Shown: positions 1-64,000 of the stretch, in pieces
Numbering within the stretch: the stretch's first letter is position 1
Layout of the letters: each line of letters starts with the position of its first letter
Origin: Terebella lapidaria
Taxonomy: Eukaryota; Annelida; Polychaeta; Terebellida; Terebellidae
Length of the DNA stretch: 64,000 nt
Assembly: GCA_949152475.1 (NCBI GenBank)
Contig: OX424564.1
Coordinates: 3,286,001 to 3,350,000 of the forward strand
Direction: 5' to 3'
The notes under the pieces: generated by a model
What the model was told of the DNA's origin: nothing
What the model saw: only the letters and a program-made list of their open reading frames with translations
The model's database searches: none
Program-made: the position numbers and the translations under genes

Positions 1-1115
1 GATGCAGTCCATCCACATTCCTGCAAATTCAATTCGGCACTGTGATTGTCATTATGTCACATCAATAAATTGTAGTGAGCCAATGTCTGTGTTGGTTTTA
101 AACTTCAATTTATGAGTTTACAGAGATTATGTAGCATTTTCAACTTGTTAGTTGAATATGGGTCCACTGGTGCTCGTATTTCTTTCACTGGGTAAATCAT
201 AGATATAGACACCAAAATCTTTTATCTCCCACAGAAGCTGATATATAGTCGAAACGGGGTTTGTGAAAAAAAAAGTTCACAGATTTTGATGGCAGTCATA
301 TTCATTTCTGTGGCAACCAACAGTTACAGAGACACGGCATTATCACCACTGTATTCCTTGGGTCAGAAAATATGGGGGTAGACACCAAAATGTTGCCTCA
401 ATCTGCCATAGAAGCTGGAATATAGCTGGAAACATGATTTTTCGAATTCTACGGGGTTTTGTTGTGACCATTTTGGATTTTGAAACAACCAACAGTCACA
501 CAGACTCAACATTATCACATTTTGATTCCTCAGGTCAGAAAACGGGGTGGTAGACACCAAAATTTTGCTTCTATCTGCCATAGCAGCTGAAATATAGCTG
601 GAAACGTGATTTTACGAATTTACCGGGTTTTTATGGCAGCCATTTTGGATTTTGAAACAACCAACAGTCACATAGACTCAGCAGTATCACCATTGGATTC
701 CTTAGATCATAAAACATGCGGGTAGACACCAAAATTCTGCTTCTATCTGCCAAAGCCGCTGAAATATAGCTGGAAACGTGATTTTACGAATTTCCCGGGT
801 TTTCGTGGCAGCCATGTTGGATTTTGAAACAACCAACCGTCACAGAGACTCTGCAATATCACCATCAGATTCCTTGGGTCAGAAAACATGGGTGTAGACA
901 CTAAAATCACCATCGTAGGTGCAGTAGGTAACTCGCTAGGTCAATTTTAAGCTATTTCGCGTATAAATGGCGGCCATCTTGGATTTTTGGGAAAACCCCC
1001 CATGGGATTGATGGGGACTTTTTTGTGGGTTATCTATATGGGCTCCAGAGTCACTGTGCAAAAATTCAGCTTTGACACCCAAATGTCTACCCCAAACCCT
1101 AAATACAGTAGACTA
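1..1115. repeat. Left arm of a long inverted repeat
   Basis: This arm is the reverse complement of 62336-63450. Paired positions always sum to 63451, so there is no length difference between arms, and every block I compared matched exactly. Internally it is a tandem array of about five ~172-bp units, each with the phrase 'gtagacaccaaaat' (near 206, 378, 550, 721 and 893). The arm starts at the first base of the window, so its outer limit on this side is unknown. The match stops at 1115, within a few bases of the LINE start. Confidence 0.95.
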
Positions 1116-2290
1116 TGACTATGGACAAAAAACAGGTATCACTGATGGTGCTGCTAGATTTGTCCAGTGCCTTTGACACTGTTGATCATCAAATCTTGCT
1201 GTCTCGTCTGTCAAACACGATTGGAATACGTGGAACAGTGCTCCAGTGGTTCTCCAGCTATCTTTCCGGTCGCTCACAGAGTGCAATTATTGGTGATGGT
1301 GTTTCACAACCACGTTCTTTATCGTGTAGAGTTCCTCAGGGCTCCATTTTGAGTCCCATCTTATATACACTGTATGTCATTCCACTCGGACAAATCATCC
1401 GGCATCAATTTCATATGTATGCAGACGATATTCAGCTGTATATTTCATGTCACCCCTCAGATATACACAACCAGGTCCGTCGCCTGGAAGCGTGTATATC
1501 TGATGTTCAGCTTTGGATGCACTGCAATAAGTTGAAATTGAACTCGGCCAAAACAGAATTCATCCTGTTTGGCAGGAATATCTCTCCTACGGTGTCTGAA
1601 TTGTCCATAGGCATTGGTGGACAGCTAATCAAGCAATCCTCGGTTGTCCGCAATCTAGGAGTTCATCTGGATTCGTCTTTGAACATGACTCAGCAAGTAT
1701 CCCACGTCTGTAAAACGGCAATGTTCTCCATACGCAAGATAGGCAGGATACGTCCATATCTTGAGGTTCACTCGGTCAAGACAGTGATCAATCAGCTGGT
1801 CACTAGTCGTTTTGACTACTGCAACTCACTCCTTTACGGATTGTGTCTCACTGCTCGGATTGTGTCCAAGGTTCCCCGCAGAGACCCCATCACACCAGTA
1901 ATCCAGGAACTCCATTGGCTTCCCATACAAGACAGGATTGTTTTCAAAACTGCCCTGCTCTTCTTCTGCGCCATCACCATGGACCAGGATACCTCTCATC
2001 TCTGTTTACGCCTCAAATATCATCTCGGGCCTTGCGCTCCAGTAAACAGAACTTATACGTTGTTCCCAGAACAAGACTGGGATCCGTAGGAGATAGGGCC
2101 TTCAGTTTTGCTGGCCCCCATGTATGGAACAGTCTCCCCTTCCAATCAAGACCCTGTGTTCAATCCGTCAATTCAAGACGGCTCTTAGAACCATGTTATT
2201 CTGTAATTGATTTTTATGTAGATTTGTATCTAATTCTATTGTTATGCGCTTTGAGCAAAGTTTTGGTAAAGCGCAGTATAAATGTTCGAA
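1112..2290 (+). mobile_element. 5'-truncated non-LTR retrotransposon (L2/CR1-like LINE)
   Basis: This is the reverse-transcriptase half of a Jockey-superfamily LINE. Visible RT motifs are LLDLSSAFDTVDH (palm block with catalytic Asp), VPQGSILSPILYTLY, and YADDIQLY (the YADD active site). A C-terminal region with HWLPIQDRI follows. The closing motif (VVPRTRLG, then DRAFSF and WNSLP) reads in a different frame from the first part, so there is a frameshift near 1990. The 3' end has the L2/CR1-style 'gcgctttgagc ... aaagcgcagtataaatg' followed by a short 'cataca' tail. Endonuclease and ORF1 are absent, as in a typical 5' truncation. The copy is dead and sits immediately inside the left inverted-repeat arm, probably within an intron of the dipeptidase gene. 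Confidence 0.9.
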
Positions 2291-2299
2291 TACATACAT

Positions 2300-3080
2300 A
2301 CACACATAATCATAGCTGCAATACACTATGGTGAGTCATCATAGCGTCACCCATAGCTGTAACTTACCATGGCGAGTCGTCATGACGTCACCCATAGCTG
2401 TAACATACCATGGCGAGTCATCATAACGTCACCCATAGCTGTAACATACCATGGTGAGTCATCATAACGTCACCCAAAGTTGTAGCATACCTTGGTAAGT
2501 CATCATAACGTCACCCATGGCTATAACATACCATTGTGAGTCATCATAACGTCACCAACATCTCTAATACACCATGGTCAGTCATCATAATGTCACTCAT
2601 ATCTCTTATACACTGTGAAGAATTATCATAGCGCACCCAGAGCTGTAACACACCGTGATAAATCATCATAACGTCACCTATAGCTGTAACACACACAGTG
2701 AGTCATTATAACGTCAACACTATCTCTAATACACCATGGTGAGTCATCATAATGTCACACATATCTCTTATACACTGTGATGAATCATCATAACGTCACC
2801 CAGAGCTGTAACACACCCTGGTGAGTCACCATTACGTCAACAAAATCCCTAATACACTGCGGTGAGTCATCATAACGTCACTTATAGTTGCAATACATCG
2901 TGTTAAGTCATCAAAAGATCACCCATTGCTGTATTTGGGTGGTATATATACCGTGGTGAGTCATCATAACGCCAACCAGTATTGTAATACACCACGCTGA
3001 ATCATCACAACGCCAAACATATCTCTAATACACAGTCATCATAACGTTACTCATAGCTGTAACCGTGGTGTGTCGTAACG
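2300..3080. repeat. Minisatellite, ~42-bp unit
   Basis: Roughly 18 diverged tandem copies of a ~42-bp unit carrying 'catagctgtaacatacc', 'gtgagtcatcataacgtcac' and variants. It lies between the LINE and the first recognised dipeptidase exon. No coding signal is seen. Confidence 0.9.
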
Positions 3081-3324
3081 TCTCTGTTGTCAAAATATAA
3101 TACTATTCTCTCGCCCAAACAATGTGATATCGAGCCCCTGCAGAGCCTCTGTGGTTGTTTCTAGCTCAATGCAACAGACTTGAATCATGGTTTCCATTTA
3201 GCATACTTGTAGATTAACAAGTTGTGCTTCTCATGGCCGTTTTTTTAGTAACATTATGGTTCATGATACACAACGGACCTGTTCATTGCATGTCAACTAA
3301 AGCTGTGCTGCCGTGTCATTCCAG

Positions 3325-5270
3325 GGCTGACAACTGGAAGAAGGACGAACCAGGCAATTCTCCAGAGTTCGGAGGTCTCACGGACTTCGGCAAGGTCGGT
3401 TTTTTTATCCAGTTAGAGAATCACGAATACTATCAGTGCTGCGGCAAATCTGAGAAAGAGGCCTAGAAAGGGGAGTAACCCCTCCCCAAAGTATAACAAA
3501 TCACAACCATATTTTTTGTATGCTCTATGGTCCCTTGCATCGAAAATGAATGGTTGTGAAAAATTCTACCATGGTTAACCAATATTTTCAGCATAGGGCT
3601 TCGAAAAAATATGGTTTTGAATTGTTATACACTAGGGAGGGGTTTGGTCAGAGATACCTGGCTGGGCCGCTGCCCTATATCTGCTGAATACATCGACTGT
3701 GTCTTCCGAATATTTGCCATTCTTTACAACGTCAGTTAGTAAACACATCAACTGGTGCACTACAAATGACAAATCCGGGATATAAATCAGGTGCTAGAGA
3801 CTTAACAAATAAGTTACCCAAGGTGATACAAAAGCTATAACGTAGCAGCACTTATCCACGTAGGAGGTGATCCGTGAGATGAACTGGCTGGGGATGCTCG
3901 TAGACCTGTCTCACGTGTCACGGGACACCATGCGGCAGGCTATCGCGGTCAGCACGGCGCCTGTTATCTTCAGCCACACGTCCGCCTTCCACGTGTGTAA
4001 CCACTTCAGGAATGCCCCGGACGACGTTCTCGGGCTCACGGTAGGCTACGTCACCGGTCCAATGGTGAAACATTGATGAAAAAAGCGATTACAAATAACG
4101 GTCCGTTGCAGTTTTAATATTTCATATTTGCGAATACATGTAAATGCACAAGTAATGCAATGTGTTCGGTAAAACGGATAATGTTAATTTTGTTGTACGG
4201 TATTGACAATTGTCTATTCTTCAACGTTCTAGAGAGACAACGGAGGAGTTGTGATGGTGAATTTCTACGATAAATACATCAACTGTTTTCCCAACAACGA
4301 GACAACAGCGACACTGGAGCAAGTAGTCGGTGAATAAGTTACATCAATTCTAATGCGTTTGAGCTCAAATATCCCGAATGAAAAACTAATAAACTTAAAT
4401 TTATTGGTAATTAGTTTAATGTGAATAACGTATTCCTGGACTATTGTTTTCATTGATAATTGTCACTCTTGTCTTCATATTTATTTTATTGTATATTGTT
4501 GTCAGACCATATAGAGCACATCCGGGACGTTGCGGGGGTGGATCACGTGGGTATTGGGGCGGACTACGACGGCGTCCCCTCGTGAGTGATCCGTGTACTA
4601 ATATATTTTTTGGCAACATCAATTGGAAGAACAGAAACGTTATGATTAAAACTGCAGTCACACAAACAGTTTGTGCAATTTGAATGGTATTGGACTCTAT
4701 GTATATGATAACCACATATCTACCAGCAATCTGACCAATTACCCCCGCCAGACTGCCGGTGGGGCTCGAGGACGTGTCGACTTACCCGGCTCTGTTTACC
4801 CGTCTGGCCGAGAAGGGCTGGTCTGAGGCCGACCTGAAAAAACTCGCCGGGGAGAATCTCATCCGGGTCTTCAGGGCCGCAGAACAGGTAACAACGTCGA
4901 AATTAGCTTATTAGAGGCTCAAACAAAACTGGGAACATGTCAAGTTTATGCTTCTTGTAGGCCTATATTTGATCTGTCTCCAAATCGCTGACATTCGAGG
5001 GGGGAAAACCAATTATACGAGGAAAAATATTACTTATTATACATCTATGTTCTAACCCGTATTTAATATTGCATGCTGTACTGTTATACTATCTCATGGT
5101 AAACTATGATTTTACATAACCTGAATTGCCCCCCCCCCCCCCCCCCTCTCCAGGAGTCTCAGAGATTGAGAGCCTCTCGAGGTCCGTCCAACAAGGTAAT
5201 ACCCCCGAGCGAACTGCCGACAGAGCACGCCACCTGTCGCTCCACGTGGGACGATAGGAAACCAAACTAA
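3325..5270 (+). CDS. Membrane dipeptidase-like protein (DPEP family), 3' six exons
   Basis: Spliced exons with matching phases: 3325-3394, 3864-4040, 4233-4329, 4506-4581, 4752-4887 and 5154-5270 (stop TAA 5268-5270), about 223 residues. The family hydrolyses dipeptides (and leukotriene D4 in mammals) with a two-zinc centre, outside the cell. In order I see ADNW...GLTDFGK, then VDLSHVS (a zinc-ligand His) and IFSHTS (a zinc-ligand His). [10 protein letters not shown] follows, with the Arg of the substrate pocket, then GIGADYDG with the catalytic-site Asp. The last exon aligns with the family's PIP..L..SCR tail. The N-terminal half (HxD zinc ligands, signal peptide) is not found downstream of position 1, so it is either upstream of the window or lost. 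The model ends in a hydrophilic tail with no obvious GPI-anchor signal. An 18-C run (5129-5146) forms part of the polypyrimidine tract of the last acceptor. Confidence 0.9.
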
Positions 5271-6045
5271 CCGTCCACGGTCCGGGGCTGGGTGTGATTC
5301 GGGGAAACAATGGCCTGTCACACTGCTTCCAATGTCCAAAACTGATGACGAGAGATCAATTAATTGAATCTGTCTGACATTATGTGCGAGCCACGAGCTT
5401 TCGGTTCCAATCCAAGCAGGGATACGATGAAAGTGTGGAATGTAAATTAATGGACTACATATCCTATAAGATTATATATGATGGATGTTATATGCTGTTT
5501 CGTCCACATCTGTGTGCTATGTATGTTTAGTGCCTCTTTCGATCATATATAAAATCACATTATCGTGGAAGTACTTATATCAATTTTAATGACTTTTTGT
5601 ATAATCCGACTTTACATAAAATACTCGTTTTGGGTTCTTTTCTTTCTGACTAATTTACCAATTAACTTGTGTGCTAACTGTGCTTTATATATGTTTGTTC
5701 ATAAATGATCATGTTGTGCTATATATTGTTTGCATGATATAATTGGACAGAGCCTCTGCCTATGGTACAGACCTTATAACTGTCTGCTGTTTATGATTGG
5801 AGCTGGTTAACTTTGGCAGTCTATCACGTAAGAGTATGACTGTATGCTTTCCAATAGCATACAGTTATACGCTTATGTTATTTTTCCGATCGTTGTTCTG
5901 TACATGTACTGTACTGAATCTAGACGGACTACATTTGAATTCTTTTGTATTATTACTCGTTCATCTCGTTCTTATTATCTGGTTCAAACGACTTAATTTT
6001 TTTTTCTCATGTGGCAGCACTGCGCCTCCGTACTATAGACATGCT
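5271..6045. other. Dipeptidase 3' UTR and intergenic DNA
   Basis: AT-rich sequence after the dipeptidase stop. It contains no domain I can recognise and no clear exon. Its proximal part is presumably 3' UTR. Confidence 0.4.
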
Positions 6046-6049
6046 ATTT

Positions 6050-6147
6050 CATATTGATTTAAAACCTATTTCATTATCGACCAGCAGCTCGTTAAAGTAC
6101 TTGATTTAAAACCTATTTCATTATCGACCAGCAGCTTCTTAAAGTAC
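6050..6147. repeat. Short direct tandem duplication (~48 bp x2)
   Basis: The phrase 'gatttaaaacctatttcatt' followed by 'atcgaccagcagct' occurs twice back to back, next to the hairpin MITE that starts just after it. Confidence 0.85.
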
Positions 6148-6149
6148 TA

Positions 6150-7020
6150 GTAAAGTGCAAATATGATGTTGAGTTATATGAAATATCTCATCGATCTGAG
6201 CGAAATGTTTTTTACGGTATATCAATATCACTATCCGTTCAAAAGTTACAGCCATTTCAAAGTGCCATTCTGGCACTACATTGCAGAAGCCACTTGAAAA
6301 GTTCTAGCAACTCATTAATATGCAAATTAGATGCTAATGAGAATTCATGACGTCATGAGGGGAACAAATTTTAATTAGGATATTTTAAGACATGGTATAA
6401 TGATTCTTATTGAACGTTCTGACGATCTGACTGGTGCATATTATTACCGTACATAGTCAATATCCACACAAACTGTACTGTTGCTATGGTTACCAGTCGT
6501 TCCCTATAGCCTTAGTTACCCATGGTTGTCATGACCTTTAACAGCGATATCAACATATCCACAGACTTTCTGTCGATTATTTATGAATTAAATTAATATA
6601 GAGCTCAAGTTGGCACCATTTTTATTTGTGCATACCCTGTTCTAAGTGAGTTTCTGGCCCTAGCAACCATGGTTGCTATGGGCCGTACCAGGTCACTGGT
6701 TATCTTGACAACAGAAAAAGTGAATACACTGATCATCCATATTGAAAACTGTATGGAATAAGTCTTGATGAATAATTATAACATTAAATGCCTGAATAAT
6801 ACATATCAATGTACCTAATTAAAACAGCTTCTCCGATGACGTCATGAATATCTCATTTGCATACTAATTAGCTAAATTGTTTTGAAAAAGCAAATTTGCC
6901 GATTTCAGTGCTGTAACTTTTGAACGGATTGTGATATTCACATGCTGTAAAAGCCATTTTGCTCAGATCAATGAGATCTTTCATATAAGTTCACATCGTA
7001 TTTTAAACGCTCTCTGAGAT
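6150..7020. mobile_element. Hairpin-type MITE with ~200-bp inverted arms
   Basis: The left arm (about 6157-6362) contains 'atgaaatatctcatcgatct', 'ccgttcaaaagttacagc' and 'catgacgtcatgagg'. It pairs with the right arm (about 6831-7010), which reads 'gatgacgtcatgaat', 'gctgtaacttttgaacgg' and 'agatctttcatat' in inverted order. The arms are diverged and no transposase is present. It is a non-autonomous DNA element or foldback of unknown superfamily. Confidence 0.75.
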
Positions 7021-7145
7021 ACTCTTTGACTGGGGAAAAAAAAACCTGGATTCGAATAGAAAATATTTTCGCCACTATCGACGATTTACGTTAACATCAG
7101 CGTGCCGGCTGGATTTGGAAATAAATACATAACTACAGTGTGCAT

Positions 7146-7560
7146 TCAGTCTATGGAGCGTTTCTAGGGTCAATATTCATTGACATGCATTGTAGATTTT
7201 CTTGTTGTGATTGAGTATTTCAATCGCAAAATTCTTTATTCCACATTACTATTTCTAAACTTTCTGTGTCGAATTTACATATTCTAACTGCATAGTTCTA
7301 AATTCCATCTTCTTGCTGCTTATTTCCAAGTTCTCACTGGTACTTTCTCAAGCCTTGATTCATCATGCCAAATTCTAACACCTTTATTCATGCAAACTAT
7401 CAAAAAACAAATAGCATCTGGCACAATGCATATGAAACTTAGCACATTTCATTTATAATAAAGCACATCGCACGAAGAACAAAGCACAACGAATGAAGCA
7501 TTTCATGTGTCACAATTATTACTGCACTATTATGACGACAGACGGCGCTGCGGGTCGAGT
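7146..7560. repeat. Interspersed repeat, inverted partner of 12100-12515
   Basis: About 400 bp including 'gtcaatattcattgacatgc', 'ttctttattccacattacta' and 'tttctgtgtcgaatttacat' recurs in reverse complement at 12100-12515 with moderate divergence. Both copies reach an end near 'cattatgacgacaggcggcgct'-like sequence. They are most simply two opposite copies of one repeat family. A single 5.4-kb foldback element is the alternative. Confidence 0.8.
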
Positions 7561-7639
7561 GGCCACATTGTGAATGAGAAACTGAAGACTCCCGGATGAA
7601 GGGAAGACCTTGGTTTGATGGACCGCTGGTCCGGTGCTG

Positions 7640-8320
7640 TATTTTTAGCTTACCGGCCCATGGCCCGATAAGCTATTGGTGTCATTTTTCGTCCATCGTC
7701 CGTCCGGGAAAACTTCCGGGATTTAGGGGCTTGAAAAAGCTGAAAATAGCCTAACCCACTTTTTATGAGCAGACGTGTATTTAGGGGATTAATTTGAGGC
7801 AAGAGGCTCACACGTGAGAGGAAATTTAACATGGTGAAAGCCCTTTAACCTAAACATTTGGTACTTTCCTCCGTCGTCCGTCCGGCAAATAACCTTTTTT
7901 TTGCCTTGATGAATTCTTTTTGAAAATTTACTGAAACATTCCTTGGGCTAATACCCTGACACGTTCTGTTTTCGTTTTTTTTTTTCAATCGTTTTTGCCG
8001 ATTTGGCGGCCATTTTTTTTATTTTATGAAAAGTGGCTAATTTTGGACTTTTATGGCCTTTTTCTCGAAAACTGCCTGATCAGTTTGAGATTTTTGTCTC
8101 AAGACATCTCCCTCATGTACATCAATGGCAAGTTTCATTGCCCTTGAATCGCCAGTCTGCGTGTGGCAGCCTTGTGGGACCTTTCAGCGGGCCCCAGACC
8201 CCCGGCCCAAATGTGCAGCTTCCCTTCTACAGTTTTTTTTTACAAACTTTACAGGAAATAGTGATCGATGAATTTTTAAGTGCAATTTATTCCCAGGATA
8301 GGGCACAATATTAATTCAGA
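7640..8320. repeat. MITE-like repeat with 'agcttaccgg...' end
   Basis: Starts with the small palindrome 'agcttaccggcccatggccc' followed by 'gataagct', then 'cgtccatcgtccgtccgg'. Its body shares phrases such as 'gcggccatttt', 'ctcgaaaactg' and 'atcgccagtctgcgtgtggc' with the repeats at 18.45-19.82 kb and 51.9-53.33 kb. It is one member of a dispersed family and carries no transposase. Confidence 0.7.
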
Positions 8321-8780
8321 ACATAAAAAGGCTCTGACTTCTGGGCCCTTCAGGAGGCCCCAGACTCCCAGCTGAGATGGGTTCGTTTCGTTTCTATTCC
8401 TTGCATTCATCATAGAAAAGCACTGGCTTCAGGGTCTCTTGAGTGGCCCCAGGAACCCCACCGGACAGGCAAGAAGTGGGATTTATACCCAGGAGATACC
8501 AGGAAGCTACCATAGGACATAAAAAAGGATCTGGATTCTGGAGCCCTTGAGCGGGCCCCAGACCCCACGCCGTATAATGTTGGACCCCCTCTTTTCGAAA
8601 TCCTGGTTCCGCCCCTGGAATCACTGTATCGCTTTTAGTTTCATGTATTTCGAATACTCAATTTGGCGGCAAATACAAAAACACGTTTTAACATGTTTAT
8701 TATGGAACAAACACTTGTATTTTATATATTACTAAAAAGTGCCACCATTATTGCCAAGTAATTGAAAATAGATATACATG
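8320..8780. other. No recognised gene; degenerate repeat
   Basis: Contains three diverged copies of a phrase like 'cttgagcgggccccagac' (also near 8190 and 9530), which indicates a degraded dispersed repeat. No coding evidence is seen. Confidence 0.5.
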
Positions 8781-9217
8781 TGTGACCTCTCTGATATGAG
8801 TGAAATTGTACTCCTACTAGCTTGGCTAGCGGGATATCCCTTTAGCTCATCTGGTAGAGCGGATGGTTGATGTGTGAGAGGTCCCGGGTTCAAATCCCAG
8901 TCTGGCCGAGGCATTCCTCGCTTGGTTACAATTGGTGGCAGCGGTGGGATGCCTTGTATTCCTTCGGGATGTGGAACTGTTATGACTGAGGATGTCCTGA
9001 GGTTGAAGTAGGATGTCTTGTTATAGCTCCTCACCTCGGGACGAGGTTTCAAAACCCCCCGGAAATATGTGACCTCTCTGATATGAGTGAAATTGTACTC
9101 CTACTAGCTTGGCTAGCGGGATATCCCTTTAGCTCATCTGGTAGAGCGGATGGTTGATGTGTGAGAGGTCCCGGGTTCAAATCCCAGTCTGGCCGAGGCA
9201 TTCCTCGCTTGGTTACA
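8781..9217. mobile_element. Miniature LTR retrotransposon (TRIM-like) with a tRNA-like sequence in its LTRs
   Basis: Two 150-bp direct repeats, 8781-8930 and 9068-9217, look identical. Each begins TGTGACC and ends GGTTACA, and a 4-bp target duplication CATG lies on both sides (8777-8780, 9218-9221). Immediately inside the 5' repeat is 'tggtggcagcggtgggat', which complements the 3' end plus CCA of tRNA-Leu(AAG) and is a good primer-binding site. The internal part is only 137 bp and has no protein. Each LTR contains a tRNA-like core with A-box-like 'tagctcatctggtagagc' and B-box 'ggttcaaatcc'. The identical LTRs imply a recent insertion that depended on another element's enzymes. Confidence 0.8.
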
Positions 9218-9539
9218 CATGTCAATATCTGTATACATAAGGAACAACATATTGTATTCTCTGACTTATGTTGGAAGAACTTCACATACAATTTATACTC
9301 GCCCTTTGATCACTTATCTATGAAAATTAGTTGAGTTTTCACATGCATATTTTAAGGTTTATGTCGAATTACAACTGAATGCATACCAGTGTACAGTATA
9401 AATATTTGATTACAAAACTGGCTGTACTTATAGGCATAACTGTTGAGTTGTCCAGGGTAATATGTAGGCCTACCCAAAATAGGGCTAGAATGCACCAGCA
9501 AACGCCAAAAAGCATTTGGCTTCTGGGGCCCTTGAGCGG

Positions 9540-9680
9540 GCCCCAGACACGCAGCACCTCCCCCCCCCCCCCCCCCCCCCGCCCCACCCCTACAGCTTGG
9601 GACTCGCTGCGCTCGTGCTTCGTTTCGCGAGGACCATACATTCAATTTAATTCTTGTGCCCCCCCCCCCCCTTCTGGGAT
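9540..9680. repeat. Long poly-C tracts
   Basis: A run of about 21 C (9560-9580) and a second of ~12 C (near 9660) lie inside a degraded dispersed repeat. These are slippage-prone and a likely place for assembly error. Confidence 0.9.
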
Positions 9681-9909
9681 TTCTAGATATGCCCCTGGTA
9701 CTAGTGTATCTACTGTACTGTCACGAGATGGAATCGTGCCAAATTACCGGCATGAAAAAAAATTATGATCGGAGAAATCATCATATTTAGCCTTGAAAAA
9801 GAAAGCCACCAGTTTCCTGAGAATTTTGTTTCACATCTCAATTATCACTGTCCGTTCTCAAGTTATGACCATTTTTTGTATGTTAATTTTAGGCCTATGT
9901 CGTGATAAA

Positions 9910-11786
9910 TGTGGCGATTTTGCCCTAAGCACGCGGCAGGTGATTGTAAACATAAATGCCATTTATGTGGCCTTTTCGTACTTGGCCTTGTTTTGACACG
10001 CTCGGTTCGAGCGTGCGTTGCCACGGCGACGCATTGTAATTTACGCTCCAGTAAACTATAACAATGGATCGATTAGACCTCGCGTGCGCCCTACAGCTTG
10101 TGGTGTATTAGATATACACTGGAAGAGACTCGATCGACACAGGGAGGAACCGTTTGTCTGATTCTATGTGCATTTGTCTGATTCTATGAGCAAAAAGTCT
10201 GATTCTATGGGCAAATTGTCTGATTCTATGGGCAAAAAAGCAAGTAAGCGGTAGGGCACCAGTAAAACATGCTGGATCAACGACAAATTTCTCAACACAA
10301 TCTGATGGCATATGTTCTATTTACTCCATAAATCATTGCAGAATATGGATTATGTTCAGTTTCTTTTGCAGTGTTCACTGTTGTTCATACATTTGTCGCA
10401 CAAAACTGGAACAGCCAGGTGATGGAGCAGTTATCCATAATAAATCACCAAATGCAAAGCTCTCACACTAATCTACCTGAGTATCTGGACAACAATTAGT
10501 CCAGTTGACATTCTGATTGTTCCAGGACGTGAAATCAGCTACCTAATCAAACGAAATTAATCATAGATTAAAATTAACAGAAACAAACCTGATTCTATGG
10601 GAACAAACCTGATTCTATGGGTAGGTTTATTTGATAACCATGGAACTATGGGATAAGATCTGTCATCTATGTTATTGACCTTCTCCTAGAAACAGAACAT
10701 AAAATCAAGCTTCAATAATATATTTATTCAGGATCAGCATCGGGAAGCTCTTAGTCCCATGGCTATAACAACAACCTACCCATAGAATCAGGTTTGTTCC
10801 CATAGAATCAGGTTTGTTTCTGTTATTTTTATTCTATGTCCAATTTTGTTGGATTACGTAGCTGACTTCACGCCCAGGAACAATCAAAATGTTAACTGGA
10901 ATAATTGTCGTGCAATTGTGGTCAATATATCCTGGTAAGTAACTGGAAGCGCTTTGTCTTTGGTGATTTATGATGGCTAACTGCTCCACTGCCTAGCCAT
11001 TCCACTTTTGTGCGACAGATATATGAAAAGCAGTGAACACCACATCAGAAACTGAATATAAATCATATTCTGCAATGATTCAAGAAGTAAACAGAACATA
11101 TGCCATCAGATTGTGTTGAGAAATTAGCCAACGATCCAGCATGTTTTACTGGTGCCCCGCAGCTTACTTGCTTATTTGCTCATAGAATCAGACAATTTGC
11201 TCATAGAATCAGACTTTTTGCCCATAGAATCAGACAAATGCACATAGAATCAGACAAACGGTTCCTCCCTGTGATCGAGGAGATTGTCCGAGAGAGAGTG
11301 AACAGGACGCACGCAAGGCTCGCCATGAGCTTTGCGTTCCCTGGTCAGGAGTAGAGGGCTCCTAGAGCCCTGGGGACGATTTCCATGGGGAGGCCCGGGC
11401 TGGGAGAGACAAGTTGCTGACTCGGGGGCGTACGCCCTGTGGATCGCCAGTTCTCTCCCTTCTCGGGACGTGTGACAGAGGCTCTGGCCAGCATGTCGGA
11501 CTGTACGGGGTTCCGTCCCCGAGGCAGACCGCGGCTCGCCAGGCCCCGCCAGTTAACACCGTAGGGATGAACTAGTTTCTGAACGGTGTCCGTAGGCCTG
11601 GGAGTGTCGGGTGGGCTGTTACCTGGTTACCGTTAATGCTGAAGTAGTTACCGTGTCCGCAGCGACCTCCGGTGAGCGGCCCTGCCGCAAGGATCCGGAA
11701 TAGCGGATGCGCGTCCGCAAGGACTCGGATGAGAGAGGACTATCCTCGAGGATCCCGAAGAGCGGACGGTAGTCAATAACTTTACA
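9910..11786 (+). mobile_element. Solo LTR of the Gypsy element at 42.8-51.4 kb, split by a foldback element
   Basis: 9910-10137 and 11274-11786 together give an LTR of about 741 bp. It starts TGTGGCGATTTTGCCC and ends ...CAATAACTTTACA, like the LTRs at 42807-43541 and 50692-51427. No internal retroelement sequence is present, so it is a solo LTR left by recombination between LTRs. It is clearly more diverged than the LTR pair at 42.8-51.4 kb, so it is an older insertion. A palindromic DNA element was later inserted into it. Confidence 0.88.
10138..11273. mobile_element. Palindromic foldback DNA element with iterated CTGATTCTATG motifs
   Basis: The element is 1136 bp, with ends CACAGGGAGGAACCG... 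and ...CGGTTCCTCCCTGTG, flanked by a 5-bp target duplication ATCGA (10133-10137, 11274-11278). Nearly the whole element is two ~500-bp arms in inverted orientation around about 10690. The motif 'ctgattctatg' plus g/t recurs about four times near each end and twice more near the centre of each arm. There is no transposase ORF, and the superfamily is undetermined. Clean target-site duplication inside a known LTR makes the boundaries unusually secure. Confidence 0.88.
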
Positions 11787-12063
11787 TAATAATTGCACCT
11801 AATTAGCAACAGTGTATTATATTATGAGTATTCATGACGTCACATCGAAAATTGATTTTAATGAGCATAGAAATCTTATTATTAGGCTCATAATAATCAT
11901 CTCTCACTAGACTCACTATTCTTTTATTTACAGGGCAGGGTGCGGAAATTCATTGGGGCCTGTGCTCAGCTGCATGAGTGTGGCACCTGTTGGTCGCGCC
12001 AAACACGTGACCAATGATAAGGGAGGTCTTAGTTTCTCATACATCATGTGGCTACGTGCGGCC

Positions 12064-12152
12064 AGCGCCTCCCGTCGTCATAATGTTGCAGTAGTTAGTA
12101 ATTTTGTCCACAACAATTACTACTGTATCATTATGACGACAGGCGGCGCTAA
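12064..12152. repeat. Short inverted repeat around 'gtcgtcataatg'
   Basis: 'agcgcctcccgtcgtcataa' and, ~70 bp on, 'ttatgacgacaggcggcgct' form an imperfect hairpin. It marks the end of the repeat copy at 12100-12515. Confidence 0.7.
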
Positions 12153-12515
12153 CCGCTGAGTGCTTCGTTCGTTGTGCGTTGTTCATCATGCGATATGCTA
12201 TATTCGAAATGCAATGTGCTAAGTTCTGTTATGCATTGTGCCAGATGCGATTTGTTTTTGATAGTTTGCATTGACAAAGGTGTTAGAATTTGACATGATG
12301 AATCAAGGCTGGAGAAAGTACCAGTGAGAATTTGGAAACAAGCAGCAAGGAGATGGAATTTAGAACTATGCAGTAAGAATATGTAAATTCGACACAGAAA
12401 GTTTAGAAATAGTAATGTGGAATAAAGAATTTTGCGGTGGAAACAATCATTCACAACAAGAAAATCTACAAGGCATGTCAATGAATATTGACCCTGAAAA
12501 CGCTCCATATCAGTC
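12100..12515. repeat. Interspersed repeat, inverted partner of 7146-7560
   Basis: Reverse-complement copy of the repeat at 7146-7560, ending in 'tgaatattgaccctgaaaac' then 'gctccata'. No coding content is convincing. Confidence 0.8.
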
Positions 12516-12571
12516 AACCGGGTATCACTTTTGTCCCTACTGTCGAGCCATCGCTCACTTTTCACGCTTAT

Positions 12572-12846
12572 ACTCTGATTTTTCTAACACGTTTACACAG
12601 TTTTTTCGCTGATATTTTTGCGATGCTAAATGCTATCGTTCTATAACTTGGCATATTTCACCTGGGAATCAAACGGCAATTATTTACCGATTTTCAGACT
12701 TTTTTCACGAAAATTTAAAAAGTTGGCAATTGGTAGAAAATTGCCGTTTGTCTGCGAGGTGAAGTATGCCAAGTTATAGAACGATACCATTTAGCATCGC
12801 AAAGATATCGTCAAAAACCGGTGTAAACAAGTTAGAAAAATCAGAG
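12572..12846. repeat. Hairpin element with ~110-bp arms
   Basis: The left arm (about 12572-12690) reads 'ctctgatttttctaacacgt', 'gcgatgctaaatgctatcgt' and 'tctataacttggcat'. The right arm (about 12725-12846) is its reverse complement with modest divergence, separated by a ~35-bp loop. This is a small MITE-like element, or a sequence able to form a long stem-loop in RNA. Confidence 0.85.
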
Positions 12847-12849
12847 TAG

Positions 12850-14116
12850 GCCTATATATAATAAGTTGAAATCGCGTACGCCGCATCGAGGGATGTGCAA
12901 TTGATACAGATTCTTTCGAGTAGATTTGGACCACGGGCATTAAAACCGATATAGTACAGCGTCACCCTCCACTAAGCTTATGCAAATCACATCATCGCCA
13001 GTGCAACATGATTCATGATAACAAAAAGCTCGCATGGAAAGTATAATGTGAATAGCAATTCCGAGAGCGGACATAACAAAAAATGTGTGCTGATCATACA
13101 CACGAAAAAAAACCTCATACTTATCTCTGTGTACAGGAAGATATCGTGCTAATTATGATTTATGGACACTGAGAACGATAAACCCTCCAAGTAGCATCTG
13201 ATCAAGTCACACTCCTTGTAGTTACGACCTCCGACCTTTCATCACATATATGAATATTACTATTCGATAGTTTTGGCGGATCCGGATCATATCGCATCTC
13301 CGAGCACATTTCTAGTACGATGGAGCTCGTGGCAGATTTGTACGCCACATATAACAGTGTAGGTGAGATCTGCGGGCCATATTTCGGCGTTATTACACGC
13401 CTCGTGCTAGCTTGTTTGATGTCGCACGGCCTCTGTGTGATACAAGACAGGCGAGCGGGCAGATTTTGTTATCACTCGCCCTCGAGCCGCTGGAATCCTG
13501 GAGACTACAATGTAAACAAGCGGAATCCTGACAAATTACGTCGACTTTGATGGCCGGCGTATCTCAGACTGCTCCTGGTCTCCCTTTGTATCGAGATCAG
13601 ATGACATGGGCTGCCAGGAGAGTCTGCTTATCGACAGAGATCTATGGAACTGTATTCTTTCTATCTAGTACAACTGCCTGCTCATAAGACAAACAGTCCT
13701 GCAGCATTGTGATACATACCAGCGGGAAATATTCACTGCTTGCCCATGCCACTGTACTGTTTGTGAATTCGCAATCGTAGTAGGCCTACTATGAAAGTTT
13801 TCAACACGCCGAGGAAGAGAACAGTGTCTCATCTTGTATCCCTGCTGAGCGCCTTGCTGATGGCCCACTGAATTGATATGGAGTAAGCAAATGAGTGGAT
13901 ATTGATAATTATGCACTATATGTGTCTGTGATTTCGCGGTTTCCGGTCCGGATGGTATAGTCAATGAGGTGAGATTATTATACGAGTAACATGAAATATT
14001 ATTCCCCAGAATCAGAATTTCGATGGTGCATTATAATATCAGGTCGGTATTCTCATATGGTTGCATACTAGCATTTAATAATTCCAGAAGATATGTTTGA
14101 TTTATGCTTAATGCAG
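12850..14116. other. Upstream region of the CUB/LDLa gene, no firm exon
   Basis: A plus-strand reading frame at 13320-13550 begins with ATG (MELVADLYAT...) and has a GTGAGA donor-like site at about 13361. Its phase does not fit the next accepted exon, so I do not join it. The promoter and first exon of the CUB gene probably lie in this stretch but I cannot place them. Confidence 0.35.
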
Positions 14117-17100
14117 GTATGACAGCATCTCACACCGCCGCCAGGTGTCGCTGTTGTTTCTGTTGTCATTCGTCCTCCACCAGGTGGGGCGCACCATCGC
14201 CTACAGAGGTTCGTGTATCAATTCGAGTATAACAATCAGTGCTCAATTTCGTTTCAAATACAATATAAAAAAAAGTGCGACAAGGTCATCCATTGTTATG
14301 AAAACATACATTTGTGGAATGTGTACGAGATATGAAGCCTTTTCTGATAGTGAATCCAAACTCGAAAAGGCACCGAACATAAATATAACATGTGCAAACT
14401 TCAATACCTTCCGCATCCTCATATGAAAAGCACTAAACAGCAAAATCCCAGAAAATCAAGAAAATCGAGAAAAAAACATTAGTTACCACAAAATGTATTC
14501 CTGTTGATTTATCTATTCCTGTTGATTTATGTTCGCATAAATATACATACTATTATGTATTGGTGGTAATAGATTGATACTTACCTGATTATATATACAA
14601 ATTTGGGGTAAATTGACAATGGCTGCAAACCTCGACATGCAGAGGATACGATGGTGATCACTGGGTCTAAGCACATAGCCCGTGTGGGCGCCATCCACGC
14701 CCCGCCCACCTTCCCCAAGGGCGCCTACAACATGGACAAGACGACGTATATCTTCGTCCTGGAGAACGTGGCCCTGTACGGCTCCGTACAACTCGAGTCG
14801 GACATCTTCGACCTGCACCCCAACTCATGGATCACGGTCTGTCATAAGTCGTGCTCAGGTTTATTCTACTGCGTTCCATTCATGTCGTGCAAATAGTGAT
14901 CACGAGTTTCCCAGTGGTAAAAACCGTTCCATTCACGTTACGACTGGTGAATTCAAATTGTGCACAAGTCGTTGAGTCAAATTTTCAGACTCTATTTGCA
15001 TCGGTAGTAAAAACATGGCGGCAAATGGAGGGATTGTATAAAAGTAGCATATAAAATAGCATACTTTGTTACTTTCACCTAGTATCATGTCTATATGTAT
15101 AACATGATAAAATACTAAACATTGAAATGAAGATATGACCTTTTTCACAAAGTTATAAAAAAATATTTGTAAAATTTTTCATTATTTTTGGCCTGAGTTA
15201 GTTCGAATTTGACGCAATAATGAGTGTCACAATTACTTTTATTTACTAGGTAATATTTTTACTCATAAATACTTTATGGCAATGTGTATGTGTTTTGCCA
15301 ATGGAACGCTTTGGACTCGTATTGCACCACTTCCCACTTGTGATCACGATTTGCACGACTTGAATGGAATGCACTCTGCTCTATCGTTACCGGTGAACAC
15401 AAAATGTAAAACATGTCAACAAAATAAATTACCTATTCAATAAATAATGAGTTTTGAGACGTAGTTTACCAATAATCTGTCCGGCTGGATGTTTAGAAGT
15501 GTGAACTAATCCACACCTATATAATTCGATATCGATATTTGTCGTTGATTGAATAATTTTGATATGTCATTCGCTCCCGTGTTGTAGGTGCGACACAGTA
15601 AGTATGCGGGTTACCTGGGCCCAGTGGTGGCCCGGTACAACTTCAGTCGGCCGCTGCCCCGTGTGCTGTTCACGGACACATGCTGTATCCGGCTGGAGTT
15701 CCAGACAGGCTGTTGTGGGCCGGCGGTCGTGGCCGGGAGAGGCGGCAACAGGGAGTTCACGGGCTTCCGAGCTAACTACAAGTTCGTCCCAAGTTAGTAC
15801 TCGGGAGGTCTACTCATATCATTTATTCTTGTCAGTGGCTTTCGTTTTTGGGCGGAGCCTATCGGTCTCCACTTCCTACTTCCGGTCGCTAGTTCTTTTG
15901 ACCACACTGGACAGACATTAAACACCCGAGCATTTACTTCGCAGGGAAGTCGTATCCGTGGAACCTTTACTTGAGTTTAACTAAACAATTTTGTATCCAT
16001 TTTAGTAAAGTGAATTCTACCTGGATATAATTAGTACCAAACGTTTCAATGACAAGACATTCGTTCCATCATAGCGCTGTACAAGGGTCGGAGGGAACAT
16101 TGTCTAGAGAGCAAGCGAGGTCCTAAACTCTGTAACGGCGAGTGTATGCCGTCACTCTTCGACTGTCGTGAGTTTTACACACTATAAGTTAATATGTATT
16201 CTTTGATGACACAGTAACCATATATAAACATAGTCATAGAAGAGATAGACGACCAACTCTGATATCACTCCCTCTGTCTGTAGTTATTGAAATTGAGGTC
16301 ACAAAGGGCCAGAGGAAGGAGGGGTGTTTCACTGCCGTTGTCTTCTATGTCTATGATATGAATAAGTGCACGCAGAAGAAACTAACAGAATATACATCCA
16401 AAATCCAAAAACTTACGGAAGCCCTTATATTTTCTAAATTCTGAAACTTTTTTTTTAATTTTAAGAATGTCCAACTTCTAAAAATACTTTCGATTCTTGA
16501 AATTTTTCAACTTCAAAAAACTCTTTAAATTTGTTTAACCAATTTCCAACCTTCTGAATTTTCGAGTTTTGGATTTATGAATTTTTTAATGTTCGAACTA
16601 TTGCATTTGCGACTTTTTGCATTTGTTTTGCACCTCAACAATATCGAAAATGCGAAATTCAAAGGGCATGCTATGATATCATTCAGAATCTAGAAAATAT
16701 TTCTTACAAAAAATAAACATAAAAAATCTATCTACAGTTATCTCATGTCTTGTTTCCCCAGCCTGTTCCAAGTATGGACAGTTTCGCTGTGCTAACCGAG
16801 TGTGTGTGCCACGTGACCTGGTGTGTAATGATATCGACGATTGTGGAGACGCGACGGACGAGTTACACTGCAGAGGTAGGCTGCTGCTGTTTTTGTTGTT
16901 GTGTTTGTTGTTGTCGTTCTTGTATACTATTGTATGGGTAAGTAGTGGAGATGTTCGGGGTCTACCCTGTGTGAATGTAATAGATAAATCATTAGCAACA
17001 GTGTTCCTATTCTGCCTGTAGATTCTAATTAGCAACAGTGTCCCTATTCTGCCTGTAGATTCTAAGCGATCTCAAACGTACAAGTGTAGATCTAGATATA

Positions 17101-17573
17101 TAAATATTTGTCACCCGGCAGTATTGCGGCCCCGGTCTGACGCTATACGGCTGTACGGGATGTACGCCCTCAAACCGATCCTGATCGCTCTGTGTACTGT
17201 GGTGTCCGTGGTCGGTTTGATAGTCATACTACTCAGTGTCCTAGACAAACGATCCAGACAGTTCTGCTCAGGTGGGTGACATGCGAGATGGAGCATACAT
17301 AATAAGCTATTATGTTCGGTATTCATAAATGTAGGAATATGATCGTGACTGGTTGAATTATTCAACAATCTAATGAAGTTCATGGTCATTAAGCTATCAG
17401 GACAATATTTTATACGCGATTGACATTCTACTAAACTTTTGTTTTAACAAGAGGTCCATGCTAACACGGCCACAGAGACAGGACAGACGCCAATCAAACA
17501 GGAGCCCTTGATTCTTCACAGGACTCTCAGCAACAGGTCTACTCGAACCAAAGGCGACACGTGTCCGAGGTAG
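14117..17573 (+). CDS. CUB-like / LDL-receptor class A single-pass membrane protein
   Basis: Phase-consistent exons: 14117-14208, 14643-14836, 15588-15792, 16075-16167, 16762-16875, 17122-17271 and 17452-17573 (TAG). The first accepted exon has a hydrophobic stretch [13 protein letters not shown] suitable for a signal peptide, but its start codon is not found. Exons 2-3 form a CUB-like domain: [17 protein letters not shown], then [10 protein letters not shown], and a closing GFRANY. The usual first CUB cysteine pair is missing. Exon 4 is a Cys-rich linker. Exon 5 is a complete LDLa module with six Cys and the Ca-binding [11 protein letters not shown]. Exon 6 holds the transmembrane helix [19 protein letters not shown], followed by basic DKRSRQ. 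The cytoplasmic tail is ~43 residues. The order resembles vertebrate LDLRAD2-type proteins. The ligand is unknown. Confidence 0.82.
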
Positions 17574-18440
17574 ATTCCGTCACTAAGGGCACTCTATGAT
17601 CATCTGTCATAATGCGACTTGTATCGACAACGGCAGGCACTGAAGACATTCTAACACAGGGATACATTGATAGCTGTGTGACGCACACGATCTTGTCGTT
17701 GCTTGCTAGGCTGATAAGACAATGATAGTGGTACGATAACAAGTAATATGTGAATATGCAAAGACATAGGTCTGTCCTGATTTATGTGTAACGATTTATT
17801 TGATGTTGACTTGTGAAAAAAAGGATTGTCAGTTATGTAGTGTGAAAGATTTAAACAAACTGTCAGTCATGTTCATTTTCTTTATTAGCAACTAATCTAC
17901 AACTACTTTTCGGGGAATGCGGCAGACCATACTCAGACTGAAAAGAAAAATATAGACACAAAAGTAGATTAGAAATACACAGAAAAATAAAATACAATCA
18001 CTTCATTGAACTGGTAATGTTATTCTCAAAAGGATAAAACGCTGGTGATAAATGTGTAAAAAAAAAAGATGAGATATGGACCAAAATTCGCTAATATATA
18101 AACGTACTGCAATCTGGATTGAAGTGGAAGGTCTCATGTCCCTGGTTGATGCAGAAGTTCTGAACCGTTCCCACATATGCGACTCGGTTCTCATGAGGAA
18201 CTTTCGTAGAACACTTTATATAGATGTTTTCCGAGATAACCGGCGAGAAGTGGCGTCCACATTTCTGAAAGAAACAGAACAGAAAATTAGTAACCATTGA
18301 ACACAGACGTTGTCTACAAAAAAGTTTAGACATGTTACCTCTTCACCATATAAATATGTCAACTCCTATGAGGCAGCTCTGTTCGACATTTTGCACCAGC
18401 GATTAATGATATCATAATGTTATCATAACGTTTAAACATA
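17574..18440. other. 3' UTR and intergenic DNA after the CUB/LDLa gene
   Basis: AATAAA at about 17986-17991 (+), some 410 bp after the stop, is a candidate polyadenylation signal. Otherwise I recognise nothing. Confidence 0.4.
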
Positions 18441-18449
18441 GCACCAAGC

Positions 18450-19825
18450 TTACCGGTAGCTTACCGGCAATCATGAGAAACGCAGAGTATTGATTTTCCA
18501 ACATATATATTGTTACACTGATCTTGAACTCTAATTGTCAAAACATGTTCGTAAATGTTGCTGGAAATACATTTTCTGCATGGACTATAATACGAAATCA
18601 AATTACACATCACAAAGGTACATAAAGAGAATCTTATACATTATTTTGAGAAAAACTGTCTGAATAGATTTTGACAAAATGGCCACCAAAGACAAAATTC
18701 ATCGTTTTTTACCTTTCAAGGTCATTGAGGGTCAAATTCAAGGTCATCACTCAAACCGCAATATAAATGATTTCCCATTCGAATGTGCCAATACTTAGGC
18801 TCTATTTTGAAGCCTTCTATGAGTTTACTCCGCACAGCTCCCATTATGAAGGAAAAATTGGGTGAGAGTCCAAAACATTTTTCAATGGCCAAAAAAATTT
18901 TCAATGGCCAAAAAAAAATTTTTTTTATTTTTTGCTGGAAATGGCTCAAAACGAATAGTGACTTGATTATGGACAAAAAAAATTGTTTTTGCAGACCCGT
19001 CGAAAAATCAAAATGGCCGCCACACGCAGACCGGCGATTCAAGGGCAACGAAACTTATACACATCATAGAGGTACATGAGAGGAATGTTTTAAAACAAAA
19101 ATCTCAAAACTGATCACAGTTTTTGAGAAAATGGCCATCAAAAAACCAAAATTGGCCATTTTCGACAAAAAAGGTCGTTCTGACCTTCCAAGGTCATTGA
19201 AGGTCAAATTCAAGGTCATCACTCAAACCGCAATATATGATTTCCCATTTCAATGTGCCAATAATTAGGCTCTATCTTCAAGGGTTCTATGAGTTTACTC
19301 TGCACAGCTCCCATTATGAAGGAAAATTGGGTGAAAGTCCAAACATTTTTTCAATGCCCAACAAATTTTTTTTTTTTTGCTGGAAATGGCTCAAAACGAA
19401 TAGTGACTTGATTTGGGACAAACAATTTTTTTTTCGCCAACCCGTCAAAAAATCAAAATGGCCGCCACACGCAGACCGGCGATTCAAGGGCAACGAAACT
19501 TATACACGTCATAAAGGTACATGAGAGGAATGTTTTGAAACAAAAATTTCAAAACTAATCAGACAGTTTTTGAGAAAATTGGCTCCAAAGTCCAAAATTG
19601 GCAATTTTTCGTCAAAAATGGCCGCCAAATTGGCAAAAACGATTCAATCAGAAAAATTTAAAAAACGTTTCTAGATACTGGCCCAAGGTATGTTCTGACA
19701 AATTTATGGGGAAATTCATCATGTCAAAAAAAAGTTACAGACCCGGACGGACGACGGACGCCGGACGACGGACGAAATACCACGACAAAAGCTTATCGGC
19801 CCAAAGGGCCCGTAAGCTAAAAAAG
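18450..19825. repeat. Dispersed MITE-like repeat with internal ~474-bp tandem duplication
   Basis: The block starting 'caaggtcattga', including 'caaaatggccgccacacgca' and 'ggcgattcaagggcaacgaa', appears twice (about 18716-19130 and 19190-19640). The right end is 'cttatcggcccaaagggccc' then 'gtaagct', a compact palindrome seen at the edge of related copies. The final phrase 'cggacgacggacg' is typical of the family. It ends just past the 3' end of the minus-strand Kunitz gene, so that gene's 3' UTR may extend into it. Confidence 0.8.
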
Positions 19826-19867
19826 TGGGGATCATTCGGTGTATTCTGCCCCAAAGTACTGTCCCCA

Positions 19868-22800
19868 CTACTGTCGAGTGGCACTCACGTCCCAGTAGTC
19901 ACTCTCCGTGTCTATGAAGATGTCACAGCTCTGTCGGCAGGGGGTCGTGGTCGGCACTGGAGTTGTCGTCGGCTCTGTGGTGGTGGTCGGTATGGTAGTT
20001 GTGGTGGTTGGTAGTGTAGTTGTGGTTGGTAGTGTAGTTGTGGTTGGTAGTGTAGTTGTGGTAGGTTCTGTAGTTGTAGTCGGTGGCTCTGGGGTTGAGT
20101 TCACGCCAGGTTCTACAAAGAAAGTTAAAGGACATCTCATCGCACCAATTCATAAACGCAACTCAAATTTATGAGCTTACTCTTTACCAGTACTGAATAC
20201 CATGCAAACATTACAACCACATGATGTTGGTTGTAAACTGTATTGGTATTTCCTTATGTCACAACCGACCACAAGTATCTTCACAATCCTCCTCTGTGCT
20301 GAAGCAGTTGTTCCCTGAGCAGCACTTCCACTGGTTGAGCACGGAGCAACTGTCTACACAGGCGTCGTAGTAGTAGTATTCCATGGAGTCACAGCAAGGG
20401 CCGAGGTCCACAGAGCCATGACACTCGTCAGCCAGGCGGGCGTCTGCTCGGTACGGGGCTGGAACATGATCAATACGGGGCTGGAACATGATACGGGGGA
20501 GGTCTAGTTCATGGCGGGGTCTTGTACTGAGTTAGTAGTGTCATATACCAGAGGGTTGTACCGGATGTAGGACTGTACTGACTTTGCAATAATATCCATC
20601 GTTCCAATTCAGGGGCCCACAGATTCAGCTTTGTAAACTCCAAAGCATTTAGGAAAGTGATGATTTAAATTATTTATCGAATCAGTATGTGGTTTCGATG
20701 CAATTGACAGCATTGTAATAAGCTAGAATGATCTAATCAGAAAAAAAATCAACATGTATATTTGTCTGACCATCACAAGAGTCGACACATGCTTGTTCCG
20801 TGGAGAAAACGTTGCTGTCGCGACAACATCCGGTTCCAGGCGGATACTGCACGCATGCGCACTCCTCAGCGTCCCAGTACCACACCTGGCAGAAGCGGTC
20901 GAAGATGTGGGGACAACTCTCACAGGGACCGGAGCCTGGGAATAGATGGGGGCTGTTTGTTCAAGATACGTACTCCAATAAACTACATGCGTGACAGCGG
21001 GTTACTGGTCCCCAAGAGTTCCAAAGACGAAATAAACAAATGTTTAGTTTAATGTATATCTCGAGCAAACTGACCACTGTTGCTGGAGCTGCTGGAACCA
21101 GACGAGCTGCTCTTCGATGAACTGCTCTTCCCAGAGCTCTTGGACGATGAAGTCTTTGATGACGACTTGCTCTTGGAAGAACTTTTGGATGAAGACTTGC
21201 TTGATGAAGTCTTTGATGAGGACTTGCTCTTGGAAGAACTTTCGGATGAAGTCTTGCTTGATGAAGTCTTTGATGAGGACTTACTCTTGGAAGAACTTTT
21301 GGATGAAGACGTCCCAGAAGAAGTCTTCGATGACGACTTGCTCTTCGATGAACTAGAGGAGGAGCCACGTTTCCCTGAGCTAGTCTTGGACTTGGAGGAA
21401 GAATTGGAGCCAGACTTGGAGGAACTGGAAGAGCTATCCCCTGCGACAGATAACCAGCAACATAGAACATGATGAATGTGAGAAATTTCTTGAGCTCATT
21501 CACTTGCAGTAACAATTCCTCGATATATTCCTCGATATATGGTCTCGTGTACCAGAGCTTGATCACTGTTGTTGTGCTGGCAGTATATCTTTCACCCTTA
21601 CCTCCATCTCCTCCTCCTCCGCCGCCTCCACCACCACCGCCCCCGCCTCCGCCGCCGCCACCACCTGAAAATAACATGGTCTATACTATTCCCTCCATAC
21701 CACGAAAGCCCATTAGTGAATGAAGTTGCTGAAAAGCTGTTTTGAGTTGAGAGGATTTCACCTCCAGAAGCAGGGTCGCTTTTCTGGATTTAAATCATAC
21801 GGGTATATCAACTTATTCTAATAAAGAATTTGTATTTTGCCTTGTAATTGTGCAATACCCCTGCTGTGATAGTGACTCTTTTGTTCAATCTGGGAGGTGA
21901 AATAACCACAATGATAACCAAAATGTTTGACTCACGACACTCGCGGAGGCAGTCGCGCTCGGAGGTGAAGCAGTTGTCTCCGGAACAGCACTCGTCACCC
22001 CGAAGCTGGTAGCAGCAGTCCGATTCCCCGTCGTAATAGTAATATCTTTCACTGTCACAGCACTGCTCCGTGGACACCGCCGCCTCGCAGTCCTCGGGCA
22101 GCTGCTGACCGCTTCTATAGGGCGCTGTCAGAGGAAGAGTGTCAGGCTCAAACACTTCAGTATAATCGACATATCAATGCTGCGATTTGGGTATAGACTA
22201 TCCTCGCTTTTCATCGAACAAATGATTAAGATTAATAGCCTCGCTTTTCATTGAAACAAAACCACACCCAGATTCCGCACAAAGCCTCTACTCACTGCGA
22301 CAGTTTCGCGTGCACTGCCAGCGGGAGGTGAAGGAGTTGAGCTCCTGACAGCAGCCGGTGCCCTCGGGATATCGTACACAATCACAACCCTCCGTGTCCC
22401 AGTACCAGCGTGTACAGCCCCGCGGGAACGTGCTCGGGTAGACGGAACAGTCGCCTGGATATCAGATCGGATGTGATGAGAGTGTCGTGGTTAGTTCTAG
22501 GTATTATTTCATCCTGACAGAATTCTGTCTAACCATACTTTTATGCATTTTATTAACACGCTTGATTCCCTTTGATTCAGTTGTTCTGTCAAAAAGTGAT
22601 TTCTCCTCCAAATGTGACACCACATGAAGAAAAAGCGTATCGTTTTACCTCCGTCTCCGCCGCCACCGCCGCCGCCGCCTGAAAAACAGAACAAGTGACC
22701 AACATACTTGGCAATAATAGAAGCATCAACAGAACGCGCCAATATTCCAATCATGTACATTTAATACATGCAAAAGCAATGTGGACTGTTGTTTAGATAT

Positions 22801-25325
22801 TAGATCATAGGCTGGGCGAGAAATTGGGCGGTCAGATCGGTGATAGTTATTATTTCGTCTTGGAGGAGCTGTTCTCAAACAAACCTTAATGTATATCATG
22901 AAATACGTTTAGACCTCCTATGAGTAAACTGTACTTACAGGATCGATTTTAACTCAGAATAATTATGACACGAAACATACAAAGGTGATTTGTTTTACCT
23001 CCGCCTCCACCACCGCCGCCTCCGCCTGGAAAAGAGATTACAGAGTCAAAAGAAAGTCCCAATGTTTCAGCCATCTACCTTGAGAATTAGTATGTAAAAG
23101 TGACATGAACGACGATTTTCAGAAAAAAAAACACAAATGATAGAATCGCGCTTACCTCCGCCGCCGCCACCGCCGCCGCGGCCAGAACTAGAGCTGCTGG
23201 AAGATGTTCCTGACCCCTTGGATGAGCTCTTGGAGCTCTTGGAACTCTTGGATGAGCTCTTAGAACTCTTAGAGGAAGAATTCTTGGATGAGTTGTTCGA
23301 TGAAGACTTAGAACTTTTACCAGATGAGCTTGAAGAACTACTAGATCCCTTTGAACTCTTAGAGCTCTTAGAACTGGAGCTGGAGCTGGAGTCGTCACTG
23401 CCTGCAACGAGCCATCATATCACCAGAAAAGTTCTAATTATATTTGTTTTGTTTTTATTTGATGTTTGTGAATCAAATAATTCCGGCGCTACATACCTCC
23501 GCCACCCAAAATAATAGGAGAAGCGATAGCTAAACGTTTTTGTTTCAGATAATATAGTCAAAACAAGCCACAAATCCATAGGACAAATCAATAACTTGGA
23601 ATCGTTGTAATTGACTTCAAATTGCTCATAAATTGAGCTTATATCGATGCCATTTTCATACCCTAAGTTCGGCTGAAAAAGTATATACGACGGTCAACTT
23701 ACCTCCTCCTCCTCCGCCGCCGCCGCCGCCGCCACCTCCAGCTGTCAATAGATAGAGCATCGTCGGAATACCATCTCACATCAATACATTATATTTGTTC
23801 ATTGGTGGGATACTGTACATCCATTATCCATACACAGATGCTGTCATGTAACGCCAATTACGCCATCTTACCACAGCTGTTCTCGCAGTCGGTCTCTGAC
23901 GTGAAGCAGTTGTCCCCGGAGCAGCAGCGGCCCGAGTCAAGCTGGTAACAACACCTGGATCCCGTGTCGTAGTAGTAGTACTCGCCACTGTCACAGCACT
24001 GGTCCAGGTCAGCGTCCCCCGCACACCGTCCGGACAGCCGTTCGCCTCGGTCGTACCGGTCTGTAGCAGAGTAGTCTTGGCTTAATACGAGAGTTTGATA
24101 CGAGTAAGAGGCCTCCCTGCTTCTGAATGATCATGTACCATTGTCTAACTATGGTCTCTAGGCACTTTCTATGCACTTTTGCCAATGAGGGAGTGACCTT
24201 CTGACATTGGAGTTCTAGTCACACACACCCTCCTCCCCCTCCAACCTCCTCTCAGAAGTAGTAATCATCTGTTCTTGGTAAATACAGCATGGGTAAACCT
24301 TATCAGCAATTGGAACCATGTCATTTTGTAAAACATCTAATGGATTATTCAGATCTTTATTCGAATCAAATCAGTTTTGTTTTAGGAATCGGTGGGAGAT
24401 GTGTGCATTAGTCTGTTTATCAATAATAACCTGACCAGACAACTCGTTGTGGTGGATAATTCACTGTTGAATCATTATGGCCACAATGACAGTCGCTGAT
24501 ACTCGGCGGTTCCTTGCCACGACTACTGGATGTCGCAATAACTACACTAAATCTCATTCAGAATCGTTGTTGTGGTCGCTACACTCACCCTCGCAGTTGG
24601 TCAGGCAGTCGGCGCGGCTGGAGAAGACGTTAGTGTCGCGACAGCAGCCTGTGCCCGAGGGGTAGCGCACACAGCGGCATGCCTCGGCGTCCCAGTACCA
24701 GCGGTCACACGTCCGCGCCGTGGTGGTCGGCGGGTCGCTACACTCGTCTGTTAGGGAAATCTCGCCCTTAACTAATTGTAGTCAACGTTATTACGAATAA
24801 TATTTTCGAAAAACAAAACACTTATGGCCTTTAATTCCACGAAGCGCATGCGTAATCACTGCTAAGCTTGGGTGAAGGGATTATCGACCCTAAAAATGAA
24901 CAAATAGGCTCCGCCTAAAAATAACACATATTCATAATTACCGTATGTGGCGAACACCCCGTGAAGTGCTTATAGAAAAGAAAAAATAATACAATTAATG
25001 CTATTACATATATGCAATTATGTATTTTTGAATTTTGATGTAGTCTTCGTTTGCTTGACAAGCAATATATTATGTAGACCTGTGCTATGCTGGTTGATGC
25101 AGGCCTATTGTTTGATAATACACCTGCTCAGGATTATATCAGTAGAAGTTTGTTAACTATCTATAATTGATGTTGAAATGGATCAGGATAATCCTGAATC
25201 GATCGGCCTATAGTATGGTAGATCTATGTGTTTTGTTTGATGTTTTTTTCTCCGTACACAGTTTCAGACGATGGATGATACATACCCACCAGGAGGGCGA
25301 GAGTTAGACTCAGCCCTCTCAGCAT
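19868..25325 (-). CDS. Secreted Kunitz-pair protein with poly-Gly, Ser/Lys and Thr/Pro blocks (paralogue A)
   Basis: Complete hand-built model, 14 coding exons, 2106 nt, 701 residues. In transcript order: signal peptide 25286-25325; KA 24589-24747; KB 23872-24060; Gly 23703-23741; Ser/Lys 23156-23401; Gly 22999-23025; Gly 22649-22678; KA 22296-22454; KB 21936-22124; Gly 21602-21664; Ser/Lys 21075-21440; KA 20771-20935; KB 20270-20458; Thr/Pro tail 19868-20112 with TAG at 19868-19870. Every intron is phase 1. The signal peptide is MLRGLSLTLALLV. KA and KB are Kunitz/BPTI-like folds with extra cysteines: KA has WYWD, YP.GTGCC and N.F, while KB has CCDS.YYYYD, CCSG.NCF and C...C. The tail repeats TTTT with Pro or Leu, which is mucin-like and O-glycosylatable. 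An extracellular matrix, tube, shell or adhesive role is inference; protease inhibition is uncertain because the reactive-site positions are altered. Confidence 0.82.
20459..20492 (-). other. Tandemly duplicated splice acceptor in front of the last KB exon
   Basis: The phrase 'atcatgttccagccccgta' (minus strand) occurs twice 22 bp apart, so two 'ttccag' acceptors precede this exon. Using the upstream one would add 22 nt and bring a stop codon into frame. The downstream acceptor (exon start 20458) keeps phase 1 and the 189-nt exon length. Confidence 0.75.
21075..21440 (-). other. Ser/Lys-rich exon (121 codons) of paralogue A
   Basis: Encodes almost only Ser, Lys and Thr with some Gly, in repeats such as SSSKSKSSSKTSS. 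Repetition of the DNA 'ctcatcaaagacttcatc' shows expansion by slippage or unequal exchange. Such blocks are highly charged and phosphorylatable, comparable in style to matrix and adhesive proteins. The opposite strand is also open but reads a meaningless Leu/Asp/Glu series. Confidence 0.85.
21602..21664 (-). other. Poly-Gly exon (18 Gly, then Asp-Gly)
   Basis: A 63-nt phase 1-1 exon between a KB exon and a Ser/Lys exon. Together with the exons at 23703-23741 (12 Gly), 22999-23025 (8 Gly) and 22649-22678 (8 of 9 residues Gly), it shows mini-exons that each add a glycine block without shifting the frame. Confidence 0.85.
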
Positions 25326-25625
25326 CCTGAGTTATGTTTACTCTGTAGAAGGAGAGACATCAGATCGCAATAATCAAAACTTATATATATTATTGTAAAA
25401 AGAAATGATTCGATTTAAAAAGTATTCTTACTAACACCTTCGGCATAATCATAACATTTAGTACTTCTTTTTTTTTTAGCACAATCGTATACTAAATATA
25501 TTTACTAACCTACACAAGATTTCAGAAATTTTGAGATGGTTTGGCGCCTGACCACGATGAAATCCTCTAGGTTCTAGGATCAAGTCCTCCTCCAGACCGC
25601 CTCATCCCAGCGACCTATATACTCC
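25265..25625 (-). promoter_or_regulatory. Promoter and 5' UTR exon of paralogue A
   Basis: On the minus strand a TATA box (TATATAGG, about 25614-25621) is followed ~30 bp on by a probable start near 25588. A non-coding exon then ends with donor TAG|GTTAGT at 25510/25509. The acceptor 'tctccttctacag' at about 25345 opens the exon carrying ATG at 25325-25323. I infer this from spacing and splice consensus only. Confidence 0.55.
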
Positions 25626-26059
25626 TCGTCTGCAGGTCATTACCTTAGCGGAGACAGCTTCCTCATCAGCCTAGCACAATACCAAACCACGCAATATTAC
25701 CCGCGATTATCATTAGCAGTAATATTTCAGCACACTCAGTCATTTCTGACGGGGAACCTGCCAATGGGGACAAAGCGTCAAGGTCGCTACTGACCGACTG
25801 AAAACAGCTGTGGAAGAATATAGACTCAAAACTTCGGAAGCCTCTCTGAAATCTTTCATCGAATTCATTGAATCATGAAATTTATCAAAGACGACATTCA
25901 TATTCTCTTGAAAGAAACGTTGTCGTCAATTCTAGCACTACACTGAACAAACCCTTGAGAAACTAGTATTTGACACCATTAATGATAATATACAGCGGGA
26001 AGAATTAGCCTCGATACCTATTACTGGTAGTCTAGCGGAAGCGGAAGAGGTCTGGTGTT

Positions 26060-26620
26060 GTTAGATTACCGAACCTTTGGCTCGATAATCTATTGGCATG
26101 ACGTTACGTCCGGCGTTACGTCCGGCGTCCGTCTGTCATATTTTTTTTCTTCTCAGTTTACGGTCGAGTCATTTTGTAGTTTTGCACAAAAGTGCCTAGA
26201 ACTATATCAAGAGGGGCATGTTTTATATATTTTTTATTATTTTCGGATTTCTTTTTCAAAATGGCGGCCATTTTCGACGAAAAGCGGCCAATATTCGTAT
26301 TTTTTTAAATCAAAAACTTCGTGATTAGTCTTAAGATTTTCGTTTCAAAACATGCTACTTGGGGGTCCTTGACAGTGTGTATAAAGATAGAGTGCCTTGA
26401 AATGCTTGAAATGCCCGAAATCCAGACTCACAAGGACCGAAAAGGCTTAAATTTCTTCTTTTTTTTTTTTGGCTGTTTTCTCGAAATCTATCTGTTCAGT
26501 TTTGATATTCTTATTTCAGAACATGGTAATTGGGATCTTTGACATTGTGTATTAAGATTGATTGCTTGAAACGCTCGAAATCTAGGCTAAAAGGGCGGAA
26601 TAAGCCCAACACAGTTTTTG
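26060..26620. repeat. MITE-like repeat fragment ('taccgaacctttggctcgat' end)
   Basis: Begins with a degenerate version of the 'ttaccggaccttt' palindrome, then 'cgtccggcgtccgtctgtc' and 'aaaatggcggccattttcga'. It is related to the copies at 7.64, 18.45 and 51.9 kb. Confidence 0.7.
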
Positions 26621-28700
26621 GCGTTACCTGAAATTTGTATTAAATTGGCTAAAATACTTGTAGATAGAGCTTATATTTGTATCATTCATATGCAAATTCA
26701 TATGAATCACATCCATATTTTGTGTCACATTGAAGTTCACAAAGATGAGCTTGATTGATAAATCTCAAGGTCATATGTCAACTGCAATGCTTAAAACCAA
26801 AATAGTCCGCTAAGCTACTGGCTCAACTTTTTGCATAGATAGAGAAGAGATGGACTGCAAAGGCTGATATCTCAATCTCTGTTTGTAGTTGATGAGCTTC
26901 TGGTCAGCGGAAGAGGGAATATTTTACTTCCGTTGTCAACGTTTTCCATAGTTCAACCTTGACACTAAACCACTAAAAACCGGAAATCAAAACCCCTCTT
27001 CCCCGGGTCGCAACCCTGAGGTCACTGAGTGCGAGTTGGCAGGCATGTCTTCCATCTACATGGTTTTTTTGTAACCTTGAAAACCAGCAACGCTCTCGCC
27101 AGTGTGCAGTCTATTGCAATGTGTTCTCTGTTGGCCATTTCCTCCAACCATTCTGGGATCCCACGTGATTCAAGTCGAGAATTCATGACGGGTATCACAC
27201 AAGGGCGGGGAGTGTACAACCTTTCTGAAACAACCTATTTCTCATCCTTTTGGTCATAGGTGTTCATGTATGGTTCATGAATACTTGTATCTTTGAAATT
27301 CCGCAATTGTGCCTGGCACTGGACTTGAGATTGGATACAGACAGGTTATGATCGCTTTGAACTTGAAATTGGTTCCATTACACGCAGGTAGAGCGGGGGA
27401 GAGTTAAGAGTTATTAGACCCGCTAAGCGGGTAAATGCCATTGCACTTTTTGCACATTAAATACTACGAATCGATACGTATAAACTCCAAAGTTTCTGAA
27501 TATGAAACTTAACCAGATGAAATTTAACCATATAATGATGGAAACTGAATGCCTTGCATGTAATGAACCAGTGTGTTCACTTAATTGACCATCAGTTGTC
27601 AAGGTGCATTATCAGTCGTATAGGAGTGTGAACATTTAATCCCAAGCATATCAGGCACCATGAATATAACAAGTACACTGGTTCCTAGATTAGGTTATAG
27701 AACATTGTATTGTAGAGATGTTTCACATCAAAATGGGCGGAAACATATTTTGTTTCGGAACTACAAGCCGTAACTACATGCAGTTTGTCGTAACTAAAAC
27801 ATGTATGATCCTCCAAGAATGAATTTCCGTGGACTACATCTCCTATACCAAAGAAATCATGTGTAAATAATAAATCATGTGTATATTGTCAATCTTCCCT
27901 GCATTTCTATTCGACATCAATATATGTTGTTAAAACACATGACCTTTAACTGACTAGAATATATCCGAACTCTTATCGACCAACAGGTGTCGAATAGAAA
28001 ACATTTTAAGTATTTTCAAGTGACAAGTTTATACACATGTTATCGGAAATCATATCAGCACAGTCGAATACTCCATTTATTTTTTCGTGTACTTCTGCAG
28101 ATATAAACCTATATCACATGTGAGCAGGTTCAGTAAGCGGATCATTGGAGCAAGGGAAGCATGCAAAACAAACTGTACCAGGTGTGTAGACTTCCCGTCA
28201 CACTGTGAACAAGGCGATCGATCCACTGAGTCTGAACACTCGACCTTCATAATCGTCTCCTGTACCGTGCGCAATTTTCCACAAGAAATAATACATTCTG
28301 TTGTCTATCTTTGCACAAGCATGACTTGAATGTCTACGAAGATGGTTTGCACTAGAGATGATTGATGTCTCACTTCGACCACTTGCGACCCACCAACAGA
28401 CTCTTGTAGTGCACGGAAATGATTCATTACACAGAACAGCTCATAATTAGTCTTCTACATATATGTAGCTTAGGATGTGAAAGTAATGCTGTTTTCTGAT
28501 ATCTCATTGCGCGTGAAAATAAAACAGACAGAAAATTCCCGTTAAAATTCCCGCAGATAAAATTCCCGCAGATAAAATTAGACATTAATGATGCCTTGGG
28601 GCATTATGTGTGAAGTTCTATTCTCACCTGGCACATTCCTAACATTTGTATAGAACATGAAGACTCCGAGTTTATTGTTCAACCGACATAGCCATCTGAC
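26620..28700. other. Intergenic region between the two Kunitz genes
   Basis: No domain, splice-consistent exon or clear repeat is recognised. Short open frames near 27029 and 28087 show no recognisable domain or splice context. Confidence 0.4.
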
Positions 28701-28719
28701 ATCGTTGTCCAGGGCGACT

Positions 28720-29345
28720 ATTCTGAAAATAACCACCGTTCTGTCAAAGTAAAGCCAAAGTCAAAGTACACCCAAAGTACCCCCAAAAGCTTGTTTGTCT
28801 AGGGCTACGAGTTCGGAACACGTCCGTTTCGCTTTGCGACGCAGTTTCTGAGGTATCGAAGAAAATGAAAAATTCCTATTCTGCAGAAAAAATTTAAGCC
28901 AAGGTTAAACTTCACCTGACATATCCGTTAGACATCTAGGGCCACGAGTCCTTGTAAATAAAATAAAGTCTTTTCGCAATTACGACGCACGCTTTCCAAG
29001 TTATCGATGGAAATGGAGAATGCTGATTCACCCAAAAAAAATCAGGTCCAGATAAGACATGCTTGTCTAGGGGCACAAGTCTGAAAGGAACGTCCGTCTC
29101 GCTCTACAACGCACCGTTTCCGAGGTATCCACGGAAATTAAAAATGCTGACACAGTAAGAAATTTCAGGTCAAGGTCAAAATTCATTCTCAACACTCAAT
29201 ACATGATTCTCGATACATGATGTTTGGGGCACCGAGTCCGAAAATGACGTTTGTTTCGCTCTATGGCGCACCGTTTCCGAGATATCAAAATAAAATTAAA
29301 TACCAAAAATACCGACGAAATTTAAGGTCACGGTCAAAGTTCATA
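28720..29345. repeat. Diverged tandem repeat, ~130-150-bp unit, four copies
   Basis: Each unit carries variants of 'ctagggcacgagtc', 'cgtccgtttcgctctacgac', 'gcaccgtttccgaggtatc' and 'aaatttcaggtcaaggtc'. It has the style of the region's dispersed MITE bodies. Confidence 0.75.
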
Positions 29346-29474
29346 AGAAATATCCCAAGAAATTTACTCCAAAATTTCTTCTGCCCAAAAGTTCTTCTGC
29401 GTTTATCCACTCCAACAACAACAAAAAAACACAATGTAATTAAATTCATGGACGTCACATGTATTTCTGACTAA

Positions 29475-29850
29475 TCACAAATGATTTATGATAAGCACAA
29501 ACATTTGCGATGAGTCACAATTTATTTCTGAAGAGTCACAAATTATTACTGACGGAGCACCAATATTTGTGACGCATCACCAATGATTTCTGATGCAGCA
29601 CAAATATTACTGAAGTGTCACAAATTATTTCTGACGCAGCACAAATATTTGTGACGCATCACAAATGATTTCTGACGCAGCACAAATATTTGTAATGCAT
29701 CTCAAATGATATCTGATGCGTCACAAATGATTTCTGATGCATCACAAATAATTCTAATGCGTCACAAATGAATTCTGATGCAGCACAAATATTTCTGATG
29801 CGTCACAATATTCCTGATGCGTCACAAATGATGTGTGATCTCTCTTGGCA
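29475..29850. repeat. Minisatellite of ~21-bp CACAAAT units
   Basis: About 17 copies of units such as 'gatgcgtcacaaatgatttc' with a variant 'gacgcagcacaaatatttgt'. The array ends ~270 bp downstream of the paralogue B polyadenylation signal. Confidence 0.9.
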
Positions 29851-30118
29851 GAATCAGTCGAAATCGATACCACCACGCAGATACAAGAGTAAAATCACTG
29901 TTGTGAAAACACACAACCAATTCCACTGTCTACAAACCTTTACAAATCTCACATTACATTTGCTAAACTGTACAAATCTGACTCCATCGAAAATTGGATA
30001 ATAGAACTTCTAACTCTGACTCAGCATCAAAAGTGTGAAAGTTGGAACACTTTTATTTCAATATCATACAGAGCAATACAAAAAACAAAGAAGCACATTT
30101 GCATTTTAAACTGATACC

Positions 30119-30124
30119 TTTATT
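30119..30124 (-). terminator. Polyadenylation signal AATAAA of paralogue B
   Basis: AATAAA on the minus strand, 50 nt after the proposed stop codon (30174-30176). It supports the position of the last exon. Confidence 0.6.
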
Positions 30125-30173
30125 ATCATTCATTTTTACATGTTGTTCACGTCATCTAATCATTCACGACGGT

Positions 30174-33100
30174 TCAGGCTGAAAATATTAACATACAATT
30201 ATATTATTAGTTGTGCTATTACATATTTAGAGTTGTCTTCCAGCTTGTAAGTCCACGTTACCACCAGGCTTGAATGTACCTGTCACTACTCCACTCTCCT
30301 AACTATAACTAATGGGCCTACTATAAATACAAGATTCATAACTCACGGCAAACTTCCTCGCAGGCCGCGAGGGTCTTGAAGCAATTGTTCCCTGAGCAGC
30401 ATTGATCATCGCTGATCTTGACACAACACTTGGAGGTCGTGTCATAGCGGTAGTAAGCTTCACTGTCACAGCAGGGACTCAGGTCTACCGCCTCTGTACA
30501 CTCGGGATCCAATGGCTCGTTACTAGTGTGTTGGTCTGTCAATATGAAGTACACTAATAAACATTCGAATTACATTCAACAGTTGGTAAGAAATCATCAG
30601 GGAAATAAACGATATTCGCTCACAAATAGATCGTATTTAGTTAGAGTCTCCGAGATCCTAAGGAATTTGACCTTGAAACAGGTAGCATCAGTTGCACATT
30701 GACAACGTCCCTACGGAATTTTATAAATTTCTTCCATGGATTGTTGTTGGTATGTGTGATTCACTTTCAAGTCTGGAAAGTTGATCCTGAGAAAAGGTAT
30801 ATTTTTCCCCTTGCTCTACCATGTCAATAACTCACGTTCACATCTGCTGAGACAGTCATTCTTGGTTTCAAACACATTGGTGTCCTTGCAGCAGCTGGCC
30901 TCCTCTGGGTACTCGACACAGAGACATTTGACTTGGTCGTAGTACCACCTCCAGCAGGCGCGGGCCCAGGTGTTCGGCATCATGGTGCAGTCCTGATCAT
31001 CTGAGGAGGGAAAGCGATAAACAATGCTCACTGATTGATCAACCACATTCAACACAGGGTGAATGAATACTAATGAATGACAAGGGTGTTGGATACAATC
31101 AGAGACCATCCACGTTACTATCACAGCCATAAATCCCCACGTTGATAACCACATTTATGCATCAATAATTAGAAATCAAGAAAAAATCATTTATATTGTA
31201 GGAGTTACGAAAATCTCAAATAGACGGATGTACATGCATACATCGATCTATCACCATAAGTATAGCATGGTTTTAACGATGACAAAAACCAAGGAGAAGT
31301 TCTGGAATTGATTCAAATCTTGGCCACATACTCAAGAGCTCATGATACAATTAATATAACAAAATCGCGAACAGAATATGGCAATAAATCACCCTGCACC
31401 CAGTAATCAAAACACACACACAAAATCATTTTGAATACCATTCAAATTGGAAATTTAAAAAAAATGTTTGCAATGCATATGGCATATCGACTAAAGCTAC
31501 ACAAATATATCTAATTATCGTCAGTTATGCATTGACTTCATGAAAGGTTTAAAATATCCTTCAAGTTTTCTGGAAGGATTAATAAACCAAAAATTTTATG
31601 TTAATATGAAAGCGCCAATATGATTGATCGTACTTTTACTGCTTGATGATGAAGAATTCCTGCTGTTCCTGGAGTTCCGAGAATTTCTGGAGTTGCTGGA
31701 TGAGGAATTCCTGCTGTTCCTGGAGTTCCGAGAATTTCTGGAGTTGCTGGATGAGGAATTCCTGCTGTTCCTGGAGTTCCGAGAATTTCTGGAGTTGCTG
31801 GATGAGGAATCCCTGCTGTTCCTGGAGTTCCGAGAATTTCTGGAGTTGCTGGACGCGGAATTCCTGCTGTTCCTGGAATTCCGAGAATTTCTGGAGTTGC
31901 TGGATGAGGAATTCCTGCTGTTCCTGGAGTTCCGAGAATTTCTGGAGTTGCTGGACGAGGAATTCCTGCTGTTCCTGGAATTCCGAGAATTTCTGGAGTT
32001 GCTGGATGAGGAAATCCTGCTGTTCCTTGAGTTCCGAGAATTTCTGGAGTTGCGGGATGAGGAATTTCTGGATTTTCGTGACGAAGAAGTATTGCTGTTG
32101 GATGAGGAAGAACTGGAACTGTCATTCCCTCCAGCTGTAACAATATAGTGATATATTTTTATTTCTAAATAATGGTATACACTTCAATAGCTCCACGTTT
32201 ATAAATAGGTCATACCTGTGCTGCATCGTTTGATAATTTCTTAATCTTCAGTAATTCGCTATAATTATTTCAGAAACCAAAAAGTGGTAACGTAAGCAGA
32301 TGACATTTGACTGATTTTCAACCCCAGGGAATGACAAGAGATTTTGGTTATGAGACCATTTATCTTATACGAATTGAAGGCAAATTGACCAAGAAATAAA
32401 CGAAAATTTTCAGAAAATATGTCATGATCATAGATGGAGTGAATTTACCTTCATAATTTTCACCTTTTCAGCGAATACTTAAGTTCTGGATATCCCGATT
32501 TCCGCACGTTTTGTTCCGCTTGAGGTTACGACCTTTGAGTTTATCATGATGATCAGCATACATGTTAAGGGGTTGTTACCCTCGCCATATTTTAGTCAGT
32601 GATGCGCACTGAATATTTTTGAAAATGTTTTTTCTTGAAGAAATGAACACATATTTCACATAAATGTAATATTATCATGTTAATAACTAATTTAAAGCAT
32701 TTTACGCGCAGTTATTATGCATCTTATGTTAAAATTGGTGAAATTGACTACCAAAATTTCGGGACATCCGTTCTTGTGGAAAGAGTCGACTACGAATGTT
32801 CCAAGTATTTTTCTGAGCATTACTACATATGCTAGTTTATGAGCCGAGAAATATTTTTTTGAAATTCAAATCCATTGCATCACAAATGATTTTTGAAGTT
32901 CAGACATTTATTGACAACTGAAAATTTTTCCCAAGTGGCCAGCACAGGCACTATTTTTTAACCCTTCAAGACACTGCCACAGTGAGAGGGAGACTTCAAT
33001 ATCATATGCTCCACTGTGCACACTTCACACTGGCTTTTACATGTAGACTGCTACATGCTAGGGCTTCTGTGTGCATTGGGCCATGACACTACTCAATTCA

Positions 33101-36100
33101 CCTGATCAATGCAAATAATAACCCGTATTTCCAAAGTGACAGTTATAAGTTTAAAACTTCTGGGGAAGTAACATCTTCTTGCATTTGGCATAATTCATAA
33201 CACTCTGTGTTCATCAAATAACTAACAGTACATGTATGTATTCACTGACCCTATTGTGCATAATGCTTGTGTCTATGCATACAAAGAACACAAACCCCAA
33301 GCTAGATACAGGATACATCCTGATCCCAATAACATGTAAATGTAAATATCACCAGGCTTTTGATTCATTGTCATCATGATTACATGTGACATTAAATTAT
33401 CATTATTGCACATGGGTTGTTTCAACATAATTGATGTGAAATTCACACAGTGGTAGCATTTTATTAGTACAATTCATGAGTTATGAATTGGAGCACTTCA
33501 TCTTTTGACATACATGGATCACAGGTATGATATCAAACATACCAGACAAGAAATGTCATGAATAAATAGTGTATTTGGTAGTATACTCCTTATCCATATG
33601 TTTATCTTACAAAGTTTGTACATAGAAGGTAAACAAGAACAAAATAAATCAAATATAATAACAATCAAAAAGATTGTGAATTTATCATAATTGGCAAATA
33701 ATATTGCACATGGCCACTTAATACACTGCCATTGAAATCTTCATAATGTATTTCTGACCTACACATGTGTATTAATAACAAATTTTTGATACATACAATG
33801 TGTTGGCCACTTTATCGATTAAAATATAAAATATGGAAATATAATTAATTGGCCATTGAATCCCCAAATTGCTGTTGTATAAGATATCCAATTGTGTTAT
33901 AGTGACAATACAATACCCAAAATGGTGGTGTGCAATTCTGTACAGGTTTTTCAGAATCACAGATCCAACATGCACTTAATTTGAATTTATATATATATTG
34001 TTTTAATATACATGTATATATTGGTGCAAACTTTAAAACACAAGTTGTTGTTATGCTTTGACATCCATATTGTTGGCCAACTGAATGATTGCTCCTGGGT
34101 GCCTGTCATTGGGGGATCAGTCAAGTGGTGTGGAGCTGCTATTGCCTGTCTTCTGATTGAGACTTGAACCAGGATTTATGGAGCTTCTGGTTGTGTTGTC
34201 TTCTGGCTGAGCTGTCAGGAAAGTGGTGTGGAGTTGTCAGCAACATCTGGAGTCATCTGGAGTCAGAAAAATATGAGATGATGGATTTGTCAGATGGCAC
34301 TCTATTATGTTGCTGATACCAATCACATTGCCTTGAATTGATCATTGGAATATTACAATCAAGTAAACTTCTTGATTTAGAGAAATATATATATGTTGGT
34401 GATATGAATAACTCATATAGCTGCTTATTGATAATTACCTCATATACTTGTGCCAATCAGGGCACCTAATTTAAATTTCTTGACATACATATAGATATAC
34501 ATCTACATACAGTTTCATTTTGTCATCGAGATGTATTTAACCACGAACTTATGGAATAGGTACTCATAGATACTTGATCAGTGTTGATAGAGACGGGGCT
34601 CCAATTACAGAATGCTTAAATTACGTGTACGTACCTGAACAAATATAGTATTATATTACCTATTTGTGAAAATGAACTCCCAATGTGCAAGAAGGGTTGA
34701 AAGAGGGTTAATAATCCGCCCCAGGGCATGTGCTCGACGATTTTCCGTGTGGTTCCATGCGATCACTGACCGAGACTGGACTTGAGCAGCTAGTGAGTAT
34801 TGCTCTTCACATTGAACTCAAAACCCTGTGCACGGATTTCAACGGATTTCTCACCGGAGCGAATACAAACTCACGTGGTGAGCGATATGTCAGTTATCGT
34901 CTGGAAACATGGTTTTCAGTGTTTGTCATTCCCCGATCTACAACAATTCTTTGTCTATGAACTAATATGTCTTCGATTATGTACATATTTCTGGGATTAC
35001 CTCCGTCATATGCCGATATACATGCATAACACATGGGACTGTTGGTGCCTCGCGGGAAAACATTTGGAGACGAAGCTACCGAATCTCATAGTCGCAAAAT
35101 ATGGTCTTCTCAACCGAAGGAAATATTCCGAGGATGACCGCTACCAATTGATATCACAAAACACATGTGATGTGTCGTACTGCGAACATTTTCTGCCGTA
35201 GTCCCGTTCAGTATTCAGAAAGTGGATTATTTGGTGTGATCAATGGACTATACAGATTACCAGAATCGACATGACCAAAGATAAGTCTCGCGTAAGGATA
35301 CATTAAACTTTGACCTGGGAAATAGGTAAACACGATTTCGTGGCACCTGACGTTGAAAGTAGCCGATGTTCAGACTCAATTTTACGGGGGAAAACGCATT
35401 GTCACATAGCTTTTGATAGCTCGTTATGGAGTCTACGATGTACCAATCCCAAGTATGTCCGCTATTCTTTGAAAATCATCAAAATAATAGATGATATTTC
35501 AAGTCTGTGTGTTGTCCAAATCCACGTGATATTTTGAAAAAGGCGCACTTCGTAAATGTGTCAAAGACAGTCGGGCATTTTGTGACAAATGTAGGCGGTA
35601 AATTCGAAAAGTAATTCTCGGCTCATAGACACTGACTGCTCCACTATGTAAAAAGTCGATGTATTCTAAAGATTACGTGGTTGATATTGAGAACGGATGT
35701 ACCAACTTTATCGTTATGATCCGGAATGATCCAGACGTTTCAGGTCGAAGATTGTATTTTTCTAAAACAAGAAAATGACTCCTCTATTCACTCCAACTGC
35801 AAAAAGTCACTTCGGACTACCAGAAGTTTTATGACAAATGCTCAGATTTTGTATGCGGTACTAAAGTCGTGAAATTTACTGCCAACAATCGGCAGGGTTT
35901 CACCATCTTAATTGCAACCTGGCTTCACCTTGTGTTCTTGATATCTCATAATCCTAAAACAACGACTTCCAAATTTTGCACTCATGTGATGATTGGAGAT
36001 TTTGATTCTGACAACCATCGGTCATACACCTTGTGATTAGGCATTGTTCAGGGGAGAAGAAAAATGGTTTTGTAAATTATTCTGGATCAGAACGAAAGTA

Positions 36101-39100
36101 ATTTGAAAATTTCTAAGTTCCAAATTTTCCATTCCCATGGCAGCAGTTTTCTTTTGATTTTGAGCAAGCCATGGGGCATCCGTTCATCCCTGTAAATTTT
36201 CATTATTCCAATCATTTTCAAGATACACACGTCAGGGTGAAGGTAGGGGTGTCCGTGTGAAGGTAAAATAAAAGATACCAGGGAACCTAGATATGGCAGG
36301 AATCGGGATACCATATTGAAACCACTTGGAGACATCAAATATTGTAAATATTATATCATCAAAATAGTCTGGGAATATCCGTCACTTAGATTAGACCAGA
36401 CAAGACCATTTTGGACTCTGTTGGGGTTCAAAACTCTAATACACACTCCGGTCTGACAGACTGTTTGCATGCTACTCGCACTGTTTACATCTGCACGTGT
36501 ATTTTATCTATCATCGATAATTCAGTTTTAAAAACTCACGACAAACTTCCTCGCAGGCCGCGAGGGTCTTGAAGCAATTGTTCCCTGAGCAGCATTGATC
36601 ATCACTGATCTTGACACAACACTTGGAGGTCGTATCATAGCGGTAGTAAGCTTCACTGTCACAGCAGGGACTCAGGTCTACTGCCTCTGTACACTCGGGA
36701 TCCAATGGCTTGTTATTGCTGTAAGGATCTGTCAGGAGACACATTTACACACAAATGGGATTAGTATTCTCTGCACGGTCTGAAAGTCCAGAGTAACCAA
36801 CATGAACTAGCATATGTTTTTATAGAACAAACCATCCATGCAGGATGTGATATACCATCAAATTTGTGATTAAATGTAAGAATCAATCTATTACCACCAA
36901 TATAGCCAAATTTTGATGATACCAATAACAAACATAAAATACAACATTTTGCAATAGAAACAAAGACCGACCAAATACTTTATCAAATGACACACTGGTG
37001 TCGTCAGGGGCAGACAGTGTGGTAAATGTAGTTGTTTCTACTGTACACCTGATGGAATTAGTATACAACTGCCCAACAACCTACGAAAATAATTTTAAAA
37101 TCCGAAACAGACCCCATGGAATAGATATATGACAAGTACATAAGTACCTAATCACAAGCCAAAAGGCTACTGAGTTGATGGTATCCTCGGGGACAGAATT
37201 AACGCCCACCAGCAGTGACACCGGCTCAGTGGTATGAATGTAAGAATCAATCTATTACCACCAATATAGCCAAATTTTTATGATACCAATACCAAACATA
37301 AAATACAACATTTTTAAATACAACAAATACAACACTACTTTAACCGCCTCTGTGGCCGAGTGGATGGGACCGGTGGCTCTTGAAGCAACGAAGCTCAGAG
37401 GCGGTAGGTGACGCGGGTTCGATCCCCGTCACCGGCACAAAGTAGGTGGAGTTTTCATCCTGGCAATGCAAAGGTTTCTCCATTCGAATGTGCTTCCCAA
37501 ATTCTAAATTGTCACCCGACGGGGGATGGGGAAGACAGGCAGAATTGCCTATCATCATGGACCGTCGTTAAACAAATCTGATTATTATTATTATTATTAT
37601 TATTATGTATACTTTATGAGTTCAAATCATATTTGAAATCAACAGATGGGTTATGTATGTAGGGTTCGGCGACCCCACGATAAAGAGGTATACCCCATTA
37701 CTTGAGTGTGGCCGAATGTCTTATAAATCCGCCAACACGGCAGCATCATAACCGTGGTGTCACTACTCGCGCACACCACGTCATAACGCTACATGTATGT
37801 TGTAGACAAACTTCCATACGGATCATGAGGACTGCATATAAATATACGCACATACTGTCTCATTATTCAGCATTTGTCTCGACAGAGCAGTATCACCGCG
37901 ATATTATCTGTAATTTTAAGCATTTGCCAAGTTATTAAGTATCCCTTGGTTCCCTGTTAGATGCAATATGAACTGATAAACATAATTTACCCCCATTAAT
38001 CAGATCGGTCCGTTCCTCATATTATTTGATTGGATGTTCAGAGTTCGAATTTGGTGTATTTTCCAGTTTTGAGCCGTTGATTTCTGTACGTCGTGACACG
38101 GAAAATGTCATGAATAACTTTTTTTCTGGTATCATTTTCCTTATTCTGATTAGTCAAATCTATTACAATTATCTTCTCCAAAAATACAAATTAAATCGCA
38201 TAATGCTTGATCACGACATTCCCTGATTGCCATGAACAGCATGCAATGTTCGATGTAATGCACACCTGTCACCGGTGCCTTGATTTTTCACACCGTCTGA
38301 GGTATGTGCAAGCAAAGCATCATCAAGACTATGAAACATGGATTATTTGTTCACCGTTGTAAAGTGGTCTTTTTAGAAAAATATAGATCTTGTCATACAT
38401 TTCTGCACAAACAAGATATATACAAACAGAACATGTTACTAGCTTGTCCAACAACAGTGCTTTTCTCAGTGATTCCATTTCTGGTTTGTAGTAGAGACCG
38501 TTTTAATATGTTAACACAACACAACAGCCAATTTTAGCTGAAAAATGTACACATTGACCCCTGTAGACAGAACGCTTTTGCGATGAGCTTTGACTGATAG
38601 CATCAGGAGCTACTGACTCACATTCGCACTTGAAGATGCATTCTTTCTTGGTGTCAAACACATTGGTGTCCTTGCAGCAGCTGGCGTCCTCTGGGTACTC
38701 GACACAGAGACATTTGACTTGGTCGTAGTACCACCTCCAGCAGGCGCGAGCCCAGGTGTTCGGCATCATGCTGCAGTCCTGACCATCTGAGGAGGGAAAG
38801 CATAAACATTGTTCACTGCAGATAAGCCTCACTACACAAAACATTCAATCCAACGGGATGAAAGGCCGCTCCATGACCAGAGACCATTCATATTACTATC
38901 CCCGCGTTTGATAACCACATGTATGCATCGATAATTTGAAAAAAAATCAAAACCTTTGATAAACCAAATCAAGTGAAACCACAGATTACAATAGGAGTGA
39001 TCAGAAACAACCATTTGAAACTTCGTGTATCGATCGGCCTAATACGAGTAGTAACAGATTTTGATGAAGTTATAATCCACTTTTAAGCAAACGCACGTTG

Positions 39101-42100
39101 GAGATGGAACCAACAAATGCCGTCATCAAACAGAGGCAGTCTTCACAACATAGTTTATTTATAGTACGAACCGGTTGGATGTAGCATACAGCACAGCCGC
39201 AAAAAATTCCCCCAAAGGTGAAGTGAATCGTCAATAATGACGATACCCAACAACGTGAGCACAAGCTCTGTTTAACATCATAACGTGGTTTTTGGTCTGA
39301 TGCTGCCATTTTTGGGGTTGACTAAGAATTCACAGTCTGTAAATTACCAAACGCGCGAATCTCGTCCAAATCACATCCCAAAAGGTGAGAGCTGACACAG
39401 ATGAATGGCCCGCAGACGATCCATAAAACAAACAGCTTTAAACAAACAATTTTGAAATCGCAAACAAATCCTCGAAATGCATACTAAGTACATTAAACTC
39501 CAACGATTACGATGTTATTCTCGTGAATATATATTCAACGTCCACCAGTTGAGACACGGCTCAGTGGCTGAAATGTACATAAATCGACCAAAGGCATAAC
39601 ATCATGACGATGACAAAGGGTAGGCAGAAAAAGTTATCGAATTGATTCAGAGCTTGACCACGTATTCAATAGATCATGATAGAATAAAATGAAGAAAATA
39701 GCGAACAGAATGATATGACGACATATCACCTCCCTAAAGTCATCGAGAAACACACTTGATTCACAGAAGAAATACTTCAATAGATCATACTGGAACCCAT
39801 TTAAAATGAAACTTCAAAAACTTCCACAATGCATATCGCATATCAACAATAATTACACAAAATCAATGTGGATCCAGTCATAACCAATTATGCATTGATT
39901 TACGAAAGGCCAATATATCCTTCAAATTATTTACGAAGCTGGAAAAAAACAACTAGTTTTCAATATGAATGAAAATACGATTGATTGTACCTTTGCTGCT
40001 TGATGAAGAGGAGATTCTGGACTTTCTGCTGTTTCTGCTCGAGCCAGATGAGGAAGTTCTGGAGTTCCTTGAATTTCTGGAGTTGCGGGATGAGGAATCC
40101 CTGCTGTTTCTAGAGCTTCGAGAATTTCTGGAGTTTCGGCTCCTGCTATTCGCTGAGTTCCTTGAATTTCTGGAGTTGCGAGATGAGGAATCCCTGCTGT
40201 TTCTAGAGCTCCGGGAATCCCTGGAGTTGCGGCTCCTGCTGTTCCTCGAGTTCAGGGAATTTCTGGAGCTGCTGGATGAGGAATTCCTACTATTTCTGGA
40301 GTTCCGGGAGTTTCTGCTGGCTCTGGATTTGCGTGATGAAGAAGTTCTGCTGTTGGATGATGAAGAACTTGAACTGTCATCCCCTCCAGCTGTAACAATA
40401 GTGTTATTCCAATGAGGATCAGAATAGCAGAATATGTTTGAGTCAAACTTGTAGCATCTCGACACTTACAACTTTTACATTTACGTCCACATAATCATGA
40501 CACTTGAAGGCTGATAACTTACGACAAGCTCCCTCGCAGGCCGCGAGGCTCTCGAAGCAATTGTTCCCTGAGCAGCATTGATCATCGCTGATCTTGACAC
40601 AACACTTGGAGGTCGTATCATAGCGGTAGTAAGCTTCACTGTCACAGCAGGGACTCAGGTCTACCCCCTCTGTACACTCGGGATCCAATGGCTCGTTACT
40701 AGTGTGTTGGTCTGTAAGCATGTCGAATGTACCCCATGGTAAAAGATAGGGAGGCACCACGTGCTTATCCCTAGTGTAAATGAATTCATTGTAATTTCTC
40801 ATCGATGAGTACTCACGCTTTACAGCCGTATTAATACTGGAATATTGTTCAAGTGAATTGCTGCATATTATTTCTTACATTGACATGTCAAAAACTCACA
40901 TTCACATTTGCTGAGACAGTCATTCTTGGTGTCAAACACATTGGTGTCCTTGCAGCAGCTGGCCGCCTCTGGGTACTCAACACAAAGGCATTCCACTTTG
41001 TCGTAGTACCACCTCCAGCAGGTGCGAGCCCAGGTGTCCGGCAGCTTGCTGCAGTCATGGCCAGCTTGTGGGTATATTAGTACGGTAGTTAAATAGTTTT
41101 ATATATACCGACATTAAAAAGAAACATTTATAGCAGCAATGTGCAGTGGTTAGAACTCACAGCAAACAACCTAGCATAAATCGCTTGAGAAGTGAATAAA
41201 TTCAAAAGCCCGGTCGTCTTCGCACGTCAAAGGGCACACACTCACCTATCCTGCATCTAATATTTTTTTACAAATAATTCTCCACTGAATCACGTGTATT
41301 AATATTACAGGTAATGTTATCTCCAATGGGGTTTTATATTATAAAATAACTGATGCAAATTGATTACGAACTGCACGGCTAGCAGTTGCTCTTGAAACCA
41401 CGATATATAAATCCACTTCACATCGATAAATGCAAGACATTCCATAGACATCACCCGTATTTGAAGTATATATATATACAAATATATATATGTATGGCGT
41501 ACTGGTGTCTCAACTATTTTGCAGAGCTATCCTCATTGAAATTCTGACTGTCTTGAAGACTTCGTGGTAGATGTTAAGATTATGGATGGACAACTTACTC
41601 ATCAGGGGAAATGTTCACTTTTGGTTCTTGTGAGGTCCGTGGGTCCGTTTGTAAACATTATCTCCCATGCTTAGTGGACTCGTTTTATGTGTTCTGTGGA
41701 CGTGTGTGGTAACTAAATACTTCTGCTAGAGCCATATTATCTCATAGCTATGAACCAGACCAATTAATCTAGATCTGTTATTTTACAGAGGTGTGAAACG
41801 TACCTACTTACAACAGATAATCAGTTTGGTTTCAAGAATGGTCACCCAACTGATCAGTGCATCTATGTTTTCTGTGTTTGTAACATTTCTAGATACTTCA
41901 AAGGCATTCGATAGAGTTAATTACTGGGTTTTATTTGAAAAACTAACATTCATGGGAATGTTCCTCTTTTTATCGACAAATTGTTGACTTACTGGTATTG
42001 TGCACAACAAATGTGTGTACAGTGGGGGCGCACAACATCAGAGACATTCACTGTAACAAATATACAGGGTGGTATTTTATCTCCAAAATTGTTTGCTGTC

Positions 42101-45100
42101 TACATGGATGACTTGTTGTTTTGAATAGTTCTGATGTTGGTGCTGTCATCGGTGGCCGAATGGTGAATCATCAACTTTATGCAGATGACGTGTGCCTAAT
42201 TATTTCATCTTCAGCTGCTATGCAAAGACTTAGATGTATGCAGTCAGTATGCATCAGCACATGACCTGATATTTGATATAGATAAAAAAAAGATGGAACT
42301 GAACCTATGTGTGTCGACCAGTGTGAATATCTTTGGATTATCATTTATGGGAACTCAATGATGTAGAAAGACAATTGAGAAAGTTACAAGCTAACGCAAA
42401 TATACTAATTCGTAAATTCACTCATTGTTCAACAGATGTTCAAGTTACGCTTTTCAAGTCCTACTGCACAAACATGTATTGTCCACAATTTTATAGAGCA
42501 TCAAAAACTGCTATGAACAAACGTAGGATTAGTTACAATAATAGCTTGAGGAAATTGCTGATATTACCTAAGAACAATAGTGCAAGTAAAATGTTTGTAT
42601 GTCTAGGTGTGAAATCATTTGGTGAAGTATTGAGAGGTATTATCCTAGGTTTTATGGAAAGGATAAACCAAAGTAACAATTTGATTATACGCAGTATTGT
42701 ACATTCACAGAGTAACCAATCTGCTTTAAGGCACTGGTGGAACAGCATTCTAAATGTGTAGTACTCAACTGCTTGGTTTGATAGTCAATGTCATTTGTCA
42801 TATATATGTGGCGATTTTGCCCTAAGATCGCGGCAGGTGATTGTAAAACTACATGCCATTTATGTGGCCTTTTCTGTCTTGGCCTTGTTTTGACACGCTC
42901 CGTTCGAGCGGGCGTTGCTACGGCGACGCATTGTAATTTACGTTATCCAGTAAACTATAACAATGGTTTGATTACGCTTCGCGTGCAGCCTCTAGTTTCT
43001 GGTGTATTATATATACACTGGAAACGACTCGGTCGAGGAGATTGTCCAAGGTCGGGTGACAGGCTGCACTCGAAGCTCGCCATGAGCTTTGAGTTCCCTG
43101 GTCATGAGTAGTGGGCTCTTAGAGCCCTGGGGACGATTTTCATAGGGGGGCCCGGGCTGGGATAGACAAGTTGCTGACTCGGGGGCGCAAGCCCTGTGGA
43201 TCGCCAGTTCTCTCCCTTCCCGGGACGATGTGACATAGGCTCTGGCCAGTTCGTCGGACTGTACGGGGTTCCGTCCCCGAGGCAGACCGCAGCTCGCCAG
43301 GCCCCTCCAGTTAACACCGTGGTGATGAACCAGTTTCTGAACGGTGTCCGTAGGCCTGGGCGTGTCGGGTGGGCTGTTACCTGGTTACCGTAAATGCTAG
43401 AGTGGTTACCGTGTCCGCAGTGACCTCCGGTGAGCGGCACCGCCGCAAGGATCCTTAATAGCGGATGCGCGTCCGCAAGGACTCGCGGTGAGAGGACTAT
43501 CCTCGAGGATCCCGGAGCGGACGATAGTCAATAACTTTACATTGGTGCCGTGACCAGGATCAGTCCGACAGCGTTCCATTGCAGCCTAAAGTCACAGTGT
43601 CGTTAGCCTCCTTCGTCCCTGGGGATCGCCCGCTCCTCAAGGACAACTCAATCGGAAGATGACAAAGGAGAGAGATAAGAAAGAGAAAAACAATGAACCC
43701 AAGGGGAGGGAAATGGGTGGTAACGTCGCGGACCGCACCCGGTCGAGCGACGAACGCCGTGAGACATCTTCGGGTGACTCCGGCGGTAGTAAGGTACGCG
43801 AGGAGACCTCCGTAGACAGAACCCAGTCTGCGGAGTCGACTCCGGCGTCCCTGACTCTGTCTCCGGACGTAGAGTCGGGCCCCGCGGGGCCGCAACCGAT
43901 GTTGCCATCAGGGCCTAGCCCTGATCCGTTAGACGCAGTAGGTGGAGCTGGAAACGGCTTTACACCGCGCCCGCCTAAGTCCGGACGGGGGTCGTGGCAG
44001 GTGACACTCTTTCATGGGACATCTCCGGATGTCCGGGATCGAGTGGACGCTGGCGCGAGCACCTCCGGACAAGCGGACCAACGGTACTGGATGCCATCTC
44101 CGGCCAGAGGAGCTCCTGCGAGGGCTCCCGGCGGGGATTCCAGGCGGTCCGCATCAGGCAGAATGGACCAGCTCACTAATACCCTAAGTGCGCTGGCTCC
44201 TTTAGGGCATTATGACCGCGCCCGGTCGCCCCATCAGGGACGATCAGACCGGCGGAACCGTTCACCCTCTCCGCAGTCACAAGGCAACTCGGGGCCTTTG
44301 ACGGAGAGGGAGAGGTGGCTGATATCCGAGGCGCTTGAACAGTTCAAGCAGAATCAGCCGCCTCCGAGCGTCGATCCGTCGGCCGTTTTTAGTCTGGGGA
44401 TGACTGGGCCCATGGCCCCTCCCCAAGTCCTACCGAGCCTGCAGGCGCCAGTGGCCCCCGCAACGGGATCCGCGCTTGCTCCGCGGCTCGGAGGCACCAC
44501 GTTGGCAACTGCGTCGACCGTCCCAACGGTTGGAGCGCAAGCCGCGTGGGCGACTTACCCTGGCGCACAAAGTGTGTCGGACGGGCAGTGGCAACAGGTG
44601 GCTTCGGCCCCGAGCTATGCTAGCTTTGCCGCCCCATCTGGAGCCTACCCAGTAGGTTCGATGGGAGCCCCGCCCGCACCCAGCCAGGGTGGGTTTTTAG
44701 CGGGAATGACCCCGGCGGCGAGCGTGAGCTTTCCTGCTCCTATGTCCGCGGCGTCGATGTTTGCTCCGGCAGACTCCGCCACAGGCACGGGTAGCTCGCG
44801 GGCCTTGCCGCTTTACACGGACGACCCCGGAGCCGGAACTGCACGTCGGGCGCGCAACAAACATGATGACGGGCCCGACCACTCTTCGTGGCGGAAAAGG
44901 TTTAACGGGGATAACGCCGACTTGGAAGACTACCTACTCCAAGTGCGGCGGACCGCCGTGTACGAAGGATGGACCCAGCAGGAAGCTGGGCATGTCCTCG
45001 CGGGGAGCTTGGAAGGAAAAGCTCTCCGCGTTATGCAGTGTTTGCCGGTGGGAACAGTAACCTTCGGCGAGGTTGCCTGTCAACTTCGCTTGCTGTTCAC

Positions 45101-48100
45101 GCCGACTACCAACAGGCGGCAGTTTGAACGGGAGTTCAAAGCGCGAACCCGCCTACCGACTGAGTCCGTGACAGACTATGCGTTTAACCTGCGCATACTC
45201 GGCCGGAGAGCTTATCCGGACATGGACGCCAGGCAGTTTGAGACGATGCTGATCGATCAGTTCATCGATGGCCAGCCTTACCACTTATCATACGGGCTGG
45301 CCACCCATGAAAAGCGATCGATGGAGGAGGCGATTTACTCCGCACTTGCGCTAGAGGTAGCTGTCCGCCCTAGACAGTTGCCTCCGGCCCCGGCTCCGGC
45401 CTTGGCTGTTCCCGCGCAGGTAGGCGACCCCTCCTCCGGCCAAGGCATCGCAGGTAGCCCCGTGGCAGGACCCGGTCGTCCGGGAACCCGCCAGGGAACC
45501 TACCCCGCAGTGGGTTAGTGCGCCAGCACCCTCCACAGGGATGCCCGCACATGTGGCACCAGTCGCCGCGCCGTGCTCGTCCTCGGACGAGTGCGACATG
45601 GAGGAATACGATTTCGGTGCCGCGCAGATGATTGCGCACTGCGCCGGGATCAAGCTCCGGGACCCGTAGAATGTTGCGCGTTCACCTCCGGACCAGCCCA
45701 GAACCGTCCCTGTTACTTCTGCGGAAAGCAGGGACACTTTTGGCTGAAGTGTCCAGAGTTGTTGGATACCAGGGAGCCCTCCCTGGCCCGCAATGGAGAA
45801 ATTCCTTCCAGTCTGGTCCTCCGGGACAGCAAGGTCGGAACCCGCGGCAGGGAAACTAGATCCGGATGTGGTGGCGATTAATACTACGTCCGGGGACAGT
45901 TGTTCCGTGGCATCAGATGCCGCCCCACCCGCTGATGGGCAGGACGAACCTCAAGTTGATATGACTTCTCCGGAAGTAGTCCTTGGGGATCAGTCTGTGA
46001 GGACTCCGTAGATGAGCCCAGCGCGTGCGAACGGTATCGCCCTACCTGCGCACTGGTGAGGGACCCCTGCTGGTACCTGCCCCTGTCCTTCGGACAGGAG
46101 CCGGTCCGGTTCCTCGTGGACTCTGGCTCGGAGGTGACCCTCGTTGCCGCAGGAACGTTTAGGAAGGAGCCCGCGCTCCGCAACCTTGAGTTGCGGGATC
46201 CCGGACCCTACAAGCTCTACTGAGCGGGTGACAACTGCATCCGTACCCACGGTATCATCGACCTGCCTATTACCCTTGGGGACAAGGTGTATCTGACAGA
46301 GGCAATCGTTGCGGATATCGGAGCGGCCGGGATTATTGGGATGAATTTTCTACGGGTCCACCGGGTGATCGCCAACTTTAGTGCGGGCGAATTCCGGATG
46401 GGAGAGGACACAGGGATGGCTCCATTCCAGCAAGCCGCGGATTCGTCCTCAGACTCGGAATTGGACGTCCCGGGGAGACCGCAGGCCGCCGCCCCCTCTA
46501 ACAACACGGCGGCCGGAGCGTATAGGGCTCATCTCCGCGCGCAGAGCCGCCGATATCGGCGAGGGCGTCCCGCATATGAACTGGAGGTGCGGCTCAGCTC
46601 CAGCGAGTCCTCCTCGAGTCCAGCGGTGTACTCCTCTTGGGTGCCCTCGTCCTCTGGCGAGTCTGAGTATGAGCGGTCCTTGCCCCCTGTGGTAATGGCC
46701 GCTGCGGCGCAGCCGGACGCGGCAGATGAGGAGCCTAATTACTTGGGTGGCTACTCTCCGGCGCAGATAGCTGCGAAGCAGAGAGCTGACAGTGCTCTGG
46801 CACCAGTAATCACAGCCCTTGAGGCCGGCCAGAAACCCTCTAAGGATGAGCGGAAAACCTACAGGGAGGAGACTTTGTATCTAGTATCCCAGTGGGAAAC
46901 ACTCTCGTTGAGGGATGGCCTCTTGTACCGGCGCTATGAGCCACCGACCCCACTGCCTCCAATAGGGCAGTTGGTGCTTCCGGCGGAGCTGCAGAAAGAA
47001 GTACTCCACCAGTTGCATGACCTCCGGTTGAGCGGTCACCTGGGAATCCGGAGGACCGTCCATAGGCTACAACAGCGCTTTCATTGGCCTGGTAGCAGCT
47101 TGGACGTGCAACGGTGGAGCGCAGCCTGCCCTCGGTGTCAAGCTCGTAAAGGAGTTCCGGCTCCTGGCCGCCACCCCTTAACCACGGTTAAGGCGGGCGC
47201 GCCGTTTGATCGGATAGCTTTGGATATACTGGATACCCATCGGGTCACCCCGCGCGGTTTCCGGTACATCCTGGTGATTTCCGACTATTTCACCAAATAT
47301 ACCGATGCCTACCCACTGCGCTGCTAGACTGCGGACGAGGTAGCACGGTTGCTGGTGAATAGATGGGTGGTGTACCATGGGGTACCTAAGCAGGTACATT
47401 CAGATCAGGGCACGCAATTTGAGAGCAACCTGTTCCGGAACCTAGCACAGATGCTAGGCAGTACCAAGGTGCAGACCACCCCCTACAGGCCCCAGTCTGA
47501 TGGCCAGGTCGAACGCTTCAATCGATCGGTCCTCAATATGCTGGCGGCCTTTGTGAACGATCGTGCGAATGATTGGGATGACCACCTCCCGTATATCTTA
47601 ATGGCGTACAGGTCGTCGGTCCACTCTTCGACCGGAGTTACTCCGCACGCGATGTTGTACGGCCGGGAACTAAATCTGCCCATGGATATTATGTATCCAA
47701 CTGCGGCAGAGACCGGCGCAGTACCCCAGTGCGGTCCGGAGTACGTGGAGTGGGGAACACCCATGATTTCGCGCGCGCGCGCCTGGACAAGTCTGCTATC
47801 CGGCAGAAGCGAGGCTATGACGCCCATGCTAAGGGTAGGCCCGCTTTTGCGGAAGGAGACAAGGTGCGCTACTATTATCCGCCGCTTAAGCAAGGTAATA
47901 AATTTGCTAAGCCGTGGATAGGCCTGTTTACAGTGCTTAAACTGGTTACGGACGTGGACTACCGGATCCGGAGGGACTCCGACCCGGATCGGGTTCTGGT
48001 GGTTCACATTGATAACCAGAAGAAGTACGAGAGCCCGCTTGTCATGGATCCGCTCGTTCAAGATGCGGAACCGGATGATGCTCCTTTACTGGATCCGTCC

Positions 48101-51100
48101 GGTCAGCATCCGCGGATGCGTCCCGGGGACCACGTGCGCCGTCCCGGTATGGGTGGGAATAACATTCCGCCCATGCGGATGCGTCTGCGGTACCCGTCTA
48201 TCACACTAAGGACGGGTTTTAGGTCGTTCCGTGAGAGTCCGCACGACTTACCCACGCGGGTGGCTACTTTGTGGCTATCTCCGGGGTTGAGGTCCGCGGA
48301 TACTTTCATGTCGTAACGCCGCCGCTCCGCATCCGCCCTCCCGTAGTTTTCAGCGCTAGTGATGTGCGGCAACCCTATCCGCATCAGTTCGCCTGTAGTC
48401 CGGCGTAGTTAACACAGCGGCTACGTTGGCCGGACGACTTTTGTGGATCTGCCGGACGCCCCTGGTCCCGGAACAGCCTCTTAAGTGGCCAGACTGAGGT
48501 TGGGATTTACGTCCGCTATGGGAGAAGCGCCTTCCCACGGATTTGGGGAACTGGCTTTGGACGCGGTGATAGTGTCCGCACGTGAAGACTGACGTCCGCG
48601 GTTCGTCCGCGCGAATCGTCCGGCGTCCGGGACGCTTTAAGATGATACACTTCGGTGTAGTTATCCCCCGTGCGCCATTACTATAATTAAGGTTATAGTA
48701 AGTTTAGGTTTCTAACGGCAGGAAACCGACTTTCCATTATGATAATGGAGCGGTTGTTAAGTCCGCGTGTGCGGACCAGCCGCGGCGGCGGGTGACGCTC
48801 ATTCTCGTCCGGATCGTACCTTATAATACGCGGTCCGGCCGGAATGACCGGAACCCCGGCCTCCTTCTAAGAAGGGGGTCATATATTACATGCGCAACAC
48901 TTGTGGTGGATTTTAATTCCAATATCATATTCATTGGATAAGGGCAATACGCCATTCTATGGTAGGCGTCCGGCCTGGACTCCGTCCGCAGGCAGCTCCG
49001 GACGTCCGCCGGCTATTGCTTTCACCATCTTTGGGCGCCTCTAGATTGATCGCCGGCATGAAGGGTTCGCCCCCTACCATTGAAGTTATGGCCCATGCCG
49101 GCTTCGCGTCTAATCTATTGGCTCCGCGCTCCGGTAGTCGTTTGAGGAGGCTCTGGGTTGGACCGGGCACCGCTCCGTGGCCGGGCTGTACGTCGGGGTT
49201 GCTAGTGGGCGTCTAGCTAACGCCCATAGGGCGCCCGATTGTCGGTCCGGACGTCATGGGTATGTCCGATCGCCTTGTAAGCGTACCAGCGGCTATGGGG
49301 AGTGATTTTGTTTATTTTCCATCTCATTTATTATTTATGGGAGGAATATAAGCCACAAGTGTGCGGCATGTCTCTGGAGAATTCTGTTCTTGCCCATTTA
49401 ATGACACAAAGTGAGACAAGTATGTGAAATTTCCTTTCCGGTGCAATAGAGAGTAAGAAATCGGGAGATTTCTGCTTTCGCTAGAGGGGTGTAAGGGATT
49501 GCGCTAATTTTGACAGTGACGGATTGCTGTGATATTTGAAAAGACTGGAGAACGGCAATTTATTGTTGTTTTCGTCTGACATATTCGTAACAACCACAAA
49601 GTAATGGTTACTGTCAATTTTATGCCCAATTTCTACCTTGCTGGGGTGATTAATTTTACGTCATTTACCGCCGGTGCGGACGCAAAAGCGATTGACTAAT
49701 CTTAATTACTGAAGTTATTTGCAAGGTCCCCCGGGATAGAAATTTATTTTCTACCCGTATACATGGTTTGATTTGGAGTCACCGGAGGGAAATGACTGCC
49801 TCCGCATGAGTTTTATGGTGTTTGTATGTTGGTCTGGCAGTGTGTCAGTATGACCGGGGACAGAGTTTTGCAGCGGCAACGCATGCATTGCTGTGCGTGT
49901 AGTATAGCTGTCATCATTTGTTACATGTATATATATGTAAAAATGTCGTACCCGGATTATTTGTTAATCTCCAGATGTTTGGCGCATGTGTTTTGTGCCA
50001 CTCGCATTTCGTCCGCTGCTGCGGCGCTGGATCCCGCGGGATCCGCGTGGCCGGTGTTCGAGATGCGGATAATTTTTGCCAGTTGTACTCCCCATGCGGG
50101 CGGTGCTGGAGATGTGCGGGCGGGCGGGCGGGCGGCTGCATGTACGTGCGGACGTCCGTCCATCTGCGTGTCTTTACACTGGCCTGTGCGGGTTGTAGTA
50201 TACAGATACTGGCAGTCGATGCGGCTTGCTACTGCGGCTCCGCCCTGCCTCAGATCCGTTCTGCGGATTTTTAGAGGTAACACTTTTTAGAGGTACTACC
50301 ACTTTTGATCAATCGGTGTGTCGTTTTACAAAATTTCTAAATTTAAAGTTTAACCTTAAAGATATTCCAAAGACTCGACACACCGTCCTTTTATAATGGA
50401 TGACCTTCCAAGGTCATCACACGGTTTTGGACCACCTCGGTCAAAATTTTAGCTTGTTTATGAGGGTTTATTCAAAATTGCAAAGCGCGTTATAGTTTAC
50501 TCCGTAAGTCCGGGGTAGTTTCCCATTCTTCCAAAAGGGACTCTTAAAGTCCTAGTGTTTTGCGCCGTGATACTTCCGGGCGTTGCCATCTTGCCTTCTT
50601 CCGGCCCCGTCATCAGAAGCCTTCGTCGGGTTTCGATCATTTTGGGCGCGGGCGGAACATTTTGGGGACCAACATTGTAAGAAGGGGGTAATGTGGCGAT
50701 TTTGCCCTAAGATCGCGGCAGGTGATTGTAAAACTACATGCCATTTATGTGGCCTTTTCTGTCTTGGCCTTGTTTTGACACCCTCCGTTCGAGCGGGCGT
50801 TGCTACGGCGACGCATTGTAATTTACGTTATCCAGTAAACTATAACAATGGTTTGATTACGCTTCGCGTGCAGCCTCTAGTTTCTGGTGTATTATATATA
50901 CACTGGAAGCGACTTTGTCGAGGAGATTGTCCAAGGTCGGGTGACAGGCTGCACTCGAAGCTCGCCATGAGCTTTGAGTTCCCTGGTCATGAGTAGTGGG
51001 CTCTTAGAGCCCTGGGGATGATTTCCATAGGGGGGCCCGGGCTGGGAGAGACAAGTTGCTGACTCGGGGGCGCAAGCTCTGTGGATCGCCAGTTCTACCC

Positions 51101-51727
51101 TTCCCGGGACGATGTGACATAGGCTCTGGCCAGTTCGTCGGACTGTACGGGGTTCCGTCCCCGAGGCAGACCGCGGCTTGCCAGGCCCCTCCAGTTAACA
51201 CCGTGGTGATGAATCAGTTTCTGAACGGTGTCCGTAGGCCTGGGCGTGTCGGGTGGGCTGTTACCTGGTTACCATAAATGCTAGAGTGGTTACCGTGTCC
51301 GCAGTGACCTCCGGTGAGCGGCGCCGCCGCAAGGTTCCGGAATAGCGGATGCGCGTCCGCAAGGACTCGCGGTGAGAGGACTATCCTCGAGGATCCCAAA
51401 GAGCGGACGATAGTCAATAACTATACATATATATATATATGTCTTTTCATGGTTTACGTGTCTGTCTGTAATCATTTCACATCCTGTTTTCTATTGTTTT
51501 CATACATGTTTCATGTTATTCCGTGTCTGAAATAAACCTTATAATTAAAAAATAAATAAATGAAGAAATAAGACACATTAAGACATCTTCAGAACTAATA
51601 TATTTCAGAAATAATTCATTCAAGACTTCTAGTAGGGGCGGTATGTATGAGAGAACTCAAACGGGGTTTCTCTACCTGCAGCGACTGACACTGTGACAGC
51701 CAGTAAAGCATAACACAGCAGTCCCAT
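30174..51727 (-). CDS. Secreted Kunitz-pair protein with Ser/Arg/Asn-rich blocks (paralogue B)
   Basis: Complete hand-built model, 10 coding exons, 2019 nt, 672 residues. Signal peptide 51676-51727 (MGLLCYALLAVTVSVAA); KA 40900-41064; KB 40523-40711; SRN 39991-40389; KA 38622-38786; KB 36540-36728; SRN 31634-32134; KA 30836-31000; KB 30347-30535; last exon from 30178, adding Pro and TGA. All introns are phase 1. KA exons are all 165 nt and KB all 189 nt. KA has eight Cys (C-x10-C-x9-C-x-C-x8-CC-x11-C-x3-C) with WRWYYD. KB has ten (C-x8-CC-x13-CC-x7-CC-x4-C-x6-C-x3-C). SRN exons read SRNSRNS with SSSS. The first intron (~10.6 kb) holds a LINE fragment and a Gypsy element, and a SINE lies in the KA-KB intron at 37.3 kb. 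The tiny last exon is the least certain part. The function is inferred to be in extracellular matrix or adhesion. Confidence 0.8.
31634..32134 (-). other. Ser/Arg/Asn repeat exon built from a 51-bp minisatellite
   Basis: About 7.5 copies of a 51-bp unit encode a 17-residue repeat (RNSSSSNSRNSRNSRNS and variants). The exon keeps phase 1-1 and 501 nt. The unit contains no stop in two minus-strand frames and one plus-strand frame, which explains the spurious overlapping open frames here. The sister exon at 39991-40389 is the same type but less regular, with Asp and Gly interruptions. Confidence 0.85.
32200..36500. other. Long intron of paralogue B with no recognised element
   Basis: AT-rich intron between the second SRN exon and the second KB exon. 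I see no transposon protein, tRNA-like core or minisatellite. Short frames at 34730-35201 show no domain. Confidence 0.4.
36875..37315. repeat. Direct repeat, ~75 bp, 363 bp apart
   Basis: The block containing 'taagaatcaatctattacca' and 'ccaatatagccaaatttt' occurs at about 36876-36952 and 37239-37315 with a few differences. The second copy ends just before the SINE. Confidence 0.85.
37343..37606 (+). mobile_element. tRNA-derived SINE with (ATT)n tail
   Basis: The 5' part is a class II (Ser/Leu-type) tRNA-like head: 'tggccgagtgg' A-box, 'gggttcgatcccc' B-box and a closing 'gtcaccggca'. A ~150-bp body ends 'cgttaaacaaatctg' before (att)n. The 3' tail suggests mobilisation by a LINE with a matching end. 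It lies in an intron of paralogue B. Confidence 0.85.
41790..42770 (+). mobile_element. Degraded non-LTR retrotransposon fragment
   Basis: RT motifs are spread over several frames: LDTSKAFDRVN (palm), then GGILSPKLFAVYMDDLL, and LYADDVCLI (YADD active site). A C-terminal frame at 42333-42761 has LRKLQANANILIRKF and HWWNSILNV. Frameshifts and stops break it into at least three pieces, so it is an old dead LINE. It sits in the first intron of paralogue B and abuts the Gypsy 5' LTR. Confidence 0.8.
42807..43541 (+). repeat. 5' LTR of the Gypsy element
   Basis: 735 bp, TG...CA ends. It matches the 3' LTR and the solo LTR at 9.9-11.8 kb. Confidence 0.92.
50692..51427 (+). repeat. 3' LTR of the Gypsy element
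   Basis: 736 bp, preceded by a purine tract and followed by (AT)n, so its outer edge falls in simple sequence. Confidence 0.92.
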
Positions 51728-51729
51728 TG

Positions 51730-51845
51730 TGACCGCCGTCCTCTATGTTGCCTCCTGTAGACTTTGAATCAAATAGCCTGACGTATTATCTATGTTCCGA
51801 TTGGAATATGGCGTCTTCGCGTCATATTGAAGCTTATATACACTC
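51730..51845 (-). promoter_or_regulatory. Promoter of paralogue B
   Basis: TATA box TATATAAG (minus, 51833-51840) about 105 bp upstream of the signal-peptide ATG (51727). A possible 5' UTR acceptor 'agtctacag' lies ~27 bp before the ATG, mirroring paralogue A. No other motif is claimed. Confidence 0.55.
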
Positions 51846-51899
51846 GAGGCTCACATACCACACATGGGAATGGGAGAAAGAAAAAGGGGAATAAAAAAT

Positions 51900-53330
51900 A
51901 TTAGCCCAAGGGCTTAGAAAGGTTACCGGACAATATATATTTTAGATATTATCCTTTTGTCACGTGACCTTGAAAATAAGGTCATTGGTCAATTCAAGGA
52001 CACGAAAGTATTCGGCATATATCATTTCTAGTATGTCCACACTTGATTCTCAAGCTGTAAGTTGGTTAATAAGTGAGATATATTAGCCATTTTGTGATCT
52101 GATCTTGAAAATGACGTCAAACGTCAAGTTCAAGGTCATGAGAATATTCAGCATATATCATTTCCTCTATGTTCGTAATTGATTCCTAGGTTGTAAAGTC
52201 GATAATAAGCGAGCTATTAACCATTTTGTTCTCTGACCTCGAAAATGAGGTAAAACGTCGAATTCAAGGTCATAGCAATATTCAGCATGTATCATTTCCT
52301 ATATGTTAATAATTGATTCCTAAACTGTAAAGTCGATAATAAGCCAGATATTAGCCATTTTGTCCTATGACCTTAAAAATAAGGTCAAAGGTCAAGTTCA
52401 AGGTCATGAGAATATTCAAAATATATCATTTCCTAAATGTTCCAGTTGATTGCGAAGCTGTAAGCGAGATATATTAGTCATTTTGCTCTCTGACCTTGAA
52501 AATGAGGTCAAAGGTCGAATTCAAGGTCACAGCAATATTCAGCATATATCATTTCCTATATGTTCATAATTGATTCCTAAGCTGTAAAGTCGATAATAAG
52601 CCAGATATTAGCCATTTTGTCCTGTGACCTTGAAAATGAGGTCAAAGGTCAAATTCAAGGTCATGACACTATTCAGAATATATCATTTCCTATACGTTCA
52701 CAATTGATTGCTAAGCTGTGAAGTCGATAATAAGCAAGATATTAGCCATTTTGTCATGTGACCTTGAAAATTAGGTCAAAGGTCAAATTCAAGGTCACGA
52801 GAATATTCAGCATATATCATTTCCTATATGTCTACAATTGATTCTTAGTCTCTAATCTCAATATTAAGTAAGATATTAGGCATAATGTGTCCCATTCTAA
52901 AGCATAGGAGAATTTAACATGGGAAAGTGCCACTTGGGACCCGTCAAAAAATCAAAATGGCTGCCACATGCAGACTGTCGATTAAAGGCCAACGAAACTT
53001 ATACACATCACAGAGGTATATGAGCGGTATCTTTTAAAACTAAAATCTCAAAACTGTCTACCAGTTTTTGAGAAAATGGCCGTCAAAATCCAAAATTGGG
53101 CATTTTTCAACTAAAATGGCCGCCATTTCGAGGAAAATGCGAAATTAAAAAAACGAGAAAAAAAAACCCTTTCGTGGGAATATTTTTAGCTATGTTTGTG
53201 CAAAATTTCAGAAAGATTACACTGTAAACTTTAAGGATAAAAATGTGGACGGACGGACGGACGGACGACGAACGCAACGCTATGCCAATAGGTTATCGGA
53301 CCAAAGGTCCGGTAAACTAAAAACGAACCA
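51900..53330. repeat. Dispersed repeat with seven ~132-bp tandem units
   Basis: Units containing 'tgaccttgaaaatgaggtca', 'ttcaaggtcatgag' and 'atatatcatttcctatatgt' recur near 51967, 52100, 52232, 52369, 52492, 52628 and 52761. The rest (52945-53330) matches the body of the repeats at 19.0-19.8 kb and ends 'ggttatcggaccaaaggtcc' then 'ggtaaac', the family's terminal palindrome. It begins immediately upstream of the paralogue B promoter. Confidence 0.85.
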
Positions 53331-53339
53331 AAAATGTAA

Positions 53340-54930
53340 GTGCTATTTCAGAAATGAATCAGCTCTTGATTTATTAAACGGTTCGAGTTCCAATATTCTA
53401 GCGATATTTGGCTATAATCACCAGACGTTATTTACCCAGAAGAACGCACATCCTTTGATATTTACACGACGAATCTGTCTAAACAATATACATAGATTTC
53501 ACATACATCATGCAATATGGCACCACAGTGGGAACACAAGTGTCAAAAGCTATTTGCGATGCGTCAATTGAATAATGTTTTCAGCGATCGGCTTGCATAC
53601 TCAAGTGTGGTTTTCACGTCATAGCTACATTTTCAAAGACCAAAGAACTTTTTCGTCAATACTCAACTTGAGTAGTACTTGACAACCATTTAAATTATTT
53701 ATGCAGTGAAATTGACCACAAACTTCATTGCACAGCAGAAATATAGTAAACCCAATAAAATACATCTTCGAAACGTTAGCACGCTGTCGTTCATTCAGTG
53801 CGCCACCGGGTGTGTAAACAAAATGACTTTATGTTTCAGAAACCTCCATGTTTCTGGTTACAATGGTCTTCCAAAAGTGATGCGTTGATGCGAATTTTTT
53901 TCCCCTAAATCAGCGCGAGTCATGCTCGCCGAAGACATGAAAGCTACAGTTGCCTCAGTAAAACACCTATATGGTAAATATATTATGTGCACAGAACATT
54001 CTACTGTTTTTAATATTCTGAACAAAACATTTTTAACATTTGATAAACATTTTATTACCACCCTACTGTCTTTATTTTCTAAACAAAACATTTGTATTTT
54101 TTTATAAACATTTTATTAACTAAGCTTTATGTGGCCCTGATGCTTTGTAGCATTACGCATGTTTTGTACATATGGTTGCGTTAAAGCAACAGTCGACGCT
54201 GTCATTCTTGCTCTATGATATTAAAAATTGTAATATTGTATCCTTACGCTACCAGTGTACGCAGGTTAGTCCGCGATATATAGACCATGATGTTATCAAC
54301 TACCAATGCAAATATAATACGAGAGAGGTAAACTAAAAGAAAACTAGAGAAAAAGGCCCACATAACGAGAAATTTTGCCGGTTCCTTGCACTGCGTAACC
54401 CTGTGAACCGTCTGCCACAACTCGGCAACACACGTGAGCTGTTTGTTTACCCCGAAAGTAGCTCCCTATATTTCCAAGAGTTCTATGCGTGTCGTAGCAG
54501 AGATGAGATTCGGCGTGAATCTCGAGCGATGCAGTGTGTAAAACAGTTTGTTACCAGTTCGTAGCCGCAATTTGCCACTCATTCGACTGATGACGATTAC
54601 ACCACACAGTTACTCACTCGACATAATTATTGCTTTCAGATCGCCGCACTGACTAAATCCACATTGTTATTCATATCAGCCTTTGTAGTATTGGAGCTGA
54701 CACACAACATAACACGAATACGGCAACATTTGTGTATTGATGAACTTTTAGTAGACCTATATTGTTCAACACAAACACAACTCACAAATTTGCATAACTT
54801 AATAACTGCTACTGAATGTAAAACATGTAGAATATGACACTGTATGTGCTCTGTTATCATTCAATAACGAAACGTCGAGGGCGGCGTAAAAAAAATGTAA
54901 AAAACGAAGTGACGCGCGAAATTTTGCCGG
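53340..54930. other. Intergenic DNA, nothing recognised
   Basis: AT-rich, with no domain, splice-consistent exon or repeat family that I can name. Confidence 0.4.
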
Positions 54931-54934
54931 TAAC

Positions 54935-55184
54935 TGTAGGAATGGATGTTCACTGACCAACATCTGATTGTAGAATGATTTAATACAACAACAAACCAAT
55001 GTACATGTCACACACAAATATGGATGTTCACTGACCAACATCTGATTGTAGAATGATTTAATACAACAACAAACCAATGTACATGTCACACACAATATAT
55101 TTGTGTGTGACATGTACATTGGTTTGTTGTTGTATTAAATCATGCTACAATCAGATGTTGGTCAGTGAACATCCATTCCTACAA
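54935..55184. repeat. Inverted repeat with nested direct repeat at the 5' end of the second Gypsy element
   Basis: A ~73-bp segment ('tggatgttcactgaccaaca' to 'catgtcacacacaa') occurs twice in tandem and then once in inverted orientation, giving a hairpin that ends exactly at the primer-binding site. LTRs normally have only short inverted ends, so this is atypical. Confidence 0.85.
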
Positions 55185-58100
55185 TGGTGACCCCGACGTG
55201 ATCTGAACAAAATAGATTTGTAGGACCAAAGGCCAGTGAAGAGAATGAAGATGATATGGCCAGTGCATTGCTTACATTGTCAGCATTACAAGGACATGTA
55301 AAGCGGGCCATAACCAATATGACTGACACTCTTGGCAAACAAAGCCCTACGGCTGATTCAATTGCATACGCAGTGCAAAAATTGGAAACCCAAGTGGATA
55401 AATATGTTGATCAGCAAATGGCTATAGTTGATCTGTGTGCTGACGAAGCAGAAGTAGCGGTCCTTGAAGCAAGAATAGATCCAATCATCAAGACTGCTGA
55501 TCAAGTTTTACAGAAAGCTTTTGCATTTCAAGGGAGCAGTTCAGTAACGCATCCACCAACAACACACGGTGGTTCAAGGAAAGTGGTGTTCCGGCCCATG
55601 GATCACGAAAATGTTCGTTTGTGGATAAGACAGGTTGAGGATGTATTCGACTCTATGGGAATTGACGGACAACTCTATCGCTTCACAGCCCTGACGACCT
55701 TGTTGAATGATGCAGAAGCTACAGTCATACAGGATCTCACCATGACAGAGCCGCGTCCATCTGATGTGTTTGATCAGGCAAAGAAATTGCTCACATCCAG
55801 GTATGATCGACCAGTCTATGAGCGTTTGTGACGAGCCATTGCCATGGGGGGTTTTGACACGGACGAATCTCCATCACAGTGGCTTGCTCGATTTCGACAA
55901 ACACGTGGGGAATGCACAATGGACGATATTGACCGGTGGGCTCTGATTCGTCGAATGCCGCCATCACTCCATCCAACATTGGAAGCTTTGCAGCCAGTGC
56001 CATCTTTGGAGGAGTTTGTCAAACATGCTGACCGCCTTGTCAAGACTGTAGAACAACCATCTGTGCTTGTCAATGTTGTCTCCACTGAAACATGTAACTC
56101 GGATCAAGATGCCAACATCCAGGCAGTGTCAGCAAAACAAAGGCGTCTGCCAAAGCCCAAAAAACGCCAAATTACAAGACAAAAGTGTGTCTGCTGGTTC
56201 CATGAGCGCTTCAAGAATGATGCTCATACATGTGAGGGAGACTGGTGCCTCGGATACAAGGATGGTCTCAATGTTCGCCAACACAGACGCTGGGGAAACG
56301 ACAGAGGCGACCAGCAGTGAGCGCAGTGTCTGGTATGCCTGAAAACCCTAAGCGCTTACTCTATGCCGCAGGCTACATGATTGACTCTGGATCAGTTGTT
56401 TCTGTCATTCCTCCTAAAGCAAATGACATTATAACCCCAAGTTCCAAGTCTTTGGATCTACATGCTGCAAATGGCACGTCCATCAAAACCTATGGCACAA
56501 AGGTCGAAGAATTTGAGCTGATGGGACGTAGATGTAGGCATCAAATGATCATCGCAGATGTGACACGTCCAATTCTTGGCATAGACTTTTTCTCAGAAGG
56601 TGAAGGTAAAGCCTTCATTGTGGACATTGCAAACAGGTGCCTGATCGACAGAGACACCTTGTGTACAGCTAGGGGACAATTGAAAAAATCCCCAGTGCAT
56701 TCCCTCTTGAAACCTACATGGGAAACCAATAACATTGGCGATAGTTCCAGGCAGTATGAACATCTTTTGTCTCAGTTCCCAGAGATTGTTGAGACATACC
56801 TCGGGAAGGTAACAGTGCTCGCCAAACCTCTCCATATTGACACAGGTGACAATGTGCAAGTTGCGTCACCTTGCAGAAACCTACATGGAGAAAAAAAAGT
56901 TGCAATTGAAGCAGAACTTCTTAAATGGGAAAAGGAAGGTGTCATTGTCCGTTGTGAGTCTGAATGGGCATCTCCTATTCATGCAGTAAAGAAACCCGAT
57001 GGCACTTGGCGCGTGTGTGGAGATTTTAGACGACTCAATCATGTAACAAAATCTGACAAATATCCTCTGCCTTCCATGAGAAACTTCGATGACCAATTGG
57101 CAGGAACCACTGTATTCTCGAAGATTGACTTACGTCGTGCTTATCAGCAAGTCAAAATTGACGAAAAGAGCCAGGATAAAACTGCCATTATAACTACAAT
57201 AGGATTGTTCAAATTTCGTAGGATGGCATACGGGCTCAAAAATGCAGGACAGTGTTTCCAGCGTAATATACATGAGATGTTACGGGACCTTCCTTTCATG
57301 TTTGTGTACATGGATGACATTATCGTTGCAAGCAGGACTAATTCAGAGCATCAGGATCACCTCAGAAAATTATTTGAGCGTCTACGTGACACTGGATTAG
57401 TCATCAATGTTAAGAAGTGCATCTTTGGGGTGTCAAACTTGGATTTTCTTGGCCATCATGTGGATAGTAATGGGATATCGATTCCTCGTGAACGAGCAGA
57501 TGCTATCATCAGATATCCTAAACCTACCAATGTTGACGAGTTGGAACGTTTCCTGGGCATTGTCGCATACTTCTACAGGTTCATTCACCATGCCTCAGGG
57601 AAACTATCACCCCTGTACAAACTGAAAAAATTCGTACAAGGAAGGTATTTGCTGCACAATGGAGTGAAAAGCATGACCGTGCTTTCGGTATTGCAAAATT
57701 AGCTGTTGCAAATGCCACACTGCTTGCTCATCCAGTGTGTGGATCACCTACTGAACTGTGGTGTGATGCATCCAATATTGCCGTTGGTGCTGTTTTAGTG
57801 CAGCTACAGAAAGGAAGATGGAGACCATTGGCTTTTTGGAGCAAACAGTTGAATGATGCGCAAATGAATTATTCAGCAACTGACAGAGAGTTGTTAGCAG
57901 TGTCCTATGCAATTGATCATTTCCGCAGCTACATTGAAAGCCAACCAATTACGGTCCGAACTGACCATCTTCCTCTGGTTGGTTCTCTTAAGAAAGCTGC
58001 AGACACTGCACTGCCGGTTCCTCGTCGACATCTGAACAGAATTGCACAGTTCATTGATGAAGTGAAATATCTCAAAGGCAGTCACAATGAACTGGCAGAT

Positions 58101-59760
58101 GCTATGTCACGTGTAATTCTCCTATGTGGGGAAAGGGATACCTGGTCCTGTCAAGACATCCAATCAGTACCGGTAGCGCCTGAGTCATCACACAGCAAAG
58201 ATGTACTTCCCTCAGACAAAATGGATGATTCTAACCTTGAAGAGGCCCTCGTAGATGATTCATTCATCCGGAAGTCAGAGCAGCGTCGGTTCTCAGACCT
58301 GGCAGACGATCAATCAATCGTTACTTGCAAGGCGATATTCACTCATGATGAGAATCATATGCCAAAACAGATTCCAGTTCCAGAGGAATTCCGTAAAATC
58401 CAAGAGGCATATGACAAACTTCAAACTTGGATTAAACTGCACCAGGAGATAGACTCACCATTTCATCCCAAACTCATAGCCGTTGGAAATACTAGCCTCT
58501 GGTCTGATGAAAATGATGGAGTAGTACGACTCCTGGTGCCAACATGCCTGAAAAAAAACAATGTTCGATACAATGCATAGCTTCACTCACCCTGGTTACA
58601 AGGCTGGCTTCATCATACTCAAGCGTACATACTGGTGGTCTGGAATGGGTAAAGATGTTCGTAAATGGTCAAAGGAATGCGTTTCATGTCAACGTGCCAA
58701 AATTCACAAACATACTAAATCACCGCTGGAAGAGTTACCACCACCAACAAAGAGATTCAGCCATATTCATGTCGATTTGGTTGGTCCTTTGCCATCGTGT
58801 GAAGGCAAAAACATGCTGCTAACTGTGATCGATCGTTGGACTAGTTGGCCTGAAGCATTTCCATTGTCTTCTTCCGGCGAAGCAGCAACGGCTCAGGCAT
58901 GTGCCAAGATCCTGTGCAGGGAGTGGATACCACGTTTTGGAGTACCAGATGTGGTGACCACAGACCGCGGTCCACAGTTTACCTCAGGACTATGGATATA
59001 CATGTGTAAATCAATGGGCATAAAACGTGACACTACCACTGCTTATCACCCTCAGCACAATGGCAAGGTTGAGCGTTGGCACAGATCCATGAACAATGCA
59101 CTGCGCGCTCGGCTATTAGGACGACACAACTGGCTTGCAGAACTACCATGGGTGATGCTTGGTCTTCGCACATCACCTAATCTGGATACTGGAGTTTCTC
59201 CGTCTCTACTTGTCATGGGCCAACATCCAGCCTTACCTGGTCAGCTGATCATTTCTAAGGAGAATATTACTGATTACACTGTTTTCAGTGAGTGTCTGGC
59301 AAAAGCAATGAGGGCCCAAGTATTCTTGCAAAATCCATGGCATGGTAGCGAAAAGTCAGGTCATCCCATTCCACAGACATTGAGACAAGCCTCATCAGTG
59401 TTGGTGCGTCGCGATCATCTCCAAGGCACACTGGAACCGAAGTATGATGGCCCTTACCAGGTGATCGACAGGAAACACAAGCAATTCACAGTGTTCAGGG
59501 ATGGACATAATGATGTCATCTCTGTGGATCGGCTAAAGCCATTCCATGGTACCCCTAACAAGACACCAGATCATCCAAGCGTTACGACAGATCGGTACGA
59601 GCTGGACGACCAGGAATGGCCTCCTCTGCCTTCTCGGCCAAAAAGAGAAACTAGGCCTCCGGATCGGTGGGGCTTCTAGACTTCATGGATCCTTAGTGAG
59701 CAGCCTAACTCAAAGGCTGGGGAGGGGCACTGTAGAGCGCAGTGTATTCACGCCCCAGTG
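54935..59760 (+). mobile_element. Second Gypsy-superfamily element (broken)
   Basis: A primer-binding site 'tggtgaccccgacgtgat' at about 55186 complements the 3' end of tRNA-Trp. Parts in order: gag (about 55.26-56.3 kb), protease with DSGS (near 56.4 kb), reverse transcriptase with the YMDD active site (about 56.9-57.5 kb), RNase H (about 57.75-58.1 kb), and integrase with HHCC zinc finger and core, then a C-terminal domain (about 58.6-59.7 kb). Just before the PBS, 54935-55184 is an inverted repeat bounded by TGTAGGAATGG and CCATTCCTACA, which I take as the 5' LTR or its remnant. I found no second copy of it after integrase, where 'ggggaggggc' may be the polypurine tract. The gene order is complete, but reading is interrupted a few times and no LTR pair is evident, so it is a fossil. 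Confidence 0.88.
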
Positions 59761-59829
59761 ACTGTATGCATGAATGCACAGGCTGGACTATAGAGAGGAC
59801 TAAAAATGAAACATGGATTTTTTTTTTTT

Positions 59830-59847
59830 GGGGGGGGGGGGGGGGGG
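59830..59847. repeat. Poly-G run (18)
   Basis: A T-run followed by 18 G, just beyond the second Gypsy element. It is liable to length error. Confidence 0.9.
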
Positions 59848-59944
59848 CGTTACGGTGGCTGATATATGCCATAGTTTTATTCTTTAGTTCTCATTTCTTT
59901 ACGACATTTTCCAGACGGATGTAATACACGTCCTCACGAACTTA

Positions 59945-60650
59945 ATATTAAATATGCATATTTATTGTTAAATTCACATACTTAATATTAAATACGTGTA
60001 TTTCATGTTAAATACACGTACTTAATCTACCAGACTAGATCTACCAGACAGTTAGATTTTTTTTTCTTTTTTGCACGCCCATGTCGCTTGATATATACCT
60101 TGTTTCACGAGACATACACAGCAACATAACCTCAGCCATTTTTTGCCATAATATTTTTTATATATAATATTTTTTTAATACGTGTATTCAATATTATGTA
60201 CGCGTTTTTAATATTATGTACGCGTATTCAATATTATGTACGTGTATTTAATATTGAGTACGCGTAATTAATATTAAGTATCCATATGGCGTATACTCAT
60301 TGTAAGCATATTCATCGTTAAATACACATACTTGATTTTAAATACGTGTATTTCATGTTAAATACACGTACTTAATCTACCAAACTAGATCTACCAGAGA
60401 GTTAGAAATTTTGTTCTTTTTTGCACGCCCATGTCGCTTGATATATACCTTGTTTCACGAGACATACACAGCAACATAACCTCAGCCATTTTTTGCCATA
60501 ATATTTTTTACAGATGATATTTTTTTAATACGTGTATTCAATATTATGTACGCGTTTTTAATATTATGTACGCGTATTCAATATTATATACATATATTTA
60601 ATATTAAATAATTGTAATTAATATTAAGTATGGATATGGCATATACTCAT
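59945..60650. repeat. Tandem duplication of an AT-rich ~350-bp block
   Basis: The block with 'atacgtgtatttcatgttaa', 'ctaccagactagatctacca' and 'ttgcacgcccatgtcgcttg' occurs twice at a 350-bp offset. Within each are repeats of 'aatattatgtacgcgt' type. The whole is strongly biased to TA and CG steps. Confidence 0.9.
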
Positions 60651-61985
60651 TATCTATATATAATATTTAGTACATGTATTTAATCTTATATACCATTTGT
60701 ATCCATTCGGTATCCATTTGTGCATTGATTTCCTGTAGTGACGTCATAAATGCTCATTATAACACTCTATTACAATATACAAAATCATTATAATCACAGA
60801 CCTCGAATCAAATTGGCGTGGTATGAATCATAATGGTCCCACTCGTAATAATATGTTACAAATCATTTTTAGACCTAATGTGGATATTCATGAACTCGGA
60901 TACAAATCCCTGTGACGCCACTAGACTGGGATATGATACGTAACACAACACAACGTACACAAAATCTGAATGGAGTCCGGTTCACCCTGTCAACTATAAT
61001 TTCCCGTATCAATTTTAACACTGAGGATAGGAACGGTAGTAGTCAATTAACCTAAATCTGTCCAACTAGCGACTACGAAGCCGTGAGAGGTCTGTGCTCG
61101 CCTCCCAGAAGTCATGGGTTAAGTGACGGCAACAACGTGCGTGGAATGTAGCGTGTGATTTGCTTTTTGCTCTCCGAAATATCCGGTTTCAAATGAGGTG
61201 CATATCTTTAATTTTGTAGTGGATGGGAGGACATTTTAATTTTCAATGCAATGTGCTGCAATATTTTTCAGTACTCTCCATAGTATCAGTGTATTGTATC
61301 TTTATAGCCCATTACTTTTCACTGTGTATACATGTATCAACCTATTACGGCAAAATACAACAATTTTGCATCGTACTTAGTATCAATATCATTTTGAACT
61401 ATAATATCTGTGAAGAATATTTACCTACGTTGACATTTAATAGACGTGGAATCAATACCCAGTATTAAGTATTCCGAGCAAACAAAACAGGGTCCGTTAT
61501 CCAATCTCATAGTCCGGGGACAGAAAGTCATATCAGGCATACGAAGTGAGAGAAAACAAAAATGACAGGGAAACTCATGAACCCCCGTAAATGGCTTAGG
61601 AGGTGAAATCAGGTGTTCCGGAAAGAGTGAGCATTTCCTGCCCCACTAGTGGCACCCGTCATGAATTCCCCAAAATTAACATGAAAATAGATCTAGTTGC
61701 ATGGCAGACATGGATTTGCTGTAGTTATCAACCAGATCATGATGACGTCCATAGAATTTCTTAAACGCAGCTATAAGTCTTGGTAAAACATATCCTTGTC
61801 GTAGCAGTTTAGAGACTAGCTGGGCACTTCGATAGACAAAGTTCTCATATTTGCAACTAGCTCTGGAATAGCGTATAAGTTGAGAAACAAACACACCATA
61901 TGCCGGTGACATATATAACTTGTTTCCTATTTATTGTTATTCACGGGGATTATTATGGCGCCCCGTTCGTGCCACAAAAAAGAGA
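60650..61985. other. Intergenic DNA, nothing recognised
   Basis: No gene or repeat family identified between the 350-bp duplication and the palindromic minisatellite. Confidence 0.4.
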
Positions 61986-61994
61986 ATTTATTTT

Positions 61995-62335
61995 TTTTCT
62001 AACTCATACGTATGAGATAGTATCTCATACGTATGAGTTACTAAGTCATACGTATGAAATAAAAAGTCATACGTATGAGATAAAAAGTCATACGTTTGAG
62101 ATACTAAGTCATACGTATAAGCAGAAATACATAACGATCTGGTATAAGATAATAAGTCATACGTATGAGTTACTATCTCATACGTATGAGATAATAAGTC
62201 ATACGTATGAGATACTAAGTCATACATATGAGATAGTATCTCATACATATGAAATAAGTTAGTATCTCATACGTATGACTTAGTATCTCCTACGTATGAG
62301 TTAGTATCTCATACGTATGTCATAGTATCTCCTAC
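61995..62335. repeat. Minisatellite of self-complementary CTCATACGTATGAG units
   Basis: About 18-20 copies of the 14-bp palindrome (and variants such as 'gtcatacgtatgac') joined by short linkers 'atagtat', 'ataaaaa', 'ttactaa'. Because each unit is its own reverse complement, both strands show open frames reading SHTYEI or SHTYDL repeats. It abuts the right inverted-repeat arm. Confidence 0.92.
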
Positions 62336-63450
62336 TAGTCTACTGTATTTAGGGTTTGGGGTAGACATTTGGGTGTCAAAGCTGAATTTTTGCACAGTGA
62401 CTCTGGAGCCCATATAGATAACCCACAAAAAAGTCCCCATCAATCCCATGGGGGGTTTTCCCAAAAATCCAAGATGGCCGCCATTTATACGCGAAATAGC
62501 TTAAAATTGACCTAGCGAGTTACCTACTGCACCTACGATGGTGATTTTAGTGTCTACACCCATGTTTTCTGACCCAAGGAATCTGATGGTGATATTGCAG
62601 AGTCTCTGTGACGGTTGGTTGTTTCAAAATCCAACATGGCTGCCACGAAAACCCGGGAAATTCGTAAAATCACGTTTCCAGCTATATTTCAGCGGCTTTG
62701 GCAGATAGAAGCAGAATTTTGGTGTCTACCCGCATGTTTTATGATCTAAGGAATCCAATGGTGATACTGCTGAGTCTATGTGACTGTTGGTTGTTTCAAA
62801 ATCCAAAATGGCTGCCATAAAAACCCGGTAAATTCGTAAAATCACGTTTCCAGCTATATTTCAGCTGCTATGGCAGATAGAAGCAAAATTTTGGTGTCTA
62901 CCACCCCGTTTTCTGACCTGAGGAATCAAAATGTGATAATGTTGAGTCTGTGTGACTGTTGGTTGTTTCAAAATCCAAAATGGTCACAACAAAACCCCGT
63001 AGAATTCGAAAAATCATGTTTCCAGCTATATTCCAGCTTCTATGGCAGATTGAGGCAACATTTTGGTGTCTACCCCCATATTTTCTGACCCAAGGAATAC
63101 AGTGGTGATAATGCCGTGTCTCTGTAACTGTTGGTTGCCACAGAAATGAATATGACTGCCATCAAAATCTGTGAACTTTTTTTTTCACAAACCCCGTTTC
63201 GACTATATATCAGCTTCTGTGGGAGATAAAAGATTTTGGTGTCTATATCTATGATTTACCCAGTGAAAGAAATACGAGCACCAGTGGACCCATATTCAAC
63301 TAACAAGTTGAAAATGCTACATAATCTCTGTAAACTCATAAATTGAAGTTTAAAACCAACACAGACATTGGCTCACTACAATTTATTGATGTGACATAAT
63401 GACAATCACAGTGCCGAATTGAATTTGCAGGAATGTGGATGGACTGCATC
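62336..63450. repeat. Right arm of the long inverted repeat
   Basis: Reverse complement of 1-1115, with the same ~172-bp internal units. The inner end is immediately next to the palindromic minisatellite. Whether the homology continues past 63450 cannot be seen, because the other arm starts at the window edge. Confidence 0.95.
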
Positions 63451-63761
63451 TTAGCAGAGCCATTTGCTCAAGAGAGACAACTCAGTTTTTCATGACTGAA
63501 AGTAGCAATCATCTGTTCGGTAGTAGTTTGGAATAAGTCCACAATTTTGATGAATAATTGCTGGTCACGATGCAATGTTTTTTTTATTTACAAAGAGGCT
63601 TCGTTACGAATGACCACAGCTGTGTGAATGGTGTCTGCTCAGCACGGCAAAGAGTTTTGATGATCTCTTGTCATATTCACAAACAGGGAGAGTAGATTAT
63701 TGCTTATTTATGAGAGGCAAAGCATGTCAAAATTCTTGATGGAGCATGCTTGCATGTACTT

Positions 63762-64000
63762 CTAAAGCAGATCATTGCACGACAAGAACTCCTCCACAAT
63801 GGATCTCAGCTCATCCACATCCACAACTCTCACCCACAATGATACCGTAAGCAAGTGGCTCTGCTGAGATCCCTTCAACAACCCGCATGTTCCTGTAAGT
63901 TCAGTTTTGATATGGCAAATAGTTTGAGCGCATTGATTTCAGAGGGGAACTACTACCTTGAAATCTCCCAAATGTCGGCTCAGATCGTGCTGCTGTTCCA
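63762..64000 (-). CDS. Possible two 3' exons of an unrecognised gene
   Basis: On the minus strand, a frame from the window edge to 63957 ends FGRFQ plus one base before donor GTAGTA. After a 64-bp gap the acceptor 'acttacag' opens an exon at 63892 in matching phase. That exon reads TCGLLKGSQQSHLLTVSLWV, then VDVDELRSIVEEFLSCND, and stops TAG at 63762-63764. Phase agreement, a plausible amphipathic C-terminus and consensus junctions support it. I recognise no family and the intron is very short. Confidence 0.35.

What the first reader, a model, noticed from the sequence alone, without database searches (positions are those of the whole stretch)
19868..51727. Two paralogous genes for modular secreted proteins: Kunitz pairs joined by low-complexity exons
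Seen: two minus-strand genes, each with a signal peptide and three copies of an ordered pair (8-Cys KA, then 10-Cys KB Kunitz-like domain). The linkers are Gly, Ser/Lys and Thr/Pro blocks in one gene and Ser/Arg/Asn blocks in the other. Every intron is phase 1, exon lengths of each class are nearly constant and both coding totals divide by three (701 and 672 residues). Known: phase-1 symmetric exons allow exon shuffling, and Kunitz domains with Gly/Ser-rich blocks occur in invertebrate matrix proteins. Inference: this is an extracellular structural or adhesive protein family whose physical properties are tuned by swapping linker exons while the cysteine-rich knots are kept. I do not recognise the combination.
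Basis: partly seen in the sequence, partly recalled or inferred. Interest (0 to 1): 0.85.

Follow-up and report, generated by a model that had tools for sequence, protein, structure and literature searches.

The report
Worm genes: Kunitz knots on polymer linkers
A segmented worm carries a cluster of genes for secreted proteins in which small cysteine-rich knots, probably retired protease inhibitors, are strung between repetitive glycine-, serine- and charge-rich stretches encoded by separate exons, which looks like a building kit for a slime, glue or tube material.

Summary
Two minus-strand genes (25325-19868 and 51727-30174) each encode a signal peptide and three ordered pairs of divergent Kunitz-like domains joined by low-complexity exons; every coding intron of both models is GT-AG and phase 1. 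Gene 1 probably has one more 9-residue exon (15 exons, 710 residues). PF00014 is listed for 12 of 12 domains but passes its cut-off in 2. The canonical inhibitory loop is missing. The genome is an annelid's.

The genes belong to a cluster: three related pairs begin 48 kb beyond the window's end. One relative alternates nine 60-base Arg/Pro/Ser exons with nine Gly/Ser exons, all phase 1. The 60-base exons are 99.6% identical, the introns beside them 84.5% with gap columns left out. So linkers change by whole-exon duplication.

Best reading: a secreted block polymer of acidic disulfide nodes and mostly basic, presumably disordered linkers, for mucus, cement or tube lining. Expression and function are untested, and structure prediction did not confirm the fold. 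Ten literature searches showed me no such architecture. New variant of a known kind.

The parts
25286..25325 (-). gene 1 exon 1: start and signal-peptide core
   Evidence: ATG, donor GT, phase 1; TATA-like sites upstream at 25621, 25389 and 25387
   Evidence: 27 bases, AG..GT, phase 1; supplies the cleavage region
24589..24747 (-). gene 1 exon 3: KA copy 1, 8 Cys
   Evidence: PF00014 22.7 bits, cut-off 21
23872..24060 (-). gene 1 exon 4: KB copy 1, 10 Cys
   Evidence: PF00014 16.5 bits, below cut-off
23703..23741 (-). gene 1 exon 5: Gly linker
23156..23401 (-). gene 1 exon 6: Ser/Lys then Gly linker
   Evidence: 50 Ser of 82 residues, net +11
22999..23025 (-). gene 1 exon 7: Gly linker
22649..22678 (-). 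gene 1 exon 8: Gly linker
22296..22454 (-). gene 1 exon 9: KA copy 2, 8 Cys
   Evidence: PF00014 15.2 bits
21936..22124 (-). gene 1 exon 10: KB copy 2, 10 Cys
   Evidence: PF00014 13.3 bits
21602..21664 (-). gene 1 exon 11: Gly linker
21075..21440 (-). gene 1 exon 12: Ser/Lys linker
   Evidence: 80 Ser of 122 residues, net +22
20771..20935 (-). gene 1 exon 13: KA copy 3, 9 Cys
   Evidence: PF00014 17.7 bits
20270..20458 (-). gene 1 exon 14: KB copy 3, 10 Cys, one shifted
   Evidence: PF00014 25.1 bits, over cut-off; shift seen
19868..20112 (-). gene 1 exon 15: Thr/Pro tail with a 2-Cys end, stop
   Evidence: a similar tail read by eye in the relative near C11:3412350
51676..51727 (-). gene 2 exon 1: signal peptide
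   Evidence: ATG, phase 1; TATA-like sites upstream at 51939 and 51840
42806..51397 (.). LTR retroelement inside intron 1 of gene 2 (not part of the protein)
   Evidence: two 300-base blocks repeated at 99% and 97% identity, 7885 and 7884 bases apart; retroelement-like frames on + strand by eye
40900..41064 (-). gene 2 exon 2: KA copy 1, 8 Cys
   Evidence: PF00014 17.8 bits
40523..40711 (-). gene 2 exon 3: KB copy 1, 10 Cys
   Evidence: PF00014 15.4 bits
39991..40389 (-). gene 2 exon 4: Ser/Arg/Asn linker
   Evidence: 63 Ser of 133 residues, net +29
38622..38786 (-). gene 2 exon 5: KA copy 2, 8 Cys
   Evidence: PF00014 13.4 bits; an unrelated family is listed above it at 13.7, also below its own cut-off
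36540..36728 (-). gene 2 exon 6: KB copy 2, 10 Cys
   Evidence: PF00014 16.6 bits
31634..32134 (-). gene 2 exon 7: Ser/Arg/Asn linker with a 51-base tandem repeat
   Evidence: 80 Ser of 167 residues, net +35; 8.3 repeat copies
30836..31000 (-). gene 2 exon 8: KA copy 3, 8 Cys
   Evidence: PF00014 16.8 bits
30347..30535 (-). gene 2 exon 9: KB copy 3, 10 Cys
   Evidence: PF00014 16.6 bits
30174..30178 (-). gene 2 exon 10: last codon and stop
   Evidence: AATAAA at 30124 and 30057

Best explanation
The two genes belong to an annelid gene family for secreted material proteins. Each chain is a block polymer. Acidic, disulfide-knotted Kunitz-type domains, which lack the canonical protease-inhibiting loop and carry two to four extra cysteines, act as compact nodes. 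Long Gly, Ser/Lys, Ser/Arg/Asn or Thr/Pro stretches act as spacers and, where basic, as the oppositely charged partner. Shown by sequence: predicted exon structure, domain order, charge pattern, missing canonical loop, and serial duplication of linker exons in a relative. Inferred: the linkers are disordered; after secretion the chains condense by attraction between acidic nodes and basic linkers, with possible serine phosphorylation as a switch and possible disulfide or tyrosine cross-links, giving a mucus, cement or tube lining. Because node and linker exons are phase 1 at both ends, linker exons can be duplicated or exchanged without breaking the frame.
For: Exon models, phase 1 throughout, closing frames. 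Kunitz relationship: PF00014 listed for 12 of 12 domains at E up to 0.1, 2 of 12 over cut-off. The KB profile's 60 shown PDB matches (of 99) are all chains that I recognise as Kunitz-bearing, best bikunin (whole-chain E 3.3e-6) and SmCI (1.3e-5), aligned to KB without gaps; the KA profile's best is bikunin (2.3e-6), from the middle of the domain on. Loop: KB has Cys-Cys-Asp where SmCI's third domain has Cys-Lys-Gly, in 6 of 6 copies; the first KA is two residues shorter than BPTI there and the other five have the same length. Contrast: 17 domains found by exact canonical spacing in loci L001-L008 each have 6 Cys and a GGC motif (the pattern itself favours canonical domains). Charge: KB net -6 to -10 and KA 0 to -7, against +11, +22, +29 and +35 for the four long Ser-rich linker exons. 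Relatives: pairs at C11:3397989-3398560, 3424280-3426402 and 3459104-3461346, each with a signal-like exon ending in phase 1 (by eye). One has nine 60-base Arg/Pro/Ser exons alternating with nine Gly/Ser exons of 63-72 bases. Identity with gap columns left out: 60-base exons 99.6%, first 51 bases of the Gly exons 94.1%, introns before and between them 84.5%, sequence after the Gly exons 50%.
Against: No RNA, proteome or assay. The fold was not confirmed: single-sequence model pLDDT 55.9, 11-sequence model pLDDT 69.9 and pTM 0.49, Foldseek's best match at E 5.3. 10 of 12 domains score below the PF00014 cut-off; the genome-wide PF00014 search lists none of them among its 57 matches; a canonical-motif scan of the window missed them. 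dN/dS among gene 2's copies is below 1 in 6 of 6 comparisons but on few changes, with dN/dS up to about 0.8. The mature gene 1 chain is acidic overall (pI 5.0) and gene 2 basic (pI 9.0), with cleavage sites that I assumed, so one charge recipe does not fit both. The search for linker exons in the relative looked only for phase-1 exons, and offered an alternative acceptor or donor for some. The 60-base exons are almost identical at silent sites too, so gene conversion or a constraint on the DNA may contribute; protein selection alone would not do that. Disorder was not computed.
Confidence: 0.6

Rival explanations
1. They are multi-headed Kunitz inhibitors of microbial or digestive proteases, tethered in mucus by their linkers.
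For: Kunitz relationship; the carboxypeptidase inhibitor SmCI is among the best PDB matches; a putative Kunitz-type inhibitor stands in a table in the tube section of the Paraescarpia genome paper (PMC8476170, passages).
Against: KB carries Cys-Asp where SmCI's third domain carries Lys-Gly, in 6 of 6 copies; KA's loop is shortened. Inhibition by another surface is not excluded.
Confidence: 0.15
2. They guide mineral or chitin deposition, with Ser-rich blocks phosphorylated to bind calcium.
For: A Kunitz protein is listed in abalone shell matrix (PMC6003135, passages); Ser makes up 24-26% of both chains; phosphoserine and FAM20C kinases are reported for sabellariid cement (PMC12621633, abstract and passages).
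Against: The Ser-rich linkers are basic before modification. Whether this worm mineralises anything is unknown.
Confidence: 0.12
3. They are venom or toxin-like Kunitz proteins.
For: Kunitz toxins such as dendrotoxin appear among the KB profile's matches, as do many non-toxins.
Against: Chains of 650-690 residues with polymer-like linkers and serially repeated linker exons in a relative do not resemble short secreted toxins (general knowledge).
Confidence: 0.04
4. The exons belong to several genes, or the low-complexity frames are not translated.
For: No transcript; low-complexity DNA is open in several frames here.
Against: Phase-1 sites and closing frames across 15 and 10 exons; mixed TCN and AGY serine codons; linker exons more alike than their introns in a relative.
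Confidence: 0.07

Closest known systems
Kunitz/BPTI domain (Pfam PF00014)
   Same: Sequence profile and cysteine framework; an Asn and a Phe after the double cysteine are invariant in the 11 domains aligned
   Different: 8-10 cysteines instead of 6; no canonical reactive loop; 10 of 12 copies under the curated cut-off; predicted fold not confirmed
SmCI, three-domain Kunitz carboxypeptidase inhibitor (PDB 4bd9; from the annelid Sabellastarte, recalled)
   Same: Three Kunitz repeats, gap-free alignment to KB
   Different: 165 residues, with no room for long linkers; lacks KB's extra cysteines in the aligned stretches
Sabellariid tubeworm cement proteins (Pc and Sa series)
   Same: Annelid secretions with basic Gly-rich repeat proteins and phosphoserine-rich proteins (PMC12621633, abstract and passages)
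   Different: The word Kunitz occurs 0 times in that paper (count); here different blocks are exons of one chain
PRIT glue proteins of frogs
   Same: Folded domains alternating with disordered repeats in a secreted glue (PMC11237159, passages)
   Different: IgGFc-binding domains, an unrelated fold; vertebrate
[quoted passage not shown]
   Same: Kunitz protein in a secreted structural matrix (PMC6003135, passages)
   Different: Mollusc; the passages I saw mention no alternating linker exons

Membership tests
Kunitz/BPTI (PF00014) | Score over the curated cut-off of 21 bits | tested here: inconclusive
   2 of 12 window domains over (22.7 and 25.1), the other 10 at 13.3-17.8; of the relatives' 6 domains I scanned 4, and 3 of 4 are over
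Kunitz/BPTI (PF00014) | Six framework cysteines in order | tested here: met
   Six or more invariant cysteine columns in the 11 domains aligned of 12; gap-free for KB against SmCI. The second framework Cys is placed ambiguously in KA
Kunitz/BPTI (PF00014) | Kunitz fold | tested here: inconclusive
   Models of pLDDT 55.9 and 69.9; Foldseek's top match is boophilin (Kunitz, recalled) but at E 5.3
Functional Kunitz protease inhibitor | Canonical reactive loop | tested here: not met
   KB Cys-Cys-Asp in 6 of 6, KA loop shortened in 6 of 6; activity itself not assayed
Sabellariid cement proteins | Homology to Pc or Sa proteins | not tested
   No such sequence was fetched; the likeness is of composition only
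Secreted protein | N-terminal signal peptide | tested here: met
   By eye only: hydrophobic start and small-residue cleavage region in both genes; no predictor was run
Phase-1 modular extracellular proteins | Modules on symmetric phase-1 exons | tested here: met
   23 of 23 coding introns of the two models; linker exons of a relative, where only phase-1 exons were sought

The most novel reading that the evidence does not exclude
A genomic kit for protein block copolymers: in this annelid a retired protease-inhibitor domain, stiffened by extra disulfides, became a generic acidic node, and material properties are changed by serially duplicating whole phase-1 linker exons that encode polymer segments, so that one gene cluster makes several materials from the same node.
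Probability: 0.45. Interest if true: 0.75.

Novelty: new variant of a known kind. Interest (0 to 1): 0.57.

Why it matters
Low-complexity protein segments are usually thought to grow by slippage inside one exon (general knowledge). In the relative next door, polymer segments are separate exons copied as units, and they stay more alike than their introns. That would let exon duplication change the composition of a biological material step by step. The cluster is a natural set of variants to compare: similar nodes, different linkers.

Tried and rejected
Mollusc origin (byssus, shell) was my first assumption. I dropped it after seeing the mitochondrial gene order nad3-nad2-cox1-cox2-atp8-cox3 on one strand (genes recognised by eye, and that this order is typical of annelids is recalled) and an exon that matches giant extracellular haemoglobins, best 41% identity (28 of 68, counted by eye) (one exon was searched). 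A second globin exon is best matched by dehaloperoxidase (that this enzyme is from the terebellid worm Amphitrite is recalled), a hint only. Naming the species by assembly size failed (listing only: none of the 16 papers holds the term 761.6).

Active inhibitor: rejected as the leading idea because the canonical loop is missing. A canonical Kunitz motif scan gave no hit in either gene, and the PF00014 genome search listed 57 matches, none in the window: the domains are divergent.

Fold confirmation: two AlphaFold jobs and one Foldseek search gave no confident fold.

Literature: ten searches, seen as listings with the starts of abstracts; passages from PMC8476170, PMC11237159 and PMC6003135; abstract and passages from PMC12621633. 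I saw no description of this architecture there. Most subscription papers are not held.

A first version of the exon-against-intron comparison counted gaps as differences (introns 67-79%, Gly exons 74-85%). One search repeats it for 8 of the 9 units, the first being set aside because it aligns poorly, with and without gap columns.
Full report
What is there. On the minus strand, gene 1 runs from 25325 to 19868 and gene 2 from 51727 to 30174. Gene 1 has 15 predicted coding exons and 710 residues. Gene 2 has 10 coding exons and 672 residues. All 23 coding introns of the two models are GT-AG and phase 1. Each gene has three KA-KB pairs. KB exons are 189 bases in 6 of 6; KA exons are 159 bases in two and 165 in four. 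TATA-like sites stand upstream of both genes (25621, 25389 and 25387; 51939 and 51840). AATAAA follows gene 2 at 30124 and 30057; for gene 1 the only such site between its stop and 18500 is at 18929, about 940 bases on.

Domains. PF00014 is listed for 12 of 12 domains at E up to 0.1, but only 2 of 12 reach its cut-off. For gene 2's second KA an unrelated family is listed slightly higher, also under its own cut-off. Profiles of six copies each find Kunitz structures in the PDB at whole-chain E 2.3e-6 (KA) and 3.3e-6 (KB). KA and KB match each other over 35 columns (hhalign probability 90%, E 1.8e-6 for this pair). KB aligns with SmCI without a gap; where SmCI's third domain has Cys-Lys-Gly, KB has Cys-Cys-Asp, in 6 of 6 copies. 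The first KA is two residues shorter than BPTI in the same loop, and the other five KA copies have the same length there. I infer that neither inhibits serine proteases in the standard way. For contrast, 17 domains found by exact canonical spacing in eight loci of the same genome have six cysteines each; that pattern favours such domains. Structure prediction did not settle the fold. The alignment behind the second model held 11 of the 12 domains; gene 2's third KB was left out.

Linkers. In gene 1 they are Gly, Ser/Lys and Thr/Pro; in gene 2 Ser/Arg/Asn. The four long Ser-rich exons carry +11, +22, +29 and +35; KB carries -6 to -10 and KA 0 to -7. With cleavage sites that I assumed, mature pI is 5.0 and 9.0. 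Serine is written with both TCN and AGY codons, which slippage of one codon would not give. Gene 1's mature chain has 57 cysteines by the exon counts, an odd number, so at least one is free or pairs with another molecule (inference).

History. Gene 2's three pairs are young copies of each other (dS 0.05-0.30). Gene 1's copies, and the two genes, are far apart (dS 0.6 to saturated). dN/dS among gene 2's copies is below 1 in 6 of 6 comparisons, on few changes.

Surroundings. The genome has 761.6 Mb in 438 contigs. The mitochondrial contig has nad3-nad2-cox1-cox2-atp8-cox3 on one strand (genes recognised by eye). One extracellular globin exon matches giant haemoglobins, best 41%. I call it an annelid; that the gene order is typical of annelids is recalled. 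In the three protein searches, relatives with E below 0.001 lie only on contig C11 between 3.305 and 3.462 Mb. Five weaker matches elsewhere (E 0.017-0.098) fall on or beside ordinary PF00014 matches. The tool scores only the best candidates, so counts are lower bounds. Beyond the window there are three pairs: at 3397989-3398560 and 3424280-3426402 on the plus strand and at 3461346-3459104 on the minus strand, that is, 48 to 111 kb past the window's end. Each has a signal-like exon that ends in phase 1 (by eye).

The relative at 3.398-3.412 Mb is the most telling. After its pair come an Arg/Pro/Thr-Ser exon and then, in strict alternation over 12.3 kb, nine Gly/Ser exons (63 or 72 bases) and nine 60-base exons reading IRRPGFSSSQGHTSSKSRL, AG..GT and phase 1 at both ends; a tenth Gly frame follows without a donor that my search accepted. 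The search looked only for phase-1 exons and offered an alternative acceptor or donor for some. A Thr/Pro stretch with a two-cysteine end follows and resembles gene 1's tail by eye. For 8 of the 9 units (the first aligns poorly), mean pairwise identity with gap columns left out is 99.6% for the 60-base exons, 94.1% for the first 51 bases of the Gly exons, 84.5% for the 100 bases before, 84.5% for the intron between, and 50% beyond the Gly exon. The 60-base exons are nearly identical at silent sites too, so gene conversion or a constraint on the DNA may add to selection on the protein. The minus-strand relative has an exon, 738 bases by its best donor, with Thr/Pro/Lys/Arg, Ser/Lys and Arg/Gly/Val repeats. 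The third relative was only partly read: a short Gly/Ser exon follows its pair.

Reading. The family keeps a disulfide-rich node (acidic in the window genes; not computed for the relatives) and varies the linkers by duplicating and exchanging symmetric exons. The likely use is a secreted material whose parts attract each other by charge. Parallels that I saw in print: phosphoserine-rich and Gly-rich repeat proteins in sabellariid cement (PMC12621633, abstract and passages); folded domains alternating with disordered repeats in frog glue (PMC11237159, passages); a Kunitz protein in abalone shell (PMC6003135, passages) and one in a table in the tube section of a tubeworm genome paper (PMC8476170, passages). 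None has this architecture in what I read. What is not known: where the genes are expressed, whether the predicted exons are spliced together, how the cysteines pair, and which species this is.

Verdict. It is a new variant of known kinds (Kunitz-based and low-complexity secreted proteins), not a new category.

Noticed in passing
window 42806-51397: LTR retroelement in gene 2's first intron, its longest frames antisense to the gene by eye, with end blocks 97-99% identical, so probably a recent insertion.
   Followed up: partly
window 55202-59679: Further retroelement-like frames (reverse transcriptase and integrase by eye) on the plus strand.
   Followed up: no
window 1112-2089: Reverse-transcriptase-like frame, LINE-type by eye.
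   Followed up: no
window 314-907 and 62544-63137: Two arrays of a 172-base tandem repeat, 3.5 copies each, whose consensus units look like reverse complements of each other.
   Followed up: no
G000 contig C4: Many nearly full-length globin matches in single frames, with groups near 31.2-31.4 Mb and 40.5-40.7 Mb: a large, apparently intron-poor globin expansion.
   Followed up: no
G000:C417:44633-46450: A second cox1-like stretch with TGA codons, besides the mitochondrial contig C438; nuclear copy or foreign DNA.
   Followed up: no
L009-L020 and L026-L036: These fetched loci lie inside the window itself and add no independent evidence.
   Followed up: yes
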